DNA of 64,000 nucleotides from Micromonospora sp. NBC_01796 (GTDB lineage Bacteria > Actinomycetota > Actinomycetes > Mycobacteriales > Micromonosporaceae), in the NCBI RefSeq assembly GCF_035917455.1, contig NZ_CP109078.1, forward strand, positions 4,030,001 to 4,094,000. Reading direction: 5' to 3'. The notes under the pieces were generated by a model. The model had not been told where the DNA came from. It made no database searches and saw only the letters and a list, made by a program, of their open reading frames with translations. This document shows positions 1 through 64,000 of this stretch, one piece after another; the stretch's first letter is position 1; each line of letters begins with the position of its first letter. The position numbers and the translations under genes are program-made.

Positions 1-336
1 GGCCGGAGCCGGCTTCGGCTCGGCAGCCTTGGGCTCGGCAGCCTTCGGCTCGGCGGCCGGAGCGGTCGCCGGCTGGGTCTTCGCGGCAGCCGGGGGAGCG
101 CTGGCCGCTTCCTTCTTCACCCCCGGTGCCGGCTTGGCCGCTGTCGCTGTTTTCGGAGCCGACCCGTTGCCGTCAGCCGTGTCGGCTGCCGGACGGTAGT
201 CGGCGAAGAAGTCGTGCCAGGCCGAATCGACGCTGGTGGGGTCGGCGAGGTAACGCTGGTACATCTCCTCGACGACCCACTCGTTCGGGCCGAAACCCGC
301 CAGTGGGTTCTCCTGCGAAGTCTGCTGGGTCGACAC
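1..336 (-). CDS. kgd: Multifunctional 2-oxoglutarate decarboxylase/dehydrogenase (Kgd), 5' end only
   Basis: Only the first 112 codons are present; the gene runs off the left edge. The GTG start at 336 gives STQQTSQENPLAGFGPNEW and then VVEEMYQRYLADPTSVDSAW, the conserved N-terminal helix of actinobacterial Kgd/OdhA. An Ala/Pro/Lys-rich linker with repeated AEPKA units follows. In this family the E2-like succinyltransferase and thiamine-dependent E1 domains come later and carry out the 2-oxoglutarate step of the TCA cycle; they lie outside the window. An AAAGAGG-type ribosome site lies about 12 nt before the GTG. Identity rests on the N-terminal motif alone, but that motif is distinctive. Confidence 0.85.
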   Translation of the reverse strand, partial: MSTQQTSQENPLAGFGPNEWVVEEMYQRYLADPTSVDSAWHDFFADYRPAADTADGNGSAPKTATAAKPAPGVKKEAASAPPAAAKTQPATAPAAEPKAAEPKAAEPKPAPA

Positions 337-683
337 GGCCAGTGATCGCCTCTTTCACGCGGGTTCTGCGGTTCACGCGGGTTCTGCCACCGCCTGGGAC
401 CGGGGTCAGAAATCACTGTCCAGGCTACGCCGTACGCTATCGGCCGGCATTGCCGCATCCGGCCCGTGTTGCGATTCACAGCGTGAAGGTCTTGTTCACC
501 TGGTATTCAAGCCCCTGAAGCCGGTCGCTCGCCGGGGTCTGGGCCGCCCCCGACGGCCGCGATCGATCCCGTGGCGCCGGGGTGCCCCGCCCACGCACTC
601 CGTACAGGGCCGTTCACCCGATCGACACCCACGCATCCGGTGCGCGACACGCCGACGGTGGGCAGCGACCTTACACATACCCC
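337..683. other. Divergent intergenic region between kgd and olsB
   Basis: These 347 nt hold the 5' leaders of kgd (minus) and the acyltransferase pair (plus). Apart from the direct repeat at 354-387, no RNA gene, terminator or convincing small gene was seen; open frames here lack ribosome sites and normal codon bias. Confidence 0.5.
354..387. repeat. 16-bp direct repeat upstream of kgd
   Basis: TTCACGCGGGTTCTGC occurs twice, at 354-369 and 372-387 (period 18), 18 nt upstream of the kgd GTG. The position suits a 5'-leader or operator element of the minus-strand gene. No known regulator motif was recognised. Confidence 0.6.
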
Positions 684-1481
684 ATGGCTGTTCTGCTCAC
701 CGCTCCCGCACCCACCGGGACCAGCGGCTACACCCTGCTGATCGCCGACGACGCGGCCCAGATCGCCGCCGCGCAGCGGCTGCGCCACGACGTCTTCGCC
801 GAAGAACTCGGCGCCAACCTCCACTCGGCCGTCCAGGGACTCGACACCGACGAGTTCGACGCGCACTGTGACCACCTGCTCGTCCGGGACGACAGCACCG
901 GGGCCGTCGTCGGGACGTACCGGATGCTGCCGCCGGACCGCGCCGCGCGCGCCGGCCGGCGGTACGCGGAGAGCGAGTTTGACCTGTCCGCCTTCGCCCC
1001 GCTCCGCGACGAGCTGGTGGAGATCGGGCGGTCCTGCGTGCATCCGGACCACCGCACCGGCGCGGTGATCAACCTGATGTGGGCCGGTATCGCCCGCTAC
1101 CTGCACCTGCGCGGGCTGCGGTGGCTGGGCGGCTGCGCCTCGCTGCCGCTGACCGACGGTGGCGCGAACGCCGTCGCGGTCTGGCAGCAGGTCTCCGCCC
1201 GGAACATGGCCCCGCCGCCGCTGCGGGTACGCCCGCACCGGCCCTGGCTGGCCGAACCCGCCGGGGTCGCCGCGCTCGCCGCTCGGGCGGAGCGGGCCGA
1301 GAAACCGTCGGCGGCCGTACCCGCCCTGCTCAAGGGTTACCTCCGGCTCGGTGCCTGGGTGTGCGGGGAGCCCGCGTACGACCCGGATTTTGACGTGGCG
1401 GACCTCTACGTACTGCTCTCGATGGATCGGATGCACCCCCGTTACCGGCGGCACTTCCTCGGACTCGGAGAAGACGGATGA
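684..1481 (+). CDS. olsB: Ornithine-acyl-ACP N-acyltransferase-like GNAT protein (OlsB family)
   Basis: A 265-residue protein of the OlsB/Acetyltransf_5 family. The N-terminal half has the GNAT core: RLRHDVFAEELG near residue 35, VVGTYRMLPP near 78 and the motif EIGRSCVHPDHR near 112. OlsB moves a 3-hydroxyacyl group from ACP to ornithine, giving the lyso-ornithine lipid; the PlsC-type gene that overlaps it by 4 nt would add the second acyl chain. The ATG at 684 is preferred over in-frame codons upstream because homology begins just after it and the upstream residues look non-coding. No Shine-Dalgarno is visible, so the message may be leaderless. It could also act on another amino acid. Confidence 0.8.
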   Translation: MAVLLTAPAPTGTSGYTLLIADDAAQIAAAQRLRHDVFAEELGANLHSAVQGLDTDEFDAHCDHLLVRDDSTGAVVGTYRMLPPDRAARAGRRYAESEFDLSAFAPLRDELVEIGRSCVHPDHRTGAVINLMWAGIARYLHLRGLRWLGGCASLPLTDGGANAVAVWQQVSARNMAPPPLRVRPHRPWLAEPAGVAALAARAERAEKPSAAVPALLKGYLRLGAWVCGEPAYDPDFDVADLYVLLSMDRMHPRYRRHFLGLGEDG

Positions 1482-2389
1482 ACCCCCTCTGGCAGCCCCG
1501 CTCGGCCTGCGGGCCGCACTGCCTGCCCGGCCCCCGCGAGACGCCGACGGTGTCCCGGCTGCACCAGGCCGGGCGGCTGACCGCCCTGTTCGGCGCGTTG
1601 CTGTTCGGGGCGCTGCTGGTGCCCGTACTTCCGGTGTTGCCAGCGGCCGGGCGCCAGGCCGCCGGCCGCTGGTGGGCCCGGCTGGTGCTCGGCTCCCTGG
1701 GCGTGACCCTCCAGGTACGCGGCCGGCTGCCCCGGCGGCGGGCGCTGCTCGCCGCCAACCACATCTCGTGGCTGGACATCATGGCCACCCTGGCGGTCGC
1801 GCCGGCCCGGATGCTGGCCAAGCAGGAGGTACGGCAGTGGCCGCTGATCGGCCCGCTGGCCGCCTCGGGCGGCACCATCTTCGTCAACCGCACCCGGCCC
1901 CGGGCGCTGCCGCAGACGGTGGCCAAGGTGGCCGAGGCACTGCGGTCCGACCGGGTGGTCGCGGTCTTCCCGGAGGGTACGACCTGGTGCGGCAAGCCCC
2001 GTGCGGCCGGCGCCTGCCCGGCCGGTGGACGGTTCCGGCCGGCGATGTTCCAGGCGGCGATCGACGCCGGTGCGCCGGTGGTGCCGCTCACCATCAACTA
2101 CCGGACCGGACCGGGGCGCGACGGTACGACCGCAGCCGCCTTCCTGGGCGAGGACAGCCTCTGGGTGTCGCTGCGCCGGGTGCTCGCCGTACGGGGGCTC
2201 TCGGTGACGGTGACCGCCGCGCCGGCCCTGCACCCGGAGCAGTCCGCCTCCCGCCGGCGCCTGGCCCAGGCAGCCGAGTCCGCAGTCCGCTTCGCCGGCC
2301 CACCCACCCCCCACAGGCACCCCACCCCGCTGCCCACCCCGACCCCGCTGGCCCCCACCTCGCCCAGCGGCCTCTCCCTCGCCGCCTAA
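1478..2389 (+). CDS. 1-acyl-glycerol-3-phosphate/lyso-ornithine-lipid acyltransferase (PlsC family, OlsA-like)
   Basis: A 303-residue membrane acyltransferase. A hydrophobic segment lies near residues 33-57. The PlsC motifs follow in order: NHISWLD (the HX4D catalytic motif), FVNRTR, FPEGT and VVPLTINY. The start overlaps the olsB stop as ATGA, so the two are probably translationally coupled, and an OlsA role in ornithine-lipid synthesis is the simplest reading. A general phosphatidic-acid synthesis role is the alternative. The C-terminal 25 residues are a Pro/Thr/His-rich tail of low complexity. A 17-C homopolymer lies just beyond the stop codon. Confidence 0.85.
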   Translation: MNPLWQPRSACGPHCLPGPRETPTVSRLHQAGRLTALFGALLFGALLVPVLPVLPAAGRQAAGRWWARLVLGSLGVTLQVRGRLPRRRALLAANHISWLDIMATLAVAPARMLAKQEVRQWPLIGPLAASGGTIFVNRTRPRALPQTVAKVAEALRSDRVVAVFPEGTTWCGKPRAAGACPAGGRFRPAMFQAAIDAGAPVVPLTINYRTGPGRDGTTAAAFLGEDSLWVSLRRVLAVRGLSVTVTAAPALHPEQSASRRRLAQAAESAVRFAGPPTPHRHPTPLPTPTPLAPTSPSGLSLAA

Positions 2390-2398
2390 CCCGCCCCG

Positions 2399-2415
2399 CC
2401 CCCCCCCCCCCCCCC
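2399..2415. repeat. Homopolymer run of 17 cytosines
   Basis: Seventeen consecutive C residues directly follow the acyltransferase gene. Such runs are prone to slippage and sequencing error, so the exact length is uncertain. The run forms the left flank of the palindrome at 2438-2501. Confidence 0.8.
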
Positions 2416-2437
2416 TGCCCCCGCCCGCCCCCTGCTT

Positions 2438-2501
2438 CGTCGATCTAGGGCAAATGGTGGTGAGCAGTGATCAACTAGCACGTATTTGCCCTAGATCGAC
2501 G
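2438..2501. repeat. Long intergenic palindrome, element 1
   Basis: Two 18-nt arms, CGTCGATCTAGGGCAAAT at 2438-2455 and its exact complement at 2484-2501, are separated by a 28-nt loop. The left flank is C-rich and the right flank (2501-2532) is G-rich, so the outer flanks are also roughly complementary. It lies between two same-strand genes. No T-run follows, so it is not a classic intrinsic terminator. Confidence 0.85.
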
Positions 2502-2617
2502 GGGGAGAGAGGGAGGGGGAGAGGGAGGGGGAAGCGGAAAGTGGAGGGCTGGTGTGTCGCGATGTATCGCGTTAGGATCGGGGTGCGGGTACGGGGTAGG
2601 CGACGGGATGGGTGATC

Positions 2618-3460
2618 ATGGCGAGATGGACGATCAACGGGCCGCAGCGGATCGCGCTCGATGAACCGGTCACCCGGTTGGAGGTCCGCCTGATCGGCGG
2701 GCGGCTCAGCGTGATGGCTACCGACGGGCCCGCCCGGGTGGAGATCACCCGAGCCAGCACCCGACCCCTGATCACCGTGGAGCACCACGACGGCCGGCTC
2801 TCCGTACGCCAGGACTGGCCCCGGAAGTGGCAGCGGCTCTTCTGGTGGCTCGGCCACCGCTACCGGGTCGACGTGTCGATCGCGGTGCCCGCGCACGTCG
2901 TCGCCGACCTGCGACTGGTCGACGGCGCGGTGCTCGTCTCCGGACTCCGCGAGCACACCCAGGTCGACGTCACGTCCGGACAGGTCACGCTGATGGGGCT
3001 GGCCGGTGAGACCAGGGCCAAGGTGGTCTCCGGCCCGGTCGAGGCACTCGGTGTCGCCGGCGAACTCGTGATGGAGACGGTCTCCGGGGAACTGGTCCTC
3101 GCCGACGGTTCCGCGGCCCGCGTACGCGCCACCACCGTCTCCGGGTCGATCACCTGCGACCTCGACAACCCCAGGCGCAGCGAGATCCGGCTCAGCACCA
3201 CCTCCGGGAGCGTGACCGTACGGGTCCGGGCGGACAGCGACATGGCGGTGCACCTGCACAGCACCTCCGGCCGGATCACCAGCGCGTTCCCGCAGCTCAA
3301 GGCGGGCAGCACGTACTGGTCGACGGACAGCCACGGGGTGCTGGGCGCAGGTGAGGGCAAGCTCTGGGCCAACTCCACCTCGGGCAGCATCGCGCTGCTG
3401 GCCCGCCCGGCGGACACCGACGACGAGTTCGTCGACGACGACCGGGAGGGGGCGGCGTGA
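2618..3460 (+). CDS. DUF4097-family beta-strand repeat protein
   Basis: A 280-residue protein with no signal peptide or membrane segment. From about residue 85 it shows short repeated beta-strand units containing T/V-SG (VTSGQV, VVSGPV, TVSGEL, TVSGSI, TTSGSV, STSGRI, STSGSI), the pattern of DUF4097 domains. The ATG at 2618 is chosen because GGGATGGG ends 5 nt before it; a GTG at 2612 is possible. The stop overlaps the PadR gene as GTGA. In related bacteria DUF4097 proteins commonly sit beside PadR or envelope-stress regulators. The molecular function is unknown. Confidence 0.8.
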   Translation: MARWTINGPQRIALDEPVTRLEVRLIGGRLSVMATDGPARVEITRASTRPLITVEHHDGRLSVRQDWPRKWQRLFWWLGHRYRVDVSIAVPAHVVADLRLVDGAVLVSGLREHTQVDVTSGQVTLMGLAGETRAKVVSGPVEALGVAGELVMETVSGELVLADGSAARVRATTVSGSITCDLDNPRRSEIRLSTTSGSVTVRVRADSDMAVHLHSTSGRITSAFPQLKAGSTYWSTDSHGVLGAGEGKLWANSTSGSIALLARPADTDDEFVDDDREGAA

Positions 3461-4062
3461 CCGGGGTGTTCAGCCACGGGCGGCTCCGGCTCTACCTGCT
3501 GAAGCTGCTCGACGACGGACCGAAGCACGGGTACGAGCTGATCCGGCTGCTGGAGAACCGGTTCCTCGGCCACTACGCTCCCAGCGCCGGCACGATCTAC
3601 CCCCGGCTCCAACGGCTGGAGGTCGAGGGCCTGGTCACCCACACCGCCGCCGGTGGGCGCAAGGTGTACGAGATCACCGACGCCGGCCGGACCGAGCTGG
3701 GCCAGCGCGACGGCGAACTGGCCGATCTCGAATCGGACATCAAGGCCTCGGTGGCCGATCTCTCCAGCCTCGCCGGGGAGATCCAGACCGAGGTACGCGG
3801 CTCGGTGCGGGACCTGAAGCGGGAGCTGCGCGCCGCCACCAGGGAAACCCGGTACGGCGGCTGGACGGTCCCCGGCGGCGCCCGCCACGTCCCGCCGCCC
3901 CCGGACGCGGATCTCGGGGCGGAGTTCGACCGCAGACTCACCGACTTCACCACAGAGGTACGCGCCCTGGTACACAACCGGCGGCTCACCGACACCCAGC
4001 TCCGTACGCTGATCCGGACCCTGGACGGTGCGCTCGACGGGTTGCGCCGGCTGCTGCGCTGA
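3457..4062 (+). CDS. PadR-family transcriptional regulator
   Basis: A 201-residue protein. Residues 5-85 form a winged-helix PadR domain (LYLLKLLDDGPKHGYELIRL, then GTIYPRLQRLEVEGLV and the wing GGRKVYEIT). The C-terminal half is helical and charged and probably dimerises. The GTG start overlaps the DUF4097 stop, implying coupled translation, so the two proteins probably work together, perhaps as regulator and sensor or effector. PadR proteins are usually repressors that respond to membrane-active or phenolic compounds. The inducer here is unknown. Confidence 0.88.
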   Translation: MTGVFSHGRLRLYLLKLLDDGPKHGYELIRLLENRFLGHYAPSAGTIYPRLQRLEVEGLVTHTAAGGRKVYEITDAGRTELGQRDGELADLESDIKASVADLSSLAGEIQTEVRGSVRDLKRELRAATRETRYGGWTVPGGARHVPPPPDADLGAEFDRRLTDFTTEVRALVHNRRLTDTQLRTLIRTLDGALDGLRRLLR

Positions 4063-4081
4063 ACCGGGCGGACCGGGCGGA

Positions 4082-4104
4082 CCGGGCGCTCCCGTGGCGC
4101 CCGG
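4082..4104 (+). terminator. Possible terminator hairpin after padR
   Basis: CCGGGCGC (4082-4089) pairs perfectly with GCGCCCGG (4097-4104) across a 7-nt loop, right after the PadR stop. A 9-bp unit ACCGGGCGG repeats about three times at 4063-4089. There is no T-run, so termination is only plausible. Confidence 0.4.
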
Positions 4105-4109
4105 ACCGC

Positions 4110-4148
4110 TCCCAGCTTGCTCCGAGCTGTTCCCAGGCAGTTTTCAGG
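4110..4148 (+). promoter_or_regulatory. Phased heptamer direct repeats, candidate PhoP-type operator
   Basis: Four related heptamers lie in a row: TCCCAGC (4110), TCCGAGC (4121), TCCCAGG (4131) and TTTCAGG (4142). Starts are 11, 10 and 11 bp apart, so all face the same side of the helix. The array ends 43 nt before the response-regulator ATG. Mycobacterial PhoP binds 7-bp direct repeats (TCACAGC, 4-nt spacer), and the first two units match that layout with TCCCAGC-N4-TCCGAGC. Autoregulation is inferred. Confidence 0.6.
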
Positions 4149-4191
4149 CTACCTCCAGCCCGCGCGCAGCGGAGCGGCGGATGATGTGGTC

Positions 4192-4890
4192 ATGGCTGCG
4201 CAGACCGAGGCACGACTACTCGTGGTGGAAGACGACCCCAACATCCTGGAGTTGCTCTCCGCGAGCCTGCGTTTCGCCGGCTTCGACGTGGCCACGGCGA
4301 CCAGCGGCAGTGCCGCCGTCACCGCGGCCAAGGACCGCCGTCCCGACCTGGTCGTGCTCGACGTCATGCTGCCCGACCTGGACGGCTTCGAGGTCATCCG
4401 GCTGATGCGGGAGAGCGGCACCCGTACGCCGGTGGTGTTCCTGACCGCGCGGGACGCCACCGACGACAAGATCCGTGGGCTGACCCTCGGCGGTGACGAC
4501 TACGTCACCAAGCCGTTCAGCCTGGAGGAGCTGACCGCCCGGATCCGGGCCGTGCTGCGGCGTACGGCGACCGGGGAGCAGGCGCCGTCCCGGCTCAGCT
4601 TCGCCGACCTGGAGCTGGACGAGGAGACGCACGAGGTGCACCGGGCCGGGCAGCGGGTCCAGCTCTCCCCGACCGAGTTCAAGTTGCTGCGTTACCTGAT
4701 GCTCAACGCGAACCGGGTGCTCTCCAAGGCGCAGATCCTCGACCACGTGTGGAACTACGACTTCCGGGGCGACGACAACATCGTCGAGTCGTACATCTCC
4801 TACCTGCGGCGCAAGGTCGACACGAGTCAGCCCCGGCTGATCCACACCCTGCGGGGCGTCGGCTACGTGCTGCGTAAGCCCGCGGCGTGA
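4192..4890 (+). CDS. OmpR/PhoB-family response regulator, PhoP-like
   Basis: A 232-residue response regulator. Receiver domain residues 8-120: acidic pair in VVEDD, phospho-acceptor Asp57 in VVLDVMLPDLDG, Thr85 in FLTARD and Lys107 in GDDYVTKPFS. The C-terminal winged helix (about 135-230) has LSPTEFKLLRYLMLNANRVL and ends HTLRGVGYVLR. The wording closely follows mycobacterial PhoP, for example LTLGGDDYVTKPFSLEEL and ADLELDEETHEV. The ATG at 4192 starts the receiver fold; the open frame upstream covers the operator repeats and is rejected. It overlaps the kinase gene as GTGA. It probably controls envelope or phosphate/acid-stress genes, including itself; the HtrA gene downstream is a likely target. 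Confidence 0.92.
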   Translation: MAAQTEARLLVVEDDPNILELLSASLRFAGFDVATATSGSAAVTAAKDRRPDLVVLDVMLPDLDGFEVIRLMRESGTRTPVVFLTARDATDDKIRGLTLGGDDYVTKPFSLEELTARIRAVLRRTATGEQAPSRLSFADLELDEETHEVHRAGQRVQLSPTEFKLLRYLMLNANRVLSKAQILDHVWNYDFRGDDNIVESYISYLRRKVDTSQPRLIHTLRGVGYVLRKPAA

Positions 4891-6455
4891 CCAGTCCGGT
4901 TTCCTCACTGAAGGGTCGGCTGCGGAGCACCCCGCTGCGGTTCAAGCTGGTCACCGCGGTCCTCGCGCTGGTCGCCGCCGCACTGCTGGTGATCAGCGTG
5001 ATGACGACCTTCTTCCTGCGCAGCTACCTGGTCAGCCAGGTGGACGCGGAACTGCACACGTCGGTACGCAGCCTCCAGTCGCTGTCCACCTCGCCGCGCG
5101 GCGGGACCATCTCGCTGCCGCTGGCCGACTACATAGTGGTGCTGACCACCGACGACCCCAAGCAGCCCGACCTGCGGTACGACACCGACCGGTTCACCCC
5201 CGAAGACCTGCCGCCGTGGCCGTCCGACCCGGACGGCTTCGCCAAGTTGCAGGGTGACCCGTTCACTGTCAAGGCGCACGACGGCACGGTCCGTTGGCGG
5301 ATGCTCTACACCGAGCTGCCCGGCGGCCAGATGGCGGCGGTGGGGCAGCACCTGACCGACGTGGACCAGGCGGTGAAGCAGCTCGTCTGGATCGATCTGC
5401 TGGTCGGCGGCGCGGTCCTGATCCTGCTCGCCTCGTTGGGGGCGGCCATAGTCCGGACCAGCCTCCGGCCACTGATCAAGATCGAGCAGACCGCGGCGGC
5501 GATCGCCGACGGTGACCTGACCCGGCGGGTGCCCGATCCCGAGCCGGGAGCGGTGGAGCCGAAGACCGAACTGGGCCGGCTCTCCCGCGCCCTGAACGCG
5601 ATGCTCACCCAGATCGAGGCGGCGTTCACCGCCCGCGCCGCCTCCGAGACCGCCGCCCGCAACGCCGAACTGGGGGCGCGGGACGCGGCGTTCGCGGCGC
5701 AGGCGTCCGAGGCTCGGGCCCGCCGTTCCGAGGAGCGGATGCGGCAGTTCGTCGCGGACGCCTCGCACGAGTTGCGTACGCCACTGACCACCATCCGGGG
5801 CTTCGCGGAGTTGTACCGGCAGGGTGCGGCCGGCTCCCCGGAGGAGACCGCCCGTCTGGTCCGCCGGATCGAGGACGAGGCCGCCCGGATGGGGCTGCTG
5901 GTCGAGGACCTGCTGCTGCTCGCCCGGTTGGACCGGGAGCGCCCGCTGGTGCTCGGTCCGGTGGAACTGCCGGTGCTGGCGACCGAGGCGGTGCAGGCCG
6001 CGCAGGCGATCGCGCCGGAACGGAACATCACCCTGGAGACCGCTCCGGGCGCCGGGGACCTGGTTGTCCTGGCCGACGACGCGCGGCTGCGTCAGGTCCT
6101 CGGGAACCTGGTGACCAACGCGCTCACGCACACGCCACCGGACGCCTCGGTGACCGTGCGGCTGCGTTCCGAGGCCGGCAACCTGGCCGTGGTCGAGGTC
6201 GCCGACACCGGCCCGGGCCTCCCGCCGGAACAGGCCGAACGGGTCTTCGAACGGTTCTACCGGGCCGACGCGGCCCGTACCCGCCGGGTCGGCGGCGCCG
6301 CCGGTACGGGTCTGGGGCTGGCGATCGTGGCCGCGCTGGTGGCGGCGCACAACGGCAGCGTGGAAGTGCTCGAGACGCCGGGTGGCGGCGCGACCTTCCG
6401 GGTCAAGGTGCCGCTCGCCCCGACCGTGGCCGACGATTCGTCCGAGGGCGAGTAG
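4887..6455 (+). CDS. Sensor histidine kinase, cognate of the PhoP-like regulator
   Basis: A 522-residue membrane kinase. TM1 spans about 19-47, an extracytoplasmic sensor 48-166 and TM2 167-190. A HAMP region and an Ala/Arg-rich coiled segment (about 248-285) follow. The dimerisation and phospho-acceptor motif is FVADASHELRTPLTT with His294. The ATP-binding domain has NLVTNALTHTP, DTGPGLP and GTGLGLAIV. The start overlaps the regulator stop by 4 nt. The signal sensed is unknown; the external loop shows no recognised ligand domain. A two-component pair followed by an HtrA-type protease recalls the mycobacterial mprAB-pepD locus. Confidence 0.92.
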   Translation: MTSPVSSLKGRLRSTPLRFKLVTAVLALVAAALLVISVMTTFFLRSYLVSQVDAELHTSVRSLQSLSTSPRGGTISLPLADYIVVLTTDDPKQPDLRYDTDRFTPEDLPPWPSDPDGFAKLQGDPFTVKAHDGTVRWRMLYTELPGGQMAAVGQHLTDVDQAVKQLVWIDLLVGGAVLILLASLGAAIVRTSLRPLIKIEQTAAAIADGDLTRRVPDPEPGAVEPKTELGRLSRALNAMLTQIEAAFTARAASETAARNAELGARDAAFAAQASEARARRSEERMRQFVADASHELRTPLTTIRGFAELYRQGAAGSPEETARLVRRIEDEAARMGLLVEDLLLLARLDRERPLVLGPVELPVLATEAVQAAQAIAPERNITLETAPGAGDLVVLADDARLRQVLGNLVTNALTHTPPDASVTVRLRSEAGNLAVVEVADTGPGLPPEQAERVFERFYRADAARTRRVGGAAGTGLGLAIVAALVAAHNGSVEVLETPGGGATFRVKVPLAPTVADDSSEGE

Positions 6456-6546
6456 CGGCCGTGTGCCGCTGCGGGTCGCGCGATTCACAGCGAACATCCA
6501 GTGCGATTCCAGGTGGGTCGCAGAGCTTCGGGGCAAGGTAGGTGTC

Positions 6547-8271
6547 ATGAGCGAGTACGAAACCGACCCGCAGCGGCCTTCGGCCAACGCCGACGCCGAC
6601 GCCACGCCGTCGTATCCCACCGCGGAGTTGTCGCCCGTCGAGCGCGGGCCGGCCGACTCCACCCCCGCGGCCTCCGGTCAGGCCGTCGGCGGCACCGAGC
6701 CGACCGCCGCCGCCTCCGAGCAGCAGACCACCGCCTACTCCGCGCCGACCCCGTACGGCACCGTCACGCCCACCACGGACGGCGGCGCCGCACCGAGCAC
6801 GGACGGCACCGCCACGCCGACCACGGACGGGAGCACCGCCCCGACGACCGGTGGACCGGTCGGGCCGACCGGAGCGACGACCGACCCGTACGGCAACCCG
6901 TACGCCGGGCACGGCGCTCCCGCCCCGCACGCGGCCGGGCCGTACGCCGGTTACCAGCGGCCGACCGACCCCTACGCCGGCCAGTACGGCGGCGCCCAGC
7001 CCGGTTCCGCCGTGCCGGCCTCCTACCCGCCGAGCCCCTGGCACCCGGCCGCCCAGAACCAGCCGGGCTGGACGGGCAACCCCAGCTACGCCGGGCAGCA
7101 CACGCCCGGTGCCCCGATGCCGCCGCAGCCGCCGCACCTCGGTGGCAACCCGCCGCCGATCTGGGCCCAGGGCCCGGGTGGACCGGGTCACCAGCCCCGG
7201 CCGAGCCGGCTGGGCCGGTTCGCGGCGATCGGCGCGGCCGCCCTGGTCCTGATGGCCGGTTCCGGCATCGCCGGTGGCGCGGTCGCGTTGGCCCTCGACG
7301 ACGGTTCCTCCGGCCCGACCCGGACGTACTCCGCCGCTCCGATCATCAACAGCGCCGACCTGCCCAAGATCGCCGCCTCGGTGGAGAACAGCGTCGTCTC
7401 GATCACCACCGGCAGCGGTGAGGGTTCGGGTGTGGTGCTCAGCGCCGACGGTTACGTCCTGACCAACAACCACGTGGTGGCCAGTGCCACCGGGGACACG
7501 GTCAAGGTGGTCTTCGCGGACGGCAAGACCGCCCAGGCGAAGATCATCGGTACCGACCCGAAGACCGACCTCGCGGTGGTCAAGGCGCAGGACGTCAGCG
7601 ACCTGAGCCCGGCGAAGCTCGGTGACAGCGACGCGATGCAGGTCGGCGACACGGTGCTCGCCCTGGGCAGCCCGCTGGGGCTGCAGGGCTCGGTGACCGC
7701 CGGCATCCTCAGCGCCAAGGACCGGACCATCCAGGCCGGTGGCGAGGACGAGTCTCAGCCGCAGAACCCGTTCCAGCAGCAGCAGCCGCCGCAGGCGGCC
7801 AGCTCGATCTCCGGGCTGCTCCAGACCGACGCCCCGATCAACCCGGGTAACTCCGGCGGTGCCCTGATCAACACCAAGGGCGAGGTGATCGGCATCAACA
7901 CCGCCATCGCCACCGCCGGGAGCAACGGCAACATCGGTGTCGGCTTCGCGATCCCGAGCAACAAGGCCAAGGACGTGGCCGGCAAGCTCCAGCAGGGTCA
8001 GAAGGTCAGCCACCCGTACCTCGGGGTGAGCGTGACCGAGGCGGACAACGGCGGTGCCGTGGTCGGCGGGGTGACCGAGGGCAGCCCGGCCGCCCAGGCC
8101 GGTATCCAGCAGGGCGATGTCATCAGCCGGTTCGGCGACAAGGTGGTCAACGACTCCAACGATCTGGTCGGGGCCGTGCAGACGGGCAAGGTGGGCGACA
8201 AGGTGCAGTTGACCTTCACCCGAAATGGTGTGGAGAAGACGGCAACCGTGACGCTGGCTGAGACGTCATAG
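6547..8271 (+). CDS. HtrA/DegP-like membrane-anchored serine protease with PDZ domain
   Basis: A 574-residue protein. Residues 1-220 are a Pro/Gly/Tyr/Thr-rich cytoplasmic region. A single transmembrane segment lies at about 223-250. The trypsin-like domain has the triad His309 (TNNHVV), Asp341 (KTDLAVVK) and Ser436 (NPGNSGGAL). A PDZ domain (HPYLGVSVT to the C-terminus) completes the fold. HtrA proteases degrade or refold damaged exported proteins at the membrane surface. The ATG at 6547 has GGTAGG 5 nt upstream. It follows the two-component pair by 91 nt and ends before a strong terminator, so it may be the output gene of that system. Confidence 0.93.
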   Translation: MSEYETDPQRPSANADADATPSYPTAELSPVERGPADSTPAASGQAVGGTEPTAAASEQQTTAYSAPTPYGTVTPTTDGGAAPSTDGTATPTTDGSTAPTTGGPVGPTGATTDPYGNPYAGHGAPAPHAAGPYAGYQRPTDPYAGQYGGAQPGSAVPASYPPSPWHPAAQNQPGWTGNPSYAGQHTPGAPMPPQPPHLGGNPPPIWAQGPGGPGHQPRPSRLGRFAAIGAAALVLMAGSGIAGGAVALALDDGSSGPTRTYSAAPIINSADLPKIAASVENSVVSITTGSGEGSGVVLSADGYVLTNNHVVASATGDTVKVVFADGKTAQAKIIGTDPKTDLAVVKAQDVSDLSPAKLGDSDAMQVGDTVLALGSPLGLQGSVTAGILSAKDRTIQAGGEDESQPQNPFQQQQPPQAASSISGLLQTDAPINPGNSGGALINTKGEVIGINTAIATAGSNGNIGVGFAIPSNKAKDVAGKLQQGQKVSHPYLGVSVTEADNGGAVVGGVTEGSPAAQAGIQQGDVISRFGDKVVNDSNDLVGAVQTGKVGDKVQLTFTRNGVEKTATVTLAETS

Positions 8272-8335
8272 CAGGAGGACCCGTTCGTACCTGAAGGCGG
8301 TTCTTCCGTAACCCGGAAGTGCGCCTCCTCCCCAA

Positions 8336-8390
8336 GCGGCGGGCGATGTGACCAAGGGGGTTGGTCACGTCGCCCGCCGCACCTTTTTCC
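8336..8390 (+). terminator. Strong intrinsic terminator after the HtrA gene
   Basis: A 20-bp stem (8336-8355 with 8361-8380, one G-T wobble) closes a GGGGG loop and is followed by ACCTTTTTCCC. It is the clearest rho-independent terminator in the window and ends the two-component/protease block. Confidence 0.88.
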
Positions 8391-8481
8391 CACCCGTCGG
8401 TTCGGCCGGTTATCCCCGGCCGAGCAGGGAAACCCGAAGTATCCGGCGGGTCAGCCGGAGCAGTGGGGAGGGCTCGACGTC

Positions 8482-9597
8482 GTGAACCACATGCCGATCG
8501 ACCGATTCGACCAGACCGTACCGTTGCGGATCGCCATGGTCGTACCGCCCTGGTACGAGCTGCCGCCGAAGGGGTACGGCGGGGTCGAACAGGTCTGCGC
8601 GGCACTGGTGGACGCGCTGGCCGCCCGTGGGCACGAAGTGACCCTCTTCGGCGCCGGGACGGGTTCCGGCACCGCTGCCCGTTTCGTCGGGACGATGCCC
8701 GAGCTGCAACACGAGCGTCTCGGGCAGTCGTTGCCCGAACTGGCCCACCTGGCGCGGGCCGACCAGATGATCAACCCGGACGTCTTCGACGTGGTGCACG
8801 ACCACACCACCATCGGCCCGTTCGTGGCGCCCCGGCGCTCGGTCCCGACGGTCGCGACCGTCCACAACAGACCAACCGGGGAACTCGGGGACATCCTGGC
8901 CGACGTCGACCGTTCGGTGGGACTGGTGGCGATCTCGCACGCCCAGCGGCGGCTGCGTCCGTACCTGCCGTGGGCGGCGACGGTGCACAACGGGTTGGCG
9001 CTGGACGACGTACGGCACAAGTCGCAGCCGGGTACCGGACCGGTCCTCTGGCTGGCCCGGTTCAGCCCCGACAAGGGTCCCGACCTGGCCGTACGCGCCT
9101 GCCGGGCGGCCGGGCTGTCGCTGGTGCTGGCGGGCAAGTGCGACGAGCCGGAGGAGCAGCGTTACCTGACCGAGGTGATCGAGCCGTTGCAGGGACCGGA
9201 CCTGACCGTGCTGCGCAACCCGGACCGGGCCACCTGTTTCCAGCTCATGCTCGACGCCCGGTGCCTGATCATGCCGATCCGGTGGGAGGAGCCGTTCGGC
9301 ATGGTGATGGTCGAGGCGATGGCCACCGGTACGCCGGTGGTCGCACTCGACCGGGGTGCCGTACCGGAGCTGGTCCGGTCGGGGGAGACGGGCCTGATCT
9401 GCGTCGACCCGGACGACCTCCCGCAGGCCCTGCTCGACGCGGGGGACCTCGACCCGGCCGCCAGCGTGGCCCACGTACGCAACGCCTTCTCCGCCGAGAT
9501 GATGGCCGAAGGCTACGAGCGGGTCTACCGCCAGTGGGCCAACACCGCCCGCGAACGCCCGGCCCACGCCGCCCTCACCCCCACCGGCGCCTGGTAA
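8482..9597 (+). CDS. GT4-family glycosyltransferase
   Basis: A 371-residue GT-B fold enzyme. The N-terminal domain begins RIAMVVPPWYELPPKGYGG with the Gly-rich loop and continues VVHDHTT. The C-terminal nucleotide-sugar domain has LWLARFSPDKGPDLAV and then EEPFGMVMVEAMATGTPVVA, the EX7E motif typical of GT4. Such enzymes transfer a hexose from a nucleotide sugar to a glycan, lipid or small molecule; the acceptor cannot be told from sequence. A GGGGAGG site precedes the GTG start by about 10 nt; an ATG 9 nt further on is possible. It appears to be transcribed alone. Confidence 0.88.
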   Translation: MNHMPIDRFDQTVPLRIAMVVPPWYELPPKGYGGVEQVCAALVDALAARGHEVTLFGAGTGSGTAARFVGTMPELQHERLGQSLPELAHLARADQMINPDVFDVVHDHTTIGPFVAPRRSVPTVATVHNRPTGELGDILADVDRSVGLVAISHAQRRLRPYLPWAATVHNGLALDDVRHKSQPGTGPVLWLARFSPDKGPDLAVRACRAAGLSLVLAGKCDEPEEQRYLTEVIEPLQGPDLTVLRNPDRATCFQLMLDARCLIMPIRWEEPFGMVMVEAMATGTPVVALDRGAVPELVRSGETGLICVDPDDLPQALLDAGDLDPAASVAHVRNAFSAEMMAEGYERVYRQWANTARERPAHAALTPTGAW

Positions 9598-9711
9598 CCC
9601 GACGACGGCGTCCCCGTCCGGCGCAGTGGGCCGGGCGTCGGGCGCAACCGCGTCACGGGGGTAGCGCGGTTGCCGTACCGGCCCGGACGATGGGGGCAGG
9701 AGGTGGTCGTA

Positions 9712-11040
9712 TTGGTCACCATCACCATCGACCGGCTGACGAAGGTCTTCGACGGCGGGATCGTCGCGGTCGACGACCTGAGCCTGGAGGTCGCCACCGG
9801 GGAGTTCGTGGCCCTGCTCGGGCCGACCGGGTGCGGTAAGTCGACAATCCTGCGGCTGGTCGCCGGACTGGAGGAGCCGACCGCCGGACGGGTGCTGTTC
9901 GACGGTGAGGTGCCCGACGAGCGGGCGGCACACCAGCGCCGGGTCGCCATGGTCTTCCAGGACTACGCCCTCTACCCGAACCTGACCGTGGCCCAGAACA
10001 TCGGCTTCCCGCTGCGGCTCGGTGCCGAGCCGGAAGGGGCCCTCGCCGCCCGGGTCGCGGAGGCGGCGGCGCAGCTCGGCATCACCGACCTGCTGCCGCG
10101 CCGCCCCGGTCGCCTCTCCGGGGGCCAGAAGCAGCGGGTGGCGATGGCACGGGCGCTCGTCCGCCGGCCGCACGCCTTTCTCCTGGACGAGCCACTGTCC
10201 AATCTGGACGCTGGCGTACGCGCCGAGCTGCGTACGGAGATCGCCGGGTTGTCCCGCCGACTCGGGGTCACCACCGTGTACGTCACCCACGACCAGGTCG
10301 AGGCAATGACGATGGCGGACCGGGTGGCGGTGCTGCGCCGGGGCCGGCTGCAACAGGTCGGTACGCCGGCCGAGGTGTACGGCGACCCGGTCAGCCTGTT
10401 CGTCGCCGCCTTCCTCGGCACCCCGCGCCCCAGCCTGTTCCAGGGAGCGGTCTACGTCGACACCGACCGGGTCCTGATCGACCTCGGTTCACAGCTCCTG
10501 GAGCTGTCCCGCGCCGATCCGCGTACCCGGACGCTGGTCGGCCGGCACACCGAGCGGGTGACCCTGGCCGTACGCCCGGACGCCCTGACCCCGGTCGTCG
10601 GCGACACCGAGTCGGGTGCGGTCCTGCGGGGCCGCGTACGTTCGGTCGAACAGCTCGGCCACGAGGCGTTGGTGCACGTGGACATCGGCGGGGTGCCGAC
10701 CTCGGTGGCCGAGTCCCGGTTGGAGCACCCGGACACCGGTCAGCACCTGGCCGACGTACTCGCCGAGGACCCGCCGACCGGGCACCCGTTCCGGCACACC
10801 ATCGCCCGGATGATCCCGCACCAACGTACGGCCGAACCGCCCGCCACCGCCCGGACCGAGTACGGCTTCTACCCCGTGTACGACCCAGCCTCCCGCGACG
10901 AGCCCCCGCCCGCCGGCGACCTCGTGGTACGGGTCCCCGCCCTGACCCCGCCCCGGCCCGGTGCACCGATGGCGCTCGCCGTCGACCTGGACCGACTGCT
11001 CCTGTTCGACCGGGCCGGTCACCGGATCAGACTCGACTGA
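9712..11040 (+). CDS. MalK/MsmK-type ABC transporter ATP-binding protein for sugar import
   Basis: A 442-residue ATPase. Walker A GPTGCGKST, Q-loop VFQDYALYP, signature LSGGQKQRVAMARAL, Walker B FLLDEP, D-loop SNLDA and switch His in VTHDQVEAMT are all present. The C-terminal 200 residues form the extended regulatory/TOBE region of sugar-importer ATPases. No permease or binding protein is nearby, so it probably powers several separate sugar importers, as MsiK/MalK-type ATPases do in actinomycetes. A TTG start at 9712 is proposed because GGAGG sits 8 nt before it; earlier in-frame starts lack a ribosome site. Confidence 0.85.
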   Translation: MVTITIDRLTKVFDGGIVAVDDLSLEVATGEFVALLGPTGCGKSTILRLVAGLEEPTAGRVLFDGEVPDERAAHQRRVAMVFQDYALYPNLTVAQNIGFPLRLGAEPEGALAARVAEAAAQLGITDLLPRRPGRLSGGQKQRVAMARALVRRPHAFLLDEPLSNLDAGVRAELRTEIAGLSRRLGVTTVYVTHDQVEAMTMADRVAVLRRGRLQQVGTPAEVYGDPVSLFVAAFLGTPRPSLFQGAVYVDTDRVLIDLGSQLLELSRADPRTRTLVGRHTERVTLAVRPDALTPVVGDTESGAVLRGRVRSVEQLGHEALVHVDIGGVPTSVAESRLEHPDTGQHLADVLAEDPPTGHPFRHTIARMIPHQRTAEPPATARTEYGFYPVYDPASRDEPPPAGDLVVRVPALTPPRPGAPMALAVDLDRLLLFDRAGHRIRLD

Positions 11041-11057
11041 CCGGCCCGTGAAACAGC

Positions 11058-12269
11058 TCAGTACGCCGACGCGCGGACCGCGAACACCGACCGGCTGCCG
11101 GCGTACTCGGTCAGCGACCAGAGCTGGTTCTTCGCCGGCCAGTAGGAGAGGTCTTCGGGGCCGATCGGCAGGGCGTCGGTGTGCATGACCACCGAGCCGC
11201 CGGGACTGAACGTGGCCAGGTCGCCCTTGTTGCCGCTGCCGTCACTGGTGGACAGGTAGAACTTCCCGTTGATCGCGGTCGCGCCCTGCATGCTGGTGAC
11301 CGAGACGTCGTACGCCTGCGACCCGTGGGCGTATCCGTCGCTGCCGGTGGTGAGCATCCGGGTGGTGTAGTCGATCGGGAAGCGGACCAGCCGGGTGCCG
11401 GTGCCGGGGTTGGCGTACTCGCCGACGACCACGCTGTCCGGGGTGCTGGTCCGGTCCAGGGCAACGAACGAGTACGTCAGGTTGGTGTAACCGCCGGTGG
11501 TCGACCGGGTGTACGTGAGTGCCTGCGGCAGCACGTACTTGTAGCCGTACGCCTGGTAGGTGCCGTCGGTCTGGAGGCCGATCACGGCGTCGTTGCTGGT
11601 GGCGGTCTGCCACAGGTGCCGCATGTCGAAGACCCGGAACCCGGCGCTGGTGGAGGCGACGTAGAGGTAGTAGCCGTACCAGAACATGCCACCTGCGTGG
11701 ATGTTGACCGGGCGGAACGAGGCTTTGCCGTCGCTGCGTGCGTACGGCTCGACCAGGAGGACGTGCCGGTAGGTCGGCGCGCTGGGCGTGGAGTAGTCCA
11801 CGAAGGACACCCGTACGCCCCGGTCGATCCCGTCGGAGGCGTCGTCGTACCAGCTCACCAGGATGGCGGTGGCGCCCTCGTAGGTGCCGACCTCGTACGC
11901 GTCCGCGGTGGTGGTGATCGCCTGCGGAATCCAGTACGTGACGTTGTTGTCGCCGCTGTTCCAGCAGAACGAGGCGACCCGGTTGGCGGCGGCGGGGGAG
12001 CACGCGGTCGCCACCCGGTTCCCGTCACCGACGACGGTCGGCACGCTGACGTTCGGCAGCGCGGCGTCCAGGTCGTCGATGAGGCCGCCGTACGCGCTGG
12101 CCTGTAACCGGAAGTTGGCCGCGTTCAGGGTGACCGCGGCGGCGGCGACGCCGTCGCTCTCGACGGCGGTGCCGGTCGGATCGCCGCCCGGTGCGGCGGT
12201 GACCGGCCCGGCAACGGTGACGAGCAGCCCCGCAACCAGCGCCGTGACGAGCGATGTCCGTGCTTTCAC
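11058..12269 (-). CDS. Secreted protein of unknown function, possible beta-propeller
   Basis: A 403-residue exported protein. The GTG at 12269 has a perfect AGGAGG 6 nt upstream and begins KARTSLVTALVAGLLV, a Sec signal peptide ending near AAP. The mature part is rich in Tyr, Thr, Ser and Gly with repeated beta-strand-like segments (for example NIHAGGMFWYGYYLYVAS, FRVFDMRHLWQ, FSPGGSVVMHTDALP), suggesting a propeller-like fold. No catalytic motif was recognised. It diverges from the chitinase gene across 239 nt. It resembles unnamed secreted proteins of actinomycetes; the function is not known. Confidence 0.75.
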   Translation of the reverse strand: MKARTSLVTALVAGLLVTVAGPVTAAPGGDPTGTAVESDGVAAAAVTLNAANFRLQASAYGGLIDDLDAALPNVSVPTVVGDGNRVATACSPAAANRVASFCWNSGDNNVTYWIPQAITTTADAYEVGTYEGATAILVSWYDDASDGIDRGVRVSFVDYSTPSAPTYRHVLLVEPYARSDGKASFRPVNIHAGGMFWYGYYLYVASTSAGFRVFDMRHLWQTATSNDAVIGLQTDGTYQAYGYKYVLPQALTYTRSTTGGYTNLTYSFVALDRTSTPDSVVVGEYANPGTGTRLVRFPIDYTTRMLTTGSDGYAHGSQAYDVSVTSMQGATAINGKFYLSTSDGSGNKGDLATFSPGGSVVMHTDALPIGPEDLSYWPAKNQLWSLTEYAGSRSVFAVRASAY

Positions 12270-12429
12270 CAGGATCCTCCTTGGACGCAGCGTTGTGCCC
12301 GTTTGGTACGGAACTCTCGCCGCGCCCGCGCCGGGTGTCAACGAACCTCGATCGACTTCGTCCGCTGTTTACCCGACGGTGACCATGCTTCGGTGCACGT
12401 CGATCCGGGCCATCGATGGATGCCAGGGC

Positions 12430-12476
12430 TTTACAGAAACAGTTAACAGTCCTAATAATTGGCCAACTGTCGATGG
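12430..12476 (+). promoter_or_regulatory. Promoter and inverted-repeat operator of chitinase gene 1
   Basis: TTTACA (12430-12435), a 17-nt spacer and TAATAA (12453-12458) form a good vegetative-type promoter. The inverted repeat ACAGTT (12439-12444) and AACTGT (12465-12470) brackets the -10 region. The 39-nt block 12438-12476 matches 60612-60650 upstream of the second chitinase at 36 positions, and both blocks end 31-32 nt before the start codon. Confidence 0.7.
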
Positions 12477-12508
12477 CCGCCCGCGCCACGACCGGTCGGG
12501 AGGACTGG

Positions 12509-14089
12509 ATGAGACGCTCCAGATCGTTGTTCATCGGTGTGGTGGCCGCGCTGGCGGCCGGGGTCGGCGCGATCGCGGTGGCGGTGCCCGCCTTCGCCGC
12601 CGGTCCGACGGCGACCTTCGTCAAGGTCTCCGACTGGGGCTCCGGCTGGGAGGGCAAGTACACCGTCACCAACGGCGGTACGACAACGCTCGCCTCCTGG
12701 AGCGTGGCCTTCGACCTGCCGTCGGGGAGCACCGTCGGGACGTTCTGGGACGCCTCGATGACCTCCTCCGGTCAGCGGTTCACCTTCACCAACCGGTCCT
12801 GGAACGGCAATCTCGCTCCGGGTGCGTCGGCGTCGTTCGGCTTCAACGCCACCGGTCCGGGCACCCCGGGCAACTGCACCCTGAACGGGGCAGCGTGCGG
12901 CGGCGGGACCACCCCGACCACGCCACCGGCCACCACCGCCCCGCCGACCACCCGGCCGCCGACAACTCCGCCGCCGACGACCCGGCCGCCGACGACGCCG
13001 CCACCCACCACCGCCCCGCCGACCACGCCACCGCCGACCACCGGCCCGCCGCCGAACACCGGCCTGCCGAAGCACGCGCTCATCGGGTACCTGCACAGCA
13101 GCTTCGCCAACGGCTCCGGCTACGTGAAGATGGCCGACGTACCGGCCGAGTGGGACATCATCAACCTCGCCTTCGGTGAACCGACGTCGGTCACCTCCGG
13201 TGACATCCGGTTCCAGCTCTGCCCGGTCGCGGAGTGCCCCGGCGTCGAAACGGAGGCGCAGTTCACCGCCGCCATCCGGGCCAAGCAGCAGCAGGGCAAG
13301 AAGGTGCTCATCTCGATCGGCGGCCAGAACGGACAGGTGCAGCTCACCACCACCGCCGCCCGGGACGCGTTCGTCAGCTCGGTCAGCGCCATCATCGACC
13401 GGTACGGCCTCAACGGGCTCGACATCGACTTCGAGGGGCACTCGCTGTCGCTGAACACCGGCGACACCGATTTCCGGAACCCGACCACCCCGGTGATCGT
13501 CAACCTGATCTCCGCCATCCGTACGCTCAAGGCCCGCTACGGTTCCGGTTTCGTGCTCACGATGGCGCCGGAGACCTTCTTCGTGCAGCTCGGTTACCAG
13601 TTCTACGGATCGGGGCCGTGGGGCGGTCAGGATCCGCGCGCCGGGTCGTACCTGCCGGTCATCCACGCGCTGCGCAACGACATCACCGTCCTGCACGTGC
13701 AGGACTACAACTCCGGTCCGATCATGGGGCTGGACAACCAGTACCACACCATGGGCGGGGCGGACTTCCACATCGCGATGACCGACATGCTGCTGGCCGG
13801 CTTCCCGGTCGCCGGCAACACCGCCAACGTCTTCCCCGCTCTCCGCGAGGACCAAATCGCATTCGGTACGCCCGCAGGCAGCAGCGCCGGCAACGGGTAC
13901 GTCGCACCCGCTGGCGTACAGCAGGCGGTGAACTGCCTGGTCCGGGGCACGAACTGCGGCGGCTACACCCCGCGCAGCGGCACCAACCCGAACTTCCGTG
14001 GCCTGATGACCTGGTCCATCAACTGGGACAGGTTCTACAACTGGGAGTTCAAGAACAGCCACGACCCCTTCCTCAACGCCCTCCCCTGA
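12509..14089 (+). CDS. Secreted GH18 chitinase with N-terminal CBM2
   Basis: A 526-residue exported enzyme. Signal peptide about 1-32; CBM2 chitin/cellulose-binding module 33-130 with surface aromatics (SDWGSGWEGKYTV, FTNRSWNGNLAPG); Pro/Thr linker about 133-190; GH18 barrel to the end. The catalytic motif GLDIDFEG places the acid at Glu309. It would hydrolyse chitin outside the cell, the signal peptide directing export. GGGAGG lies 6 nt before the ATG. The partner gene at 60682 has nearly the same signal peptide and CBM2 but a diverged catalytic domain. A hairpin terminator follows. Confidence 0.93.
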   Translation: MRRSRSLFIGVVAALAAGVGAIAVAVPAFAAGPTATFVKVSDWGSGWEGKYTVTNGGTTTLASWSVAFDLPSGSTVGTFWDASMTSSGQRFTFTNRSWNGNLAPGASASFGFNATGPGTPGNCTLNGAACGGGTTPTTPPATTAPPTTRPPTTPPPTTRPPTTPPPTTAPPTTPPPTTGPPPNTGLPKHALIGYLHSSFANGSGYVKMADVPAEWDIINLAFGEPTSVTSGDIRFQLCPVAECPGVETEAQFTAAIRAKQQQGKKVLISIGGQNGQVQLTTTAARDAFVSSVSAIIDRYGLNGLDIDFEGHSLSLNTGDTDFRNPTTPVIVNLISAIRTLKARYGSGFVLTMAPETFFVQLGYQFYGSGPWGGQDPRAGSYLPVIHALRNDITVLHVQDYNSGPIMGLDNQYHTMGGADFHIAMTDMLLAGFPVAGNTANVFPALREDQIAFGTPAGSSAGNGYVAPAGVQQAVNCLVRGTNCGGYTPRSGTNPNFRGLMTWSINWDRFYNWEFKNSHDPFLNALP

Positions 14090-14117
14090 CCCGCGCACCC
14101 CAGGTCAGACACAGAAG

Positions 14118-14146
14118 AAGGGCTCCAGCATCCCGCTGGAGCCCTT
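14118..14146 (+). terminator. Terminator-like hairpin after chitinase gene 1
   Basis: AAGGGCTCCAGC (14118-14129) and GCTGGAGCCCTT (14135-14146) form a perfect 12-bp stem with a 5-nt loop, 29 nt after the stop codon. No T-run follows; such hairpins are usual terminators in high-GC actinomycetes. Confidence 0.7.
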
Positions 14147-14184
14147 CGTCGCTCGGCAGGGGGCTCGGACGCCCCGCCCTCCCC

Positions 14185-14260
14185 GACGATCTTGCAGTTG
14201 TGGCGCCCGGATAAGCGAGGTTCACCCGGATTTGTGTACCACCACAACTGCAAGATCGTC
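14185..14260. repeat. Long intergenic palindrome, element 2
   Basis: A 19-bp perfect stem: GACGATCTTGCAGTTGTGG at 14185-14203 and its complement at 14242-14260. The 38-nt loop contains GCGAGGTTCACCCGGATTTG, which element 3 also carries. The element lies between the convergent 3' ends of the chitinase and cutA genes. Confidence 0.88.
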
Positions 14261-14309
14261 GCGCGTCTAGCGGGTGCTCCTCGTGAAGGCGACGGACGCC
14301 GTTGGTTTC

Positions 14310-14391
14310 TCCGGCGATCTTGCAGTTGTGGTGCCCGGATAGGCGAGGTTCACCCGGATTTGTGCACCACCACAACTGCAAGATCGCCGGA
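14310..14391. repeat. Long intergenic palindrome, element 3 (tandem copy of element 2)
   Basis: A 24-bp perfect stem (14310-14333 with 14368-14391) contains the same CGATCTTGCAGTTGTGG core. Its loop is nearly identical to that of element 2, and the flank GTCTAG-GGGTGCTCCTCG is also shared, so a unit of about 128 bp has been duplicated in tandem. The stem sequence differs at its outer end with both arms changed together, which keeps the pairing. Confidence 0.88.
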
Positions 14392-14414
14392 GGTCTAGTG
14401 GGTGCTCCTCGCGG

Positions 14415-14750
14415 CTACGGAGTGGACTCGGTCGCGGCTACTGATTGGCGGAGCCACTCCAGGCACCCGGTAGCGCCGGCAACGATCGGTGTCGCGATCA
14501 CCTGGGGATTACGCCAGGGGTGGTGCTCCAACAGGTGCGCCTCCAGTTCCGCGTACCGGTCGGAGGACGTGTAGAGCAGCAGGCGCCACTCCTCCCCGGT
14601 GCCCAGCTCGCCGAGGTGCCAGAACACGCTTCCCACCGGACCGATGATCTGCGCGTTGCCGGCCAGCCGTTCGGCTACCGCAGACTGCGCAAGTTCGAGA
14701 GCTGCCGCACGGGTCTCGGTCGCCGTCGCCACCTGGAGGAAGTCGGTCAT
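14415..14750 (-). CDS. cutA: CutA-family protein (CutA1), copy 1
   Basis: A 111-residue CutA-fold protein: the N-terminal strand FLQVATATETRAAALELA, the central EEWRLLLYTSSDRYAELEAHLLEHHPWRNPQVIATPI and the helix GATGCLEWLRQSV match CutA1. The family forms small trimers linked to divalent-metal tolerance in enterobacteria; the actual role in actinomycetes is uncertain. The start codon overlaps the stop of a doubtful 68-codon frame as TGATG. A second, diverged CutA gene lies at 25399, so the window has two paralogues. Confidence 0.82.
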   Translation of the reverse strand: MTDFLQVATATETRAAALELAQSAVAERLAGNAQIIGPVGSVFWHLGELGTGEEWRLLLYTSSDRYAELEAHLLEHHPWRNPQVIATPIVAGATGCLEWLRQSVAATESTP

Positions 14751-14940
14751 CAGCGGAGCCTAACGCCGTCCAGGACGGGTTGAACTCGGTAGCGGACGAC
14801 ATCTCCTGTCCATGCGCTGAACGCGGGCGCGGCTATATGGCGGTCGAGGTGAGCAGCGAGGCGGAGCAGATGATCCGGGACGCGCTGCGGGCAGTCGTAC
14901 AGCACCGGGGGCAGGTGGGAGTCGATTTGGGCGAGATACG

Positions 14941-14973
14941 AAGAGAACCCCAGCATCGCGCTGGGGCTCTCTT
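14941..14973 (-). terminator. Hairpin downstream of the DUF397 gene
   Basis: AAGAGAACCCCAGC (14941-14954) pairs with GCTGGGGCTCTCTT (14960-14973) with one A-C mismatch and a 5-nt loop. It lies after the DUF397 gene in the direction of transcription and probably ends that operon. Confidence 0.6.
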
Positions 14974-15021
14974 GGCTGGGACCCTGTAACAGGGGACCGA
15001 AGTACCGCCGTTGCTCGGGAA

Positions 15022-15213
15022 CTAGCTGGCACTCTTCGCGAAGCCGACGAACGCCGTCCACTCGGCCGGGCCGAAGGTCAGGGTGCCGCCGTCACGGTCC
15101 TTGGTGTCCCGCACGAGCACGCGGCCGGGCAGGTTGTCGGCAACCTCGACGCAGGCGCCGCCGTTGGTGGAGGAACGGGTTGACTTTCGCCACTGGGCGC
15201 CGGTCATGTCCAT
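15022..15213 (-). CDS. DUF397 domain protein
   Basis: A 63-residue protein with the DUF397 signature: MDMTGAQWRKSTRSSTNGG, then CVEVADNLPG, VLVRDTKDRDG and FGPAEWTAFV. The start at 15213 fits the family N-terminus and overlaps the upstream XRE gene by 10 nt; an ATG two codons on gives a neat ATGA overlap. DUF397 proteins are encoded beside XRE/DUF5753 regulators throughout actinomycetes. Several such pairs affect development and antibiotic production in Streptomyces, where the small protein probably modulates its partner. The pair here is clearly one unit. Confidence 0.9.
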   Translation of the reverse strand: MDMTGAQWRKSTRSSTNGGACVEVADNLPGRVLVRDTKDRDGGTLTFGPAEWTAFVGFAKSAS

Positions 15214-16004
15214 GATTGTGCCGCTTCCTTGAGGAGATCCAGGGTCTGGCTACGTGGTAGCGCCTCATCGCGCACGGCATCCCACGACAGAGTAAGGGTA
15301 GCAATGTCGTCTGGCCGCTCGACGATCTGAGCCGTTAGCTGGTTATCGACGTAGCCGGCACGGTGGGCGTCCGGAAGGTCGGCGAGGATGAATGCCCCGG
15401 CGAGCCCCGAGTACATACCAAGGGATGTGGGGATCACCTGCAAGTGCATTTTCGGCTGCTCAGCGCAAGCTAGTAAGTGCGCCATCTGCTCAGCCATCAC
15501 CTTGCCCTGCCCGGCTTGCCGCTTCAACACCATGGCGTCGACCACGACGAATAGATTTGGCGCGGTGTCGCCGGTCAGAATTTTTTGACGCTCCAGACGC
15601 GATGCGACCTGCTGCTCTATATCGTTGGCCTGTAGCCGATGACTTGCCGAGAAGATCGCCCGCATGTACGCCTCGGTCTGCAGTAGGCCGGGTACGAAGG
15701 CGTGTTCGTACCAGCGCAGCGCTGTCGCCTCGCGCTCCAAGACCATCCACTCGCGCAGCCACACGGGCGCATCGCTGTCCTTGACCAGTTCCTCCCACAT
15801 CACCTGGAAGTGGTCGTCAAGGCCGAGTGCCTCATCCACAAGCCGCAGGTAAGCGAAGGTCACAGGCTTGCTGCCCGTCTCGATACCGCTGACGTGTGTG
15901 TCCGAGTAGTGGATCCTCTCCCCAAGCTGGGCCTGGGTGAGTCCTGCCTTCAGCCGCTTTCGCTTCAGGTCGCGTAGCAGGTACTCCGAAGCCGAGATTC
16001 CCAC
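15204..16004 (-). CDS. XRE-family regulator with DUF5753 domain
   Basis: A 266-residue protein. The helix-turn-helix covers about 8-65 (LKAGLTQAQLGERIHYSDTH then VSGIETGSKPVT). DUF5753 covers about 85-262 (WYEHAFVPGLLQTEAYMRAI, QVIPTSLGMYSGLAGAFIL, RPDDIATLTLSWDAVRDEAL). It is coupled to the DUF397 gene. This pair type is expanded in streptomycetes and Micromonosporaceae and controls differentiation or neighbouring genes. The divergent three-gene operon beginning at 16267 is the obvious local target. GC is lower than in neighbouring core genes. Confidence 0.9.
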   Translation of the reverse strand: MGISASEYLLRDLKRKRLKAGLTQAQLGERIHYSDTHVSGIETGSKPVTFAYLRLVDEALGLDDHFQVMWEELVKDSDAPVWLREWMVLEREATALRWYEHAFVPGLLQTEAYMRAIFSASHRLQANDIEQQVASRLERQKILTGDTAPNLFVVVDAMVLKRQAGQGKVMAEQMAHLLACAEQPKMHLQVIPTSLGMYSGLAGAFILADLPDAHRAGYVDNQLTAQIVERPDDIATLTLSWDAVRDEALPRSQTLDLLKEAAQSWT

Positions 16005-16190
16005 GTGTTCCCCAACCTTTCCTCGAATTAGAGATCCACCCCCTGCTGGCCAGGGTTGGGAGCCGGCACCCCCCGAAGTGGACTGAGCTATTCCGACAGT
16101 AAGGGTTTCGATAGCAGCCTGTCATTAGGTGGTCCCGCTCGAATCCAACCCCCTCGAATGTCGCCTCATCCAAAGGACGGGCGGGGCTGC

Positions 16191-16228
16191 GCGGGGACAC
16201 CCCGGACTCCCTGCCGGGGTGTCCCCGC
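16191..16228. other. 15-bp perfect hairpin upstream of a small-gene operon
   Basis: GCGGGGACACCCCGG (16191-16205) and CCGGGGTGTCCCCGC (16214-16228) form a perfect stem with an 8-nt loop. No plus-strand gene precedes it, so it is not an obvious terminator. It ends 27 nt before the strong ribosome site of the gene at 16267, where it could act as a leader structure or protein-binding site. Confidence 0.65.
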
Positions 16229-16266
16229 TTCCAACATCAATGCTCGCAATGTCAAGGAGGTGCGGA

Positions 16267-16461
16267 ATGTTTGCCTGGCCCGTCTGGTGTGACTGGATTG
16301 TGAGACTGCTCGTGCCACCACCACCAGCTCCGCCCCCAGTGCCCCCACCCCCGGCGCAGCCGGCATGGGCCACGGAAGAGACCACTCTTTTCCAAGAGCG
16401 CCCATGGACCCTGGGCCAACGGACCTGCTACGGCACGACGGGAAGGAGCGAGAGGCGATGA
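16267..16461 (+). CDS. Small proline-rich protein with hydrophobic N-terminus
   Basis: A 64-residue protein not assignable to a family. AAGGAGGTG, a near-perfect ribosome site, lies 4 nt before the ATG. The N-terminus FAWPVWCDWIVRLLV is aromatic and hydrophobic. A run of Pro/Ala follows (residues 17-32), then a polar tail rich in Thr and Arg. The stop overlaps the next start as ATGA. The hydrophobic stretch is too short for a confident membrane anchor. It heads a coupled three-gene set divergent from the XRE/DUF397 pair. The ribosome site and coupling argue it is real; the function is unknown. Confidence 0.6.
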   Translation: MFAWPVWCDWIVRLLVPPPPAPPPVPPPPAQPAWATEETTLFQERPWTLGQRTCYGTTGRSERR

Positions 16462-16751
16462 TGCTCCAGGTGGGAGACGTGCTCGATCTTCAGCCCTCGG
16501 ACTACAGGCGCGAGAGTGAGGGCCGGGACGACAAGCGTCCGCTGCGCATGCGCGTTACCCACATTCCCGACCGTCTCGGCCTGGTCGTCGCGCAGTGGGT
16601 GGCCCTCGTCGGCGTCGAAGTCCTGTACGAAGGCGACGGCGAGAAGCTGGAACTCGCGGTCCACCGCCGGGCTTTGCCCGACGGCCACCCTCACCTGCGC
16701 CTGGCCGAGCCGCACTTCGTGTCCCCGCTGCCCGGACGCGGGGAATTGTGA
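16458..16751 (+). CDS. Small hypothetical protein, middle gene of the three-gene operon
   Basis: A 97-residue protein beginning MMLQVGDVLDLQPSDYRRES. GGAAGGAG lies about 10 nt before the first ATG. The sequence alternates charged loops and strands (MRVTHIPDRLGLVVAQWVAL, VGVEVLYEGDGEKLELAVHR), suggesting a small beta-rich domain. No membrane segment or known motif was found. It overlaps both neighbours by 4 nt (ATGA upstream, GTGA downstream), so the three proteins are probably made together. The function is not known. Confidence 0.75.
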   Translation: MMLQVGDVLDLQPSDYRRESEGRDDKRPLRMRVTHIPDRLGLVVAQWVALVGVEVLYEGDGEKLELAVHRRALPDGHPHLRLAEPHFVSPLPGRGEL

Positions 16752-17059
16752 CCGGCGACCCGATCGTCCCCGAACTGGCCGAGCACACGCCGCTGCGGCC
16801 ACTCTGGATCTGCCGGGTCGACGCCCACCCCTGGCCGTGCGCGGACGTAAGGCTCAACCTGCTGACCGCCTACTACCCCGCCCGCCGAATCGAGTTGTAC
16901 CTGTACCTCGGCGCCCAGTTCGTTACGGCCCTGGCCGAACTCGACACCATCGTGGTGGACGCGGGCGAGCGCCCGGACCCTCAAACCCTGCATTCGCGCA
17001 TCCTCGGCTGGGTGGCCGTACAGGACGCCAAGCGGCGGAGGAATCGCCGCTCAATCTGA
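16748..17059 (+). CDS. Small hypothetical protein, last gene of the three-gene operon
   Basis: A 103-residue protein starting at a GTG that overlaps the previous stop. The core reads EHTPLRPLWICRVDAHPWPC and then YPARRIELYLYLGAQFVTAL, with a Cys-x8-Cys arrangement, an aromatic LYLYL segment and a basic C-terminus (KRRRNRRS). Similar small proteins near XRE/DUF397 genes in Micromonosporaceae are sometimes auto-labelled flavin reductase, but no flavin-binding motif is visible here and I do not adopt that name. It may depend on the two genes before it. Confidence 0.72.
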   Translation: MTGDPIVPELAEHTPLRPLWICRVDAHPWPCADVRLNLLTAYYPARRIELYLYLGAQFVTALAELDTIVVDAGERPDPQTLHSRILGWVAVQDAKRRRNRRSI

Positions 17060-17283
17060 CTGAAACAACAGCGCCGACCAGCGGCTCCTTGCTGCCCTGA
17101 CGGCTGCCGTACGTACTCAAATTGCTTCGAACTCACGACGGCCGACGTCGAGTCGGGAGCCTTTCTGGGATAGCGGCATCGAGACACCCCACCCCTGTCG
17201 GTCGACACCCGCAGGGCAGGGCAACCGGGGCGCCGGCAACGCTCTCGGTGGAAGCCCGTGCCCGCCCAAGGGGGTAGGGGGAG

Positions 17284-17318
17284 CAGGTGGGGGTGCCCTT
17301 GAGGGGTGCCCCCACCTG
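17284..17318 (-). terminator. Terminator-like hairpin after the Ser/Thr kinase gene
   Basis: CAGGTGGGGG at 17284-17293 pairs with CCCCCACCTG at 17309-17318 and the stem extends inward through G-T wobbles to a short loop. It lies 9 nt beyond the kinase stop codon. Confidence 0.65.
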
Positions 17319-17326
17319 TCCGTTGG

Positions 17327-18889
17327 TCAGCCTGCGGCGGCGGCGAGCCGGGTCAGGGCGGCGTCGAGTTGCTTGGCGTAGTCGACCGTGATGGTGCCGT
17401 CGCGTACCCGGACGGCGACGGCTCTGCGTATCCGGTCCACCGGTCCGGTCAGTTCGACCGGTCCGTCCATCATCGACGCCTCAAGGTTGCGCATCTGGTT
17501 GCGCAGGTCGAGTCCGACGTCCTCGCGGATCGCGCCCTCGGCCAGACCCTCACCGACGAGCTGCTCGAACTGGTCCACCGCCTCGCTGACCGTGGGTGAG
17601 GCGACGAGGCCCGGCGTGCTCGTGACCGGATCTGGCGACGGGGTGCCGGCCGGCGGTGGTGCGGGGGCGGCGGACGACCGGAACTCCGAGCCGGTCGGGG
17701 TCGGTGCGGTCGGCAGGCCGACCTGCCGGGCCGGGGGCGACTCGCTGAGGAAAATGCCGGCGAGGACGGCCAGGCCGAGCACGGCGACCGCGCCGAAGGC
17801 GATGCCGATCTTCTCGATCCGGGGCCGCCCACCCTGCCGGTTCGGCGGCCCGGCGGGTGTCCCGGTGCCGGGGGAGAAGGCCCGGGGCGCCGGGATGGGC
17901 ACGCCCGCCCCGGACGGCCCGACGTGGTCGGGGCGCGGGGGCAGCACCCGTACGCTCGCGCTTGCCCTTTCCCGGGCCTGTGCCACCGCGGCCGGTGCCA
18001 GTGGTGGCAGGGTGATGGTCGCCGGCCGGGCGGGCGGCGGTCCCGGCGTTTCTGCGGCGATCAGCTCGTCCCGGAGCAGTTCACCGACCTCCTGCGCGGT
18101 CGGCCGGTCCGCCGGGGCGCGGGCCAGGCAGCGCAGGCAGGCGTCCGCGACCCTCGGCGGCAGATCGGGTACGCCGGTCAGCGGCGGCACCGGGCTGCCG
18201 GTACGCAGCGCCTCCGTCAGGTCGTCCCACGTCTCGGCCGGATAGGGCACCCGCCCGGTCAGCGTCTCGTAGAGCAGCACCCCGAGCGAGTACGTGTCGG
18301 TGGCGGGCTGCGCCGGGGTGCCGTCGAGCCGCTCCGGCGCCACGTACGCGGGCGTGCCGAACGTCTCGCCGTCCTCGTCCTCGTCCGGCGCCCCGATCTG
18401 GGTGGCGATGCCGAAGTCGAGCACCTTCGCACCGACCGAGGTCATCATGATGTTGGACGGGGTGATGTCCCGGTGGACGATGCCGAGTTCGTGCGCGGCG
18501 GCCAGCGCCTCGGCGACCTGGGCGCAGATCTCCACCGCCTCGACCCAGGGCAGCGGCCCGTCCAGCAGCCGGGTCTCCAACTCCTCGCCGGTGAGCAGTT
18601 CCATCACCACGAAGGCGGTGACGGTCCCGTCCGGCGAGATCTCCTCGCCGTAGTCGTGCACGGCGGTGACGTGCGGATGGACGAGCTGGGCGGCGGCGCG
18701 GGCCTCCTCGCGGACCATGTCGCGGAACTTGGCGTCGGCGGCCAGGGACGCGGAGAGGACCTTGATCGCGATCACCCGGTCCAGCACCTCGTCGCGGGCA
18801 CGCCAGATGACCGACATGCCCCCGGCACCAATTCGGTCGATGAGACGGTACCTGCGGGCGAGCAGGCCGCCCGCGTACATCGCAGCCAT
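17327..18889 (-). CDS. Membrane Ser/Thr protein kinase (PknB-like)
   Basis: A 520-residue Hanks-type kinase. The catalytic domain covers about 10-275: P-loop GAGGMSV, Lys in AIKVL, HRDITPSN (usual form HRDxKPxN, here Thr replaces Lys), DFG in KVLDFGIAT and GTPAYVAPE. A Pro-rich linker leads to one transmembrane segment (about 360-385), a Pro/Ser/Thr-rich external stretch and a C-terminal helical region. No PASTA domains are present. The ATG at 18889 is preferred because AGGCAGG lies 11 nt upstream; a GTG at 18901 is possible. The gene lies just downstream of the transglycosylase-lectin gene on the same strand. Confidence 0.9.
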   Translation of the reverse strand: MAAMYAGGLLARRYRLIDRIGAGGMSVIWRARDEVLDRVIAIKVLSASLAADAKFRDMVREEARAAAQLVHPHVTAVHDYGEEISPDGTVTAFVVMELLTGEELETRLLDGPLPWVEAVEICAQVAEALAAAHELGIVHRDITPSNIMMTSVGAKVLDFGIATQIGAPDEDEDGETFGTPAYVAPERLDGTPAQPATDTYSLGVLLYETLTGRVPYPAETWDDLTEALRTGSPVPPLTGVPDLPPRVADACLRCLARAPADRPTAQEVGELLRDELIAAETPGPPPARPATITLPPLAPAAVAQARERASASVRVLPPRPDHVGPSGAGVPIPAPRAFSPGTGTPAGPPNRQGGRPRIEKIGIAFGAVAVLGLAVLAGIFLSESPPARQVGLPTAPTPTGSEFRSSAAPAPPPAGTPSPDPVTSTPGLVASPTVSEAVDQFEQLVGEGLAEGAIREDVGLDLRNQMRNLEASMMDGPVELTGPVDRIRRAVAVRVRDGTITVDYAKQLDAALTRLAAAAG

Positions 18890-19024
18890 CGTTCGCAGCA
18901 CCTGCCTGGGGAGGGGGTCGTATCAGGTTGCGCGAATGTAACCAGTATGTCAACGATCAATGGCCCGACCCGGCATTTGCCGCCAACCCCTGGTCGAACC
19001 CCTATACCCGTGACCTCCGGCGGG

Positions 19025-20206
19025 TCATTTCGCGGTGCCGGTCTGCCAGAGCGTCCGGCCGTTCGAGGAGATGACAACGTTGCCGTCGGCCCGCAGGACC
19101 AGCGTCGCCCCGTTGTGGCCGGACGTGCGCGTGCTCCACACCGTCGACCCGCTACGGGAGTAGAGGACCAGGTTCCCGTCACCCTGAAAGACCAGGACTT
19201 CGCCGCCCCGGCCGCCGGTGTTCGTCTTCCAGACCGTCTGTCCCTGGTCCTGGAGGGTGACGTCCCCGTTGTCGGTGAGGGTGAGACGCAGCCGGTTCGA
19301 GGTCCACGACTGACCTTCGCGCAGCACGGCGGTCGACCGGACCACCCGCTCCTGCCACACCGGGGTGGGTGACGGCGCGGCGGAGGTCGGCGCCGGTGAG
19401 GAGTTCGTGGAGTTCGAGGCGGGTGCGGTCGGGCTGGGAGTCGGCGTACGGCTGGGAGTCGGGTTGGGGTTCGCACCCGCCGACGAGGGAGCCCGGCGGG
19501 TCGGTGCGACCGTTTTCGGCTCCAGCCGTGGGTCCTGCTCGTAGTACGCGGTGTAGTCCGACACCATCTCGTTGAACGTACGCAGGCTCGGGGCGTCCGG
19601 CACCCCGCCGGCCTTGCGTACCGCCTCGGTTCCCCATTGGAACGCGGCCAGTGCGACCGGGTACGCCTCCCCGGCGAGCGGTTCGAAGTCGTTCACCAGC
19701 GCGCACATCGCCCGCCCGAGCGCGGGTACGGCCTGGTTGGGGTCGGACGGTGAGGCGGTGGCCGACGGTGCGTACACCTGCCACAGCTCGGGCCGGAACT
19801 GCGCGACACCCTCCGCGCCGTCCTCGCCGAGCACGTCGGTTTCGAAGCCGGAGGCGGCCATGAGCTGCGCCGCGATCCGGGCCGCCGGGATCTCCGGGCA
19901 CACCTTTCCGGCGGTCACCACCAGCGGTACGTAGGTGTCCGGCACCGGTTTCGGCGCGGTGCCCGGACTCGGGGCAACGCCGAGCGGTGCCGCCGCGAGG
20001 CCCCGGTTGCCGCCGTCGCTGTCCAGGGGACGGGCGTCCACCACGGGTACGCGGCCGAGCCCGGTACTGACCACGACTCCGACCAGCACGATGATCCCGA
20101 CCAGTCCGATGAGCGTGCCGATGGCGACCCACCGCAGTGGACCGGGCGCACGGAAGATCGTGCGCCGGAGCCGGGCGAGGGCGTCAGAGCCGGGCGATAG
20201 GGGCAC
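19025..20206 (-). CDS. Membrane-anchored transglycosylase-like protein with bulb-type lectin domain
   Basis: A 393-residue protein. An N-terminal transmembrane anchor lies at about 26-49. A soluble-lytic-transglycosylase-like domain covers about 103-235 (CPEIPAARIAAQLMAASGFE, GVAQFRPELWQVYAP). A Pro/Ser/Thr linker follows (about 245-285). The C-terminal B-lectin domain contains FQGDGNLVLYS and RADGNVVIS, variants of the mannose-binding QxDxNxVxY motif. It probably acts on or anchors to cell-wall glycan outside the membrane. The GTG start has GAGGAG 9 nt upstream. The kinase gene follows on the same strand after about 135 nt, so a functional link is possible but unproven. Confidence 0.82.
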   Translation of the reverse strand: MPLSPGSDALARLRRTIFRAPGPLRWVAIGTLIGLVGIIVLVGVVVSTGLGRVPVVDARPLDSDGGNRGLAAAPLGVAPSPGTAPKPVPDTYVPLVVTAGKVCPEIPAARIAAQLMAASGFETDVLGEDGAEGVAQFRPELWQVYAPSATASPSDPNQAVPALGRAMCALVNDFEPLAGEAYPVALAAFQWGTEAVRKAGGVPDAPSLRTFNEMVSDYTAYYEQDPRLEPKTVAPTRRAPSSAGANPNPTPSRTPTPSPTAPASNSTNSSPAPTSAAPSPTPVWQERVVRSTAVLREGQSWTSNRLRLTLTDNGDVTLQDQGQTVWKTNTGGRGGEVLVFQGDGNLVLYSRSGSTVWSTRTSGHNGATLVLRADGNVVISSNGRTLWQTGTAK

Positions 20207-20441
20207 TTCCTGGTCTCCTCAACCACCGGTTCGGGGCTACCCCGAAGGGGCGTTGCGCGATTGGTCCGGCCGTCCGGTCCCGACACGTCGGCCGAAGCAC
20301 TCGCGGTGGTCAGTGCGGGCGGCTCATGTTACCGAAGCGCGGGCGGGCGCAAGAAATTCAGTTACCCGACAAGAGGGTGCCGCGAAATGTAGTACACCTG
20401 CTATGGTCTGCCGGACCAGTTAGACGGGGAGGTGAAGGTCT

Positions 20442-21413
20442 GTGACAACGTTGCGGGAGCTGAGCGCACCCGCCGGCGCACCCGGCCGGACCGACGATTC
20501 AACCGTGCTGGACGTACGCGACCTGCGGATGCGTTACGGCACCACGGACGTGCTCGACGGAGTCACGTTCACCGCGCAGCGGGGCGAGGTGCTGGCGCTG
20601 CTGGGGCCCAACGGTGCGGGCAAGACCACCACCATCGAGATCCTCGAAGGCTTCCGGATGCGTTCCGCCGGAGACGTCTCCGTACTCGGGGTGGATCCCG
20701 GACGCGGCGACGAGCGGTGGCGGGCCAGGCTCGGCGTGGTCCTGCAATCATGGCGTGACCACGGCAAATGGCAGGTACGCGAACTCCTCGCCCACCTCGG
20801 CTCCTACTACGTCCCCTACTCCACGCCGACGCTGCGCCGCCCCTGGGACATCGACGAACTGGTCGACGCCGTCGGCCTGACCGAGCACGCCGGCAAGCGG
20901 GTCAACCGGCTCTCCGGGGGCCAGCGCCGCCGGCTCGACGTAGCGATCGGCATCGTCGGCCGCCCCGAGTTGCTCTTCCTCGACGAGCCCACGGTCGGTT
21001 TCGACCCGGCTGCCCGGCGTGAGTTCCACGACCTCGTACACCGGCTCTCCGACATCGACGAGACCACGATCCTGCTGACCACCCACGACCTGGACGAGGC
21101 GGAGAAACTGGCCGACCGGATCCTGATCCTGGCCGGTGGGCGGATCATCGCCGACGGTTCGGCCGACGAACTGTCCCGACGGATGTCGACCGAGGCGGAG
21201 GTGCGCTGGAGCCAGGGCAACGGGCGGTTCGTGCACAGCAGTTCCGACGCCACCCGGTTCGTCCGCGAGCTGTTCCAGCAGCACGGCGAGTCCATCACCG
21301 ACCTGGAGGTACGCCGGGCCAGCCTGGAGGACACGTACATGGCCATGGTGCGGGAGGCCGAGTCGGGCCGGGCCGGGCCTGCGGCACAGACCTTCGAGGA
21401 GGTAGTCCGATGA
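20442..21413 (+). CDS. ABC transporter ATP-binding protein (DrrA-like exporter)
   Basis: A 323-residue ATPase: Walker A GPNGAGKTT, Q-loop VLQSWRDHGKW, signature RLSGGQRRRLDVAIG, Walker B LLFLDEPT and switch His in TTHDLDEAEKLA. The C-terminal 80 residues match the extension of drug- and lipid-exporter ATPases (CcmA/DrrA group). The GTG start at 20442 follows GGGGAGGTGAAGG. It is coupled by ATGA to the permease gene. Substrate unknown; antibiotics, lipids or peptides are typical. The small XRE gene downstream may regulate it. Confidence 0.92.
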   Translation: MTTLRELSAPAGAPGRTDDSTVLDVRDLRMRYGTTDVLDGVTFTAQRGEVLALLGPNGAGKTTTIEILEGFRMRSAGDVSVLGVDPGRGDERWRARLGVVLQSWRDHGKWQVRELLAHLGSYYVPYSTPTLRRPWDIDELVDAVGLTEHAGKRVNRLSGGQRRRLDVAIGIVGRPELLFLDEPTVGFDPAARREFHDLVHRLSDIDETTILLTTHDLDEAEKLADRILILAGGRIIADGSADELSRRMSTEAEVRWSQGNGRFVHSSSDATRFVRELFQQHGESITDLEVRRASLEDTYMAMVREAESGRAGPAAQTFEEVVR

Positions 21414-22267
21414 CGTCGCCCATGCTCACCGCGGCCCGGTCCGGGCTGGCCCGGGGCGGGATCGAACTGCGCCAGACCTTCACCACCGCGCAGGACCTCT
21501 GGACCTACCTCTTCCCCACGGTCATCCTGCTGGTGGTGATGGTCTTCACCCGCAGCGCCACCGTGCCGGGCACGGACTTCTCGCTGGGGTCGCGGACACT
21601 GCCGAGCGCGCTCGGCATGGGCATCGCCTTCGGCGGGCTGGTGAACCTGGCCCAGCAGCTCATCGTCGAACGCGAGGACGGCACCCTGCTGCGGGCCAAG
21701 GCGGTCCCGAACGGGATGCTCGGCTACCTGATCGGCAAGATCGTACTGATCTCCGGGATCACCCTGGTCAGCCTCACGCTTCAGCTCGTACCCGGACTGT
21801 TCCTGCTCGACGGGTTGGCGGTGAACAGCCTGAGCGGCTGGACGACGCTGGCCTGGGTGCTGCTGCTCGGGCTGGTCGCCACCATGCCGATCGGCGCGAT
21901 CCTCGGCTCCCTGTTCGACAACCCGCGCAACATGGGTCTGATCATGTTGCCGATCATGGGACTCGTCGCCACCTCCGGTATCTTCTATCCGATCACCAAC
22001 TTCCCGGCCTGGTTGCAGGGGATCGCGCAGGTGTTCCCGATCTACTGGCTGGGGTTGGGGATGCGTTCGGCGCTGCTCCCGGACAACCTGTCGGTAGTCG
22101 AGATCGGACAATCGTGGCGACACCTGGAGACGTTCGGCGTACTCGGCGCATGGGCCGTGGTCGGCCTGGTCGCCGCGCCGATCGTGCTGCGCCGGATGGC
22201 CCGCCGCGAGTCCGGATCGCGGGTCGCCGCCCGCCGGGAGAAGGCCCTGCAACGGGTCAACCCGTGA
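21410..22267 (+). CDS. ABC-2 type transporter permease
   Basis: A 285-residue integral membrane protein with about six transmembrane segments (near 33-50, 68-87, 110-135, 142-165, 172-195 and 240-262). The motif REDGTLLRAKAVPNG after the second segment and the region GIFYPITNFPAWLQGIAQVFP are typical of ABC-2 exporters. It overlaps the ATPase gene by 4 nt and forms the membrane half of the pump. Confidence 0.92.
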   Translation: MTSPMLTAARSGLARGGIELRQTFTTAQDLWTYLFPTVILLVVMVFTRSATVPGTDFSLGSRTLPSALGMGIAFGGLVNLAQQLIVEREDGTLLRAKAVPNGMLGYLIGKIVLISGITLVSLTLQLVPGLFLLDGLAVNSLSGWTTLAWVLLLGLVATMPIGAILGSLFDNPRNMGLIMLPIMGLVATSGIFYPITNFPAWLQGIAQVFPIYWLGLGMRSALLPDNLSVVEIGQSWRHLETFGVLGAWAVVGLVAAPIVLRRMARRESGSRVAARREKALQRVNP

Positions 22268-22280
22268 GCGGGGGAACACC

Positions 22281-22538
22281 ATGAACGAAGTGATCTACGA
22301 CCGGATCGCGGTGCTCCGGGTGGAACGGGGAATCTCCCGCCGCCAGCTCGCCGAGGCGCTCGGGGTGCACTACCAGACGGTCGGCTACCTGGAGCGGGGC
22401 GAGTTCCGGCCGAGCCTGCACCTGGCGTTGCGGATCGCGGCGTACTTCGAGGTGCCGGTGGAGGTCGTCTTCTCCACCGAGCCCTTCCCCCGGATCGGGA
22501 GCGGTTCCACCACCGCCGCCGAACAACAGTCCGCCTGA
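22281..22538 (+). CDS. Small XRE-family transcriptional regulator
   Basis: An 85-residue protein that is almost entirely a helix-turn-helix domain: IAVLRVERGISRRQLAEALG, VHYQTVGYLERGEFRPSLHL and then IAAYFEVPVEVVFS. This matches the short XRE regulators often found at the end of ABC-exporter operons. It lies 13 nt after the permease gene, so it is probably co-transcribed and may control the pump. Confidence 0.9.
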   Translation: MNEVIYDRIAVLRVERGISRRQLAEALGVHYQTVGYLERGEFRPSLHLALRIAAYFEVPVEVVFSTEPFPRIGSGSTTAAEQQSA

Positions 22539-22666
22539 CCCACCCCGCGCCGGGTCGATTGCCGATCGGGAGCGACGGGCGCGGCCGAAACCGGCGTGCC
22601 CGGACCGCCGCCGAGTTAGGTTTGTCCTGATTCGGTGCACCATCCCCGGTGGCGAAGGGCGGCAAC

Positions 22667-23410
22667 GTGGCTGAGGGCGAGGATCTGTACGGTCGGTGCG
22701 CGCTGGTCACCGGCGGCTCCGGTGGGATCGGTGGGGCGATCTCGCTCAGCCTGGCCGCCGCCGGTGCGGACGTCGCCCTGACCTACGCCGGTCATCGAGC
22801 CCCCGCCGAGGGGATCGCCGACCAGATCCGGGCACTGGGGCAGCGGGCCCTCGTCCTCCCCGCCGACCTGCGCCAGCCCGAGGTGGCGGCAGCCACGGTC
22901 GAGGCCACCCGAGCCGAACTCGGCAGCGTCGACGTGCTGGTGGCGAACGCCGGGGTCGGGCAGAAGCTCTCCTGGGACCAGGTGGAACTGGACCTGTGGG
23001 ACGAGACGATGGCGGTCAACCTGCGCGCCCCGTGGCTGATGACCCGCGCCGTACTCCCGGACATGATCAGCCGAGGGTTCGGTCGGATCCTCTTCCTGTC
23101 GTCGATCGCCGCGCTCAACGGCGGGGTCATCGGCCCGCACTACGCGGCCAGCAAGGCCGGTCTGCACGGACTGATGCACCACCTCGCCGGCCGGGTCGCC
23201 GGGAACGGCGTCACCGTCAACACCATCGCCCCGGCGCTGATCGCCGGCACCGGCTTCGTAGCGGCCAACCCGGACAATCCGGGAACTCCGGTGCCGGTCG
23301 GACGCCTGGGCACCGCCGACGACGTGGCCGCGATGGTGCTGGCGATGCTGACCAACTCGTACCTGACCAACAAGGTGATCACCCTCGACGGCGGCATCTA
23401 CCCGGACTGA
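22667..23410 (+). CDS. Short-chain dehydrogenase/reductase
   Basis: A 247-residue SDR: cofactor motif ALVTGGSGGIGGAI, NAG in VLVANAGVGQKLS, and catalytic Ser/Tyr/Lys in LFLSSIAALNGG and HYAASKAG. The length and motifs match FabG-like oxidoreductases that use NAD(P)H. The GTG at 22667 is preferred since GAAGGGCGG precedes it; a GTG 18 nt upstream is possible. It lies apart from other metabolic genes and its substrate is not evident. Confidence 0.88.
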   Translation: MAEGEDLYGRCALVTGGSGGIGGAISLSLAAAGADVALTYAGHRAPAEGIADQIRALGQRALVLPADLRQPEVAAATVEATRAELGSVDVLVANAGVGQKLSWDQVELDLWDETMAVNLRAPWLMTRAVLPDMISRGFGRILFLSSIAALNGGVIGPHYAASKAGLHGLMHHLAGRVAGNGVTVNTIAPALIAGTGFVAANPDNPGTPVPVGRLGTADDVAAMVLAMLTNSYLTNKVITLDGGIYPD

Positions 23411-23496
23411 CTCTCCTGCTCCACGCATCGAGCTGCCGGGCCGACCGGAGGTGATGACCGGGCGCGCCGAGTGCGACCGTGACCGGTCGTGCCACG

Positions 23497-24342
23497 ATGA
23501 AAGGCATGGTCAAAGGTCCGGTCGCGTTTGTGCTCGGCGGTGGGGGCGTACTCGGCGCGGTCGAGGTCGGCATGCTCCGGGCGCTGTTCCGCGCCGGCAT
23601 CCGCCCCGACCTCGTCATCGGCACGTCGATCGGTGCGGTCAACGGTGCCCTGGTCGCCGCCGACCCGACCGAGGCGGTCACCGACCGACTGGTACGCCTC
23701 TGGGCGTCCCCCGAGGCCAGCGAGGTGTACGGCGACTCGGTCGCCCGGCAACTCCGCCGGTTCGCCGCCCGTACGCACCTGCACTCGCCGCGCCCGCTGC
23801 GCCGGCTGTTGGAGGCGGAACTCGGTGAGCGGACCACCTTCGCCGACCTGAAGGTGCCGTTCCGGTGCTGCGCGGCGAGCATCGAACGGGCCGCCGAACA
23901 CTGGTTCTCCACCGGGCCGCTGGTCGAGGCGGTCCTCGCCTCCGCCTCCGTACCGGGGCTGCTGCCGCCGGCCGAGATCGGCGGCGAACACTTCGTCGAC
24001 GGGGGGATCGTCAACTCGATCCCGATCGGCGAGGCGGTGGAGAGCGGCGCCAAGCAGATCTTCGTACTCCAGGTGGGCCGGATCGAACGGCCGCTGACGC
24101 CGCCGCGACGACCCTGGGAGATCGCCCAGGTCGCGTTCGAGATCGCCCGCCGGCACCGGTTCGCCCGGGAGATGGCGGCGCTGCCCGACGACGTGGACGT
24201 GCACGTGCTGCCGACCGGCGGGTCCCAGCCGCGCGACGACACCCCGTGGGCGTACCGGGACATGGCGGCGGTCGGGCGGCGGATCAGCCGGGCGTACACC
24301 GCCTCCCGGCGTTACCTGCACTCGCACGTCGAGGGCGTCTGA
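23497..24342 (+). CDS. Patatin-like phospholipase
   Basis: A 281-residue hydrolase. The oxyanion loop FVLGGGGVLGAVEVGMLRAL, nucleophile motif GTSIGA (Gly-x-Ser-x-Gly) and the catalytic Asp in DGGIVNSIPIG give a complete patatin Ser-Asp dyad. These enzymes remove acyl chains from phospholipids or other lipids at the membrane. The start is uncertain: ATG at 23497 or 23506, or GTG at 23479, none with a good ribosome site. The stop overlaps the next gene as TGATG, so it is tightly coupled to an acyltransferase-like gene. Confidence 0.88.
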   Translation: MKGMVKGPVAFVLGGGGVLGAVEVGMLRALFRAGIRPDLVIGTSIGAVNGALVAADPTEAVTDRLVRLWASPEASEVYGDSVARQLRRFAARTHLHSPRPLRRLLEAELGERTTFADLKVPFRCCAASIERAAEHWFSTGPLVEAVLASASVPGLLPPAEIGGEHFVDGGIVNSIPIGEAVESGAKQIFVLQVGRIERPLTPPRRPWEIAQVAFEIARRHRFAREMAALPDDVDVHVLPTGGSQPRDDTPWAYRDMAAVGRRISRAYTASRRYLHSHVEGV

Positions 24343-25388
24343 TGCGGTTGCCGCCCCGGTGGCTTCGACGGGTGCTGTTCGGCCCGGCGGTGGTGCTGCT
24401 CGCGGCCCTGTTCGTCAGCGCGCTCCCGATCTGGTTGCTGCTCGCCGCGGCGGCCTCGCCGCTGGTGCCGGGCTACCTGCGCCCGCTGCGGGTGCTCTGG
24501 ATGGCGATCATTTACGTGGCCTGGGACGCCAGCGCGCTGATCGCCCTGTTCGGGCTCTGGATCGCCTCCGGCTTCGGTTGGAAGAAGCGTTCGCCCCGGT
24601 TCCAGCGGGCGCACTACGTGCTGACCGGCTGGTTTCTCAACTTCCTGTTCTGGCAGGCCCAGTGGGCGCTGCGGTTGACCATCGAGGTGGTCGGCGCCGA
24701 CCCGGACACCGCACTGCCCGGTCGTCCGGAGCTGGTGCTCTGCCGGCACGCCGGTCCCGGTGACTCGTTCATCCTGATCCACGCGCTGGTCAACTGGTTC
24801 GACCGGGAGCCGCGGATCGTGCTGAAGGAGACCCTCCAGTGGGATCCGGCGGTCGACGTACTGCTGAACCGGTTGCCGAACCGGTTCATCGCGCCGGGCC
24901 GGGCGCAGGATCCGGTGGTCGGTGCCGACAGTCGGCAACCGGGCAGGACACTCACCGAGCAGGTCGGTCACCTGGCCGTCGGGCTGGACAGCAACGACGC
25001 GTTCGTGATCTTCCCGGAGGGCGGGAACTTCACCCCGCGCCGCCGGATCCGGGCCATCGAGCGGCTCCGGGCCCGAGGGCTGGAAAAGATGGCCGTACGG
25101 GCGGAGGGGATGCAACACGTCCTGGCGCCGCAGCCGGGTGGCGTACTCGCGGCGTTGGACGCGGCGCCGGACGCGGGGGTCATTTTCGTCGCGCACACCG
25201 GTCTGGACCGGATGCTCACGGTGGCGGATGTCTGGCGTGAACTCCCGATGGACAAGAAAATTGTGATGCGGTTCTGGTCGGTTCCGCCGGAGGAAATCCC
25301 TGCCGGGCGGCAGGAGCGGATCGACTGGCTCTACGACTGGTGGAAACGGATCGACGAATGGGTCGATATCCACCGCACCAACGCGTAG
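24342..25388 (+). CDS. Membrane acyltransferase-like protein (PlsC/LPLAT superfamily)
   Basis: A 348-residue protein with two or three N-terminal transmembrane segments (about 9-40, 45-80). The LPLAT motifs are modified but present: CRHAGPGDSF holds the HX4D pair, RFIAPGR the second block and FPEGGNFTPRRR the third; VIFVAHTGLD resembles the fourth. It probably attaches a fatty acyl group to a lysolipid or related glycerol compound. One-base overlap with the patatin gene suggests paired deacylation and reacylation of membrane lipid. It may instead be a distant LPLAT relative with another acceptor. Confidence 0.82.
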   Translation: MRLPPRWLRRVLFGPAVVLLAALFVSALPIWLLLAAAASPLVPGYLRPLRVLWMAIIYVAWDASALIALFGLWIASGFGWKKRSPRFQRAHYVLTGWFLNFLFWQAQWALRLTIEVVGADPDTALPGRPELVLCRHAGPGDSFILIHALVNWFDREPRIVLKETLQWDPAVDVLLNRLPNRFIAPGRAQDPVVGADSRQPGRTLTEQVGHLAVGLDSNDAFVIFPEGGNFTPRRRIRAIERLRARGLEKMAVRAEGMQHVLAPQPGGVLAALDAAPDAGVIFVAHTGLDRMLTVADVWRELPMDKKIVMRFWSVPPEEIPAGRQERIDWLYDWWKRIDEWVDIHRTNA

Positions 25389-25398
25389 GGTGCGCGGC

Positions 25399-25719
25399 GT
25401 GGACCAGCTCTGCATCGTAACGACCGTGGTGGATGCCCGGTCGGTGGCGGATCTGCTCGCCGCCGCGGCGGTCGCCGGCCGGCTTGCGGCCTGCGCCCAG
25501 GTCGGTGGCCCGATGGACAGCACCTATTGGTGGCAGTCCCGAATGGAAACCACCCGGGAATGGTCGGTGCAGTTCAAAACCGCACCGGACCGGGTGGAGG
25601 CGCTGGTCGAGCACCTGCGCAGCGCGCATCCGTACGAGGTGCCGGAGGTTCTGGTGCACTGGGTCGAGGGCGGAAACCCGGACTACACCGCCTGGGTGCA
25701 CGAACAGACCCGTACCTGA
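25399..25719 (+). CDS. cutA: CutA-family protein, copy 2
   Basis: A 106-residue CutA-like protein: LCIVTTVVDARSVADLLAAA, the AACAQV strand, the aromatic turn STYWWQSRMET, the helix DRVEALVEHLRSAHPYEVPE and VLVHWVEGGNPDYTAWV. The starts at 25390 and 25399 are both GTG; the second gives the more typical N-terminus. It follows the acyltransferase gene by 10 nt and may be co-transcribed. It differs strongly from the copy at 14415, so the two are not a recent duplication. Confidence 0.82.
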   Translation: MDQLCIVTTVVDARSVADLLAAAAVAGRLAACAQVGGPMDSTYWWQSRMETTREWSVQFKTAPDRVEALVEHLRSAHPYEVPEVLVHWVEGGNPDYTAWVHEQTRT

Positions 25720-25823
25720 CGCCGGCACCCACCCGTCGGCCTGAGTACACAAGCCGACCGCCGGACCATTGATGAGTACGCGGACTCTGGGCCGGGTCCG
25801 ACCGGCGGGGCCACCATGCCAGG

Positions 25824-28800
25824 GTGAGCACTCCGCCGAGTCTGTATCCCTGCCCCGCGTGCGGGGCCGGGGCCAATCTGAGCACCGGCTGCCCGCGCTG
25901 CGGTCGGGCACCGGATCCGGTCGCCGCCGAGGTGGTCCGGTTGGACGGCGAGATCGTCGCGCTGACCGGACGGGTCGAGCAGGCCCGGCAGGCGTACACG
26001 ACGCTGAACGCCGCCCTCGACGACCTGCGGCGACGGCGGGCCGACCTCGCCGCCCAGGTGCGGGCGGCGATGTTCGCCGCCCGTCCAGTCGCCCCGGTGG
26101 CCGCCGCGCCGGTCCCTCGGGTCGCCCCGGTCACCGCCGCCCCGCAGGTTCCACCGGTACGCCCGGAGGCGTCCACCCGGGCCGTACAGAATCTGCTTTT
26201 CGTCCTCGGTGGACTGTTGCTCTGCACCGCCGCGGTCGTCTTCATGGTCGTCACCTGGTCGGTTGTCGGCGTGGCCGGGCGGGCGGCGATCCTGGCCGGC
26301 ATCACCGGCTTGGTGCTGGCCGCGCCCCCGCTGGCGAAGCGGCGCGGGCTCACCGCCACCGCGGAGACGTTCTCGGTGGTCGGGCTGCTGCTGGTGGCAC
26401 TCGACGGTTACGCCGCCTGGTCGGTGAACCTGTTCGGGGTCGCCGGCTGGCCGGGCGCCTCCTACGCGGCGCTGGTCTGGGGGGTCAGCGCCGCGGCGGC
26501 GACCGGGTACCGGCGGCTCACCCGGCTCTGGGCGCCCTGGTTCACCGCGCTGGTGTTCGCCCAGCCGGTGCTGCCGCTGCTCGCGTCCCGGTGGGAACCC
26601 GACGCCGCCGGTTGGGCGCTCGTGTTCGCCGCGTTGGCCGCGTTCAACCTGGCGGTCGTCCACACCACCCGCACCACCGGGCGGAACACGGCCGTGGCCG
26701 GTTCGGCTCCGGCTCAACCGGATGCGGCGGGCGTAGCCGGTTCGGCTCCGGGTGAACCGGACGGGGCCGGCGTGCGTGTCGGCGATGGGGGAACTGACGG
26801 GACGGCGCCCGGAGGGGTGGCGCTGGCTCGTCAGGTGCTCGGCTGGGTGGCGTACGCCGCCGCACTGGCCGCTGCCGGGCTCTGCGGCCTGGTCGCGCTG
26901 CTGGTGGCCGACGGCCCCGGAATGCCGGCACTGGCCGGCGGCCCGCTGCTGGTCGCGGTGGCGGTCCTGGTGGCGGGCGCGGTGCTGACGCGCAACGCCG
27001 GCTTCCAGGCCGCCGCCGGACTGGTGGTCGTCATCGGCCTCGCCGGTACGGTCCTGCGGCCGGTCGCCGAGTGGGCGGGATCGTTCCTGCTGCTCGCCAG
27101 CGGCCTGGTCGTCGCCGGGCTGGCCGTCGCGGTCACCCTGACCGGGCCACGCCTGCCGGCCGGGGTACGGGGCGGCCCGAGGGTCGGCGGGCTGCTGCTC
27201 GGCGGCGTACTCGGCCTGCTGGTCGGGACGATGACGCTGTCGATCGCGTACGAGGCGGCGACCCGGTCACTGCCGGTGTGGCGGGGGACCGGCACCGGGC
27301 CGGTCAGCATTCTCGACTGGCAGGTGTCGGTCACCGCGCTGCTGGTCGCGGTCGCGTTGGCGGTGCTGCTGCCCCGACCTGCCCGGGAACCGATCGGCGT
27401 GCTCGGGATCGGCCTCGCGGTGCTCGCGATCCCGGCCGGGGTGGCGCTGCCCTGGTGGGCGCTGGCCGTCGTGGAACTGACCGTGGCGGCGGTCGTGCTC
27501 GCCACCGCCGTACGCGTCCCGGCGCCGGGTGCGCTGACCCTGCTGGTCCGAGCCGGTACGGGAACCGTGCTGGTCGGGCACGCGTTCCTGCTCGGCCTCG
27601 CCCGACCGGGAAGCGCGGCGGCCGTACTCGGCGCGATCCTGGTGATCGGGGTGGGTGTCGCCGTACTCGCCGGGAACGGGTCGCAGGACCGGCTGGCGGG
27701 CGTACGACGGGCGATCGGCGGGACCGCGCTCGGCATCGGGCTGCTCGCCGTACCGGGCACGGTGACCGTGGGACTGTTCGCCGCCGGGGTGGAGCCGTGG
27801 TGGCAGTCGCGGGCGGCCCTCGCCAGCGGTGTACTGCTGCTCGGGGCGGTTGCCGTACTGCGTCGCCGCCGGACCCATTACCTGCCGTACGCCGACACCG
27901 CGCTCGCGCTCACCGCACTGGTGACCGGGCTGGCGCCGCTGTTCGGCCGGACCGGCGAACCCGTCGCTCTCTACGCGGCGGTCGGCCTGCTCCTGCTGGT
28001 CGGTGGGCTGTACCTCACCGGCCTGCTCGGCGCCGGCCGGGCAGCAGGGGACGAAGTGGCCGGGCGTGCGGTGGCAGCGCACCAAGCGGTCGGGCGGGAG
28101 GTGGGGGTGATCTCGCCCGGTCTGTTCGGGGTGCCGGTGCTGGCGTTCGCGGCCGTCCTGGGGGTGGCGCCCGCGATCGGGGCGGTCCTGCTCGGCCCGT
28201 ACGGATGGCTGGGGCGGATCTGGTCCGGGGCGCCCGCCGGGGTGGGACTCGCCCCGACCGGGTGGCCGGTCGACGGCCCATCCGGGGCGGCGCTGGTGGT
28301 ACTCGCCGTCACCGCGACCCTGGCCGGCTGGGGGTGGTACCGGACGATCACCGGGGCGACCCTGGCCGGGCTCCCGCTGGCTGCCACGGCTCTGCTGGTG
28401 GTGCTCGCCGGGGCGGGTGCCCGGTGGCCGGTCGTACCGGCGGTGGCCCTGCTCGGCGGTCTCGCCGCCCTGCTCGTCGCCACCGTCCCGACGCGCCGGA
28501 CGGCAGCGTCCACCGGTGCCGGCCCGGCGGGCCCATCGGACGGGCCCGGCGGTGCCGGGTCGGCGCTGCTCGGTGGTGCCGGAACAACGCTGCCCGGTGG
28601 TGCAGGCTCGGCGCTGCTCGGTGGTGCCGGGACAACGCTGCTCGCCGGTGTTGGTGGCGGGCTGGTGCTCGTACCGCTGGGGGTGATGCTTGCCGGAGCG
28701 GGCCTGGCGGGCGCGTTGCCGACCGAGGCCACCACCCTGGTCGCGCTGGGCCTGGTCGTGCTGACCGGCGCGGCGATCGGTGCCGGTGCGGTCAGCACGG

Positions 28801-29642
28801 CGGCGGGCCGGGTGCCGGTGGCGAGGGTCGCCGGGTGGCTGGCCGCGATCGGCGCCGGACTGGCCTTCGCGGTCGCCGCGTCCCACGCAGCCGACCTGCC
28901 GCTGCGGCTCGCCGCGTTCGCGGCCCTCGGGGTCGCCGCGGTCGCGCTCGCCGGAGGTGCCGTCCTGCGCGGCCGGCGGCCGGTCGAGTCGGTTGCCGTC
29001 GAGGCGGCAGCCCACGCCGGTGCGGTCGTCGCGCTGCTGCTCACCACCGGTGCGATCCGGTACGCGGCCGCCGTCGCCACCCTCTGGGGAGTGGCGGTCG
29101 GCCTGCGCGCCCTGCGCCCCGGTGAACCCGCCCGACGCCGGGCGGTCCTCGCCGCCGTGGCCGTCGGCTGTGAACTGCTCGCGGTCTGGCTGCTGCTCAC
29201 CTCCGCGCAGGTCGCGCTGCTGGAGGCGTACACCCTGCCGGCGGCGCTCTGTGCGCTGATCGTCGGCGCGCTCGCCCTGCGGGCCCGGCCGGCGCTGAGT
29301 AGCTGGGTGACGTACGGGCCGGGGCTGACGGCCGCGCTGCTGCCGAGCCTCGCCTCGATCCTCGTCGCCGGGGACCAGCCGTGGCGGCGGCTCCTGCTCG
29401 GGGTCGGTGCACTCGTGGTGGTGCTCGCCGGTGCGCACTGGCGGCGGCAGGCACCGGCGGTGCTCGGCGGCGCCACCCTGGCCATCGCCGCGCTGTACGA
29501 GGTGGTCGGCGCCTGGGACCGGCTGCCCCGTTGGATCTTCCTGGCCCTCGGCGGCCTCGCCCTGATCGGACTCGCCATCACCTACGAACGCCGCCGCCGT
29601 GACCTCGCCCGATGGCGTGCCGCCGTCGGCCGGATGAGTTAG
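25824..29642 (+). CDS. Giant polytopic membrane protein with zinc ribbon (SCO7613 C-terminal family)
   Basis: A 1272-residue protein. The N-terminus has a zinc-ribbon-like CPACG-x11-CPRCG motif (near residues 9-26) and a coiled segment (33-80). More than thirty hydrophobic segments fill the rest from residue 120 onward. Two low-complexity soluble stretches interrupt them: Ala/Gly/Pro-rich at about 290-325 and an eight-residue tandem repeat near 909-940. The overall pattern matches SCO7613-type membrane proteins (DUF2157-like) of actinomycetes, whose function is unknown. The GTG at 25824 lacks a clear ribosome site. A fused polytopic scaffold or transporter is possible but not shown. Confidence 0.82.
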   Translation: MSTPPSLYPCPACGAGANLSTGCPRCGRAPDPVAAEVVRLDGEIVALTGRVEQARQAYTTLNAALDDLRRRRADLAAQVRAAMFAARPVAPVAAAPVPRVAPVTAAPQVPPVRPEASTRAVQNLLFVLGGLLLCTAAVVFMVVTWSVVGVAGRAAILAGITGLVLAAPPLAKRRGLTATAETFSVVGLLLVALDGYAAWSVNLFGVAGWPGASYAALVWGVSAAAATGYRRLTRLWAPWFTALVFAQPVLPLLASRWEPDAAGWALVFAALAAFNLAVVHTTRTTGRNTAVAGSAPAQPDAAGVAGSAPGEPDGAGVRVGDGGTDGTAPGGVALARQVLGWVAYAAALAAAGLCGLVALLVADGPGMPALAGGPLLVAVAVLVAGAVLTRNAGFQAAAGLVVVIGLAGTVLRPVAEWAGSFLLLASGLVVAGLAVAVTLTGPRLPAGVRGGPRVGGLLLGGVLGLLVGTMTLSIAYEAATRSLPVWRGTGTGPVSILDWQVSVTALLVAVALAVLLPRPAREPIGVLGIGLAVLAIPAGVALPWWALAVVELTVAAVVLATAVRVPAPGALTLLVRAGTGTVLVGHAFLLGLARPGSAAAVLGAILVIGVGVAVLAGNGSQDRLAGVRRAIGGTALGIGLLAVPGTVTVGLFAAGVEPWWQSRAALASGVLLLGAVAVLRRRRTHYLPYADTALALTALVTGLAPLFGRTGEPVALYAAVGLLLLVGGLYLTGLLGAGRAAGDEVAGRAVAAHQAVGREVGVISPGLFGVPVLAFAAVLGVAPAIGAVLLGPYGWLGRIWSGAPAGVGLAPTGWPVDGPSGAALVVLAVTATLAGWGWYRTITGATLAGLPLAATALLVVLAGAGARWPVVPAVALLGGLAALLVATVPTRRTAASTGAGPAGPSDGPGGAGSALLGGAGTTLPGGAGSALLGGAGTTLLAGVGGGLVLVPLGVMLAGAGLAGALPTEATTLVALGLVVLTGAAIGAGAVSTAAGRVPVARVAGWLAAIGAGLAFAVAASHAADLPLRLAAFAALGVAAVALAGGAVLRGRRPVESVAVEAAAHAGAVVALLLTTGAIRYAAAVATLWGVAVGLRALRPGEPARRRAVLAAVAVGCELLAVWLLLTSAQVALLEAYTLPAALCALIVGALALRARPALSSWVTYGPGLTAALLPSLASILVAGDQPWRRLLLGVGALVVVLAGAHWRRQAPAVLGGATLAIAALYEVVGAWDRLPRWIFLALGGLALIGLAITYERRRRDLARWRAAVGRMS
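28548..28643 (+). repeat. 24-bp in-frame tandem repeat inside the giant membrane protein
   Basis: Four 24-bp units encode GGAGSALL, GGAGTTLP, GGAGSALL and GGAGTTLL. The alternation indicates a 48-bp unit duplicated from an older 24-bp unit. Every unit is a multiple of three, so copy-number change keeps the frame. Confidence 0.8.
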
Positions 29643-29707
29643 ATTCGCTGCCGGAAAGGATGAGTGAGGTAGTGCTGGCCCTACCCCGCATTAGGGGGTT
29701 TCCAGGG

Positions 29708-29743
29708 TTACTCAGCGCAAGCCCACCCGTGACACTTGAGTAA
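29708..29743. promoter_or_regulatory. Spaced inverted repeat upstream of the desaturase gene
   Basis: TTACTCA (29708-29714) and TGAGTAA (29737-29743) form an inverted repeat with a 22-nt centre, about 50-85 nt before the desaturase ATG, and CATAAAAT follows at 29764. It may be an operator for a fatty-acid regulator; no named motif fits. Confidence 0.35.
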
Positions 29744-29791
29744 GCACGTCTCGCCCGGGGCGTCATAAAATCCCAGCTCCTAGGAGAAGCG

Positions 29792-30823
29792 ATGACGGTC
29801 GGCGCGGTGGTTGAGCCTGCTCTTCGTCGGGGTAGTGACTACGCCAAGTTATCTCGACGGATCAATCAGGCAGGTCTCCTGGAGCGCCGCCCCGGTTGGT
29901 ACGCGACGAAGATCGCGATCACCGCCGGTCTGTTCGTCGCCGGCTGGGTGGCGGTGTTCCTCGTCGGCGACTCCTGGTGGCAACTGCTGGTGGCGGTCGG
30001 ACTCGCGATCGCCAGCACCCAGGTCGCCTTCCTCGGCCACGACGCCGGGCACCGGCAGATGTTCCGCAGTCGCCAAGCCAGCCAGGTCGCCGGACTGCTC
30101 GCCGCGAACCTCGCCACCGGGATCAGCTACGGGTGGTGGATCGACAAGCACAACCGGCACCACGCCAATCCGAACCACGAGGACCACGACCCCGACGTTG
30201 GCGCGGGCGCCCTGGTCTGGACCGACGAACAGGCACGGGAAACGAAGGGGTTCGGCCGCTGGCTGGCCCAGCGTCAGGCGTACCTGTTCTTCCCGATGCT
30301 GACGCTGGAAGGGCTGAGCCTGCACGTCGACAGCTTCAAGGGGCTGTTCCGTTCGCCGATGCGGTACCGGGCGATCGAGGCGGTACTGCTGGTCGTGCAC
30401 GTGGCCGCGTACTTCGGCGTACTGTTCACCGTCCTGTCGCCGGTGAAGGCCCTGGTCTTCATCGCCGTACACCAGGGGTTGTGGGGTGTCTACATGGGCT
30501 GCTCGTTCGCGCCCAACCACAAGGGCATGCCGATGCTGACCGCCGAGGACGACCTCGACTTCCTGCGCAAGCAGGTGCTCACCTCGCGCAACGTACGGGG
30601 CAGCCGGCTGGTCGACTTCACCCTCGGCGGGCTCAACTACCAGATCGAGCACCACCTCTTCCCGAGCATGGCGCGGTCGAACCTGCGCAAGGCACAGCCG
30701 ATCGTCAAGGCGTACTGCGCCGAACAGGGCATCCCGTACGAGGAGACCGGACTCGTCGACTCGTACGCCCAGGCCCTGCGGCACCTGCACAGCGTGGGCG
30801 CGGAGCTGCGCGCCGGTCGGTGA
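29792..30823 (+). CDS. Acyl-lipid (fatty acid) desaturase
   Basis: A 343-residue membrane di-iron desaturase with all three histidine boxes: HDAGH near residue 86, HNRHH near 121 and QIEHH near 289. Four transmembrane segments cluster at about 40-80 and 190-235. Boxes of this form are found in front-end and DesA3-like acyl-lipid desaturases, which put a double bond into membrane fatty acids using O2 and electrons from ferredoxin or an oxidoreductase. TAGGAGAAG lies just before the ATG. It probably adjusts membrane fluidity; the bond position cannot be told from sequence. Confidence 0.92.
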   Translation: MTVGAVVEPALRRGSDYAKLSRRINQAGLLERRPGWYATKIAITAGLFVAGWVAVFLVGDSWWQLLVAVGLAIASTQVAFLGHDAGHRQMFRSRQASQVAGLLAANLATGISYGWWIDKHNRHHANPNHEDHDPDVGAGALVWTDEQARETKGFGRWLAQRQAYLFFPMLTLEGLSLHVDSFKGLFRSPMRYRAIEAVLLVVHVAAYFGVLFTVLSPVKALVFIAVHQGLWGVYMGCSFAPNHKGMPMLTAEDDLDFLRKQVLTSRNVRGSRLVDFTLGGLNYQIEHHLFPSMARSNLRKAQPIVKAYCAEQGIPYEETGLVDSYAQALRHLHSVGAELRAGR

Positions 30824-30898
30824 CGCGACCGCCCTCGGTGGGTGGGCCGACCACGGTTGCCCTCCCCGGTCGGGAACGACGACGGTAAGGTCTGCCCC

Positions 30899-31192
30899 AT
30901 GGCAGAGGTGCTGGACGCCGACGCGGTGCGCGGTGAGCTGGAGAAGTTGGACGGCTGGTCCGGCGACCCGGCGGTGCTGACCCGTACGGCCGAGCTGGGC
31001 AGCTTTCCCGAGGCGATCGATGTGGTGAACCGGGTGGCGGCGGTGGCCGAGGAACTCGACCACCACCCCGACATCGACATCAGGTGGCGCACCGTGACCT
31101 TCCGGTGCGCCACCCACTCGGTTGGCGGAGTGACCCGGCGCGACTTCCAACTTGCCCAGCGTATTGACCAGATCCTCGGGGGAACGGCGTGA
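30899..31192 (+). CDS. 4a-hydroxytetrahydrobiopterin dehydratase (PCD/DCoH family)
   Basis: A 97-residue protein with the conserved motif HHPDIDIRWRTVTFRCATHS followed by GGVTRRDFQLAQRID, the pterin-binding and dehydratase site with its His pair. PCD recycles the 4a-carbinolamine made by aromatic amino-acid hydroxylases, but no such hydroxylase is nearby; it may serve molybdopterin or another pterin role. The ATG at 30899 has TAAGG 8 nt upstream. The stop overlaps the FHA gene as GTGA. Confidence 0.92.
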   Translation: MAEVLDADAVRGELEKLDGWSGDPAVLTRTAELGSFPEAIDVVNRVAAVAEELDHHPDIDIRWRTVTFRCATHSVGGVTRRDFQLAQRIDQILGGTA

Positions 31193-32346
31193 GATTCGAG
31201 ATCAGCAAGGTCCTCGACGCGATCGAAGGCCGGGTCTGCACCGATCCGTCGCTCGCTCGGGCCGTACTCGACCTGGCCGAGGTGGTCCGCTACACGGACT
31301 TCGACGGCGGCCGTCCGGCCAGCATGCTCCGGCTCGGCATCGTCATCGACGCGCTCAGCCGGCAACTGGAGGAGGACAGCGTCCCGGTCTACCCGGTGGT
31401 CCACCGGGCTCTGCTCTCGGACGCCGACCTGACCTCGAACGAGCGGATGGTGGTCCGCCGCTGGGCCGACGACGGCCTGGTCGAGGTGCTGCCCAATCCG
31501 GTGGAGCGGATGCTGGAACTGGCCGACCTGCTCGGCCTGCCGGTACTCAGCCGGATGCGGTTCGACGGCATGCTCGGGCGCTACCCGTGGCTGAACTCGC
31601 AGCCCGGCCGCCTGCTCGCCCCGGTGAGCGGCGCCAACGGACCGACCCTGGTGCCGCAGTCCGGTGGCAACGCGGTCTGGACCTCACCCGGCCCGTCCCC
31701 GACCGGGGCGAAGCTCCTGGCCCGGCTCTGGCGCTGCCCCGAGCCCGGCTGCGTGTTGTTCGGCGACGGTGGCGGTGGCGGCGGATCCTTCGCCGACCTG
31801 GCCCGCTCCGACCGTGAGCCGGGCGGACAGCCGCCACCGACGCTGCGGTCCGGCGCACCGAGCTGCCCCCGGCACGACCGGCGGCTCACCGACGCCGGCC
31901 CCCGCCCGGACACCGAGGTCCTGTCGGTCCGGGTCGGCGGCCAGGTACGCCGCCGGTTCGTGGTCGCCGCCGACCGGCCGGTGGTGGTCGGACGGGCACC
32001 GGAGGAGAGCGGCGGCATCATGCTCGGCCAGTGGTTGAGCGAGGAGGCCCGGCGCTGGATCAGCCGCAGCCACGTACGGTTCGAGCTGCGCGGCGGTGAC
32101 CTGGTCGCCTACGACGTGAGCACCAACGGCTCGGGGATCCGGCCGGGCGGTTCGATGGACGAGGACGAGCGGATCGCGCTCACCCAGCAGGCCAACCGGG
32201 TGCTGCGCGGCGGCGACTTCGTCGAGCTCTACCCCGGCGTCCAGGTCGGCTCCTCCGGCAACTGGACCTCCGGCGGCGTAATCAACCCGACCTCCGTCAT
32301 GGCCGAAGCCCCCACCATGGCCATGCGCGTCATAGAACGCCCCTGA
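31189..32346 (+). CDS. FHA-domain protein
   Basis: A 385-residue cytoplasmic protein. The N-terminal 150 residues are helical (FEISKVLDAIEGRVCTDPSL, YPVVHRALLSDADLTSNER) and match no domain I know. A segment with two Cys-x4-Cys/His-like sites (WRCPEPGCVLF, SCPRHDRR) could bind metal. The C-terminal FHA fold covers about 240-365 with VVVGRAPEE, ISRSHVRFELRGGDL and DVSTNGSGI, the phosphothreonine-binding loops. It may read targets of Ser/Thr kinases. It is coupled to the pterin dehydratase gene, an unusual pairing. Confidence 0.85.
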   Translation: MRFEISKVLDAIEGRVCTDPSLARAVLDLAEVVRYTDFDGGRPASMLRLGIVIDALSRQLEEDSVPVYPVVHRALLSDADLTSNERMVVRRWADDGLVEVLPNPVERMLELADLLGLPVLSRMRFDGMLGRYPWLNSQPGRLLAPVSGANGPTLVPQSGGNAVWTSPGPSPTGAKLLARLWRCPEPGCVLFGDGGGGGGSFADLARSDREPGGQPPPTLRSGAPSCPRHDRRLTDAGPRPDTEVLSVRVGGQVRRRFVVAADRPVVVGRAPEESGGIMLGQWLSEEARRWISRSHVRFELRGGDLVAYDVSTNGSGIRPGGSMDEDERIALTQQANRVLRGGDFVELYPGVQVGSSGNWTSGGVINPTSVMAEAPTMAMRVIERP

Positions 32347-32383
32347 CCCCCGCCCTCCCCCCTCCCCGAGTTCCATCCCGCAC

Positions 32384-32435
32384 TTGTAGAGGAAGAGTGG
32401 TTATCCGGCTACGGATAACCACTCTTCCTCTACAA
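32384..32435. repeat. Long intergenic palindrome, element 4
   Basis: A 24-bp perfect stem (32384-32407 with 32412-32435) and a 4-nt GCTA loop. The arm begins TTGTAGAGGAAGAGTGGTTA, unlike the CGATC-type arms of the other elements. It lies between convergent FHA and rocD genes and has a C-rich left flank. A bidirectional terminator role is plausible here. Confidence 0.88.
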
Positions 32436-32464
32436 CAGGTGTCTCGAAGAACAGGCGCCTCGGG

Positions 32465-33673
32465 TCAGGCGAGGATCTCGCGGAGTTGGGTGACGGCGAA
32501 GTCGAGTTCTTCGGGTTCGACGACCAGGGGCGGGGCTAGGCGGAGGGTGGAGCCGTGGGTGTCCTTGGCCAGGACACCGCGCTCGGCCAGCCGTTCGCAC
32601 GCCTGCCGGCCGGTCATCAGGGACGGGTCGATGTCGATCCCCGCCCAGAGCCCGCGACCGCGTACGGCGACCAGGCCCTCGCCGATCAGCCCGTTGAGGG
32701 AGGCGTGCAGCCGGGCGCCCAGCTCGGCCGAGCGGCGCTGGAACTCCCCGGTGGCGAGCAGGCGTACGACCTCGGTGGCGACCGCGCAGGCCAGCGGGTT
32801 CCCGCCGAAGGTCGACCCGTGCTCACCGGGGCGCAGCACACCGAGTACGGACCTGTCCGCAGCCACCGCGGAGACCGGCACGATGCCGCCCCCGAGCGCC
32901 TTGCCGAGCAGGTACATGTCCGGCCGGACACCCTCGTGGTCGAGGGCGAACGTGGTGCCGGTACGGCCCAGCCCGGACTGGATCTCGTCGGCGAGGAAGA
33001 GCACGTTCTGCTCGGTGCAGAGCTGACGTACGCCGGGCAGGTAGCCGACCGGCGGTACGACCACACCCTGCTCACCCTGGATCGGTTCGAGCAGTACGGC
33101 GACGGTGTTCTCGTCGATCGCCTCGGCGAGCGCGGTCAGGTCCCCGTACGGCACGATCTTGAAACCGGGGGTGTACGGCCCGAAGTCGTTGCGGGCGTCC
33201 GGGTCGGTGGAGAAGCTGATGATGGTGGTGGTCCGGCCGTGGAAGTTGCCGTCGGCGACCACGATGGTGGCCTTGCCCGCCGGTACGCCCTTGACCTGGT
33301 AGCCCCACTTGCGGGCGACCTTGATCGCGGTCTCGACCGCCTCGGCGCCGGTGTTCATCGGCAGGACGAGTTCGGTGCCGCAGAGGTCGGCCAGTTCGTG
33401 GCAGAAGGTGGCGAACTGGTCGTGGACGAAGGCGCGGCTGGTCAGGGTGAGCCGGTCGAGCTGTTCGTGCGCGGTGGCGATCAGCTTGGGGTGGCGGTGG
33501 CCGAAGTTGAGCGCCGAGTAGCCGGCCAGGCAGTCGAGGTAACGCTTGCCGTCGATGTCGGTCACCCAGGCGCCCTCGGCGGAGGAGATCACCACCGGCA
33601 GCGGGTGGTAGTTGTGCGCGGTCCAGCGTTCCGCGTCGCGTACCGCACCGGGGGTCAGCAGCATGTCGTCCAC
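32465..33673 (-). CDS. rocD: Ornithine aminotransferase
   Basis: A 402-residue class-III aminotransferase: NTGAEAVETAIKVARKWGY at the cofactor phosphate site, NFHGRTTTIISFSTD, LLEPIQGEQGVVVPP, FLADEIQSGLGRTG and the PLP-lysine motif LLGKALGGGIVPVSA. The sequence matches RocD, which converts ornithine and 2-oxoglutarate to glutamate semialdehyde and glutamate. GAGAGG lies 9 nt before the GTG at 33673; only 2 nt separate it from the ddaH stop. The ddaH-rocD pair points to breakdown of (methyl)arginine through citrulline/ornithine. Confidence 0.93.
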   Translation of the reverse strand: MDDMLLTPGAVRDAERWTAHNYHPLPVVISSAEGAWVTDIDGKRYLDCLAGYSALNFGHRHPKLIATAHEQLDRLTLTSRAFVHDQFATFCHELADLCGTELVLPMNTGAEAVETAIKVARKWGYQVKGVPAGKATIVVADGNFHGRTTTIISFSTDPDARNDFGPYTPGFKIVPYGDLTALAEAIDENTVAVLLEPIQGEQGVVVPPVGYLPGVRQLCTEQNVLFLADEIQSGLGRTGTTFALDHEGVRPDMYLLGKALGGGIVPVSAVAADRSVLGVLRPGEHGSTFGGNPLACAVATEVVRLLATGEFQRRSAELGARLHASLNGLIGEGLVAVRGRGLWAGIDIDPSLMTGRQACERLAERGVLAKDTHGSTLRLAPPLVVEPEELDFAVTQLREILA

Positions 33674-33675
33674 GA

Positions 33676-34497
33676 TCACTTGCTTGCCTCTCGTTCCCGC
33701 AGCACCAGCGTGCAGCACTTCGGCCCGCCACCTGCCTTGAGCAGCTCGGACAAATCAACACCAATTGTGGTGTATCCGCGCTCGCGCAGCTTAGTAGCCA
33801 GGCCGGTGGCCCGGGTGGGAAGCACGACATTACGACCGTCGCTGACCGCGTTCAGCCCGAACACCTCGGCGTCCGCGAGGTCGGCCAGGACCGCGTCCGG
33901 GAAGAGCCGACGCAGTACGGCCCGACTCCCCGGCGAGAACGCCTCCGGCAGGTACGCCACGGTCCGGTCGTCGAGTACGCAGAGCGCGGTGTCCAGGTGG
34001 TAGAAGCGCGGGTCGACCAGTTGCAGCGTCACCACCGGCCGGCCGAACACCTCCTGCAACTGGGCGTGCGCGGCATGTGCCGTACGGAACCCGGTGCCGG
34101 CCAGGAGCATCCCGTTGACGAGGAGGATGTCGCCCTCGCCCTCGTTGACGTACTTGGCCTCGTGCACCGGATACCCGGCCCGCTCGAACCACGACCGGTA
34201 CGCCGGCGCCTCATCGGCCCGCTGCGGGTCACGGAACTGTACGGCGAGAACCTCCCCGTCCACCACGGTCGCCCCGTTCGCGGCGAAGACCATGTCGGGC
34301 AGGCCGGGCACCGGCTCGATCTCCTCGACCGTGTGCCCGAGATCGAGGAACGTTTGGCGCAGCGTCTCCCACTGCGCGATGGCGAGCGCCGGGTCGACCG
34401 GGGCGCTCGGGTCCATCCATGGGTTGATCGCGTACTCGACGGCAAAATATGTGGGCCGGCACATCAGGTAGTGGCGGCGGGTGGCATCCAGCGTCAT
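33676..34497 (-). CDS. ddaH: Dimethylarginine dimethylaminohydrolase (guanidino-group-modifying family)
   Basis: A 273-residue enzyme. Motifs: CRPTYFAVEYAINPWMD at the N-terminus, ANGATVVDGEVLAVQF, NEGEGDILLVNGMLLAG with the substrate-binding acidic loop, FYHLDTALCVLDDRTVAYLP containing the catalytic His, and the C-terminal GGGPKCCTLVL with the catalytic Cys. This is the DDAH/arginine-deiminase fold that hydrolyses N-methylated arginines to citrulline and a methylamine. The ATG at 34497 has GGGAG 6 nt upstream; an earlier GTG lacks one. It forms a tight operon with rocD. Confidence 0.9.
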   Translation of the reverse strand: MTLDATRRHYLMCRPTYFAVEYAINPWMDPSAPVDPALAIAQWETLRQTFLDLGHTVEEIEPVPGLPDMVFAANGATVVDGEVLAVQFRDPQRADEAPAYRSWFERAGYPVHEAKYVNEGEGDILLVNGMLLAGTGFRTAHAAHAQLQEVFGRPVVTLQLVDPRFYHLDTALCVLDDRTVAYLPEAFSPGSRAVLRRLFPDAVLADLADAEVFGLNAVSDGRNVVLPTRATGLATKLRERGYTTIGVDLSELLKAGGGPKCCTLVLREREASK

Positions 34498-34600
34498 GCC
34501 CTGCTCCCAGTGGTCGGGCGCGCCCGGCCAAGGTCGGCTCACGGGCTGGCGCGATACCCAACGCTATGCGGCAGGACCCGGCGGAAACCACTGGTGGAAC

Positions 34601-34659
34601 TTGCGTCGTACCGTCGATCGTTGCGTCTGGACGGGGTACGAGCGGCGATTCGTTGCGTC
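34601..34659 (-). promoter_or_regulatory. Repeated GACGCAA boxes upstream of ddaH-rocD
   Basis: Read on the minus strand, GACGCAA occurs at 34659-34653, 34627-34621 and 34607-34601; the first two continue as GACGCAACGA. GCAACGA-like half-sites suit an Lrp/AsnC-family regulator, a common controller of ddaH-rocD pairs, but no such regulator gene is in the window. Confidence 0.4.
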
Positions 34660-34714
34660 CTGTGATCGCCGACGCCCGAGGTCGCCCGGATGCGGGTTGG
34701 TGGTGCACCGTTGC

Positions 34715-34807
34715 GGGGGCGGCGCATCGCCGCCCCCGTCACCGAATGAGCCCTGGCGGTGAACCACCGCCGGTGAGCCAGGCCGGAGCGGTGAACCACC
34801 GCTCCGG
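34715..34807 (-). terminator. Three successive hairpins after the broken membrane-protein gene
   Basis: GGGGGCGGCG/CGCCGCCCCC (34715-34737), GGCGGTG/CACCGCC (34755-34771) and CCGGAGCGGTG/CACCGCTCCGG (34783-34807) all have 3-nt loops. The last two share GCGGTGAACCACCGC. They follow the stop of the minus-strand gene and probably insulate it from ddaH. Confidence 0.6.
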
Positions 34808-34822
34808 CGTCATATGTGCCCC

Positions 34823-35619
34823 CTAGAACCGGTCCACAAACTGTGCGTCAAGCCACTCCCGGAAGCGCAGGACCCAGTCGCCGTCCGTGGTCGGCCAGGT
34901 GAACTGGCCGGTCATCGCGAGGATGCCGATGACCACCGCGGTGAGGCCGAGCCCCAGGCCGAGCAGCGCGTCGGACTTGCCGGCCACGTGCCGCCGGCTG
35001 GTCGCCGAGATGCCGCCGACACCGAGCAGCGCGCCGAGGGCGCCGACCGCGATGCCGTACCCGGCGAGGGTGCCGGTGAGCACGAAGAGGACGGAGGCGA
35101 CGCCGAGGACGAGGCTGAGGGTGGCGAGCAGGCTGGCGCGCGGGCGGGGCCCGGCGGGCACCACCACCGGCGGGGCCCGGCGGGCACCACCACCGGCGGT
35201 TCGCGGTCGGTCCGTTCGGTGCCGGTTGTCGTACCGTCATCGATCTTGTCCCCGGTCCGGCTGTCGGTCCGGTCGGTCCTGATGTCGGTCCGGTCGAGGT
35301 CGTCGCGGACCGGGCGGCCGTCGACCGTGGTGTCGTCGCCGCGCGGGCGGTCGAGCACCGGCGCGGTCGCCGTCCCGGCGGACGAGCTGCGGTACGTCGC
35401 CCGCTCGCTCGGCGGCGTCACCTCACCGGTACGCGCCCGCTCGCTTGCCGGCAGGACGGCGTCGCTGTGTGCGACCGCCCGATCCGTCGGTCGATCGGTG
35501 CCGATCGGCGTGGTATCGCGTTCGTCGATCCGGCCGTCGGCGTTCTCGTCCCGCGTCGGCACGGTCACCGGTTCGGGTGCCTTCTCCGCGCGCCGCGAGA
35601 GCGAAGGAATTCTGACCAC
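34823..35619 (-). pseudogene. Small membrane protein gene interrupted by a 26-bp tandem duplication (frameshift)
   Basis: Two reading frames make one protein. The GTG at 35619 has a perfect AGGAGG 6 nt upstream and begins MVRIPSLSRRAEKAPEPVTV. The N-terminal part is charged and Asp/Arg/Thr-rich, with an EF-hand-like DENADGRIDERD. It reads VVVPAGPR and then falls out of frame. The other frame resumes with VVPAGPRPRASLLATLSLVL, two or three transmembrane segments and the C-terminus DWVLRFREWLDAQFVDRF, ending at 34823. Removing one 26-bp repeat unit at 35143-35199 restores a single frame. Whether this is mutation, reversible slippage or sequencing error cannot be told here. The family is unknown. 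Confidence 0.75.
35143..35199. repeat. 26-bp tandem duplication causing the frameshift
   Basis: The tract repeats with period 26 over 57 nt (about 2.2 copies); each unit contains CCCGGCGGGCACCACCACCG. Twenty-six is not a multiple of three, and the two coding frames on either side differ by exactly this shift. Confidence 0.9.
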
Positions 35620-35935
35620 AACACACCTCCTGGTCGTAGCGCGGCTACCCAAACCCATCAGCCCCGGCACCCACGCGGTCTACCCCCCCGAATTACCCCA
35701 ACCCCCAACCCCCAACCCCCACCCCGCCCCTCGCCCCGCCCCTCGCCCCGTCCCTCGGCCCGTCGATCATGAAGTTAGCGACGAATTCACGCCGGAAAAT
35801 GGTCGCTAACTTCATGATCAACGCACCAAATAGGAGGGTGGGGAGGGGTGGGTGGGGGAGGGTGGGGTTGTTTGGTGGGAGTGGGGTGGGGGCGCGGGGG
35901 TGGGGGTGGGTGGGGTGGGGGATGTTGGGGAGAGT
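35620..35935. other. Divergent intergenic region with palindrome and G/C-rich tracts
   Basis: Between the divergent starts of the broken gene and an LtrA gene lie a C-rich tract (35683-35760), palindrome element 5 and a very G-rich tract (35837-35935) with at least ten runs of three or more G. The G tract could form quadruplexes in the leader of the LtrA gene. Confidence 0.65.
35765..35819. repeat. Long intergenic palindrome, element 5
   Basis: GATCATGAAGTTAGCGAC (35765-35782) pairs perfectly with 35802-35819, and the stem extends outward by CGT/ACG after one mismatch, so the arm reads CGTCGATC at its outer end. It lies between divergent gene starts, which argues against a simple terminator role. 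Confidence 0.88.
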
Positions 35936-37129
35936 GTGCGGGTTTTGCGGGGGGCGGCGGGGCGTGGGCAGGTCACGTTCGTGGAGTTGTTCTTCGACCT
36001 GATCTACGTACTCGGGGTTACGCAGTTGACCCACCTGCTCATCACGCACCTGACCCCGCTCGGGGCGTTGCAGACCCTGCTGCTGTTGCTCGCGCTCTGG
36101 TTCGCCTGGGTGGACACCTCCTGGGTGACCAACTGGTTCGACCCGAACCAGCTCGGCGTACGGCTGATGCTGGTGGTCCTGATGCTGCTCAGCCTGATCA
36201 TCTCGGCGTCGGTGCCGGAGGCGTACGGGCAGCGGGGCATCTGGGTCGCCGGGGCGTACGCGGCGATCCAGGTGGGGCGGAACGTTTTTGTCGTACTCGC
36301 GCTCGGCCGGGCGGGGGCGGACGAGTCGCCCGAGCAGAGGAGCCAGCGACTCGGACTGCGGCTGAACTTCGAGCGCCTGCTGTTGTGGAAGTCGGTGTCC
36401 AGCGCGCTCTGGGTGGCGGGCGGCCTTTCGCACGGCTCGGTGCGACTCATGTTCTGGGCGATCGCGGTGGTGATCGAATACTGTGGCGCCGCCGCCGGTT
36501 TCTACGTTCCCCGGCTGGGCAGATCCACCCCCGCCGACTGGCACATCAGCGGTCGGCACCTGGCCGAACGCGGCCAACTGTTCATCCTGATCGCGCTCGG
36601 CGAATCCATTCTGATCACCGGTACGGTATTCGGTGAACGGCCCGCCGTGGCGCCGCATCTGCTTGCCTTTGTCGTGTCGTTCCTCGGCAGCGTGGCGCTC
36701 TGGTGGCTCTATTTCGACCGCAGCGCCGAGGCCGCCAGTGCGGTGATCGACCAATCCGAGGATCCGGGGCGGATCGGCCGATCCGCGTTCACCTACTTCC
36801 AGTTGCCGATGGTTGCCGGCATCATCGTCGCGGCGGTCGGGGACGAGCTGGTGATCGCCCACCCGGACGGCCATTCCGGGTGGGCCACGATCGTCACCGT
36901 GCTCGGCGGACCGGCCCTGTTCCTCGCCGGTCACGCGTTGTTCAAACACTCCGTCTTCGGCGGGGTGTCGAAGCCCCGGGTGGTCGCGTTCGCCGTGCTG
37001 GCGGCCCTGGTGCCGGTGGGCCTCGTGGTCCCGCCCCTGGTCCTGTCCCTGCTCGCCACCCTGGTCGTGGCGGGCGTCGGGGTCTGGGACTCGCTCCTGC
37101 CGGCCCACCACGCCCCCGCGACCACCTGA
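35936..37129 (+). CDS. Low-temperature-requirement A (LtrA) family membrane protein, paralogue 1
   Basis: A polytopic protein of about 397 residues. It carries the LtrA opening VTFVELFFDLIYVLGVTQLT, the central LAERGQLFILIALGESILI and LGGPALFLAGHALF near the C-terminus, with about ten transmembrane segments. The start is uncertain because the 5' region is a G-rich low-complexity tract; the GTG at 35936 follows GGGGAG and gives a length equal to the other two copies. LtrA was named from a Listeria cold-growth mutant; its biochemical role is unknown. Two more copies lie at 47.2-49.5 kb. Confidence 0.85.
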   Translation: MRVLRGAAGRGQVTFVELFFDLIYVLGVTQLTHLLITHLTPLGALQTLLLLLALWFAWVDTSWVTNWFDPNQLGVRLMLVVLMLLSLIISASVPEAYGQRGIWVAGAYAAIQVGRNVFVVLALGRAGADESPEQRSQRLGLRLNFERLLLWKSVSSALWVAGGLSHGSVRLMFWAIAVVIEYCGAAAGFYVPRLGRSTPADWHISGRHLAERGQLFILIALGESILITGTVFGERPAVAPHLLAFVVSFLGSVALWWLYFDRSAEAASAVIDQSEDPGRIGRSAFTYFQLPMVAGIIVAAVGDELVIAHPDGHSGWATIVTVLGGPALFLAGHALFKHSVFGGVSKPRVVAFAVLAALVPVGLVVPPLVLSLLATLVVAGVGVWDSLLPAHHAPATT

Positions 37130-37202
37130 GCGCCCCAGCGCCCCAGCGACCACCTGAGCGCCCGGCGCCCGCGCGGAGGCACGGGCGCCGCGAACCGTCC
37201 GC

Positions 37203-37970
37203 TCAGGGCTGGTTGTCGGCGCGGCGGATCGGCATGAAGGTCGGCGGCCGATCGGTGGTCAGGAAGCCGGTGATCAGGCGCAGGCACAGCTCGGGGTGTT
37301 CGAACAGGAGCAGGTGCGAGGCGGCCGGGATGATCGCCAACTCGCCGTCGCGCAGCCCCCGGTACAACTCGACGGTGTGGTCCAGGGTCACCAGGTCGTC
37401 GTCACCGGCCAGCACCAGGGTCCGGCACGTCACCTCGCCCAGGTCGGCGACGGTCAGGCCGGGTTCCTCGGCCACCGCCCGCGCGATCTTGTCGATCACC
37501 GCCGGGAAGTGGTCCGCACCGTCGGGGGAAACCTCGGCGTACGCCTCGACGAGCTGGGCCGGCGGTTCGCCACCGGCGGTCGGGCGGAAGATCAGCCCGT
37601 CGGCGTGGAAGGCGGCGCTGACCAGCACCAGCCGCTCGACCAGATCCGGGCGCCTCAGCGCGACCAGCAGCGCGACGCTCGCCCCGGCGCTGTACCCGAC
37701 CAGCCGGGCCGGGCCGCCCACCACCCGGTCGAGGAAGGCGATCATGTCCTGCGCCATCAGCTCGGCGGTGATCGGGCCGGGCACGTCCGCCGTGTGGCCG
37801 TGCCCCCGGCGATCGGGCAGGAAGAGGCGGAACCGCGAGGCCAGGGCGTCGAGGTTGCCGGTGAAGCTCCGGCTGTCGGTCAGCCCACCGTGCAGGAGCA
37901 GCACCGGGTCACCGTTGCCGCGCTCGTCGTACCAGGTCTTGACGCCGTTGCAGTCCGCGTGTTTCGCCAT
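37203..37970 (-). CDS. Alpha/beta hydrolase
   Basis: A 255-residue hydrolase: oxyanion motif LLLHGGLTDSRSF, DRRGHGHT, nucleophile elbow GYSAGASVALL (Gly-x-Ser-x-Gly), the acid region LVLAGDDDLVTLDH and catalytic His in AASHLLLFEHPE. It acts on an ester or similar bond; the substrate is unknown. It lies 58 nt downstream of the sigma-factor gene on the same strand, so the two are probably co-transcribed. Confidence 0.9.
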   Translation of the reverse strand: MAKHADCNGVKTWYDERGNGDPVLLLHGGLTDSRSFTGNLDALASRFRLFLPDRRGHGHTADVPGPITAELMAQDMIAFLDRVVGGPARLVGYSAGASVALLVALRRPDLVERLVLVSAAFHADGLIFRPTAGGEPPAQLVEAYAEVSPDGADHFPAVIDKIARAVAEEPGLTVADLGEVTCRTLVLAGDDDLVTLDHTVELYRGLRDGELAIIPAASHLLLFEHPELCLRLITGFLTTDRPPTFMPIRRADNQP

Positions 37971-38028
37971 CGGGTGCCGCCTCTCCTACCGTCGATTCAC
38001 CGGGTAGTACGACGCGGCGGGGCGGAAC

Positions 38029-38988
38029 TCATCGGTCAGCGCGGGGCGGTTGTCCGGGCAGGCCGAACAGCGGGAACAGCCGGTCTGGGTCGAGGTACGT
38101 CGTGGTCTCGGTGATCAGCCCGGCGGAGACCTCGAGGACGAGCAGGGCGAACGGCCGGTACGCGCCATCCGGGCCGGTCGGCTGGTACTGGCCGAAGGCC
38201 GGTGACCCGTTCGCCACCGTCGGGACCAGTCGCGTGCCGGCACAGGGCGCACCGGCGGCGAGCAGCACCCGACCGATCTCGTCCCGACCACGCAGCCACC
38301 AGGCGAACGGCGGCATCGACATGGTCGCGTCCTCGTGCAGGAGTGCGACCAGGGTTTCCACGTCATACCGTTCGAAGGCGGCGCAGTAGCGGGCGAGCAG
38401 ATCCCGTTCCGCCGGGTCGACGGGACGTGGCGGGGCCGTCTGCCCGGCCAGGGTCGTACGGGCCCGTTGCAGGGCGCTGTTGACCGAGGCAACACTGCTG
38501 TCGAGCAGGTGGGCGACCTCGTCGGCCCTCCAGCAGAGCACGTCGCGCAGGATCAGCACCGCCCGCTGCCGGGGCGGAAGCCGTTGCAGGGCGGCGACGA
38601 AGGCCAGCCGGATCGTCTCCCGCCAGACGGCCACCTCGGCCGGATCGCCCCCGTCCGGCAGTACCCGGTGGTCGGGCACCGGCTGCACCCACGCCTGCTC
38701 CGGCAGCGGTACGCCGAGCGGAGCGCCCGCGTACGCCGGGGGGTTGAGGTCCATCGCGCGGGCCCGGCGCTGGCTGCTGCGTTGCATGTCCAGGCACACG
38801 TTGGTGGCGATGGTGTAGAGCCACGACCGCAGGGGTGCGCGATTCTCGTCGTACCGGTCGCGGTGTTGCCAGGCCCGCAGCAGGGTCTCCTGTACGGCAT
38901 CCTCGGCCTCGAACGCCGAGCCCAGCATCCGGTAGCAGTAGCCGGTCAGGGGCACCCGGAACTGCTCCAGCCGCAGCTCGACGGTCAT
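38029..38988 (-). CDS. ECF-type sigma factor with C-terminal SnoaL-like domain (SigX5/SigG type)
   Basis: A 319-residue protein. Sigma region 2 is EQFRVPLTGYCYRMLGSAF, AEDAVQETLLRAWQH and LRSWLYTIATNVCLD. Region 4 is LQRLPPRQRAVLILRDVLCW, ADEVAHLLDSSVASVNSALQ. The final 120 residues (YCAAFERYDVETLVALLHED to the end) form a SnoaL-like domain, which in this class regulates the sigma factor in cis without an anti-sigma protein. The ATG at 38988 is chosen because homology begins there. The alpha/beta hydrolase downstream is a likely partner or target. Confidence 0.9.
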   Translation of the reverse strand: MTVELRLEQFRVPLTGYCYRMLGSAFEAEDAVQETLLRAWQHRDRYDENRAPLRSWLYTIATNVCLDMQRSSQRRARAMDLNPPAYAGAPLGVPLPEQAWVQPVPDHRVLPDGGDPAEVAVWRETIRLAFVAALQRLPPRQRAVLILRDVLCWRADEVAHLLDSSVASVNSALQRARTTLAGQTAPPRPVDPAERDLLARYCAAFERYDVETLVALLHEDATMSMPPFAWWLRGRDEIGRVLLAAGAPCAGTRLVPTVANGSPAFGQYQPTGPDGAYRPFALLVLEVSAGLITETTTYLDPDRLFPLFGLPGQPPRADR

Positions 38989-39447
38989 CGGTTCCGGTCC
39001 GGTCCGCACCCCGGCCACGATAGACCAACACTCCGGCTGCGAATCCGATCGATATTCCCACGCCCCGGTGGGCGGTTCCGGCGGGCGGAATGGCCGGGCG
39101 TGGGCTTCGAACCATTCGCCGAATGGTGAGCGTTGTCACGGGGATCCTCCATCGTGCCCGCGTCGCGTCGCGATCGAGTCCTGTCGAATTACGCCCCGAG
39201 TCACCTCCCGGGAGCGTCGATTTCCGTGGAGGAATGACCGAAATGCGGCACAAGATCATCACCGTACGCACCCACCTCGTCGGCGAGCGGTCAGTCAAGA
39301 TCCACCGTACGGTGGAGGTCAGGGAGCAGCCCCGGAGCGTCCCTATGCTGGGCGAGAGTACGGGCGGGCGACTGCTGCGCAGACTCCGCGCGCTCCAGCA
39401 GCACACTGGTAAACACCCGGGCACCGTCCGGGGGGAAAGGCAACACG
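38989..39447. other. Divergent intergenic region between the sigma-factor gene and yceI-like gene
   Basis: These 459 nt contain a 16-bp palindrome (39301-39316), and TATGCT at 39344 could be a -10 box. A frame from 39234 has GGAGG just upstream but continues 130 nt into the YceI gene in another frame and has weaker codon bias, so I do not call it. Confidence 0.5.
39301..39316. promoter_or_regulatory. 16-bp perfect palindrome, candidate operator
   Basis: TCCACCGTACGGTGGA is its own complement and lies 28 nt before a possible -10 box (TATGCT, 39344-39349) and 131 nt before the YceI-like start. The size and symmetry suit a TetR- or MarR-type dimer. No cognate regulator gene is adjacent. Confidence 0.4.
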
Positions 39448-40116
39448 ATGACCGATTTCGCCACACGTACCTGGGACGGCATGACCATCCCGGTTGCCGG
39501 CACCTATCTACTCGATCAGGCGCACAAGCGGATCGGTTTCCTGGCCCGACACATGATGGTGAGCCCCGTACGCGGTGAGTTCAGCGAGGCGACCGCGCAG
39601 ATTTTCGTGGGCGACGACCCGTTGACCTCCTCCGTGACGGCGACCATCCGGGCGGCGAGCATCACCACCGGTAGCGTCGACCGGGACACGCACCTGAGCA
39701 GTGCCGATTTTCTCGACGTGGAGCGCTACCCCACGCTCGAATACCGGAGTACGGGCATCAGGTGGCAGGGCAACGAGGACCCGATTTTCCAATGGGCCCG
39801 ATTGAGAAACCACCGGCTGGGCCAGCGGGGCAGAACCCAGAACGTGCCGCAGCAGTCCGCGAACACTCCCGGACGGTTCGGCCTCACCGGCGAGTTGACG
39901 GTCAAGGGAATAACTCGTGCGGTCGATCTCCAGGTGGAGTTCGGCGGTGCCCGTCGTGATCCGTACGGGCAGGACATCTTCGGATTCAGCGCGACCGCGG
40001 AAATCAACCGCGAAGACTACGGCCTGCTGTGGAATGTGGCACTCGAAAGTGGTGGAGTTCTGGTCGGCAAGACCGTACGGATCGAAATCGCCGGCGAGGC
40101 CATCCGCCAATCCTGA
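39448..40116 (+). CDS. YceI-family lipid-binding-fold protein
   Basis: A 222-residue YceI protein: GTYLLDQAHKRIGFLARHMM, VRGEFSEATAQIFVGDDP, SVTATIRAASITTGS, then HLSSADFLDVERYPTLEYRS and the second half LTGELTVKGITRAVDLQVEF. There is no signal peptide, so it is probably cytoplasmic, unlike periplasmic YceI. A loop of about 25 residues (near 112-137) is inserted before the second half. YceI folds bind isoprenoid-like lipids; the actual ligand is unknown. GGGGGAAAGG precedes the ATG. Confidence 0.9.
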   Translation: MTDFATRTWDGMTIPVAGTYLLDQAHKRIGFLARHMMVSPVRGEFSEATAQIFVGDDPLTSSVTATIRAASITTGSVDRDTHLSSADFLDVERYPTLEYRSTGIRWQGNEDPIFQWARLRNHRLGQRGRTQNVPQQSANTPGRFGLTGELTVKGITRAVDLQVEFGGARRDPYGQDIFGFSATAEINREDYGLLWNVALESGGVLVGKTVRIEIAGEAIRQS

Positions 40117-40148
40117 GCCGCCCGACCCGGCCGCCGCACCGACCCGTG

Positions 40149-40904
40149 CTACTCGAACACCGCCTGGCCGGTGTCGATCCACACGTTGCTCCGCTCCCAG
40201 GTCAGCCCGGGGTGGTCGACTCGTGCGATGACGCCGAAGACGCAGTCGCGGCCGAAGCTGTTCCGACGGAACACGATGTTCTCCACGTCCAGTTCGGGAG
40301 GCATGCCGATGGTGTAGTTTCCGCCGTTGCAGTAGTTGTCCTCGAAGAGCAGGTCGCTCACCGGCCCACTCGTGGAACTGAGGGACAGGCAGGCGTTCAT
40401 CGCATCGTCGCTGCTGTCCCGGTAGGCGTCCAGGCGGTTGTGTCGTACGAGGATCCCCGACCCTCCGGTGGTCGCCAGGGTGTCGTTGTGGGAGCCCGGT
40501 AGTTTGGCCAGGTCATGGATCCAGGAGTCGACCACGATGGTCTGTGATCCGAGTCTGGGCCCGTCCACCACGTCGTGGACGTCGACCCGACGGAGGGTGT
40601 AGTTGTCGCCGTAGGTGGTGCCTCCACCCTGTCCCTGGCCGTCGATCTCGACGTCCTCGACCAGGAGGTTCGTGGCCCCGTCGAAGGTTCGGATCGCCGG
40701 CCGTCCCGTGCAGTTGATCCTCGATCGCCGGATCACGACATCGTTCGCGTGGACGTTCACCGGCCCGGTGATATCGAGGTTCGACACGATCTGACCGTCC
40801 ACGGTCAGATCCAGCGGACCCGAGGGCGTGAGTGCGGTGCCGGCGGGGACACCGGTGGTGTCGGGGCCCGGCCAGTAGGTCAACGAGTTCGGTAGTACGG
40901 ACAT
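40149..40904 (-). CDS. Right-handed parallel beta-helix protein
   Basis: A 251-residue protein without signal peptide. TAGGAGAAG lies 3 nt before the ATG at 40904. After WPGPDTTGVPAGTALTPSG the sequence shows repeated rungs (IVSNLDITGPVNVHANDVVI, LLVEDVEIDGQG, YTLRRVDVHDVVDG, IVVDSWIHDL, ILVRHNRLDAY, LLFEDNYCNGG, IVFRRNSFG), the pattern of pectate-lyase-like beta helices. The fold is common in polysaccharide-active proteins and phage tailspikes. No catalytic residues are clear, so the substrate is not assigned. Confidence 0.82.
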   Translation of the reverse strand: MSVLPNSLTYWPGPDTTGVPAGTALTPSGPLDLTVDGQIVSNLDITGPVNVHANDVVIRRSRINCTGRPAIRTFDGATNLLVEDVEIDGQGQGGGTTYGDNYTLRRVDVHDVVDGPRLGSQTIVVDSWIHDLAKLPGSHNDTLATTGGSGILVRHNRLDAYRDSSDDAMNACLSLSSTSGPVSDLLFEDNYCNGGNYTIGMPPELDVENIVFRRNSFGRDCVFGVIARVDHPGLTWERSNVWIDTGQAVFE

Positions 40905-41223
40905 GACTTCTCCTAAGAGGCCGATGAACGCATGGGCCGGCACGTCGTTACGTGCCGGCCGATGGCACCGTCGTGCTGATCGATGTACCTCGGCTGCTGG
41001 CGATCGACCGTGGAGACCGCCATCGCGAAGCGCGCCCGGCGAGCCGGGGCTGTTCCGTGGGTCGGTCGTATGGGACCAGGAGCCGTGCCTTAACTAAACG
41101 GTACCTCCCGCCGGACGTTTGTCCAGGTCAGGGGCATGCCACATCGGTCAATGGCCCTTACGGTCACCGCTCGCAGTCGGGCAGTGGACACAACCCGCGA
41201 CCCGACGGCGACCCGATTGGTGA
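40905..41223. other. Intergenic region upstream of the beta-helix gene
   Basis: These 319 nt contain the hairpin at 40935-40960 and an AT-rich patch (TTAACTAAACGGTAC near 41090-41104) that could be promoter DNA for the minus-strand gene. No small gene or RNA was recognised. Confidence 0.5.
40935..40960 (-). other. 11-bp hairpin in the leader of the beta-helix gene
   Basis: GGCCGGCACGT and ACGTGCCGGCC pair perfectly around a CGTT loop, 31 nt upstream of the start codon. It may be a leader structure or the end of a short upstream transcript. Confidence 0.5.
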
Positions 41224-41712
41224 TCAGTTGTAGGCGTCGGTGTTCTGTACCTTGCCGAACCGAGGGAAGATCCTCTCGACCGTGAAGTTGTGCTCGTCGG
41301 CGTCGAGGGCGGACATCGCGTCGGCGACGAATTCCACCTCGTATCCGTGGTCGCTGGCCGCCCGCGCGGTGGACTCCACCCCCATCGTCGTGACCAGTCC
41401 GGCGAACACCAACGTGTCGACGCCACGGCCCCGCAACTGCGCGTCCAGGTCGGTGTTGTGGAACGCGCCGACGGTGCGCTTGACCACCACGATGTCGCCG
41501 TCCTGTACCAGCCCGTCGACCAGGTCGCTGCCCGGCGGCTGCTCGGCCACGTTCGGCCGCTCGACCCGTACCAGCGCCACCGGAAGTCCGTTGGCCCGGA
41601 ACACGTCGGCCAGCCGACGGCACCGGGCCAGCACCTCCTCACCCGTGTGCGGCGCCACGGGCAGCGCGACGATTCGTGGCATCAGGTCGATCAGCACCAA
41701 CGCGGACGTCAT
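41224..41712 (-). CDS. Isochorismatase-family hydrolase lacking the usual nucleophilic cysteine
   Basis: A 162-residue isochorismatase-fold protein. The Asp of SALVLIDL and the Lys of VVVKRTVGAFHNTDLD occupy the usual catalytic positions. The motif that normally reads T-x-x-C-V-x-x-T-A reads TTMGVESTARAA here, so Gly replaces the Cys nucleophile. Such Cys-less members exist (PhzD-type isochorismatases do not need it), so a vinyl-ether hydrolase activity is possible while amidase activity is unlikely. It lies 37 nt downstream of the DinB gene on the same strand. Confidence 0.85.
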   Translation of the reverse strand: MTSALVLIDLMPRIVALPVAPHTGEEVLARCRRLADVFRANGLPVALVRVERPNVAEQPPGSDLVDGLVQDGDIVVVKRTVGAFHNTDLDAQLRGRGVDTLVFAGLVTTMGVESTARAASDHGYEVEFVADAMSALDADEHNFTVERIFPRFGKVQNTDAYN

Positions 41713-41749
41713 GGAGTAGATCTTTCCACCTGCCGCCGTTCGTCCGGCG

Positions 41750-42277
41750 TCACCGTGGGACGGCGGCGCGGAGGAGTCGGAGTTGACCGATCTCGGCGGC
41801 GTTTTTCATGAGTTCGGCGTTGAGCCAGGCGAGCATGTGGGCGAGGGTGTGCTCGGGGTCGTGCTGCCAGGGAAACGGTGCGGTGTGATCGAGGTCGGCC
41901 TCGGTGAGCCCGTCGAGTACGGCCAGCCACTCCGTACGCAGCTCGCGCAACCACGTCACCGTCGGCTCGCCCGCGCCGGGCCAGTGAATCGCGGCGCGGT
42001 CGGGTGGGGTGTCGCCCCGGGCGTGTCCGATGGCCGTGGTCCACCACCAGCCGATGTGCCAGGTGAGCCAGCCGATCGTCGGGACCGGGATCGGGTCCGG
42101 CACGGAGTCCGCCCAGTCCGGCACCCAGCCGCCGTCGATCGTCGGCCGGACCGTCCAGCAGTGTGCGGCGGGCTCCCAGAGGAAGTCCGCCGGCTCCAAC
42201 CGTTCCAGGTGGTATTCGAACAGCGACCAGGTCAGGTCGAACTGCCAACGTAGAAGATCACCACGGGTTACCGGCAC
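41750..42277 (-). CDS. DinB-family four-helix protein
   Basis: A 175-residue DinB-like protein. The start is GTG. Helix 1 contains LRWQFDLTWSLFEYHLERLE. The metal-ligand regions are GWLTWHIGWWWTTAIGH and HTLAHMLAWLNAELMKNAAE, which carry the conserved His residues of the bacillithiol/mycothiol-transferase-like DinB fold. Members in actinomycetes are often thiol-dependent transferases for detoxification, but the substrate here is unknown. Followed closely by the isochorismatase-like gene. Confidence 0.85.
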   Translation of the reverse strand: MPVTRGDLLRWQFDLTWSLFEYHLERLEPADFLWEPAAHCWTVRPTIDGGWVPDWADSVPDPIPVPTIGWLTWHIGWWWTTAIGHARGDTPPDRAAIHWPGAGEPTVTWLRELRTEWLAVLDGLTEADLDHTAPFPWQHDPEHTLAHMLAWLNAELMKNAAEIGQLRLLRAAVPR

Positions 42278-42377
42278 CCGGCGATCGTTGCACCAACGTG
42301 AGCGCCGGTCGAACGGGTTCCGCTCGCACGTAATGTCGTACCAGGGGGAGAGCCTGGTCGCCGGAAGTGGGGATCGG

Positions 42378-42749
42378 ATGACAGTGGGGTTCCGGGTGAA
42401 GTGGGATGACGTGCTCGACTACTGCCTGGCCAAGCCGGGCGCGTGGCGGGACGAGCCGTGGGAGACCGACGTGGTGGCGAAGGTCGGCTCCAAGATCTTC
42501 GCGTTTCTCGGCGGGGAGTCGGGGTCGACCGTCGGGGTGAAGTGCGGCCCCAACCGGGAGGTGGCCGACGAGTGGCTGCTGCGCTACCCGCACGACGCGA
42601 CCGTCATGCCGTACATCGGGCGGTACGGATGGAACAGCCTGCGGATCGGCGGTCTGATCCCCGGTGACGAGCTGTTCGAGGCGATCGACGCCTCCTACGA
42701 CGTGGTGGTCGCGAAGCTCCCTCGCATCGAACGCCCGACCACCGTCTGA
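42378..42749 (+). CDS. MmcQ/YjbR-family DNA-binding-fold protein
   Basis: A 123-residue protein: WDDVLDYCLAKPGAWRDEPW, KIFAFLGGESGSTVGVKCG, WLLRYPHDATVMPYIGRYGW and LIPGDELFEAIDASYDVVVA match the MmcQ/YjbR family. The fold resembles a double-wing DNA-binding domain and members are small cytoplasmic proteins of unclear role. The ATG at 42378 is chosen by homology, and GGGGATCGG lies just before it. It diverges from the DinB gene. Confidence 0.88.
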   Translation: MTVGFRVKWDDVLDYCLAKPGAWRDEPWETDVVAKVGSKIFAFLGGESGSTVGVKCGPNREVADEWLLRYPHDATVMPYIGRYGWNSLRIGGLIPGDELFEAIDASYDVVVAKLPRIERPTTV

Positions 42750-42789
42750 CCCCCTCCGGGCAGTGGTCGCAATCACTCTGACCTGCGGA

Positions 42790-42808
42790 TTTGTGAAAAG
42801 ATCACAAA
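42790..42808. promoter_or_regulatory. Inverted repeat TTTGTGA-N5-TCACAAA upstream of the dioxygenase gene
   Basis: TTTGTGA (42790-42796) and TCACAAA (42802-42808) are exact complements with a 5-nt centre. The half-sites match the CRP/FNR core TGTGA, though the standard spacing is 6. It lies 134 nt before the dioxygenase ATG. Confidence 0.5.
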
Positions 42809-42942
42809 GATTCGGCGCGGCGGTGATGAGCGCCGGCAGCGGTACGGCGGCGGCACCGATCCCTGACCGGTTCCGAAGATCTTCTTAACGACCCGACGAT
42901 TCACTCCCTGGCAGGTAACACACGTCAGGAGAGGTCAGCGCA

Positions 42943-43851
42943 ATGTTCGAATACCAGGGTCGGACGGGGTACGAGCCGATCGGCGACGTGGATCGCAAGG
43001 AGTTCCACGAGAACGGGTTCCTGCTGCTGCGTCAGGTGCTCACCGAGGAACATCGGGCGGCTCTGGAGCGGGCGGTCGACCGGATCTACGACCGGGCTGC
43101 AGGCGCCGGCAACACCGGTGGCAACGGCACCCTGCACCTGCTCGGCTTCCTGGAGCGGGACGAACTCTTCGGTGACCTGCTCACCCACCCGATCACGTTC
43201 CCGTACATCTGGGGTCTGCTCGGTTGGAACATCTACACCCATCACAATCACCTGGACGTGACCCCGCCGGAGCCCATGGCCGAGGCGGAGCGACCGTACT
43301 GGGGCTGGCATCAGGACGGGTACCGGCAGAACTCCGACCCGCAGACGCTGGACGTGGGCCAGCCCCGACCGATGTTCTCGCTCAAGGTCGCGTACGTGCT
43401 CTCCGACCTGTCCGTGACCGGGCGCGGGGCGACCAAGGTCATTCCGGGCAGCCACATCAGGAACTCGCTGGCCCGCCCGGACGACCTCTCAGGGCACCAC
43501 CCGGATCCGGAGGGGACCGTGGAGATCACCGCGAACCCCGGTGACGCGTTTGTCTTCGACCGCCGGCTCTGGCACTCCCGGTCGATCAACCGCTCGGAGA
43601 TTACCCGCAAGATGCTCTTTGTCGGTTACACGTACCGGTGGATCCGACCGCTGGACGACCTGCGCCTCGACCAGGACGGCCCGTGGTGGGCGGCCCGTAC
43701 GCCGGTGCAGCGGCAGTTGCTGGGGGAGAGCCCGCACACCGCCAACAACTGGGGTGTCAACTGGGACGGGTACGTGGACGACGAGATCCCGCTGCGCCGC
43801 GAACTCAAGCGGCGTCGGCGGCTCGACCGCGACATCCCCTGGCTCCGCTGA
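42943..43851 (+). CDS. Phytanoyl-CoA dioxygenase (PhyH) family Fe(II)/2-oxoglutarate oxygenase
   Basis: A 302-residue oxygenase. The metal triad is His123-x-Asp125 in GWHQDGYRQ and His211 in LWHSRSINRS; the nearby Arg would hold 2-oxoglutarate. The start region FHENGFLLLRQVLTEEHRA and GRGATKVIPGSHIRNS are typical PhyH segments. Such enzymes hydroxylate small molecules, and several act in secondary metabolism or ectoine-like pathways; no partner genes are near, so the substrate is open. GGAGAGG precedes the ATG by 9 nt. Confidence 0.9.
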   Translation: MFEYQGRTGYEPIGDVDRKEFHENGFLLLRQVLTEEHRAALERAVDRIYDRAAGAGNTGGNGTLHLLGFLERDELFGDLLTHPITFPYIWGLLGWNIYTHHNHLDVTPPEPMAEAERPYWGWHQDGYRQNSDPQTLDVGQPRPMFSLKVAYVLSDLSVTGRGATKVIPGSHIRNSLARPDDLSGHHPDPEGTVEITANPGDAFVFDRRLWHSRSINRSEITRKMLFVGYTYRWIRPLDDLRLDQDGPWWAARTPVQRQLLGESPHTANNWGVNWDGYVDDEIPLRRELKRRRRLDRDIPWLR

Positions 43852-43895
43852 GCCGGTGGGGTGCCGCTTTGCGGCGCCATGACCGAGCCGGGCGA

Positions 43896-44747
43896 CTACC
43901 GGGGCTTGGCGGACTCCCAGACCCGGCTGCTCTCCCGGCGTTCGTGCTCGGCGAGCTGGGCCCGGAGCCAGACCCGGTCGTCGCCGGTGATCGCCACCTG
44001 CCCCTCGCCGAGATCGGCGCACATGGCCAGATCCGGATACGCGATCACCAGGTCACCGAGGAAGGCCAGGCAGAGATCGTCGGCGTCGTAGCCTCGCCCG
44101 TCCAGCACGTCGTAGGCGCCCTCGTCCAGGCTGACCCGGGCCACCGGCCGTACCCCGTCCAGGACCGCCCTGGTGGTCAACGCCCACGAGTCCGGGCCGA
44201 CGGGGAAGGGGAATCCCGGTTCCAACTCGCCGACCAGCCGCCACGCCCCGGCCGGGTGCGCGGAGACGGGCAGCCAGGCGAACGCCTGCCGGTTGCGGCT
44301 GCTCGCCGTGGCCCGGTCGTCCCACGGCCACCGTCCGTCCCGGTCCGGCCAGACCAACTGCTGTACGGGCACCGCGACGCCGCCGTAGAAGCGGTGTGCG
44401 GTGCCGAACAGCGCGTCCCGCCACGAGTCGTCGACCGGCCGCAACTGGGTGGCGAAGCCCTCCAGCACACCTTCGAAGGGTTCTCCCGGCTCCGGCCAGC
44501 CCCGCTCCCGCCCCAGCGCCACGCAGGCGTTGAGCCAGTGCTGCATGCCCTCGCCGTCGAGGCCGAACATCACGATCTCGGGCCGTCGGAACGTGTGCCA
44601 CAGCCCGACCGTGTACGCGAACTCGACCGCGCCACCGCCGATCCGCAGCGCCGACCAACCGTGCTTGCGGATCGTGTCGAGGATCCGGCCGTCCCCGGCC
44701 GCGGGATCGTCGGCGCAGATCAGGCAGGGGCACGGGGATTCGAGCAC
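43896..44747 (-). CDS. DUF4262-family protein
   Basis: A 283-residue protein. The N-terminus PCPCLICADD is Cys-rich, followed by ILDTIRKHGWSALRIGGG, FAYTVGLWHTFRRPEIVMFG, and later FYGGVAVPVQQLVWPDRDG, RWPWDD. This is the DUF4262 signature (self-contained small fold near GLW-x-F-P-E). The C-terminal 110 residues are extra and not recognised. The start is GTG at 44747. DUF4262 has no established activity; some members occur in toxin or defence contexts, which I do not claim here. Confidence 0.82.
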   Translation of the reverse strand: MLESPCPCLICADDPAAGDGRILDTIRKHGWSALRIGGGAVEFAYTVGLWHTFRRPEIVMFGLDGEGMQHWLNACVALGRERGWPEPGEPFEGVLEGFATQLRPVDDSWRDALFGTAHRFYGGVAVPVQQLVWPDRDGRWPWDDRATASSRNRQAFAWLPVSAHPAGAWRLVGELEPGFPFPVGPDSWALTTRAVLDGVRPVARVSLDEGAYDVLDGRGYDADDLCLAFLGDLVIAYPDLAMCADLGEGQVAITGDDRVWLRAQLAEHERRESSRVWESAKPR

Positions 44748-44795
44748 CGGCCGACTCTACCGATGCCCGGCAGGTCGCCGCCCCGCGACCACTTG

Positions 44796-45185
44796 TCAGG
44801 TGCCGGCCGGTGGGTTGAGCGACTGGAACCGGCGGAGCAGTTCCTGCGCGGGCTTGCTGTCCGGGTCGAAGGTGAACATCTCGGTGTCCGCCACTGCCGG
44901 GGAGAGCAGCAGCCCGTTATGGCACTGGAAGCAGAACGCCGCCTCGGCGAGCACGGTCCGCCCCCGGCGCAGGCGGATCCCGTACACAGGGATGAAACAC
45001 CGCATCTGATCCGACTCGGGCAGTGCCGCCACGAGGCCGAGCACCTCGTTGACCCGCTCGTCGTCCCAGGTGCCGATGATGTCGCCGGGAACCTCGTCCC
45101 ACCCGCCCCAGTGCGCGTCGCGGTCGAGGCGGACCGCGATCACGTCGATCTCGCGTACGTTCTGTGCGCTTTCGATCACTGGCAT
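44796..45185 (-). CDS. Hypothetical protein
   Basis: A 129-residue cytoplasmic protein I do not recognise. It starts MPVIESAQNVREIDVIAVRL, has an acidic central helix (DDERVNEVLGLVAALPESDQ), a strand with FIPVYGIRLRRG, a pair of cysteines in AFCFQCHNGLLLS, and a Pro-rich end. The two Cys could bind metal or form a disulfide. It lies 48 nt upstream of the DUF4262 gene on the same strand and may be co-transcribed. Confidence 0.7.
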   Translation of the reverse strand: MPVIESAQNVREIDVIAVRLDRDAHWGGWDEVPGDIIGTWDDERVNEVLGLVAALPESDQMRCFIPVYGIRLRRGRTVLAEAAFCFQCHNGLLLSPAVADTEMFTFDPDSKPAQELLRRFQSLNPPAGT

Positions 45186-45423
45186 GAACGCATCCTGCCC
45201 GATCGGGTCGGCAAAGGGCTACGTCGGGTTTCGGCGCGGGTGGGGACGACCGGGTCCGAGCTCTCCTGTGCCCCGGCTCTGACCGTACGTACCTGTCGCG
45301 GGTGGCGGGCGAGCCGGATACTACGACGAGTTTCATACGGCACCGGAGCACCGCCGAGCAGCCGTTACCGCGGGGTACGCAATGATGCCTGTGTTGTTGC
45401 GCGCTCCCAACTGGAGGTCACCG

Positions 45424-46080
45424 GTGTCCCCTCGTTCCCCCCGGGTGAACGTACAGATGCGTCATCGGTCCCAGGAGCGGATCATCGGCGCGGCGTTGGA
45501 GGTCTTCGCCGCGCACGGGTACGAGGGCGCGACGATCTCGCAGATCACCGAGCGTGCGGCGGTGTCCCGAGGGTTGATCTCCTACTATTTCGCCTCGAAA
45601 CGCGACCTGCTGGAGGCGGTGCTCGGCCGCTGGCTGGACGCCACCCTCGGGATACTGGACGACCAGGGTCCCGAGGTGTCGCCCGACGAGCTGCTCGCCA
45701 CGGTGATCGACCGGGCGGTGTACGGCGCTCGGGGCAGCCTCGACACCCAGCGGCTGATGCTCTGCCTGATGCTCCAGCCCGGCACCCGAGAGGTCTTCGC
45801 CCGGGTGGAGCGGTCGCGGGAGGTCGCCGTACGGGCGTTCGAGGACCGGCTGTGGGCGATCTTCGCGGCTCGCGGGGCGGCCGACCCGGCGGTCGAGGAG
45901 GTGCTGTTGCGCAGCCTGCTCGAAGGTGCGATCTACAAGCTCGCCGTATACGAGGACACCTATCCGCTGGCCGAGGTCCGGAGCCGGCTGTACGCGATCT
46001 ACCAGCTCGGGGAGCCCGGCCCGCTACCGTTGCCGCCCAACAGTTTCCGGGGTGCGGAGCGGTTGCGCGTACCTGCCTGA
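45424..46080 (+). CDS. TetR-family transcriptional regulator
   Basis: A 218-residue regulator. The helix-turn-helix is RIIGAALEVFAAHGYEGATI, SQITERAAVSRGLISYYFAS, KRDLLEAVL, the usual TetR form. The ligand-binding part has ARVERSREVAVRAFEDRLWA. TGGAGG lies about 6 nt before the GTG at 45424, which I prefer over upstream ATGs. Its target is unknown; a hairpin follows at 46181. Confidence 0.9.
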   Translation: MSPRSPRVNVQMRHRSQERIIGAALEVFAAHGYEGATISQITERAAVSRGLISYYFASKRDLLEAVLGRWLDATLGILDDQGPEVSPDELLATVIDRAVYGARGSLDTQRLMLCLMLQPGTREVFARVERSREVAVRAFEDRLWAIFAARGAADPAVEEVLLRSLLEGAIYKLAVYEDTYPLAEVRSRLYAIYQLGEPGPLPLPPNSFRGAERLRVPA

Positions 46081-46180
46081 GCAGTGGACTTGCCAACGGG
46101 TTGTTGACTAGCTGATGATCAGGCTCGTAGGGTCGAGTCGACAATGGACTGGACGGACGTACAGTCAAAGTCGATGAACC

Positions 46181-46223
46181 CCAGTGTCCCCTCGCGCCTC
46201 CGCCATGGCCGGGGGGACACTGG
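46181..46223 (+). terminator. Hairpin between tetR and the DNA glycosylase gene
   Basis: CCAGTGTCCCC (46181-46191) and GGGGACACTGG (46213-46223) form a perfect 11-bp stem with a 21-nt loop, 100 nt after the TetR gene. No T-run; terminator role is tentative. Confidence 0.45.
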
Positions 46224-46268
46224 TTCGTCCCGACGCGGGGGATGGGGCGGGTCCCGGCACCGGGCGTC

Positions 46269-46274
46269 TACGCT
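46269..46274 (+). promoter_or_regulatory. Candidate -10 box of a leaderless transcript (nei)
   Basis: TACGCT fits TAnnnT and ends 8 nt before the ATG, so transcription could start at or next to the first codon. No ribosome site is present in between. Confidence 0.5.
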
Positions 46275-46282
46275 TGTCGGTC

Positions 46283-47092
46283 ATGCCAGAGGGACACACC
46301 ATCCACCGGCTCGCGGCGCGCCACCGGGCGCTCTTCGCGGGCGACAAGGTGCTGGTCGACAGCCCTCAGGGGCGGTTCGCCGAGGGCGCCGCCCTGCTCT
46401 CCGGCACGGTCCTGGACGAGACCGAGGCGTACGGCAAGCACCTGCTGCACCACTACGCAAGCGGGGTCAGCCTGCACGTGCACCTCGGGCTCTACGGCAA
46501 GTTCGCCGACGGCGACGGTGAGCCGCCGGCTCCGGTGGGGCAGGTCCGGCTACGGCTGAGCACCGACCGGCACTGGCTGGAACTTCGTGGTCCGACCGCC
46601 TGCGAACTGCTCACCCCGCCCGAGGTCGACGCGCTGCGACACCGGCTCGGCGCCGACCCGCTGCGGGCCGACGCCGACCCGGATCCGGCGTACGCACGGA
46701 TCGCCCGGAGCCCGACGCCACTCGCCGCGCTGCTGCTGGACCAGACGATCGTGGCCGGCACCGGGCTGATCTTCGTGACCGAGGCGCTCTTCCGGGCCGG
46801 GACACATCCGCGTACGCCGGGCCGGCAGTTGACCCGTACGGGCTGGGCGGCGCTCTGGATCGACCTCGGCCGGCTGATGCGTACGGCGGTGGGCACCGGC
46901 CGGATCGACACCGTGCACGACCGGCACCTGCCGGAGGCGATGGGCCGCCCGCCCCGGGTCGACCGGCACGGTGGCGAGGTGTACGTCTACCGCCGCGCCG
47001 GCCAGCCCTGCCACGTCTGCGGTACGCCCGTCCACCAGGCCGAACTGGTCGGCCGCAACCTGTACTGGTGCCCCACCTGCCAGCCCGGCTAG
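46283..47092 (+). CDS. Fpg/Nei-family DNA glycosylase (endonuclease VIII-like)
   Basis: A 269-residue base-excision-repair enzyme. The catalytic Pro2-Glu3 is in MPEGHTIHRLAARHRALFAG; GKHLLHHY and LHVHLGLYGKF follow. The helix-two-turn-helix contains LLLDQTIVAGTGLIFVTEAL. The C-terminal zinc finger is PCHVCGTPVHQAELVGRNLY, WCPTC with four Cys. The PEGH start and these motifs fit actinobacterial Nei proteins, which remove oxidised pyrimidines. The ATG at 46283 has no Shine-Dalgarno but TACGCT lies 8 nt upstream, suggesting a leaderless message. Confidence 0.92.
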   Translation: MPEGHTIHRLAARHRALFAGDKVLVDSPQGRFAEGAALLSGTVLDETEAYGKHLLHHYASGVSLHVHLGLYGKFADGDGEPPAPVGQVRLRLSTDRHWLELRGPTACELLTPPEVDALRHRLGADPLRADADPDPAYARIARSPTPLAALLLDQTIVAGTGLIFVTEALFRAGTHPRTPGRQLTRTGWAALWIDLGRLMRTAVGTGRIDTVHDRHLPEAMGRPPRVDRHGGEVYVYRRAGQPCHVCGTPVHQAELVGRNLYWCPTCQPG

Positions 47093-47201
47093 CCGTTCGG
47101 CTGTCTGATCACGCCGGATTTTGTATGTTCGGAGTGATACCAAGACAGCCAGGGTGCCAGCGCCTCCTCTTCCGGTCCGGCGTGCCTAGGAGGCGTACGC
47201 C

Positions 47202-48401
47202 GTGACGTCGAGCCCGCTACCCCGGATCCTCCGCAAGGGTGACGAGCCCAAGTACCCGACGTTCCTGGAACTCTTCTTCGACCTGGTCTACATCTTCATC
47301 TTCTCCCGGATCGCGGGAGCCCTGGCCGCCGATCCCACCCCGACCACCGGGGCGCAGATGGCGGTGGTGCTGCTCGCCGTGTGGTGGGTCTGGGTGCTGA
47401 CCGCGTGGCTGACCGACCTGTTCAACCCGCAGCTGCCGATCATCCAGGCCACCGTCCTGCTGGTCATGTTCGGCACCCTGGTCATGGCGGTCACCACACC
47501 ACGGGCGTTCGGCGAGCAGGGATGGATCTTCGTCGTCGGCTACTTCGGCATCCATATCGTGCGGGACGCGGTGCTGATCCCCGGCACCCGGGTGAACCGG
47601 GCGATCCAGGCCCGGAGTATCCGGGTCTTCTTCTGGTTCGGCGTCACCGGCCCGCTCTGGGTGGCCGGTGTGCTGGTCGACGGCTCGGCCCGGCTGGTGC
47701 TGTGGGCCGTCGCGGTGGCGCTGGACCTCGGCTCGGCCCGGATCGGCTGGCCCACGCCGAGACTCGGGCGGACGGAACTCGCCAGCCAGATCTTCACCGG
47801 CACCCACCTCGCCGAGCGGCACCGGGAGATCTGCATCATCGCGCTCGGCGAACTGATCCTGACCATCGGGATACAGCTCTCGGCCAGCGATTACGAGGCA
47901 GGCCGCGTGGTGGCCTGCGCGGTGGCGTTCGCCAGCGCGGTGCTGCTGTTCCAGATGTACTTCCACCGGGTGCGGCAGTTGTTGGCGCCGCACAACGTCG
48001 CCCTGGTGGAGCGGGTCCGGTCCGGCACCTCCACCTCGTACACCCACCTGGTCATGGTGGCGGGGGTCGTGGTCATGTCGGCCGGCAACATCCTCGTCAT
48101 CGGACGCCCGTTCGGCGAAGCCCCCACGAACTGGATCGTCATGATCCTGGGCGGACCCGCGCTGTTCCTGCTCGGCGGCTGCCTCTTCGACTTTGTGGTG
48201 ACCGGCGGGATCCTCTGGTCCCGTGCGATCGCGATAGTCGTACTCGGCGCCATCGGGCCGGCGATGCCGCTCCTGTCGCCGCTCGCCATCACCATCGTGG
48301 CCAACCTGGTCCTGCTGCTGACCCTGCTCGTCGAGACGGCGGCCCGGCGGATCAGCCCAGTACCGGCGGCGTCGGGGAGCGCGGGTGGGCCCGGTTCATG
48401 A
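47202..48401 (+). CDS. LtrA-family membrane protein, paralogue 2
   Basis: A 399-residue polytopic protein: YPTFLELFFDLVYIFIFSRI at the start, LAERHREICIIALGELILTI in the middle and ILGGPALFLLGGCLFDFVV near the end match LtrA. About ten transmembrane segments. AGGAGG lies 8 nt before the GTG. Its 3' end overlaps the convergent third LtrA gene by 50 bp. The function of the family is unknown. Confidence 0.9.
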   Translation: MTSSPLPRILRKGDEPKYPTFLELFFDLVYIFIFSRIAGALAADPTPTTGAQMAVVLLAVWWVWVLTAWLTDLFNPQLPIIQATVLLVMFGTLVMAVTTPRAFGEQGWIFVVGYFGIHIVRDAVLIPGTRVNRAIQARSIRVFFWFGVTGPLWVAGVLVDGSARLVLWAVAVALDLGSARIGWPTPRLGRTELASQIFTGTHLAERHREICIIALGELILTIGIQLSASDYEAGRVVACAVAFASAVLLFQMYFHRVRQLLAPHNVALVERVRSGTSTSYTHLVMVAGVVVMSAGNILVIGRPFGEAPTNWIVMILGGPALFLLGGCLFDFVVTGGILWSRAIAIVVLGAIGPAMPLLSPLAITIVANLVLLLTLLVETAARRISPVPAASGSAGGPGS

Positions 48402-49545
48402 CGAGGTTCGCCACCGCGATCAGGCACAGGATGACCATGACCAGGAGGGCCGTCTCGATCATCGAAAGCAACTGGACCACGGGGGCCGCCGCGCCGAGCA
48501 GGACCAGGCCGACCGGCCGGGACCGGGACACCCGGCGGAACACGATGTAGTCGAGCATTCCGCGGCCGATCAGGAACAGGGCCGACCCGCCGAGGATGGA
48601 CGCCGCCCAGGGCGCCGGGGTCTCCTCGAAGGGGTGCTCGATGACGAACTGCCCCGCGGCGGCCGTACCGACGATCCCGGCCACCATGATCAGGTGAGCG
48701 ACCGCGGTGAACTGGCTCAGCCGGGACGGGTCGTCCGACCGGGCGACGGCGACGGTCATCATCTCACCGGCGCGGTAGATGTAGATCCGCCACATCAGCA
48801 CCGTGATCACGAAGACGACCACGAGCGACCATGCCTGGTCGATGCGTTGCGTCCTCGGCTCGCTGAAGGAGGAGCCGGCCACGAAGATCGATGTTCCGAG
48901 CGCGATGATGACGAACCTCCGGTAGCGCTCGGCCAGCCGCTCCCCGGCCAGCCGCCGTCTCCGTGGCGGGTGGGGACCGCGTAACGGGAGGCCGGGCCAG
49001 CCGAGCACGACACCGGTGTACTCGATTCCGACCGCCACCGCCCAGAGCACGCCTCGGGCCGTACCGGTGAGCAGACCGCCGACGATCCAGCCGATCCCGG
49101 CGACACCCTCCCAGAGGAGGACCCAGCGACGGGAATCCATCAGCTCCGGGCCGGGCCCGCCCGTGCTCAGGTTGTAGAGGATCGACCCGATGTGGATCAG
49201 CACGTAGGTGATCGCGAACAACAGACCACGGCTGCCGTACGCGTCGGGCACCGTGGCCGCCAGCAGCAGGCTGCCGGCCATCGCCCAGATTACCTGCGGC
49301 TGGGCCATCGGCCGGCTCAGGTCGGCCGTGCTGCCCGTCCACGCGGTCAGCACCCAGATCAGTGCGAACGCCAGCAGCAGCACCAGGACCTGACCGGCCA
49401 CCGCCCAGGTCATCCGGTTCACCAGCTTGTCGGCGAGCGAGAGCAGCGCGAAGACGTAGACCAGGTCGAAGAAGAGTTCCAGGAACGCCGGCCGTTCCGC
49501 TTCCTGCGCGGACGTCTCCGCCTCGGTGCTGCCATCCGTCGCCAT
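48352..49545 (-). CDS. LtrA-family membrane protein, paralogue 3
   Basis: A 397-residue polytopic protein: RPAFLELFFDLVYVFALLSL, LAERYRRFVIIALGTSIFVA and ILGGSALFLIGRGMLDYIVF. In the central motif Thr replaces the Glu of the usual ALGE, which the other two copies keep. The ATG at 49545 has GGGGGTGG 3 nt upstream. It converges with paralogue 2, the last 17 codons of each overlapping on opposite strands. Confidence 0.88.
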   Translation of the reverse strand: MATDGSTEAETSAQEAERPAFLELFFDLVYVFALLSLADKLVNRMTWAVAGQVLVLLLAFALIWVLTAWTGSTADLSRPMAQPQVIWAMAGSLLLAATVPDAYGSRGLLFAITYVLIHIGSILYNLSTGGPGPELMDSRRWVLLWEGVAGIGWIVGGLLTGTARGVLWAVAVGIEYTGVVLGWPGLPLRGPHPPRRRRLAGERLAERYRRFVIIALGTSIFVAGSSFSEPRTQRIDQAWSLVVVFVITVLMWRIYIYRAGEMMTVAVARSDDPSRLSQFTAVAHLIMVAGIVGTAAAGQFVIEHPFEETPAPWAASILGGSALFLIGRGMLDYIVFRRVSRSRPVGLVLLGAAAPVVQLLSMIETALLVMVILCLIAVANLVMNRAHPRSPTPPVLG

Positions 49546-49646
49546 CGACCACCCCCGCCCGTCCGGTCCGCCGCCGTCCCAGCAACCCGACCATAAGGGG
49601 AGAAGAGTGTCGGTGTGGGGCGAACCGGTCCGGGCTGGGGGATCGG

Positions 49647-51071
49647 CTAGTCGCTCAGACGGCGGATGTCTCCGTACGCCCGGTAGAAGCCGCCCCGGCC
49701 GGACTCCCGGACCTCCGGGACCAGATAGCGGGCCCGCGGCTCCCGGATGCCCTTCGGGAACTGCACCAGCCAGTCCCGCCGGAAACCCGGCGAGAGTACG
49801 TGGATACGCAGCCGCCCGCCCTCCTCGACGCACTCCACCAGGACCCCGTCGCCCGCGTCGTGGGTCACCTCGACCGTGGTCGACACCGGCACGGCCGGCA
49901 TCCGGGGCGGCGCCTTCACGTCCACCACGGTCGGCACGGTGCCCTGCTCGGCCGCCCGGATCGCCGCCTCGCTCGCGTCGACGCAGGCCAGCGTCCCGCT
50001 GGTGGTGACCAGGTAGAGCCGCTGCTCGTGGTACTGCATCGAGTAGGCCGACCCGCACCCGGTGCCGAGCTTCCACAGCCGGTTGCCGGCGGCGTCGAAG
50101 CAGTAGATCGACGAGTGGCTGTCCCCGGCGAAGACGAACTCGCCGTCGGCCGAGGTGGCGCAGGAGTAGACCGGGGCGTCGCAGCGGTAGGTCCGCTCGA
50201 ACTGGCCGGTCTTGCTCAACCGGGCCACCTGGTTGGTGGCGGTGCCCGCGTAGAGGCTGTCCGGCTCCTGCCAGCCGAACAGCACCGCCCCGGTGGACTG
50301 GTGCCACACCTCGCGACCGGTACGCCAGTCGTAGCTGGTCACCCCGCGGGAGTGCCCGTGATGTACGGCGTCCGCGTCGCAGCGGACCATCCAACCGGAC
50401 GACCCGTTGCCCTGCCGCCGCCAGAGGAACTCGTCCTCGTGGTCGATGCTGGCGATCCCGCCGCCGGAATCGGAGACACCGAGCACCCCGTCGTGGATGT
50501 CCAACCAGTAGATGTCGATGTCGTCGGCGATGCGGTACGCCAGTCGGGGCACCTTGCCGGAGATGTCGTACACGTTGCCGTCGTCGCAGCCGGCGTACCG
50601 CCAGTCGTCGTCGGCGACGATGCACTTCACCCCGTCCGGCAGCCGGTACTGCTGCATCACCTCGGCGTCGTGGTTCAACGCGGTGATCACCCCGTGCTCG
50701 TTGCCGACCAGGCAGCCGTACCGGTCGACGAAGATGCCGAACGCCGGTGCGCCGGAGTCGTAACGCCACAGCACCGGGGCCCGCCGGGCGGTGGACCGGA
50801 CACTGGCGATCTGGCGGCGCGAGACGCCGCGCTTCTGCCGCTGCCCAGCCACGGCCGGGGCGTAACCCTTGCGTACCTTCTCGCCGACCTTGCGGGACGC
50901 CTCCTGGCGGGCCCGTTCCTCACTGGCGAAACTGCTCCGCTTGACCTGCCCGGTGTCGCCGATCCGGCCGTACCGGATCGTCAGGTCCGGTCCGTCGACG
51001 GTCACCTCGTAGAACTTGTGCGAGGCGCCGTCGGTCTCGGACAGCTCGAGATACGTCGTCTCCTGCGGCAT
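49647..51071 (-). CDS. WGR-domain protein with beta-propeller
   Basis: A 474-residue protein. Residues 1-85 form a WGR-like domain (TYLELSETDGASHKFYEVTV, IRYGRIGDTGQVKRSSFAS), seen in PARP and MolR-type proteins and thought to bind nucleic acid. The rest holds repeated propeller blades (for example LWRYDSGAPAFGIFVD, YAGCDDGNVYDISGK, FVFAGDSHSSIYCFDAAGNR, LYLVTTSGTLACVDA), resembling PQQ-like or WD-type repeats. GGAGG lies 11 nt before the ATG. The combination suggests a DNA- or RNA-associated scaffold; no enzymatic motif is visible. Confidence 0.85.
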   Translation of the reverse strand: MPQETTYLELSETDGASHKFYEVTVDGPDLTIRYGRIGDTGQVKRSSFASEERARQEASRKVGEKVRKGYAPAVAGQRQKRGVSRRQIASVRSTARRAPVLWRYDSGAPAFGIFVDRYGCLVGNEHGVITALNHDAEVMQQYRLPDGVKCIVADDDWRYAGCDDGNVYDISGKVPRLAYRIADDIDIYWLDIHDGVLGVSDSGGGIASIDHEDEFLWRRQGNGSSGWMVRCDADAVHHGHSRGVTSYDWRTGREVWHQSTGAVLFGWQEPDSLYAGTATNQVARLSKTGQFERTYRCDAPVYSCATSADGEFVFAGDSHSSIYCFDAAGNRLWKLGTGCGSAYSMQYHEQRLYLVTTSGTLACVDASEAAIRAAEQGTVPTVVDVKAPPRMPAVPVSTTVEVTHDAGDGVLVECVEEGGRLRIHVLSPGFRRDWLVQFPKGIREPRARYLVPEVRESGRGGFYRAYGDIRRLSD

Positions 51072-51161
51072 CGGCCGTTACCTCCGGGGTGGCGTGACTG
51101 GCGCCGGCGGGGGCACCGGGCGCATCGACCGACCACACCGTAGAGACGGGGACCGACAAAG

Positions 51162-52538
51162 TCAGCGCAGGGGGTGCAGCTTGTCGACCGCCTTGCGGGC
51201 CGCGACCAGGACGGGGTCCCAGACCGGGGAGTACGGCGGTGCGTAACCGAGGTCGAGCATCGACATCTCGTCCACCGTCATCTTGTTCCACAGCGCCACG
51301 GCCAGGGTGTCGATCCGCTTCGCCGAACCGGACCGGCCGACGATCTGCGCGCCGAGCAGCCGTCCGGTGCCCCGCTCCGCGGTCAGCTTGACCGTCATCG
51401 GGGCGGCGTCGGGAAAGTACCCGGCGGTGTTGGTCGACTCCACGGTGACCGTGATGAACTCGAACCCGGCAATCCGGGCCTCCGGCTCCAGCAGGCCGGT
51501 CCGGGCCACCTCCAGGTCGCACACCCTGGTTACGGCGGTGCCGACCACGCCGAGGAAGGTGGCGTACCCGCCGCCGATGTTGATGCCGGCCACCCGGCCC
51601 TGCTTGTTGGCGTGGGTGCCCAGCGGGACGTACACCGGTTGGCCGGTCGTCTTGTGCAGCGTCTCGACACAGTCGCCGGCCGCCCAGACCCCGGGTACGC
51701 CGATGACCCGCATCCGCAGGTCGGTACGGATCCCGCCGGTCGGGCCGATCGGCAGCCCGGCCTCGGCGGCGAGCCGGACGTTCGGCCGTACGCCGGTGCC
51801 GAGCACGACCACGTCCGCCGGGATCGTGGTGTCGTCGGTCCGTACGCCGGTGACCCGGCCCTGTTCGGTGGTGAGCCCGGTGATGTCCACCCCGGTACGG
51901 ACGTCGATGCCGAGCCCGACCAGGGCGTCGCGGACCAGCCGGCCCATGTCCGGGTCGACGGTCGACATCGGCTGCTCGCCCCGCTCGACCAGGATCACCG
52001 AGAGCCCGCGTTCGATCATCGCCTCGGCCATCTCGACGCCGATGTAGCCGCCGCCGATCACCACGGCCCGCTTCGGTTTCGGGTCACCGTCCAGCCATTG
52101 GCGCAGGGCCTTGCCGTCGTCCAGGGTCTGCACCCCGAACACCCCGCCCGCTTCGGTACGCGCCCAGTGGGGAACGGTCGGCACCGCCCCGGCCGCGTAC
52201 ACCAGGTCGTCGAAGCCCTCCCGGACCTCGCGCCCGCCGTTCTCCAGGTCCCGCGCGACCACCTCGCGGCGCTCCAGGTCGATCTCGGTGACCTCGTGCC
52301 GGATCCGGACGTCGATCTGGTGGTCCCTGCGGTGCGTCTCCGGATCGCGGGTGATCAACTCCTCGTACTCGACCAGCCCGCTGATCCAGTACGGGATGCC
52401 GCAGGCCGAGTACGACGTGAAGTGTCCCCGCTCGAACGCGATGATCTCCAGGTCGTCCCGGTCCCGCCGACGCCGTGCCTGGGATGCGGCGGACATCCCT
52501 GCCGCATCCCCACCGATCACGATCAGCCGATCAGCCAT
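51162..52538 (-). CDS. FAD-dependent CoA-disulfide reductase/NADH oxidase-like enzyme
   Basis: A 458-residue pyridine-nucleotide-disulfide oxidoreductase. FAD-binding GGDAAGMSAASQARR, active-site Cys46 in SYSACGIPYWISG (a single redox Cys as in CoADR and Nox), NAD(P)H motif VVIGGGYIGVEMAEAM, GVWAAGDC and the C-terminal dimerisation domain with YAPPYSPVWDPVL. It reduces CoA or another low-molecular-weight disulfide, or O2. It follows the GCS-like gene 9 nt downstream on the same strand, which fits a thiol-redox role. Confidence 0.9.
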   Translation of the reverse strand: MADRLIVIGGDAAGMSAASQARRRRDRDDLEIIAFERGHFTSYSACGIPYWISGLVEYEELITRDPETHRRDHQIDVRIRHEVTEIDLERREVVARDLENGGREVREGFDDLVYAAGAVPTVPHWARTEAGGVFGVQTLDDGKALRQWLDGDPKPKRAVVIGGGYIGVEMAEAMIERGLSVILVERGEQPMSTVDPDMGRLVRDALVGLGIDVRTGVDITGLTTEQGRVTGVRTDDTTIPADVVVLGTGVRPNVRLAAEAGLPIGPTGGIRTDLRMRVIGVPGVWAAGDCVETLHKTTGQPVYVPLGTHANKQGRVAGINIGGGYATFLGVVGTAVTRVCDLEVARTGLLEPEARIAGFEFITVTVESTNTAGYFPDAAPMTVKLTAERGTGRLLGAQIVGRSGSAKRIDTLAVALWNKMTVDEMSMLDLGYAPPYSPVWDPVLVAARKAVDKLHPLR

Positions 52539-52547
52539 GGCTTATTG

Positions 52548-53879
52548 TCACCGCTCGAAGGCGTCGCCGCGGGTCTGCCGCGCAAGGTCGGCGACAACGT
52601 CGGAGAGTTCACCCCGGCGCGCGTACGCCGCCCGCTGCCGGGTTGCGCCGGTGCCCTCCTTGCGCAGCCGGTCCAGCAGGTCGGAGATCTCCGACAGGTC
52701 ACCGTGCCGCTCCAGCTCCGGGGTCACCTTCTCGACCAGCCTGTCCAGGAGTTGCCAGGCCGGCAGGGTGCCGCCGCGTACCGGGTCGACGGCGAGGCCG
52801 TCCAGTCCGTCGTGCGCCGCCCGCCAGTGCGCGGCGGTGAGCAGGTGGTGATCGATCCGGATCGGTTCCCGGCCCTGCTCGATGTCGGTCAGCGCGGTGC
52901 CGACCAGCGACCGGACCAGCCCCGCCACCAGGATGGTGTCGTCCAGACTCGGGCACACGTCACCGATCCGGATCTCCACCGTCGGATAGTGGGCGGAGAG
53001 GCGGGCGTACCAGTAGACCATTCCCTCGTCGAGGAGCATGCCGGTCGCCACGAGCTGGTCGACCAGCCACTGGTAGTGCGCGTACGACTCCAGCCAGGGG
53101 GTGGGCGCGACCGAGGGCCAGCGCTCCCAGAGCACCGAACGCCAGCTCGCGTACCCGGTGTCCTGGCCGTTGTGGAACGGCGAGTTGGTGGTCACGGCGT
53201 GCAGGATCGGCAGCCACGGCCGCAGGTGGTTGAGGACCTGCACCCCGGTCTCGGGGTCGGGGATGCCGACGTGCACGTGCATCCCGTTGTTGCCGGGGCC
53301 GTCGACCAGCGGACCGAACTGCTCCACCATCCGGTGGAACCGGGGGTTGTCGAACACCGGTGGTATCGGTCCGTCGACCAGCCCGGCGCCGACCGCGACC
53401 AGGCGTACGCCGGCAGCGTCGGCCGCCCCGGCGAGCCCTGCGCGGAGCAGCCCGAGCGAGTGCCGCAGAGCGCCCAGTTCCAGTCCAGGCGGGCTGCCGA
53501 TCTCGATCTGGCTGGTCTGGAACTCGTGCTGCACCTGCCCCCGCAGGTCGTCCGGCACGTGCTCGAACACCCGGTCCACCGCGGGTACGCCCTGCCCGGT
53601 CTCCGGGTCCACGAGCAGGAACTCCTCCTCGACCCCGACCGTACGCAGTCCGGCCACCCCGGCCGGCGCCGGTTGTCCGGCCGTCTCCGGGACGGCACCG
53701 CCCCGGGCTGCCGCGCCCTCCCGGTCCGCCGTGCCCTCCCCGTCCGTCGTGCCCTGGCTGGCCGTGCCTTGGGAAACTGTCGTGCCCTGGCTGGCCGTGC
53801 CTTGGGAAACTGTCGTGCCCTGGCTGGCCGTGCCCTCGGGAACCGTTGCGCCCTGGGCCATCGCCACGCTGCCGGCCAT
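52548..53879 (-). CDS. YbdK-type glutamate--cysteine ligase (carboxylate-amine ligase) with repetitive N-terminus
   Basis: A 443-residue enzyme. The catalytic domain starts RTVGVEEEFLLVDPETGQGV, with EFQTSQIEIGSPPG, NGMHVHVGIPD, TTNSPFHNGQDTGYASWRS and TVEIRIGDVCPS typical of GCS2/YbdK. It would join glutamate to an amine, often cysteine. Residues about 16-47 are an 11-residue tandem repeat (GTASQGTTVSQ) made by a 33-bp minisatellite, followed by a Gly/Ala linker. The ATG at 53879 is chosen as codon bias breaks down upstream. It lies 9 nt before the disulfide-reductase gene. Confidence 0.85.
   Translation of the reverse strand: MAGSVAMAQGATVPEGTASQGTTVSQGTASQGTTVSQGTASQGTTDGEGTADREGAAARGGAVPETAGQPAPAGVAGLRTVGVEEEFLLVDPETGQGVPAVDRVFEHVPDDLRGQVQHEFQTSQIEIGSPPGLELGALRHSLGLLRAGLAGAADAAGVRLVAVGAGLVDGPIPPVFDNPRFHRMVEQFGPLVDGPGNNGMHVHVGIPDPETGVQVLNHLRPWLPILHAVTTNSPFHNGQDTGYASWRSVLWERWPSVAPTPWLESYAHYQWLVDQLVATGMLLDEGMVYWYARLSAHYPTVEIRIGDVCPSLDDTILVAGLVRSLVGTALTDIEQGREPIRIDHHLLTAAHWRAAHDGLDGLAVDPVRGGTLPAWQLLDRLVEKVTPELERHGDLSEISDLLDRLRKEGTGATRQRAAYARRGELSDVVADLARQTRGDAFER
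53758..53844 (-). repeat. 33-bp minisatellite in the 5' part of the glutamate-cysteine ligase gene
   Basis: The plus-strand unit, which contains CTGGCTGGCCGTGCCTTGGG, occurs about 2.6 times at high identity. The period is 33, so copy-number change alters the N-terminal repeat by 11 residues without frameshift. Confidence 0.8.
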
Positions 53880-54323
53880 CGCCACCACCCGCCGTCCATC
53901 GGTTGCCGTCGCGCCGAGATCGGCGCCTACCGACCTCGTTACCCAGCGCAGTCGCTCCGGAAAACGCCGAATCGGCGTGGCGCCACGCACTCCGGACCCG
54001 ACCAGCGAGTCTCCGGGCACGATCGGGGTGTGGACCGACCACCCGTAGGCATGAAGGGTTCAATTCGGGCGTAAGTAGCTGGCCCGGAGCGGATAGTCGA
54101 TCAGGACGTACATCAAAGATGATGTGAATACCCGTCTGGGTATGTAGAGAAAAATTGCGTTGCCACTTTCAGTGGCACTACGCACCGTAGGGAAGTGGCT
54201 GCATGGCGAGGGCGGCCGGGGGCGCAGGACCGGGGTGCATGGGCCGGGCGCAGGACCGGCGGCGCAGGACCGGCGGCGCGGGACCGGCGGCGCAGGACCG
54301 GGGGCGCACCGGCGCTCGGTCGG
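53880..54323. other. Intergenic region between the ligase and DUF1501 genes
   Basis: These 444 nt include an unusually AT-rich patch (54100-54170) with two short inverted repeats: ATACCC/GGGTAT (54128-54143) and TGCCACT/AGTGGCA (54161-54177). A 14-bp tandem repeat follows at 54247-54302. The AT-rich part is probably the promoter of the ligase gene. No RNA gene or small protein was recognised. Confidence 0.55.
54247..54302. repeat. 14-bp tandem repeat after the DUF1501 gene
   Basis: Four units of GGCGCAGGACCGGC, one with a single change, lie 20 nt beyond the stop of the DUF1501 gene, and a related unit occurs at 54224-54235. Confidence 0.8.
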
Positions 54324-55697
54324 CTAGCGGAAGACCCCGATCTCCCGGGGCTTGAGGCCGGGGAAGATGGTCTTCGGGTCGGCCACGCCCATCCGGGTCT
54401 TGAGCAGCTCGGTCAGCACGTCGCGGTAGTCGTTGGCGCCGGCCAGGTCGCCCTGGTCCAGGGCCGAGGCGGCGAGCCCCGGCCATCGGCCGTGCACCTT
54501 GCCGCCGTTCATCCCGCCACCGAGCATCAGCATCAGCCCGCCGTGCCCGTGGTCGGTGCCGGAGCTGCCGTTCGCCTCGACCCGGCGGCCGAACTCGCTC
54601 ATGGTGACCACCGAGACGTCGTCCAGCGCCGGGCCCAGGTCGGTCGCGAAGGCGCCGAGCGCCCCGGCCAGCTCGTTCAACCGGTTGCGCATGTCGCCGC
54701 CGTCGGGCCCGCCGATGTTGGTGTGCATGTCCCAGCCGCCGATGTCGACCGCTGCCACCCGCAGCCCCACCTTCGCCTTGATCAGCCGGGCCACGTCGCG
54801 TAGCTGGTCGGCGAAGCCACCGCCCGGCCACTGCGCCGTCGACCTGTAGTCCTTGCTGGCGATCTTGCGGGCAGCCGCGATCGACGCCAGGGTCTCGGTC
54901 GCCTGGGTCGCCAGCGGGTGGTCGTCCAAGCCGGTGTAGAGCGCCTTCAGCGCGGTCAGCGTGCTCGCCCGTACGCCGCTGAAGCCCTGCAGGTCGAACT
55001 CGCGGATGCCCTGGAGCACCAGCTTGTTCTCGCCGCCGACCAGCGAGCGGGGCAGCGCCGCGCCCTCGGCGATGGCCCGGAACGTGGTGCCCGGACCGAG
55101 TGCGGTCAGGACCCGGTCCAGCCAGCCGGTGTGTACGCCGGTCGAGGCGGCGCCGCGTTCCAGGCAGTCCTGCGCCTGGAAGTGGCTGCGGCTGGCGTCG
55201 GGCGAGGCGACCGCGTGGACGGCGGCCATCTTGCCCGACTTCCAGAACGGTTCCAGTGGCGCGAGGGCCGGGTGCAGGCCGAACCGGTCGTCCCCGGCGA
55301 TCAGGGCGCCGGGCTGCACCGCGATGTTGCGGCGGGCGTTGAGGTAGTTCCGGTCACCGCGCGGCACCACCACGGAGAGGCCGTCCATGCCGCCGCGCAG
55401 GAAGACCACCACCAGGGTGCGGTTGGTGGTGGCCGGCGCACCGAACGCGACCCGGGTGGTGGCGATCTGGCCGGCGAGACTGGCCACGCCGACCGCACCG
55501 GCACCGGCCATCACCCGGCGCCGGGTGAAGCCGTGCCGCCAGCGGTCGCGCTGCCCGGTCAGCTCCTCGGTGACCGCCTCGGCGTGCACCCGGATCGCCG
55601 CCTCGGGCAGGTTCGGCCCGTGCCGGCGCAGCTCCTCGGCCGTACGCGGACGCGGCGCGACGTCGTCGCGCGTACCGGGAGAGTTGTCCTGCGTCAT
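54324..55697 (-). CDS. DUF1501 family protein with Tat signal
   Basis: A 457-residue protein. Residues about 55-85 contain a twin-arginine signal (GFTRRRVMAGAGAVGVASLA). The DUF1501 core follows: LVVVFLRGGMDGLSVVVPRG, AVHAVASPDASRSHFQAQDC, GGWDMHTNIGGPDGG, VVTMSEFGRRVEANGSSGTD, HGHGG. DUF1501 is sulfatase/phosphatase-like in fold and exported. The 50 residues before the signal form an unusual charged extension. It lies 9 nt after the DUF1800 gene, the standard pairing of these two families. Confidence 0.92.
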   Translation of the reverse strand: MTQDNSPGTRDDVAPRPRTAEELRRHGPNLPEAAIRVHAEAVTEELTGQRDRWRHGFTRRRVMAGAGAVGVASLAGQIATTRVAFGAPATTNRTLVVVFLRGGMDGLSVVVPRGDRNYLNARRNIAVQPGALIAGDDRFGLHPALAPLEPFWKSGKMAAVHAVASPDASRSHFQAQDCLERGAASTGVHTGWLDRVLTALGPGTTFRAIAEGAALPRSLVGGENKLVLQGIREFDLQGFSGVRASTLTALKALYTGLDDHPLATQATETLASIAAARKIASKDYRSTAQWPGGGFADQLRDVARLIKAKVGLRVAAVDIGGWDMHTNIGGPDGGDMRNRLNELAGALGAFATDLGPALDDVSVVTMSEFGRRVEANGSSGTDHGHGGLMLMLGGGMNGGKVHGRWPGLAASALDQGDLAGANDYRDVLTELLKTRMGVADPKTIFPGLKPREIGVFR

Positions 55698-55706
55698 GGT
55701 CTCTCC

Positions 55707-57599
55707 TCAGCGCAGCGCGTGGTAGATCGAGTCGAGGAACAGCGGGGCCAGGTGTTCGATCTTGCCGCCGAGGGTGGCGTTCTTGACCGCCGTACCCTCC
55801 TTCGAGCCGAGGAAGGTCAGCATCGCCTGCTTGTCCTTGGCGGTGAGCGGCTGCTGCAGCAACCGGGCGGCGAGGGCGTCCAGGTACTGGCCGGTGGTGG
55901 GCGGCCGTTTGCCCACCAGCCCCTCCGGCTTCGGGTACGACAACCCCTTCTGCGCGCCCTGCACCAGGGCCCGGTGGCTGTTCCAGATGGCCAGGGTGGC
56001 GTGCGCCGAGCGCCAGGCCGCCGCCACGTCGGGGTAGCCGTTCGGCGGCACCCAGCCCAGCGGCGGCTGCCCGAACCGCTGGGTGAGCCGGTAGAGCCCC
56101 TCGATCCCGGCCCGGGTGTCCGCGCCGGGTGCCACGCCGAGCGAGCGGGCGGTGGCGACGAAGTTCTCCAGCGGACGGCGGGCCTTGAGCCCGGTGGAGA
56201 TCCAGAACTCCTGCGAGCGGAACAGCACCCGCAGCACCGGGGCGATCGCCGTCCCGTTGGCCAGGTACGCCTCGGCCAGCCGCTGCACCAGGTGATGCGG
56301 CGGGGTGTCGGCGACGAACCGGACCGCCAGTTTGCGGGCGATGTTCTTCGCCGTCGCCTCGTGGGTGGCCAGGTATTGCAGGTAGCGGTCGCCGAGTGCG
56401 AGTCCCTTGGGGCGGGACGGGTTCTTGTCGGTGAAGCCGAGGACCTTGACCGGGTCGATCCAGTGCCGGTCGTTCTCGTACCGGAACTCGCCCTCGTTCG
56501 TCACGGTCCGGCCCGTCATGATGTACGCGCTGTTGCGTACGTCGGATTCGGTGTAGCCGCCGTCGATCCCGACCGTGTGCAGCTCCAGCAGCTCCCGGCC
56601 GTAGTTCTCGTTGACCGACCTGCGGTGCGACTCGTTGTTGTTCAGGTAACGAAGCATCGCCGGGTTGCGGGCGCTGGCGGCGAGCATGTCGGAGAACTTG
56701 CCGAGGGCGTGCTTGCGGATCACCTGACTGTCGAACGAGGTCCGTACGTCCCAGCCGCCGTCGAACGGGTTCGTCACGTTCAGGTGGTTGGACCAGAAGT
56801 CGACCATCACCTCGAAGAGCTGGCGGCTGCTCCAGAACTGGCGGGCCAGGGTGGCGTGCCCCAGCTCGTACTGGGCGGCCCAGTCGAACTCCTTGACCGC
56901 ACGCCTGATCTGCGCGGTCGACATGCCGACGGTGGGGAACGAGGCGAGCACCTGGTCGCCGATCGGGTCCTCGACCCTGCCCGGTTCGAGCTGCCGGTCG
57001 ATCCAGGCGTCGATGCCGACGGCCCGGATCGCGTCCGCCTCGGTCCGGGTCGGTCCGAAGGTGGCCCGGCGCAGCAGGTGCAGGACCGGGTCGCGGCTGA
57101 GCGGGTTGGGGAAGACCGGGGTCGCTTTCAGGGCCGCCTCGGCGGCCTTGGCCGGGGTCTCGGCCAGCCCGGTTGCGCCGAAGTTGATCGACTCCCCGAG
57201 CGACTGGCTGTAGCTGGCGTCGCGGTCGGCGAAGGATCCCGCGTCCCGGGGCGACCGGGTCGAGGTGGCCTGGTCGCTCACGGCCGCGGCGATCCCACCA
57301 CCCCCACCGAGTACGGCGGCAGCCGAGCCGACCGCGCCGGTGGCGACCGCGGCGGCGCCGAGCCCGATGACCACCTGGCGGCGGTTGCGCAGCAGGTTGA
57401 ACAGGGCCGGTTCGCCGGCTCGGGCGGCCCGGGCCATCGTGCCGAGCACCGGGGCCAGGCGGTTGGTCGCGCCCCGGCGTTCGCCGGTGCCGGTGTCCCG
57501 CCGCGCCGGTGCCCGGTGCCGGGACTCCCCGTTGGGGGCTCCCACTCCGGCCGCCCGGCCGTCGCGCTCCGCCGGGCCCGACTGTTCCCGCTCGGCCAT
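55707..57599 (-). CDS. DUF1800 family protein
   Basis: A 630-residue protein. Residues 1-70 are Arg/Gly-rich, then a hydrophobic stretch (RRQVVIGLGAAAVATGAVGS) that could be a Tat-like signal or membrane anchor. The DUF1800 domain includes HLLRRATFGPTRTEADAIRA, FWSNHLNV, ENYGRELLELHTVGIDGGYT, DVRNSAYIMTGRT, and RPLENFVATARSLG. DUF1800 and DUF1501 proteins are encoded together in many bacteria, and their biochemical role is still unclear. The ATG at 57599 starts the two-gene operon. Confidence 0.92.
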   Translation of the reverse strand: MAEREQSGPAERDGRAAGVGAPNGESRHRAPARRDTGTGERRGATNRLAPVLGTMARAARAGEPALFNLLRNRRQVVIGLGAAAVATGAVGSAAAVLGGGGGIAAAVSDQATSTRSPRDAGSFADRDASYSQSLGESINFGATGLAETPAKAAEAALKATPVFPNPLSRDPVLHLLRRATFGPTRTEADAIRAVGIDAWIDRQLEPGRVEDPIGDQVLASFPTVGMSTAQIRRAVKEFDWAAQYELGHATLARQFWSSRQLFEVMVDFWSNHLNVTNPFDGGWDVRTSFDSQVIRKHALGKFSDMLAASARNPAMLRYLNNNESHRRSVNENYGRELLELHTVGIDGGYTESDVRNSAYIMTGRTVTNEGEFRYENDRHWIDPVKVLGFTDKNPSRPKGLALGDRYLQYLATHEATAKNIARKLAVRFVADTPPHHLVQRLAEAYLANGTAIAPVLRVLFRSQEFWISTGLKARRPLENFVATARSLGVAPGADTRAGIEGLYRLTQRFGQPPLGWVPPNGYPDVAAAWRSAHATLAIWNSHRALVQGAQKGLSYPKPEGLVGKRPPTTGQYLDALAARLLQQPLTAKDKQAMLTFLGSKEGTAVKNATLGGKIEHLAPLFLDSIYHALR

Positions 57600-57768
57600 T
57601 CTGGGCGCACCTCTTCGTCGATCCGGGGGTTGGGTCGGGCGTCCGGCAGCCAGCGCCCCAGGCGCACCCTAGCCAGCCTCCGAGTTGTCGCTCAACCATC
57701 GAGGCGGATTGTTAAGCCGTACCAAAGGAACCGTGGCGGGACACGTCCGGTGGGGTGGCGCGGGTGGC

Positions 57769-57774
57769 TACACT
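57769..57774 (+). promoter_or_regulatory. Candidate -10 box of a leaderless transcript (DUF6412 gene)
   Basis: TACACT fits TAnnnT and ends 6 nt before the GTG, placing the transcription start at the start codon. There is no ribosome site. Confidence 0.6.
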
Positions 57775-57780
57775 GGGCCG

Positions 57781-58077
57781 GTGCCGGAGTCGCTGATGGT
57801 CGTCGTGAGCTGGTGGGCGTACGCCCTCGCGCACGTCGCCACGGTGGCCACCCGCCCGTCCGAGCTGCTCGCCGGTGCGGTGGCGGTGGCCACCCTGCTG
57901 GCGGTCGCGATCGCCCTGCACCTGGTCAGCGGCCCACACGGGACGGCCGGTGCGGCCACCCGTGGGCTGACCATCCGGGACCGGGCGCGCCGGGCGCGTG
58001 TTCCCCGCCAGCTCGACCCGGACGCGGCCGGTCGGCCCCGTCCCCGAGCACCGACGGTGCTCCTCTCGGCCGCGTAG
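57781..58077 (+). CDS. Small membrane protein (DUF6412-like)
   Basis: A 98-residue protein with two hydrophobic segments (about 5-22 and 28-48) and a basic, Arg/Pro-rich tail (RDRARRARVPRQLDPD). It resembles the small DUF6412 proteins encoded just before a YidC-like insertase in actinomycetes. The GTG at 57781 appears leaderless. It may assist the insertase at 58217; the assignment is based on pattern and context, not on a catalytic motif. Confidence 0.7.
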   Translation: MPESLMVVVSWWAYALAHVATVATRPSELLAGAVAVATLLAVAIALHLVSGPHGTAGAATRGLTIRDRARRARVPRQLDPDAAGRPRPRAPTVLLSAA

Positions 58078-58216
58078 CGGCTTCACCTCCCCGCCGCCAC
58101 GCGGCCGGTTCCGTCCTTCACCGTCCACATCGGACGTTCTCTCCAGGCTCCGCACCCGGTGCTGACCACACGCACCCGGTGCCGTGCCTTCCCGGAATCG
58201 GACCGAGGGGTTCACC

Positions 58217-58969
58217 ATGTTTGCCTTCGCACCACTCGACGGCGCCGTCGGCGTCGCCGCCACCGTCCTCGACGCGCTCGCCACGGCGGTCGCGCCACTG
58301 GCCGGCACCGCTGCGACCGCCGCCGCCGTTGTGCTCTTCACCATCGCCGTACGGCTACTGATCACGCCCCTGACCTGGGCCCAGGTACGCGGCGAGCGGC
58401 GCCGTGCCGAACTCGCCCCGCAGATTCGCGAACTCCAGCGGCGCTACAGCAAGGACCGGGCCCGGTTGCAGCAGGAGATGGTCACGCTGTACCGGGACGC
58501 CGGGGCGAGTCCGGTCGCGGGTTGCCTGCCGGGGCTGCTGCAGGTGCCGTTCTTCGTGGTCATGTACCACCTCTTCACCGCCGCCGGATCGGACGACGGG
58601 GGAGCGGGGATGCTCGCCGAGCGGCTGGCCGGGGTGCCGCTCGGGCACCACGTCGCGGACGGGCTGGGCGGTGCGGCGGGGCCGCTGTTCGGCGTACTCC
58701 TGGTGTTGTTGCTGGTCCTGGCGTGGTGGACGTCCCGGCGGATGCGTCGGGACGCCGCGGTGGCCGCCGCCGCCCAGCAGCCGGGCGGTACGGAAATGCC
58801 CGGCGCCGCCGTGCTGACCCGGATCCTGCCGCTGCTGCCGTACGGAACCGTGCTGGCCGCCCTGGTGCTGCCGCTGGCGGCGGTGCTCTACCTGGTCACC
58901 ACCACCGCCTGGACGGCACTCGAACGGGCGGTGCTGCGCCGGCCGCAGGCAGCGGTGGCGACCACCTAG
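58217..58969 (+). CDS. YidC/Oxa1-family membrane insertase, short paralogue
   Basis: A 250-residue membrane protein. After an N-terminal hydrophobic region it has the YidC core LFTIAVRLLITPLTWAQVRG (with the conserved Arg in the groove), the coiled cytoplasmic loop LAPQIRELQRRYSKDRARLQ, GCLPGLLQVPFFVVMYHLFT and two C-terminal membrane segments. YidC inserts proteins into the membrane. The genome should have another copy near rpmH, so this is probably a specialised paralogue with its DUF6412 partner. GAGGGG lies 6 nt before the ATG at 58217. Confidence 0.9.
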   Translation: MFAFAPLDGAVGVAATVLDALATAVAPLAGTAATAAAVVLFTIAVRLLITPLTWAQVRGERRRAELAPQIRELQRRYSKDRARLQQEMVTLYRDAGASPVAGCLPGLLQVPFFVVMYHLFTAAGSDDGGAGMLAERLAGVPLGHHVADGLGGAAGPLFGVLLVLLLVLAWWTSRRMRRDAAVAAAAQQPGGTEMPGAAVLTRILPLLPYGTVLAALVLPLAAVLYLVTTTAWTALERAVLRRPQAAVATT

Positions 58970-58982
58970 ACATCGACAAACG

Positions 58983-59031
58983 TTGACATGAGTGAGTCCG
59001 GGACGTACAACCGGAGAGAGAGCGCTCTCTC
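58983..59031 (+). promoter_or_regulatory. Promoter and CebR/LacI-type operator of the GH16 gene
   Basis: TTGACA (58983-58988), a 17-nt spacer and TACAAC (59006-59011) form a consensus promoter. The perfect palindrome GAGAGAGCGCTCTCTC (59016-59031) covers the expected start site. Its GAGCGCTC core is that of CebR-type LacI repressors of glycan-hydrolase genes in actinomycetes, so repression relieved by an oligosaccharide is likely. Confidence 0.75.
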
Positions 59032-59057
59032 ACCCGTCCCGTAGAGAGGCCAACATC

Positions 59058-60485
59058 ATGACCAGCACCGTCCCGGCCCCGGCCGGAATCGCACCGAGAC
59101 GCCGCAGACTCCTGCTGCTGGCCGTGCTCACCACGATCGTCACCGTGGTGAGCACGGTCTCGGTGACCGCCCGCGCCGCCGTACCGCCGACCCCGCCCGG
59201 CTGGAGTCTGGTGTGGAGCGACGACTTCAACGGCGCCGCCAACACCCTCCCGTCGACCGGCAACTGGATCATCGACACCGGGACCAGCTACCCCGGCGGA
59301 CCCGCGAACTGGGGCACCGGCGAGATCCAGACCTACACCAACAGCACCGCCAACGTCAGCCACGACGGCGGCGGCAACCTGCGGATCACCCCTATCCGCG
59401 GTGCCAACGGCCAGTGGACCTCGTCCCGGATCGAGACCGTACGGACCAACTTCAAGCCGCCGGCCGGTGGTGTGCTCGCCATCGAGGGCCGGATCCAGAT
59501 GCCGAACGTGACCGGTGCCGCGGCGGCCGGCTACTGGCCGGCGTTCTGGGCGCTCGGTGCGCCGTACCGGGGCAACTACCAGAACTGGCCGGGCATCGGC
59601 GAGTTCGACGTGATGGAGAACGTCAACGGGATCAACTCGGTCTGGGGCGTACTGCACTGCGGGGTCGCACCGGGCGGGCCGTGCAACGAGTTCAACGGCA
59701 TCGGCACCAACCGGGCCTGCCCCGGCAGCACCTGCCAGTCGGCGTTCCACACGTACCGCTTCGAGTGGGACAGCGGCTCGAACCCGCAGCAACTGCGCTG
59801 GTACGTCGACGGCCAGCAGTTCCACACGGTCACCCAGAACCAGGTCGGCCAGCCGTACTGGAACAACATGACCAGCCACGCCGGCTACTTCCTGCTGCTC
59901 AACGTCGCGATGGGCGGCTCGTTCCCGAACGGGGTCGCCGGTGCCACCACGCCGACCGCGGCAACCGTCTCGGGCCGGCCGATGCTGGTCGACTACGTGG
60001 CGGTGTGGAGCCGGGGCGGTGGCACCCAGCCCACGACCCCGCCGCCCACGTCGCCGACCACCCCGCCGCCCGGTGGTGGCGGCAGCGCGTACTCGACGAT
60101 CCAGGCCGAGGCGTACAACGGGCAGAACGGCGTACAGGTCGAGGCGTGCAGCGAGGGCGGGCAGAACCTGAGCCACCTGGCCTCGGGTGACTGGGCCCGG
60201 TACGACAACATCGACTTCGGCACCACCCCGGCGCGTGACTTCGTGGCCCGGGTCGCCTCCGGTGCCGCCGGTGGGGTGAGCGGCCTGGTCGAGGTACGCC
60301 TGGACAGCCCGACCAACCCGCCGATCGGCAGCTTCGCCCTCGCCAACACCGGCGGCTGGCAAACCTGGCGCTCGGTCCCCGGCAACATCACCCCCACCAC
60401 CGGCCGCCACACCGTCTACCTCACCTTCACCAGCGGCCAGCCGGCCGACTTCGCCAACATCAACTGGCTAACCTTCCGCCGCTGA
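59058..60485 (+). CDS. Secreted GH16 beta-glucanase (probable beta-1,3-glucanase) with CBM6
   Basis: A 475-residue exported enzyme. Signal peptide about 1-40, then the GH16 domain: WSDDFNGAANTLPSTGNWII, GYWPAFWALGAPYRGN, and the catalytic motif GEFDVMEN with Glu182, Asp184 and Glu187. A Pro/Thr/Gly linker leads to a CBM6-like module from about 345 (IQAEAYNGQNGVQVEACSEG, DWARYDNIDFG). It probably cleaves laminarin-type glucans of fungi or algae. AGAGG lies 10 nt before the ATG. Confidence 0.93.
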   Translation: MTSTVPAPAGIAPRRRRLLLLAVLTTIVTVVSTVSVTARAAVPPTPPGWSLVWSDDFNGAANTLPSTGNWIIDTGTSYPGGPANWGTGEIQTYTNSTANVSHDGGGNLRITPIRGANGQWTSSRIETVRTNFKPPAGGVLAIEGRIQMPNVTGAAAAGYWPAFWALGAPYRGNYQNWPGIGEFDVMENVNGINSVWGVLHCGVAPGGPCNEFNGIGTNRACPGSTCQSAFHTYRFEWDSGSNPQQLRWYVDGQQFHTVTQNQVGQPYWNNMTSHAGYFLLLNVAMGGSFPNGVAGATTPTAATVSGRPMLVDYVAVWSRGGGTQPTTPPPTSPTTPPPGGGGSAYSTIQAEAYNGQNGVQVEACSEGGQNLSHLASGDWARYDNIDFGTTPARDFVARVASGAAGGVSGLVEVRLDSPTNPPIGSFALANTGGWQTWRSVPGNITPTTGRHTVYLTFTSGQPADFANINWLTFRR

Positions 60486-60512
60486 CCCTCCCCGCCCCAC
60501 CCATCCCCCCGT

Positions 60513-60582
60513 CGATCTTGCAGTTGTGGTGGCCACGATGCGCCTTTAGAGGCTTTTGTTCGGCGCCACAACTGCAAGATCG
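60513..60582. repeat. Long intergenic palindrome, element 6
   Basis: CGATCTTGCAGTTGTGG (60513-60529) pairs perfectly with 60566-60582. It has the same core as elements 2 and 3 but an unrelated loop. The left flank is C-rich (60487-60510) and the right flank G-rich (60592-60602), as at element 1. It lies between the GH16 and chitinase genes on the same strand. Confidence 0.88.
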
Positions 60583-60603
60583 GCGCTATCCGGGGGTGGG
60601 GTC

Positions 60604-60650
60604 TGGACAGCAACAGTTAAGAGTCTTAATAATTGGCCAACTGTTGATGG
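60604..60650 (+). promoter_or_regulatory. Promoter and inverted-repeat operator of chitinase gene 2
   Basis: TGGACA (60604-60609), a 17-nt spacer and TAATAA (60627-60632). AACAGTT (60612-60618) and AACTGTT (60639-60645) are exact complements around the -10 box, with TTAAGAGTCTTAA (60617-60629) as an inner palindrome. The block matches the chitinase-1 promoter at 36 of 39 positions. Confidence 0.7.
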
Positions 60651-60681
60651 TTGCCGATGGCTTGATGGCGTGGAGGACTGT

Positions 60682-62106
60682 GTGAAGCGCTCCAGAACTG
60701 TGCTCCTGTCCCTGATCGCGTCGCTGGTGGCGGCGTTCGGGGCTGTCTGGGTGGCGATGCCGGCGTTCGCCGCCGGCCCGACCGCGACCTTCGTGAAGAC
60801 CTCCGACTGGGGCTCCGGCTGGGAGGGGAAGTACACCATCACCAACGGTGGTACGACCGCCATCCCGTCCTGGAGCCTGGCCTTCGACCTGCCCGCCGGC
60901 ACCACCGTCGGGACGTTCTGGGACGCGCTGATGACCTCGTCCGGCCAGCGCTTCACCTTCACCAACCGATCCTGGAACGGGAACCTGGCCCCGGGCGCGT
61001 CGGCGTCGTTCGGGTTCGTGGCCAGCGGTCCGGGCAGCCCCGGCAACTGCACGTTGAACGGCACGGCCTGCGGCGGCGGCACCACGCCGACCACCCGCCC
61101 GCCGACCACCCCGCCCACCACACCACCGACCACCCCGCCCACCACCCGCCCGCCGACCACTCCGCCACCCACCACCACCCCGCCGGTCACCCCGCCGCCG
61201 AACTCCCCGCTGCCGAAGCACTTCCTCACCGGGTACTGGCACAACTTCGACAACCCGGCGGTCGAGCTGCGGCTGCGCGACGTACCGAACGAGTACGACC
61301 TGGTAGCGGTCGCCTTCGCCGAGGCCACCAGCACCCCCGGCGCGGTCACCTTCGGGATCGACCCCGGCCTGTCCAGCGCCCTCGGCGGCTACGCCAACGC
61401 CAACTTTGCCAGCGACGTACAGACGCTGCACTCGCGGGGCAAGAAGGTGATCCTGTCCGTCGGCGGCGAGACCGGTCGGGTGGCGGTCAACGACGCCGCC
61501 TCCGCTACCAACTTCAGCAACAGCGTCTTCGGCCTGATCCAGCAGTACGGGTTCGACGGCGTCGACATCGACCTGGAGAACGGGCTCAACCCGACGTACA
61601 TGGCGCAGGCGTTGCGCAGCCTGCGGAGCAGGGTCGGGGCGAACCTGATCATCACGATGGCACCGCAGACCATCGACATGCAGTCCCCGACGGTCGGCTA
61701 CTTCAAGCTCGCGCTGGACATCCGGGACATCCTCACCGTCGTACACACCCAGTTCTACAACTCCGGTTCGATGCTCGGCTGCGACCAGCAGTTCGCGTAC
61801 AGCCAGGGGACGGTCAACTTCATGACCGCGCTCGCCTGCATGCAGCTCGAGGCCGGACTCCGGCCGGACCAGGTGGCCCTCGGCCTGCCCGCCGGACCCG
61901 GCGCGGCCGGCGGCGGGATCGTCGCACCGGCACTGGTCAACCAGGCTCTCAACTGTCTCGCCCGGGCCACCAACTGCGGCAGCTTCGTGCCGCCGCGCAC
62001 CTACCCCGGCATCCGGGGCGCGATGACCTGGTCGATCAACTGGGACGTCTCCAACGGCAACAACTTCGCCCGTACGGTCAAGCCGCACCTGGCCACGCTG
62101 CCGTGA
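60682..62106 (+). CDS. Secreted GH18 chitinase with N-terminal CBM2 (second copy)
   Basis: A 474-residue exported chitinase. Signal peptide about 1-31, CBM2 32-130 nearly the same as in the gene at 12509, Pro/Thr linker about 132-175, GH18 domain to the end. The catalytic motif is GVDIDLENG with Glu299, so the acid and the two Asp are intact. The catalytic domain differs clearly from the first copy in sequence and length. GGAGG lies 5 nt before the GTG. It would act with the GH16 enzyme and the first chitinase on fungal or arthropod polymers. Confidence 0.92.
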   Translation: MKRSRTVLLSLIASLVAAFGAVWVAMPAFAAGPTATFVKTSDWGSGWEGKYTITNGGTTAIPSWSLAFDLPAGTTVGTFWDALMTSSGQRFTFTNRSWNGNLAPGASASFGFVASGPGSPGNCTLNGTACGGGTTPTTRPPTTPPTTPPTTPPTTRPPTTPPPTTTPPVTPPPNSPLPKHFLTGYWHNFDNPAVELRLRDVPNEYDLVAVAFAEATSTPGAVTFGIDPGLSSALGGYANANFASDVQTLHSRGKKVILSVGGETGRVAVNDAASATNFSNSVFGLIQQYGFDGVDIDLENGLNPTYMAQALRSLRSRVGANLIITMAPQTIDMQSPTVGYFKLALDIRDILTVVHTQFYNSGSMLGCDQQFAYSQGTVNFMTALACMQLEAGLRPDQVALGLPAGPGAAGGGIVAPALVNQALNCLARATNCGSFVPPRTYPGIRGAMTWSINWDVSNGNNFARTVKPHLATLP

Positions 62107-62224
62107 CGACCTCCGTGACCGCGCCGACGGAGTTCACCTCCACCACCGCCCGGTACTGACGACCGGTGCCCCCGGGGCCCAGCCGGAACGGCACCGACAC
62201 CCAGGGCCCGCCATCAGGGCGCGC

Positions 62225-62264
62225 GGGACGAGTGGCTGATCAACGGCGATCGGCCACTTGTCCC
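62225..62264. terminator. Bidirectional terminator between chitinase 2 and the DedA gene
   Basis: A 17-bp stem (62225-62241 with 62248-62264, two G-T wobbles) with a 6-nt loop lies between convergent 3' ends and probably stops both transcripts. Confidence 0.7.
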
Positions 62265-62273
62265 GGCCCGGTC

Positions 62274-62960
62274 TCAGCGGGCAGGCGTGCGTTCCCGGTC
62301 CTCGTTCTCGTCGCGCCGGGACCGGCGGTGACGCAGGCGCTTGACCACCCAGGACGAGACCACGAGGACAAATCCGGCGAGCAGCGCCAGGTCGAACCAG
62401 GTGCTGTACCGGTCGATCTGCTGCCAGCGCGAGCCGAGCGCGAAACCGAGCCCGACGAAGATCGAGTTCCAGATACCGCTGCCCAGCGTGGTCAAGGCCA
62501 GGAACCGGCCGATCGGCATGTGGTTGGCGCCGGCCGGCACCGAGACGAGGCTGCGTACCACCGGCACCATCCGGCCGAGCAGCACCGCCCAGCTCCCGTA
62601 CCGCTCGAACCAGCGGTCGGCCCGGTCCAGGTCGTCCGCGTCCACCAGCGGTATCCGGTCGAGCCAGCGTTTGAGGCGTTCCTCGCCCAGGGCCGCACCG
62701 ACCCAGTAGAGCGCGAGCGCACCGACCACCGAACCGGTGGTCGCCGCGACCCCCATCACGAACACGTTGGCGCCGCCCTCGGCGGCCAGGTAACCGGCGA
62801 GGGCGAGCACGATCTCGCTCGGCACCGGCGGCACGATGTTCTCCAGGGCAACCAGCAGGCCGACCCCTAGCGGGCCCAGCGCGTCGATGACCGAGGCCAC
62901 CCACCCGGTCAGCCCGCCCATCTCGGTCGGCTCCGCCTCGGTGGTAACCAACATCGACAC
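62274..62960 (-). CDS. DedA/SNARE-associated family membrane protein
   Basis: A 228-residue membrane protein with about five hydrophobic segments. The DedA motifs are LENIVPPVPSEIVLALAGYL, SVVGALALYWVGAALGEERL, WFERYGSWAVLLGRMVPVVR, SLVSVPAGANHMPIGRFL and GSGIWNSIFVGLGFALG. DedA proteins move or flip membrane lipids such as undecaprenyl phosphate or phosphatidylethanolamine. A GTG at 62960 is preferred, 5 nt after GGAGG; an ATG two codons on is possible. Confidence 0.9.
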   Translation of the reverse strand: MSMLVTTEAEPTEMGGLTGWVASVIDALGPLGVGLLVALENIVPPVPSEIVLALAGYLAAEGGANVFVMGVAATTGSVVGALALYWVGAALGEERLKRWLDRIPLVDADDLDRADRWFERYGSWAVLLGRMVPVVRSLVSVPAGANHMPIGRFLALTTLGSGIWNSIFVGLGFALGSRWQQIDRYSTWFDLALLAGFVLVVSSWVVKRLRHRRSRRDENEDRERTPAR

Positions 62961-63095
62961 CGCTCCCTCCGTCGCCCTACAACCCGCCGGACGGGTGGTT
63001 GGACAAACCCGTACCCATCTCGATCCACATCTACACCCGTGGGCCCGACCAGGGGTTCGTTTGCCGGGACGGCGTACCGGATAAGGCAGTCGGGC

Positions 63096-64000
63096 ATGGG
63101 TGACCGGTGGTATTCGGAGGCAGTCGTCTACTGCCTCGACATTGACACGTACGCGGACACGAACGGCGACGGGGTCGGTGACCTGCGTGGGCTGATCGGG
63201 CGGCTGGACTACCTGGCCCGGCTCGGGGTCACCTGTCTGTGGCTGCACCCGATCCACCCGTCCCCGAACAAGGACGACGGGTACGACGCCACCGACTTCT
63301 ACAACGTCGACCCGCGCTTCGGCACCCTCGGCGACTTCGCCGAACTGCTGCACCAGGCCCAGAACCGGGGCATCCGGGTGATCATCGACCTGGTGGTGAA
63401 CCACACCTCGGACCAGCACCCGTGGTTCCAGGCGGCCCGGTCGTCGCCGGACTCGCCGTACCGGGACTGGTACGTCTGGTCGGACCAGGCGCCGCCGGAC
63501 CGCAAGCAGGGCATGGTCTTCCCCGGCGAGCAGGACGAGACGTGGAGCTACGACCGGACCGCGAAGGCCTGGTACTACCACCGGTTCTACCGGTTCCAGC
63601 CGGACCTGAACATGGCCAACCCGGCCGTCCGCGAGGAGATCAAGAAGATCGTCTCGTTCTGGCTCCAACTCGGGGTCTCCGGATTCCGGATCGACGCCGT
63701 GCCGTTCATCATCGAGCTGACCGAGCCGGGGAACCCGGACTCACCCAAGGACTTCGAGTTCATCACCGAGCTGCGCCAACACGCCCAGTGGCGTCGGGCC
63801 GACGCCGTACTCCTGGCCGAGGCGAACGTCGAACCGGCCCAGCTCGTGCACTACTTCGGCGACCGGGGCGGCTCCGCCAACCGGCTGCACATGCTCTTCG
63901 ACTTCATGCTCAACGGGCGCCTGGTGCTCGCCCTGGCCCGGCAGGACCCGGAGCCGATCATCGAGGCGCTCCGGGACACCCCCGAACTCCCGTACGGCGG
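63096..64000 (+). CDS. Trehalose synthase-like GH13 enzyme, 5' part only
   Basis: The first 301 codons of a GH13 enzyme; it runs off the right edge with no stop. The start DRWYSEAVVYCLDIDTYADT and NGDGVGDLRGLIGRLDYL, then HPIHPSPNKDDGYD, IDLVVNHTSDQHPWFQ, the nucleophile Asp200 in GFRIDAV and the acid Glu242 in LLAEANV match the TreS group. The 42-residue gap between them fits TreS. The third catalytic Asp lies outside the window. TreS interconverts maltose and trehalose; a related GH13 maltose enzyme is the alternative. AAGGCAG precedes the ATG at 63096. Confidence 0.85.
   Translation, partial: MGDRWYSEAVVYCLDIDTYADTNGDGVGDLRGLIGRLDYLARLGVTCLWLHPIHPSPNKDDGYDATDFYNVDPRFGTLGDFAELLHQAQNRGIRVIIDLVVNHTSDQHPWFQAARSSPDSPYRDWYVWSDQAPPDRKQGMVFPGEQDETWSYDRTAKAWYYHRFYRFQPDLNMANPAVREEIKKIVSFWLQLGVSGFRIDAVPFIIELTEPGNPDSPKDFEFITELRQHAQWRRADAVLLAEANVEPAQLVHYFGDRGGSANRLHMLFDFMLNGRLVLALARQDPEPIIEALRDTPELPYG

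Follow-up and report, generated by a model that had tools for sequence, protein, structure and literature searches.

The window analysed here, a 64,000-nucleotide stretch of Micromonospora sp. NBC_01796, holds six long intergenic palindromes and raises the question of whether such structures end transcripts, bind a protein or propagate themselves. The original prediction had placed all six; they are present, with boundaries that differ by one or two bases and arms of 17-25 bp. They are real and beyond chance. Their RNA folding z-scores run from -7.4 to -13.6, and in a 464-kb sample (the window plus 400 kb of the same genome taken at even steps) perfect arms of at least 13 bp occur in 19/48 convergent, 18/144 same-strand and 4/71 divergent intergenic regions and in 5/405 genes. 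One dinucleotide shuffle per region left none in convergent, same-strand or divergent regions and three in genes. A known Rfam family was considered and rejected, as a search of the window gave no match above the gathering cut-off.

The six palindromes, none with an assigned strand, fall into four families (F1 to F4), each near-fixed in length. F1, which accounts for three of the six, has CGNYGATCTTGCASTTGTGG arms, a loop of 36-39 nt and a GATC-to-GATC span of 68-71 bp. Two copies form a tandem pair at 14184..14261 (20-bp perfect arms CGACGATCTTGCAGTTGTGG, 38-nt loop) and 14309..14392 (25-bp perfect arms), their loops sharing 92% identity; an ordinary, unique GC-rich hairpin (14117..14147) lies upstream of both, just past the stop codon at 14089. 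The third copy, at 60509..60586, follows the stop codon at 60485 and has 17-bp perfect arms at 60513-60582 around a 36-nt loop. F2 is represented at 35761..35823 by perfect arms GATCATGAAGTTAGCGAC (18 bp at 35765-35819), a 19-nt loop and outer ends CGTC and CGTT; F3 at 2438..2501 by 18-bp perfect arms CGTCGATCTAGGGCAAAT and a 28-nt loop, with 56 bp from GATC to GATC; and F4 at 32384..32435, with convergent genes on either side, by 24-bp arms TTGTAGAGGAAGAGTGGTTATCCG closing a 4-nt loop. The outer core that had been noticed, CGNYGATC on at least one arm in five of the six, is common to F1, F2 and F3, whose arms otherwise differ; the exception is F4, which has no GATC core. One sequence, TTGCAGTTGTGG, recurs in three of the six, as had been reported.

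The expectation of a repeated family with dozens of copies is borne out, since the genome of the window carries 54 F1 copies, together with 45 of F2, 12 of F3 (the window copy included) and 10 of F4. All 10 F4 copies measure 52 bp and none was found in the other 149 genomes searched. F1 copy number ranges from 0 to 119 inside one genus (g44), and G001, a genome of the same genus as the window, has no F1 and 125 copies of a fifth family, F5. The consensus of the F1 loop differs by lineage.

F1 copies lie mostly at the 3' ends of genes. In the genome of the window 30 of the 54 are convergent, 23 same-strand and one divergent (29, 23 and one, plus one inside a called gene, with corrected element ends), whilst the intergenic room at the same loci is 0.139 convergent, 0.456 same-strand and 0.405 divergent. 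Named relatives show 62 convergent, 50 same-strand and four divergent copies with six at a locus edge (n = 122), and F5 in the G001 sample shows eight, eight, one and one (n = 18). The nearest stop codon is at a median of 35 nt (52 copies). Convergent regions hold a long palindrome about equally often in the genome of the window (19/48) and in G001 (17/44), though the families differ. It had been argued that, with some in divergent placement, not all can be terminators; this is not supported, as 53/54 F1 copies (52/54 with corrected ends) have a gene 3' end on one side or both. By our own gene calls, only the palindrome at 35765 among the six separates divergent genes.

The C-rich left and G-rich right tracts described earlier are seen, for example on the forward strand at 2408..2437 to the left of the F3 copy, with a G-rich tract at 2502-2531 on its right, and at 35685..35760 to the left of the F2 copy, again with a G-rich tract on the right. 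The pattern is general from F1 to F5 and weaker at F5, where 18 copies give C 0.47 and G 0.27 before the element and C 0.25 and G 0.46 after it. Between the stop codon and a convergent F1 copy the stretch has C 0.57 and G 0.20, against C 0.36-0.40 and G 0.31-0.33 after stops in general. Two features known from terminators are present: the RNA ahead of the element is rich in C and poor in G, as at Rho terminators, with a mirror skew on the other side too, and a stable hairpin follows the stop codon, as at intrinsic ones. There is no U-tract; in the genome of the window T makes up 0.14-0.15 of the first 20 nt past F1. The skew is also present downstream of same-strand copies and at one divergent F2, so the flanks need not be Rho sites. 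An ordinary hairpin stands beside F1 at window position 14117, at L213 and at L197, and F1 is therefore not the sole candidate terminator there.

The arms are conserved to a degree that pairing does not require. In 914 kb chosen without regard to the arms, 13 copies were scanned; 12 have perfect arms and the other has one arm mismatch, with no decay series of F1-type elements seen. Arms with at most two mismatches number 121, of which the 54 exact palindromes account for 108, leaving no more than 13 others; among the arms listed, nearly every one is matched by a second arm at about 55 bp. Across seven G000-G002 ortholog pairs, five of them fetched by arm pattern, none of 210 arm positions other than S changed, against 4 of 14 S positions, while loop identity, taken in gene orientation, is 0.45-0.94. 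Pairing is nevertheless maintained whilst sequence changes, as first suggested: (i) at stem position -2 the arms agree at 0.57, a value reached in 0 of 2000 shuffles, against 0.31 expected; (ii) three Dactylosporangium genomes carry C8 -> G in both arms; (iii) the inner pairs of F5 include all four Watson-Crick types among the copies listed.

Conserved arms at near-fixed spacing would also be expected if a protein dimer bound both arms of duplex DNA, acting between genes as a road-block or as an organiser of the nucleoid. The S position is compatible with this, being unequal between the arms in 19/54 F1 copies. Its coupling, weak in the genome of the window (0.65 vs 0.51, p 0.036) and absent in G002 (p 0.38), speaks against a hairpin reading. 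Mismatches at the two outer positions in same-strand contexts comprise 15 G-U, 17 A-C and 14 others; G-U is no commoner than A-C, so there is no RNA-strand signal. We regard such a double-stranded site as improbable, since the three observations above indicate pairing, the mostly 3'-end location suits the ending of transcription better, and F4 and F5 would each require other proteins.

An inner fold of the F1 loop kept by selection was considered and is not supported: native loops gave, against controls with halves exchanged between copies, -9.02 vs -8.81 (sd 0.28), -8.75 vs -7.68 (sd 0.37), -13.04 vs -12.78 (sd 0.19) and -10.15 vs -9.61 (sd 0.60) kcal/mol; G002 alone showed an advantage close to 3 sd. 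A single loop orientation relative to the gene is not supported either (19/32 in the genus of the window, p 0.38), the figure in named relatives being 35/49 (p 0.004). In three of the seven ortholog pairs the loops align better when inverted. This would be expected of template switching at long hairpins, which matches arms and inverts loops and could leave the palindromes as a mutational by-product with no further function. Such a process matches the arms of one copy and would leave the likeness of 54 copies at separate loci unexplained; we consider it very improbable.

Comparison of orthologous sites reveals replacement of one family by another. Eight F1 sites read in G001 hold F5 at four, F3 at one and no palindrome at three; the ortholog of 60509..60586 there is, read by eye, an imperfect F5 palindrome, and L300, also read by eye, is an F5 variant. 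Ten F1 sites in G002 include seven with F1, five of which were fetched by arm pattern, and one without a palindrome. The five G002 sites reached by gene order hold F1 at two, F3 at one, an ordinary hairpin at one and nothing at one. Presence or absence of a palindrome varies between the species compared. L225/L232 (50% identity only) and the between-genus pairs L050/L180 and L067/L075 were left out of these counts. Replacement at orthologous sites, the near-constant sequence of the arms themselves and the near-fixed family length had not been foreseen.

Sites without any palindrome in sister genomes (L211, L213, L192) are also what would be seen if these were REPIN-like non-autonomous repeats, whose invariant, fixed-spacing ends some enzyme copies and for which gene 3' ends are the least harmful places of insertion. 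The accessible part of the REPIN literature describes GI REPINs with invariant 16-mers at both ends, a less conserved spacer and a fixed distance of 71 bp (PMC3116915), an anatomy close to that of F1. The swing in copy number within one genus and the lineage-specific loop consensus, expected from spread inside lineages, are in keeping with such repeats, as are the many near-identical F1-type copies in D. fulvum, a sign of a recent burst. That burst, however, rides on a larger, MITE-like repeat containing the F1-type palindrome. A RAYT-like transposase had been proposed; the Y1 domain (PF01797) was found in 0/3 genomes, two of them holding 54 F1 copies, by a search that matches 5/14 control genomes. 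RAYT-driven REPs were rejected on these three genomes, and plasmid or phage carriage was set aside after one 86-base query against each gave no match. Further evidence against REPIN-like spread is the lack of decaying copies in the 914 kb (13/13 elements with at most one arm mismatch), the retention of arms in orthologous copies with diverged loops (mostly pattern-fetched pairs) and the crowding of 40/54 copies into the origin-proximal half (p 0.0005, a circular chromosome being assumed). We hold selfish repeats to be a possible but less probable account; were it correct, the families would resemble REPINs but apparently be copied by an enzyme other than a RAYT.

We propose, with a probability of about one half, that the palindromes are exchangeable 3'-end or terminator hairpins that act in both directions and whose arms are read by sequence. 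A limited number of sequence families, F1 to F4 in the window and F5 in a relative, would supply these 3'-end elements. RNA arriving from either side would be rich in C and poor in G, resembling an approach for Rho loading, before it met a very stable stem of about 20 bp; the hairpins may thereby end transcription or shield RNA 3' ends. Least certain is that a factor recognises the arm sequence, from which conservation of the arms beyond the needs of pairing would follow. The first interpretation, which offered mobile palindromes, protein-binding sites or RNA structures, is partly supported.

A more specific and doubtful version sees gene-end modules of the Micromonosporaceae, in which the arm would give specificity for each family's own factor, the loop would be a fixed-length spacer, and lineages would swap modules at shared gene ends. 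If true, termination or 3'-end formation there would be sequence-specific and exchangeable, not generic. To our knowledge, transcript ending without U-tracts in high-GC actinobacteria is poorly understood, and these families offer candidates for end signals that can be counted and tested, whose arms hardly vary, whose lengths are near-fixed and which replace one another naturally between sister species. The data suggest a gene-end signal for which we have found no description so far: titles and abstract openings yielded none, five palindrome sequences as text in papers gave four matches, which look unrelated, and RepRanger (PMC12306157) offers, for these genera, nothing beyond one row of a table that concerns other Actinomycetota.

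Intrinsic terminators, bidirectional ones included, are stable hairpins shortly past stop codons and are favoured between convergent genes. The window palindromes share this placement and stability but differ in having no U-tract, a longer stem, a family-wide arm sequence and a near-fixed length. MITEs are likewise short and repeated with inverted ends, whereas in the genus of the window the arms are coupled no further in than -4 (at -5 not at all, at -6 weakly), with a spacer that has diverged. The intergenic stem-loops of 40 genomes show the same 3'-end and convergent preference, and a few of them belong to repeat families; in the portion of that work available, new families are named only in Yersiniae, Bordetellae and Enterococci (PMC1590033). 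CGTC-tagged REPs, as far as the available text describes them, are palindromic with CGTC-like ends, lie mainly between convergent and unidirectional genes and have no dedicated transposase known (PMC3733652). Their stems of 8-9 bp, loops of 4-5 nt and unpaired CGTC are not those of the window palindromes, which have stems of 17-25 bp, a paired CGNY and, in F1, loops of 36-39 nt. REPINs, in the part of the description available (PMC3116915), are alike in their inverted invariant ends of about 16 bp, looser spacer, fixed distance, intergenic location and lineage-specific families. The window families differ from them in having no GTAG in the arms, no Y1 transposase in the three genomes and no decayed copies in the stretches scanned, in their strong 3'-end bias, and in that some of their orthologous sites are occupied by another family.

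All six inverted repeats of the original prediction are real, and by arm sequence they fall into four families. F1 occurs in the window at 14184, 14309 and 60509, its arms being CGNYGATCTTGCASTTGTGG and its loop 36-39 nt long; F2 stands at 35761 (arms GATCATGAAGTT), F3 at 2438 (arms GATCTAGGGCA) and F4 at 32384 (arms TTGTAGAGRAWGAG). The shared outer core, CGNYGATC, holds for F1, F2 and F3 and is absent from F4. Folding of all six is far above that of shuffled sequence (z -7.4 to -13.6). Spacing is nearly fixed: in all 125 copies read, the loop between the 16-nt F1 arms measures 36-39 nt (16-46 permitted), the F4 span is 52 bp in 10 of 10 copies, and among the matches listed F2 spans 54-59 bp (mostly 55) and F3 55-56 bp from GATC to GATC. 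By eye, some loop motifs appear common to different arm families (TTGATCTCC-like in F2 and F3, ACAAAYCGG-like in F1 and F2), and it would seem as if arms and loops had been exchanged.

The expectation of further copies elsewhere was borne out. Exact patterns find 54 F1, 45 F2, 12 F3 and 10 F4 in the window's genome, a single contig of 8,562,983 bases, in which reversed control patterns give no match. A fifth family, F5 (arms GGAAGGGCCCCTT; span mostly 45-46 bp with a few at 39 to 56, among the matches listed), is absent there; G001, a genome of the same genus, has 125 copies of it, 24 F2, 9 F3 and neither F1 nor F4. G002, also of this genus, has 54 F1, 39 F2, 71 F3 and no F4 or F5. Carriers of F1 number 15 of 300 genomes of the taxonomic family, in 5 of 44 genera; the matches listed include Dactylosporangium roseum, D. 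sucinum, D. fulvum, Micromonospora pattaloongensis and three Virgisporangium species. Among 150 genomes for each family, F2 is carried by 17, F3 by 6, F4 by 1 and F5 by 18.

The palindromes lie mostly at the ends of genes. With a simple codon-usage gene caller written for this analysis, the 54 F1 copies are 30 convergent, 23 same-strand and 1 divergent (29, 23 and 1, with 1 inside a called gene, after correction of element ends), against 14%, 46% and 40% expected from intergenic room; the nearest stop codon is a median of 35 nt away. A survey for perfect arms of at least 13 bp covered 400 kb of G001 and 464 kb of the window's genome, the latter taking in the window where the palindromes were first noticed. 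Such arms occur in 19/48 convergent, 18/144 same-strand and 4/71 divergent regions and 5/405 genes of the window's genome, and in 17/44, 9/128, 2/60 and 2/352 of G001. After one shuffle of each region, no such arms were left in intergenic DNA; genes gave 3 in the window's genome and 1 in G001. By a short-motif label, 24 of the 44 palindromes outside genes in the window's genome belong to no family, and these are mostly unique GC-rich hairpins. The origin-proximal half of the chromosome, assumed circular and with dnaA at 2.97 Mb, holds 40 of the 54 F1 (p 0.0005). A tRNA-Pro (cgg) called by ARAGORN on the minus strand at 5585-5680, within a predicted plus-strand gene (4887-6455), is possibly false.

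The C-rich left and G-rich right tracts noticed at several window copies are found at F1 to F5, the left being G-poor and the right C-poor. At F1 in the window's genome the left tract has C 0.57 and G 0.18 and the right one C 0.17 and G 0.56, a skew that dies away over about 80-120 bp; at F5 in G001 it is weaker (C 0.47, G 0.27; C 0.25, G 0.46), and palindromes outside the families, a class that includes some F5 in G001, show little skew. Because the left flank is C-rich, RNA coming from the gene into the palindrome would be C-rich. The opposing gene does not explain the skew, since the mirror tract also follows same-strand copies. Among same-strand F1 in named relatives, loop orientation tracks that of the gene in 35/49 (p 0.004); in the window's genus this is not clear (19/32). 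Two F1 about 1.1 kb apart flank one conserved gene in the window's genome (locus L195, 4316 and 5459) and in G002 (L228).

Arm sequence is highly constant. A scan allowing 5 mismatches per arm covered 914 kb picked without regard to arm sequence (464 kb of the window's genome, window included; 370 kb of G002, placed by gene order; 80 kb of D. roseum) and found 13 F1 elements, 12 perfect and one with a single mismatch. Three more candidates carry 4-5 mismatches in each arm and appear to be chance matches; G001, without F1, also yields three. No decay series of F1 copies was seen in the stretches scanned. Seven ortholog pairs between the window's genome and G002, only two of them free of the bias of being fetched by arm pattern (5/7), differ at 0/210 arm positions other than S and at 4/14 S positions. 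Compared in gene orientation, their loops share 0.45-0.94 identity; in three pairs the inverted loop fits better. Better inverted fits relative to the flanking genes are seen at L197/L329, L191/L230, L198/L019 and L142/L061, as if arms had recombined or templates switched.

Pairing is also visible where the sequence varies. At position -2, agreement between arms is 0.57 against 0.31 expected in the 54 copies, 0.59 against 0.26 in G002 and 0.68 against 0.49 in the named set; coupling is absent at -5, weak at -6, and at S weak in the window's genome (p 0.036) and absent in G002. Two ortholog pairs switched -2 in both arms together (A-A to C-C, G-G to C-C), and others with a change there did not remain paired. 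G replaces C8 in both arms in 3 of 10 genomes searched: D. fulvum has 90 such copies, and two genomes of its genus have 36 and 21. F5 has all four pair types next to its core among the matches listed. Pairing and arm sequence are therefore both held, the latter to a stricter degree than base pairing by itself demands. In a wobble test, no RNA-strand signal was seen (15 G-U, 17 A-C, 14 others).

In D. fulvum, 31 of 32 C8-to-G copies read have near-identical loops and common flanks, which are conserved over ~45 nt and in many cases finish with inverted ends of the GAGCCTG type. The remaining one (L263) is solitary, flanked by C-rich and G-rich tracts. Both outer ends are recognised in 22/31; the outside DNA of 16 of those 22 pairs across the whole repeat, which is thus nested in another palindrome. 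One side is truncated or rearranged in some copies. The palindrome in this species is therefore carried by a MITE-like repeat, and insertion sequences targeting palindromic repeats are known (PMC1525189). The repeat with a central F1-type palindrome was read at L275-L294, L260, L266, L269, L272, L243, L246 and L247. F1 copies of the window's genus have no shared flanks of this kind.

At orthologous sites, a different palindrome in F1's stead is a frequent outcome, in small numbers. Eight F1 sites were read in G001. Where both flanking genes are orthologous (six sites), F5 stands at the equivalents of window position 60485, L212 and L218, F3 at L217 and no palindrome at L211 or L213; with one orthologous flank, F5 follows the ortholog of window gene 14089 and L196 has none. 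Ten sites read in G002 carry F1 at seven (five of them fetched by arm pattern), F3 at L142, an ordinary hairpin at L193 and nothing at L192; the five reached by gene order hold two F1, one F3, one ordinary hairpin and one none. Such frequent replacement points to a useful place and an exchangeable family, and an insertion hot spot is a possible alternative reason for replacement at the same sites.

Canonical intrinsic terminators are excluded by the missing U-tract. REPINs (PMC3116915) share the anatomy of F1-type palindromes; they differ in having a defining transposase, whereas the RAYT-like transposase (PF01797) originally proposed has no match in the three genomes searched. The stems of CGTC-REPs (PMC3733652) are far shorter than those of the window families. 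Beyond their observed location, constancy, pairing and replacement, we infer an effect of the palindromes on RNA and a reader of the arms. Set beside these known kinds, the families are palindromic repeats of a variant form that most likely work as 3'-end hairpins.
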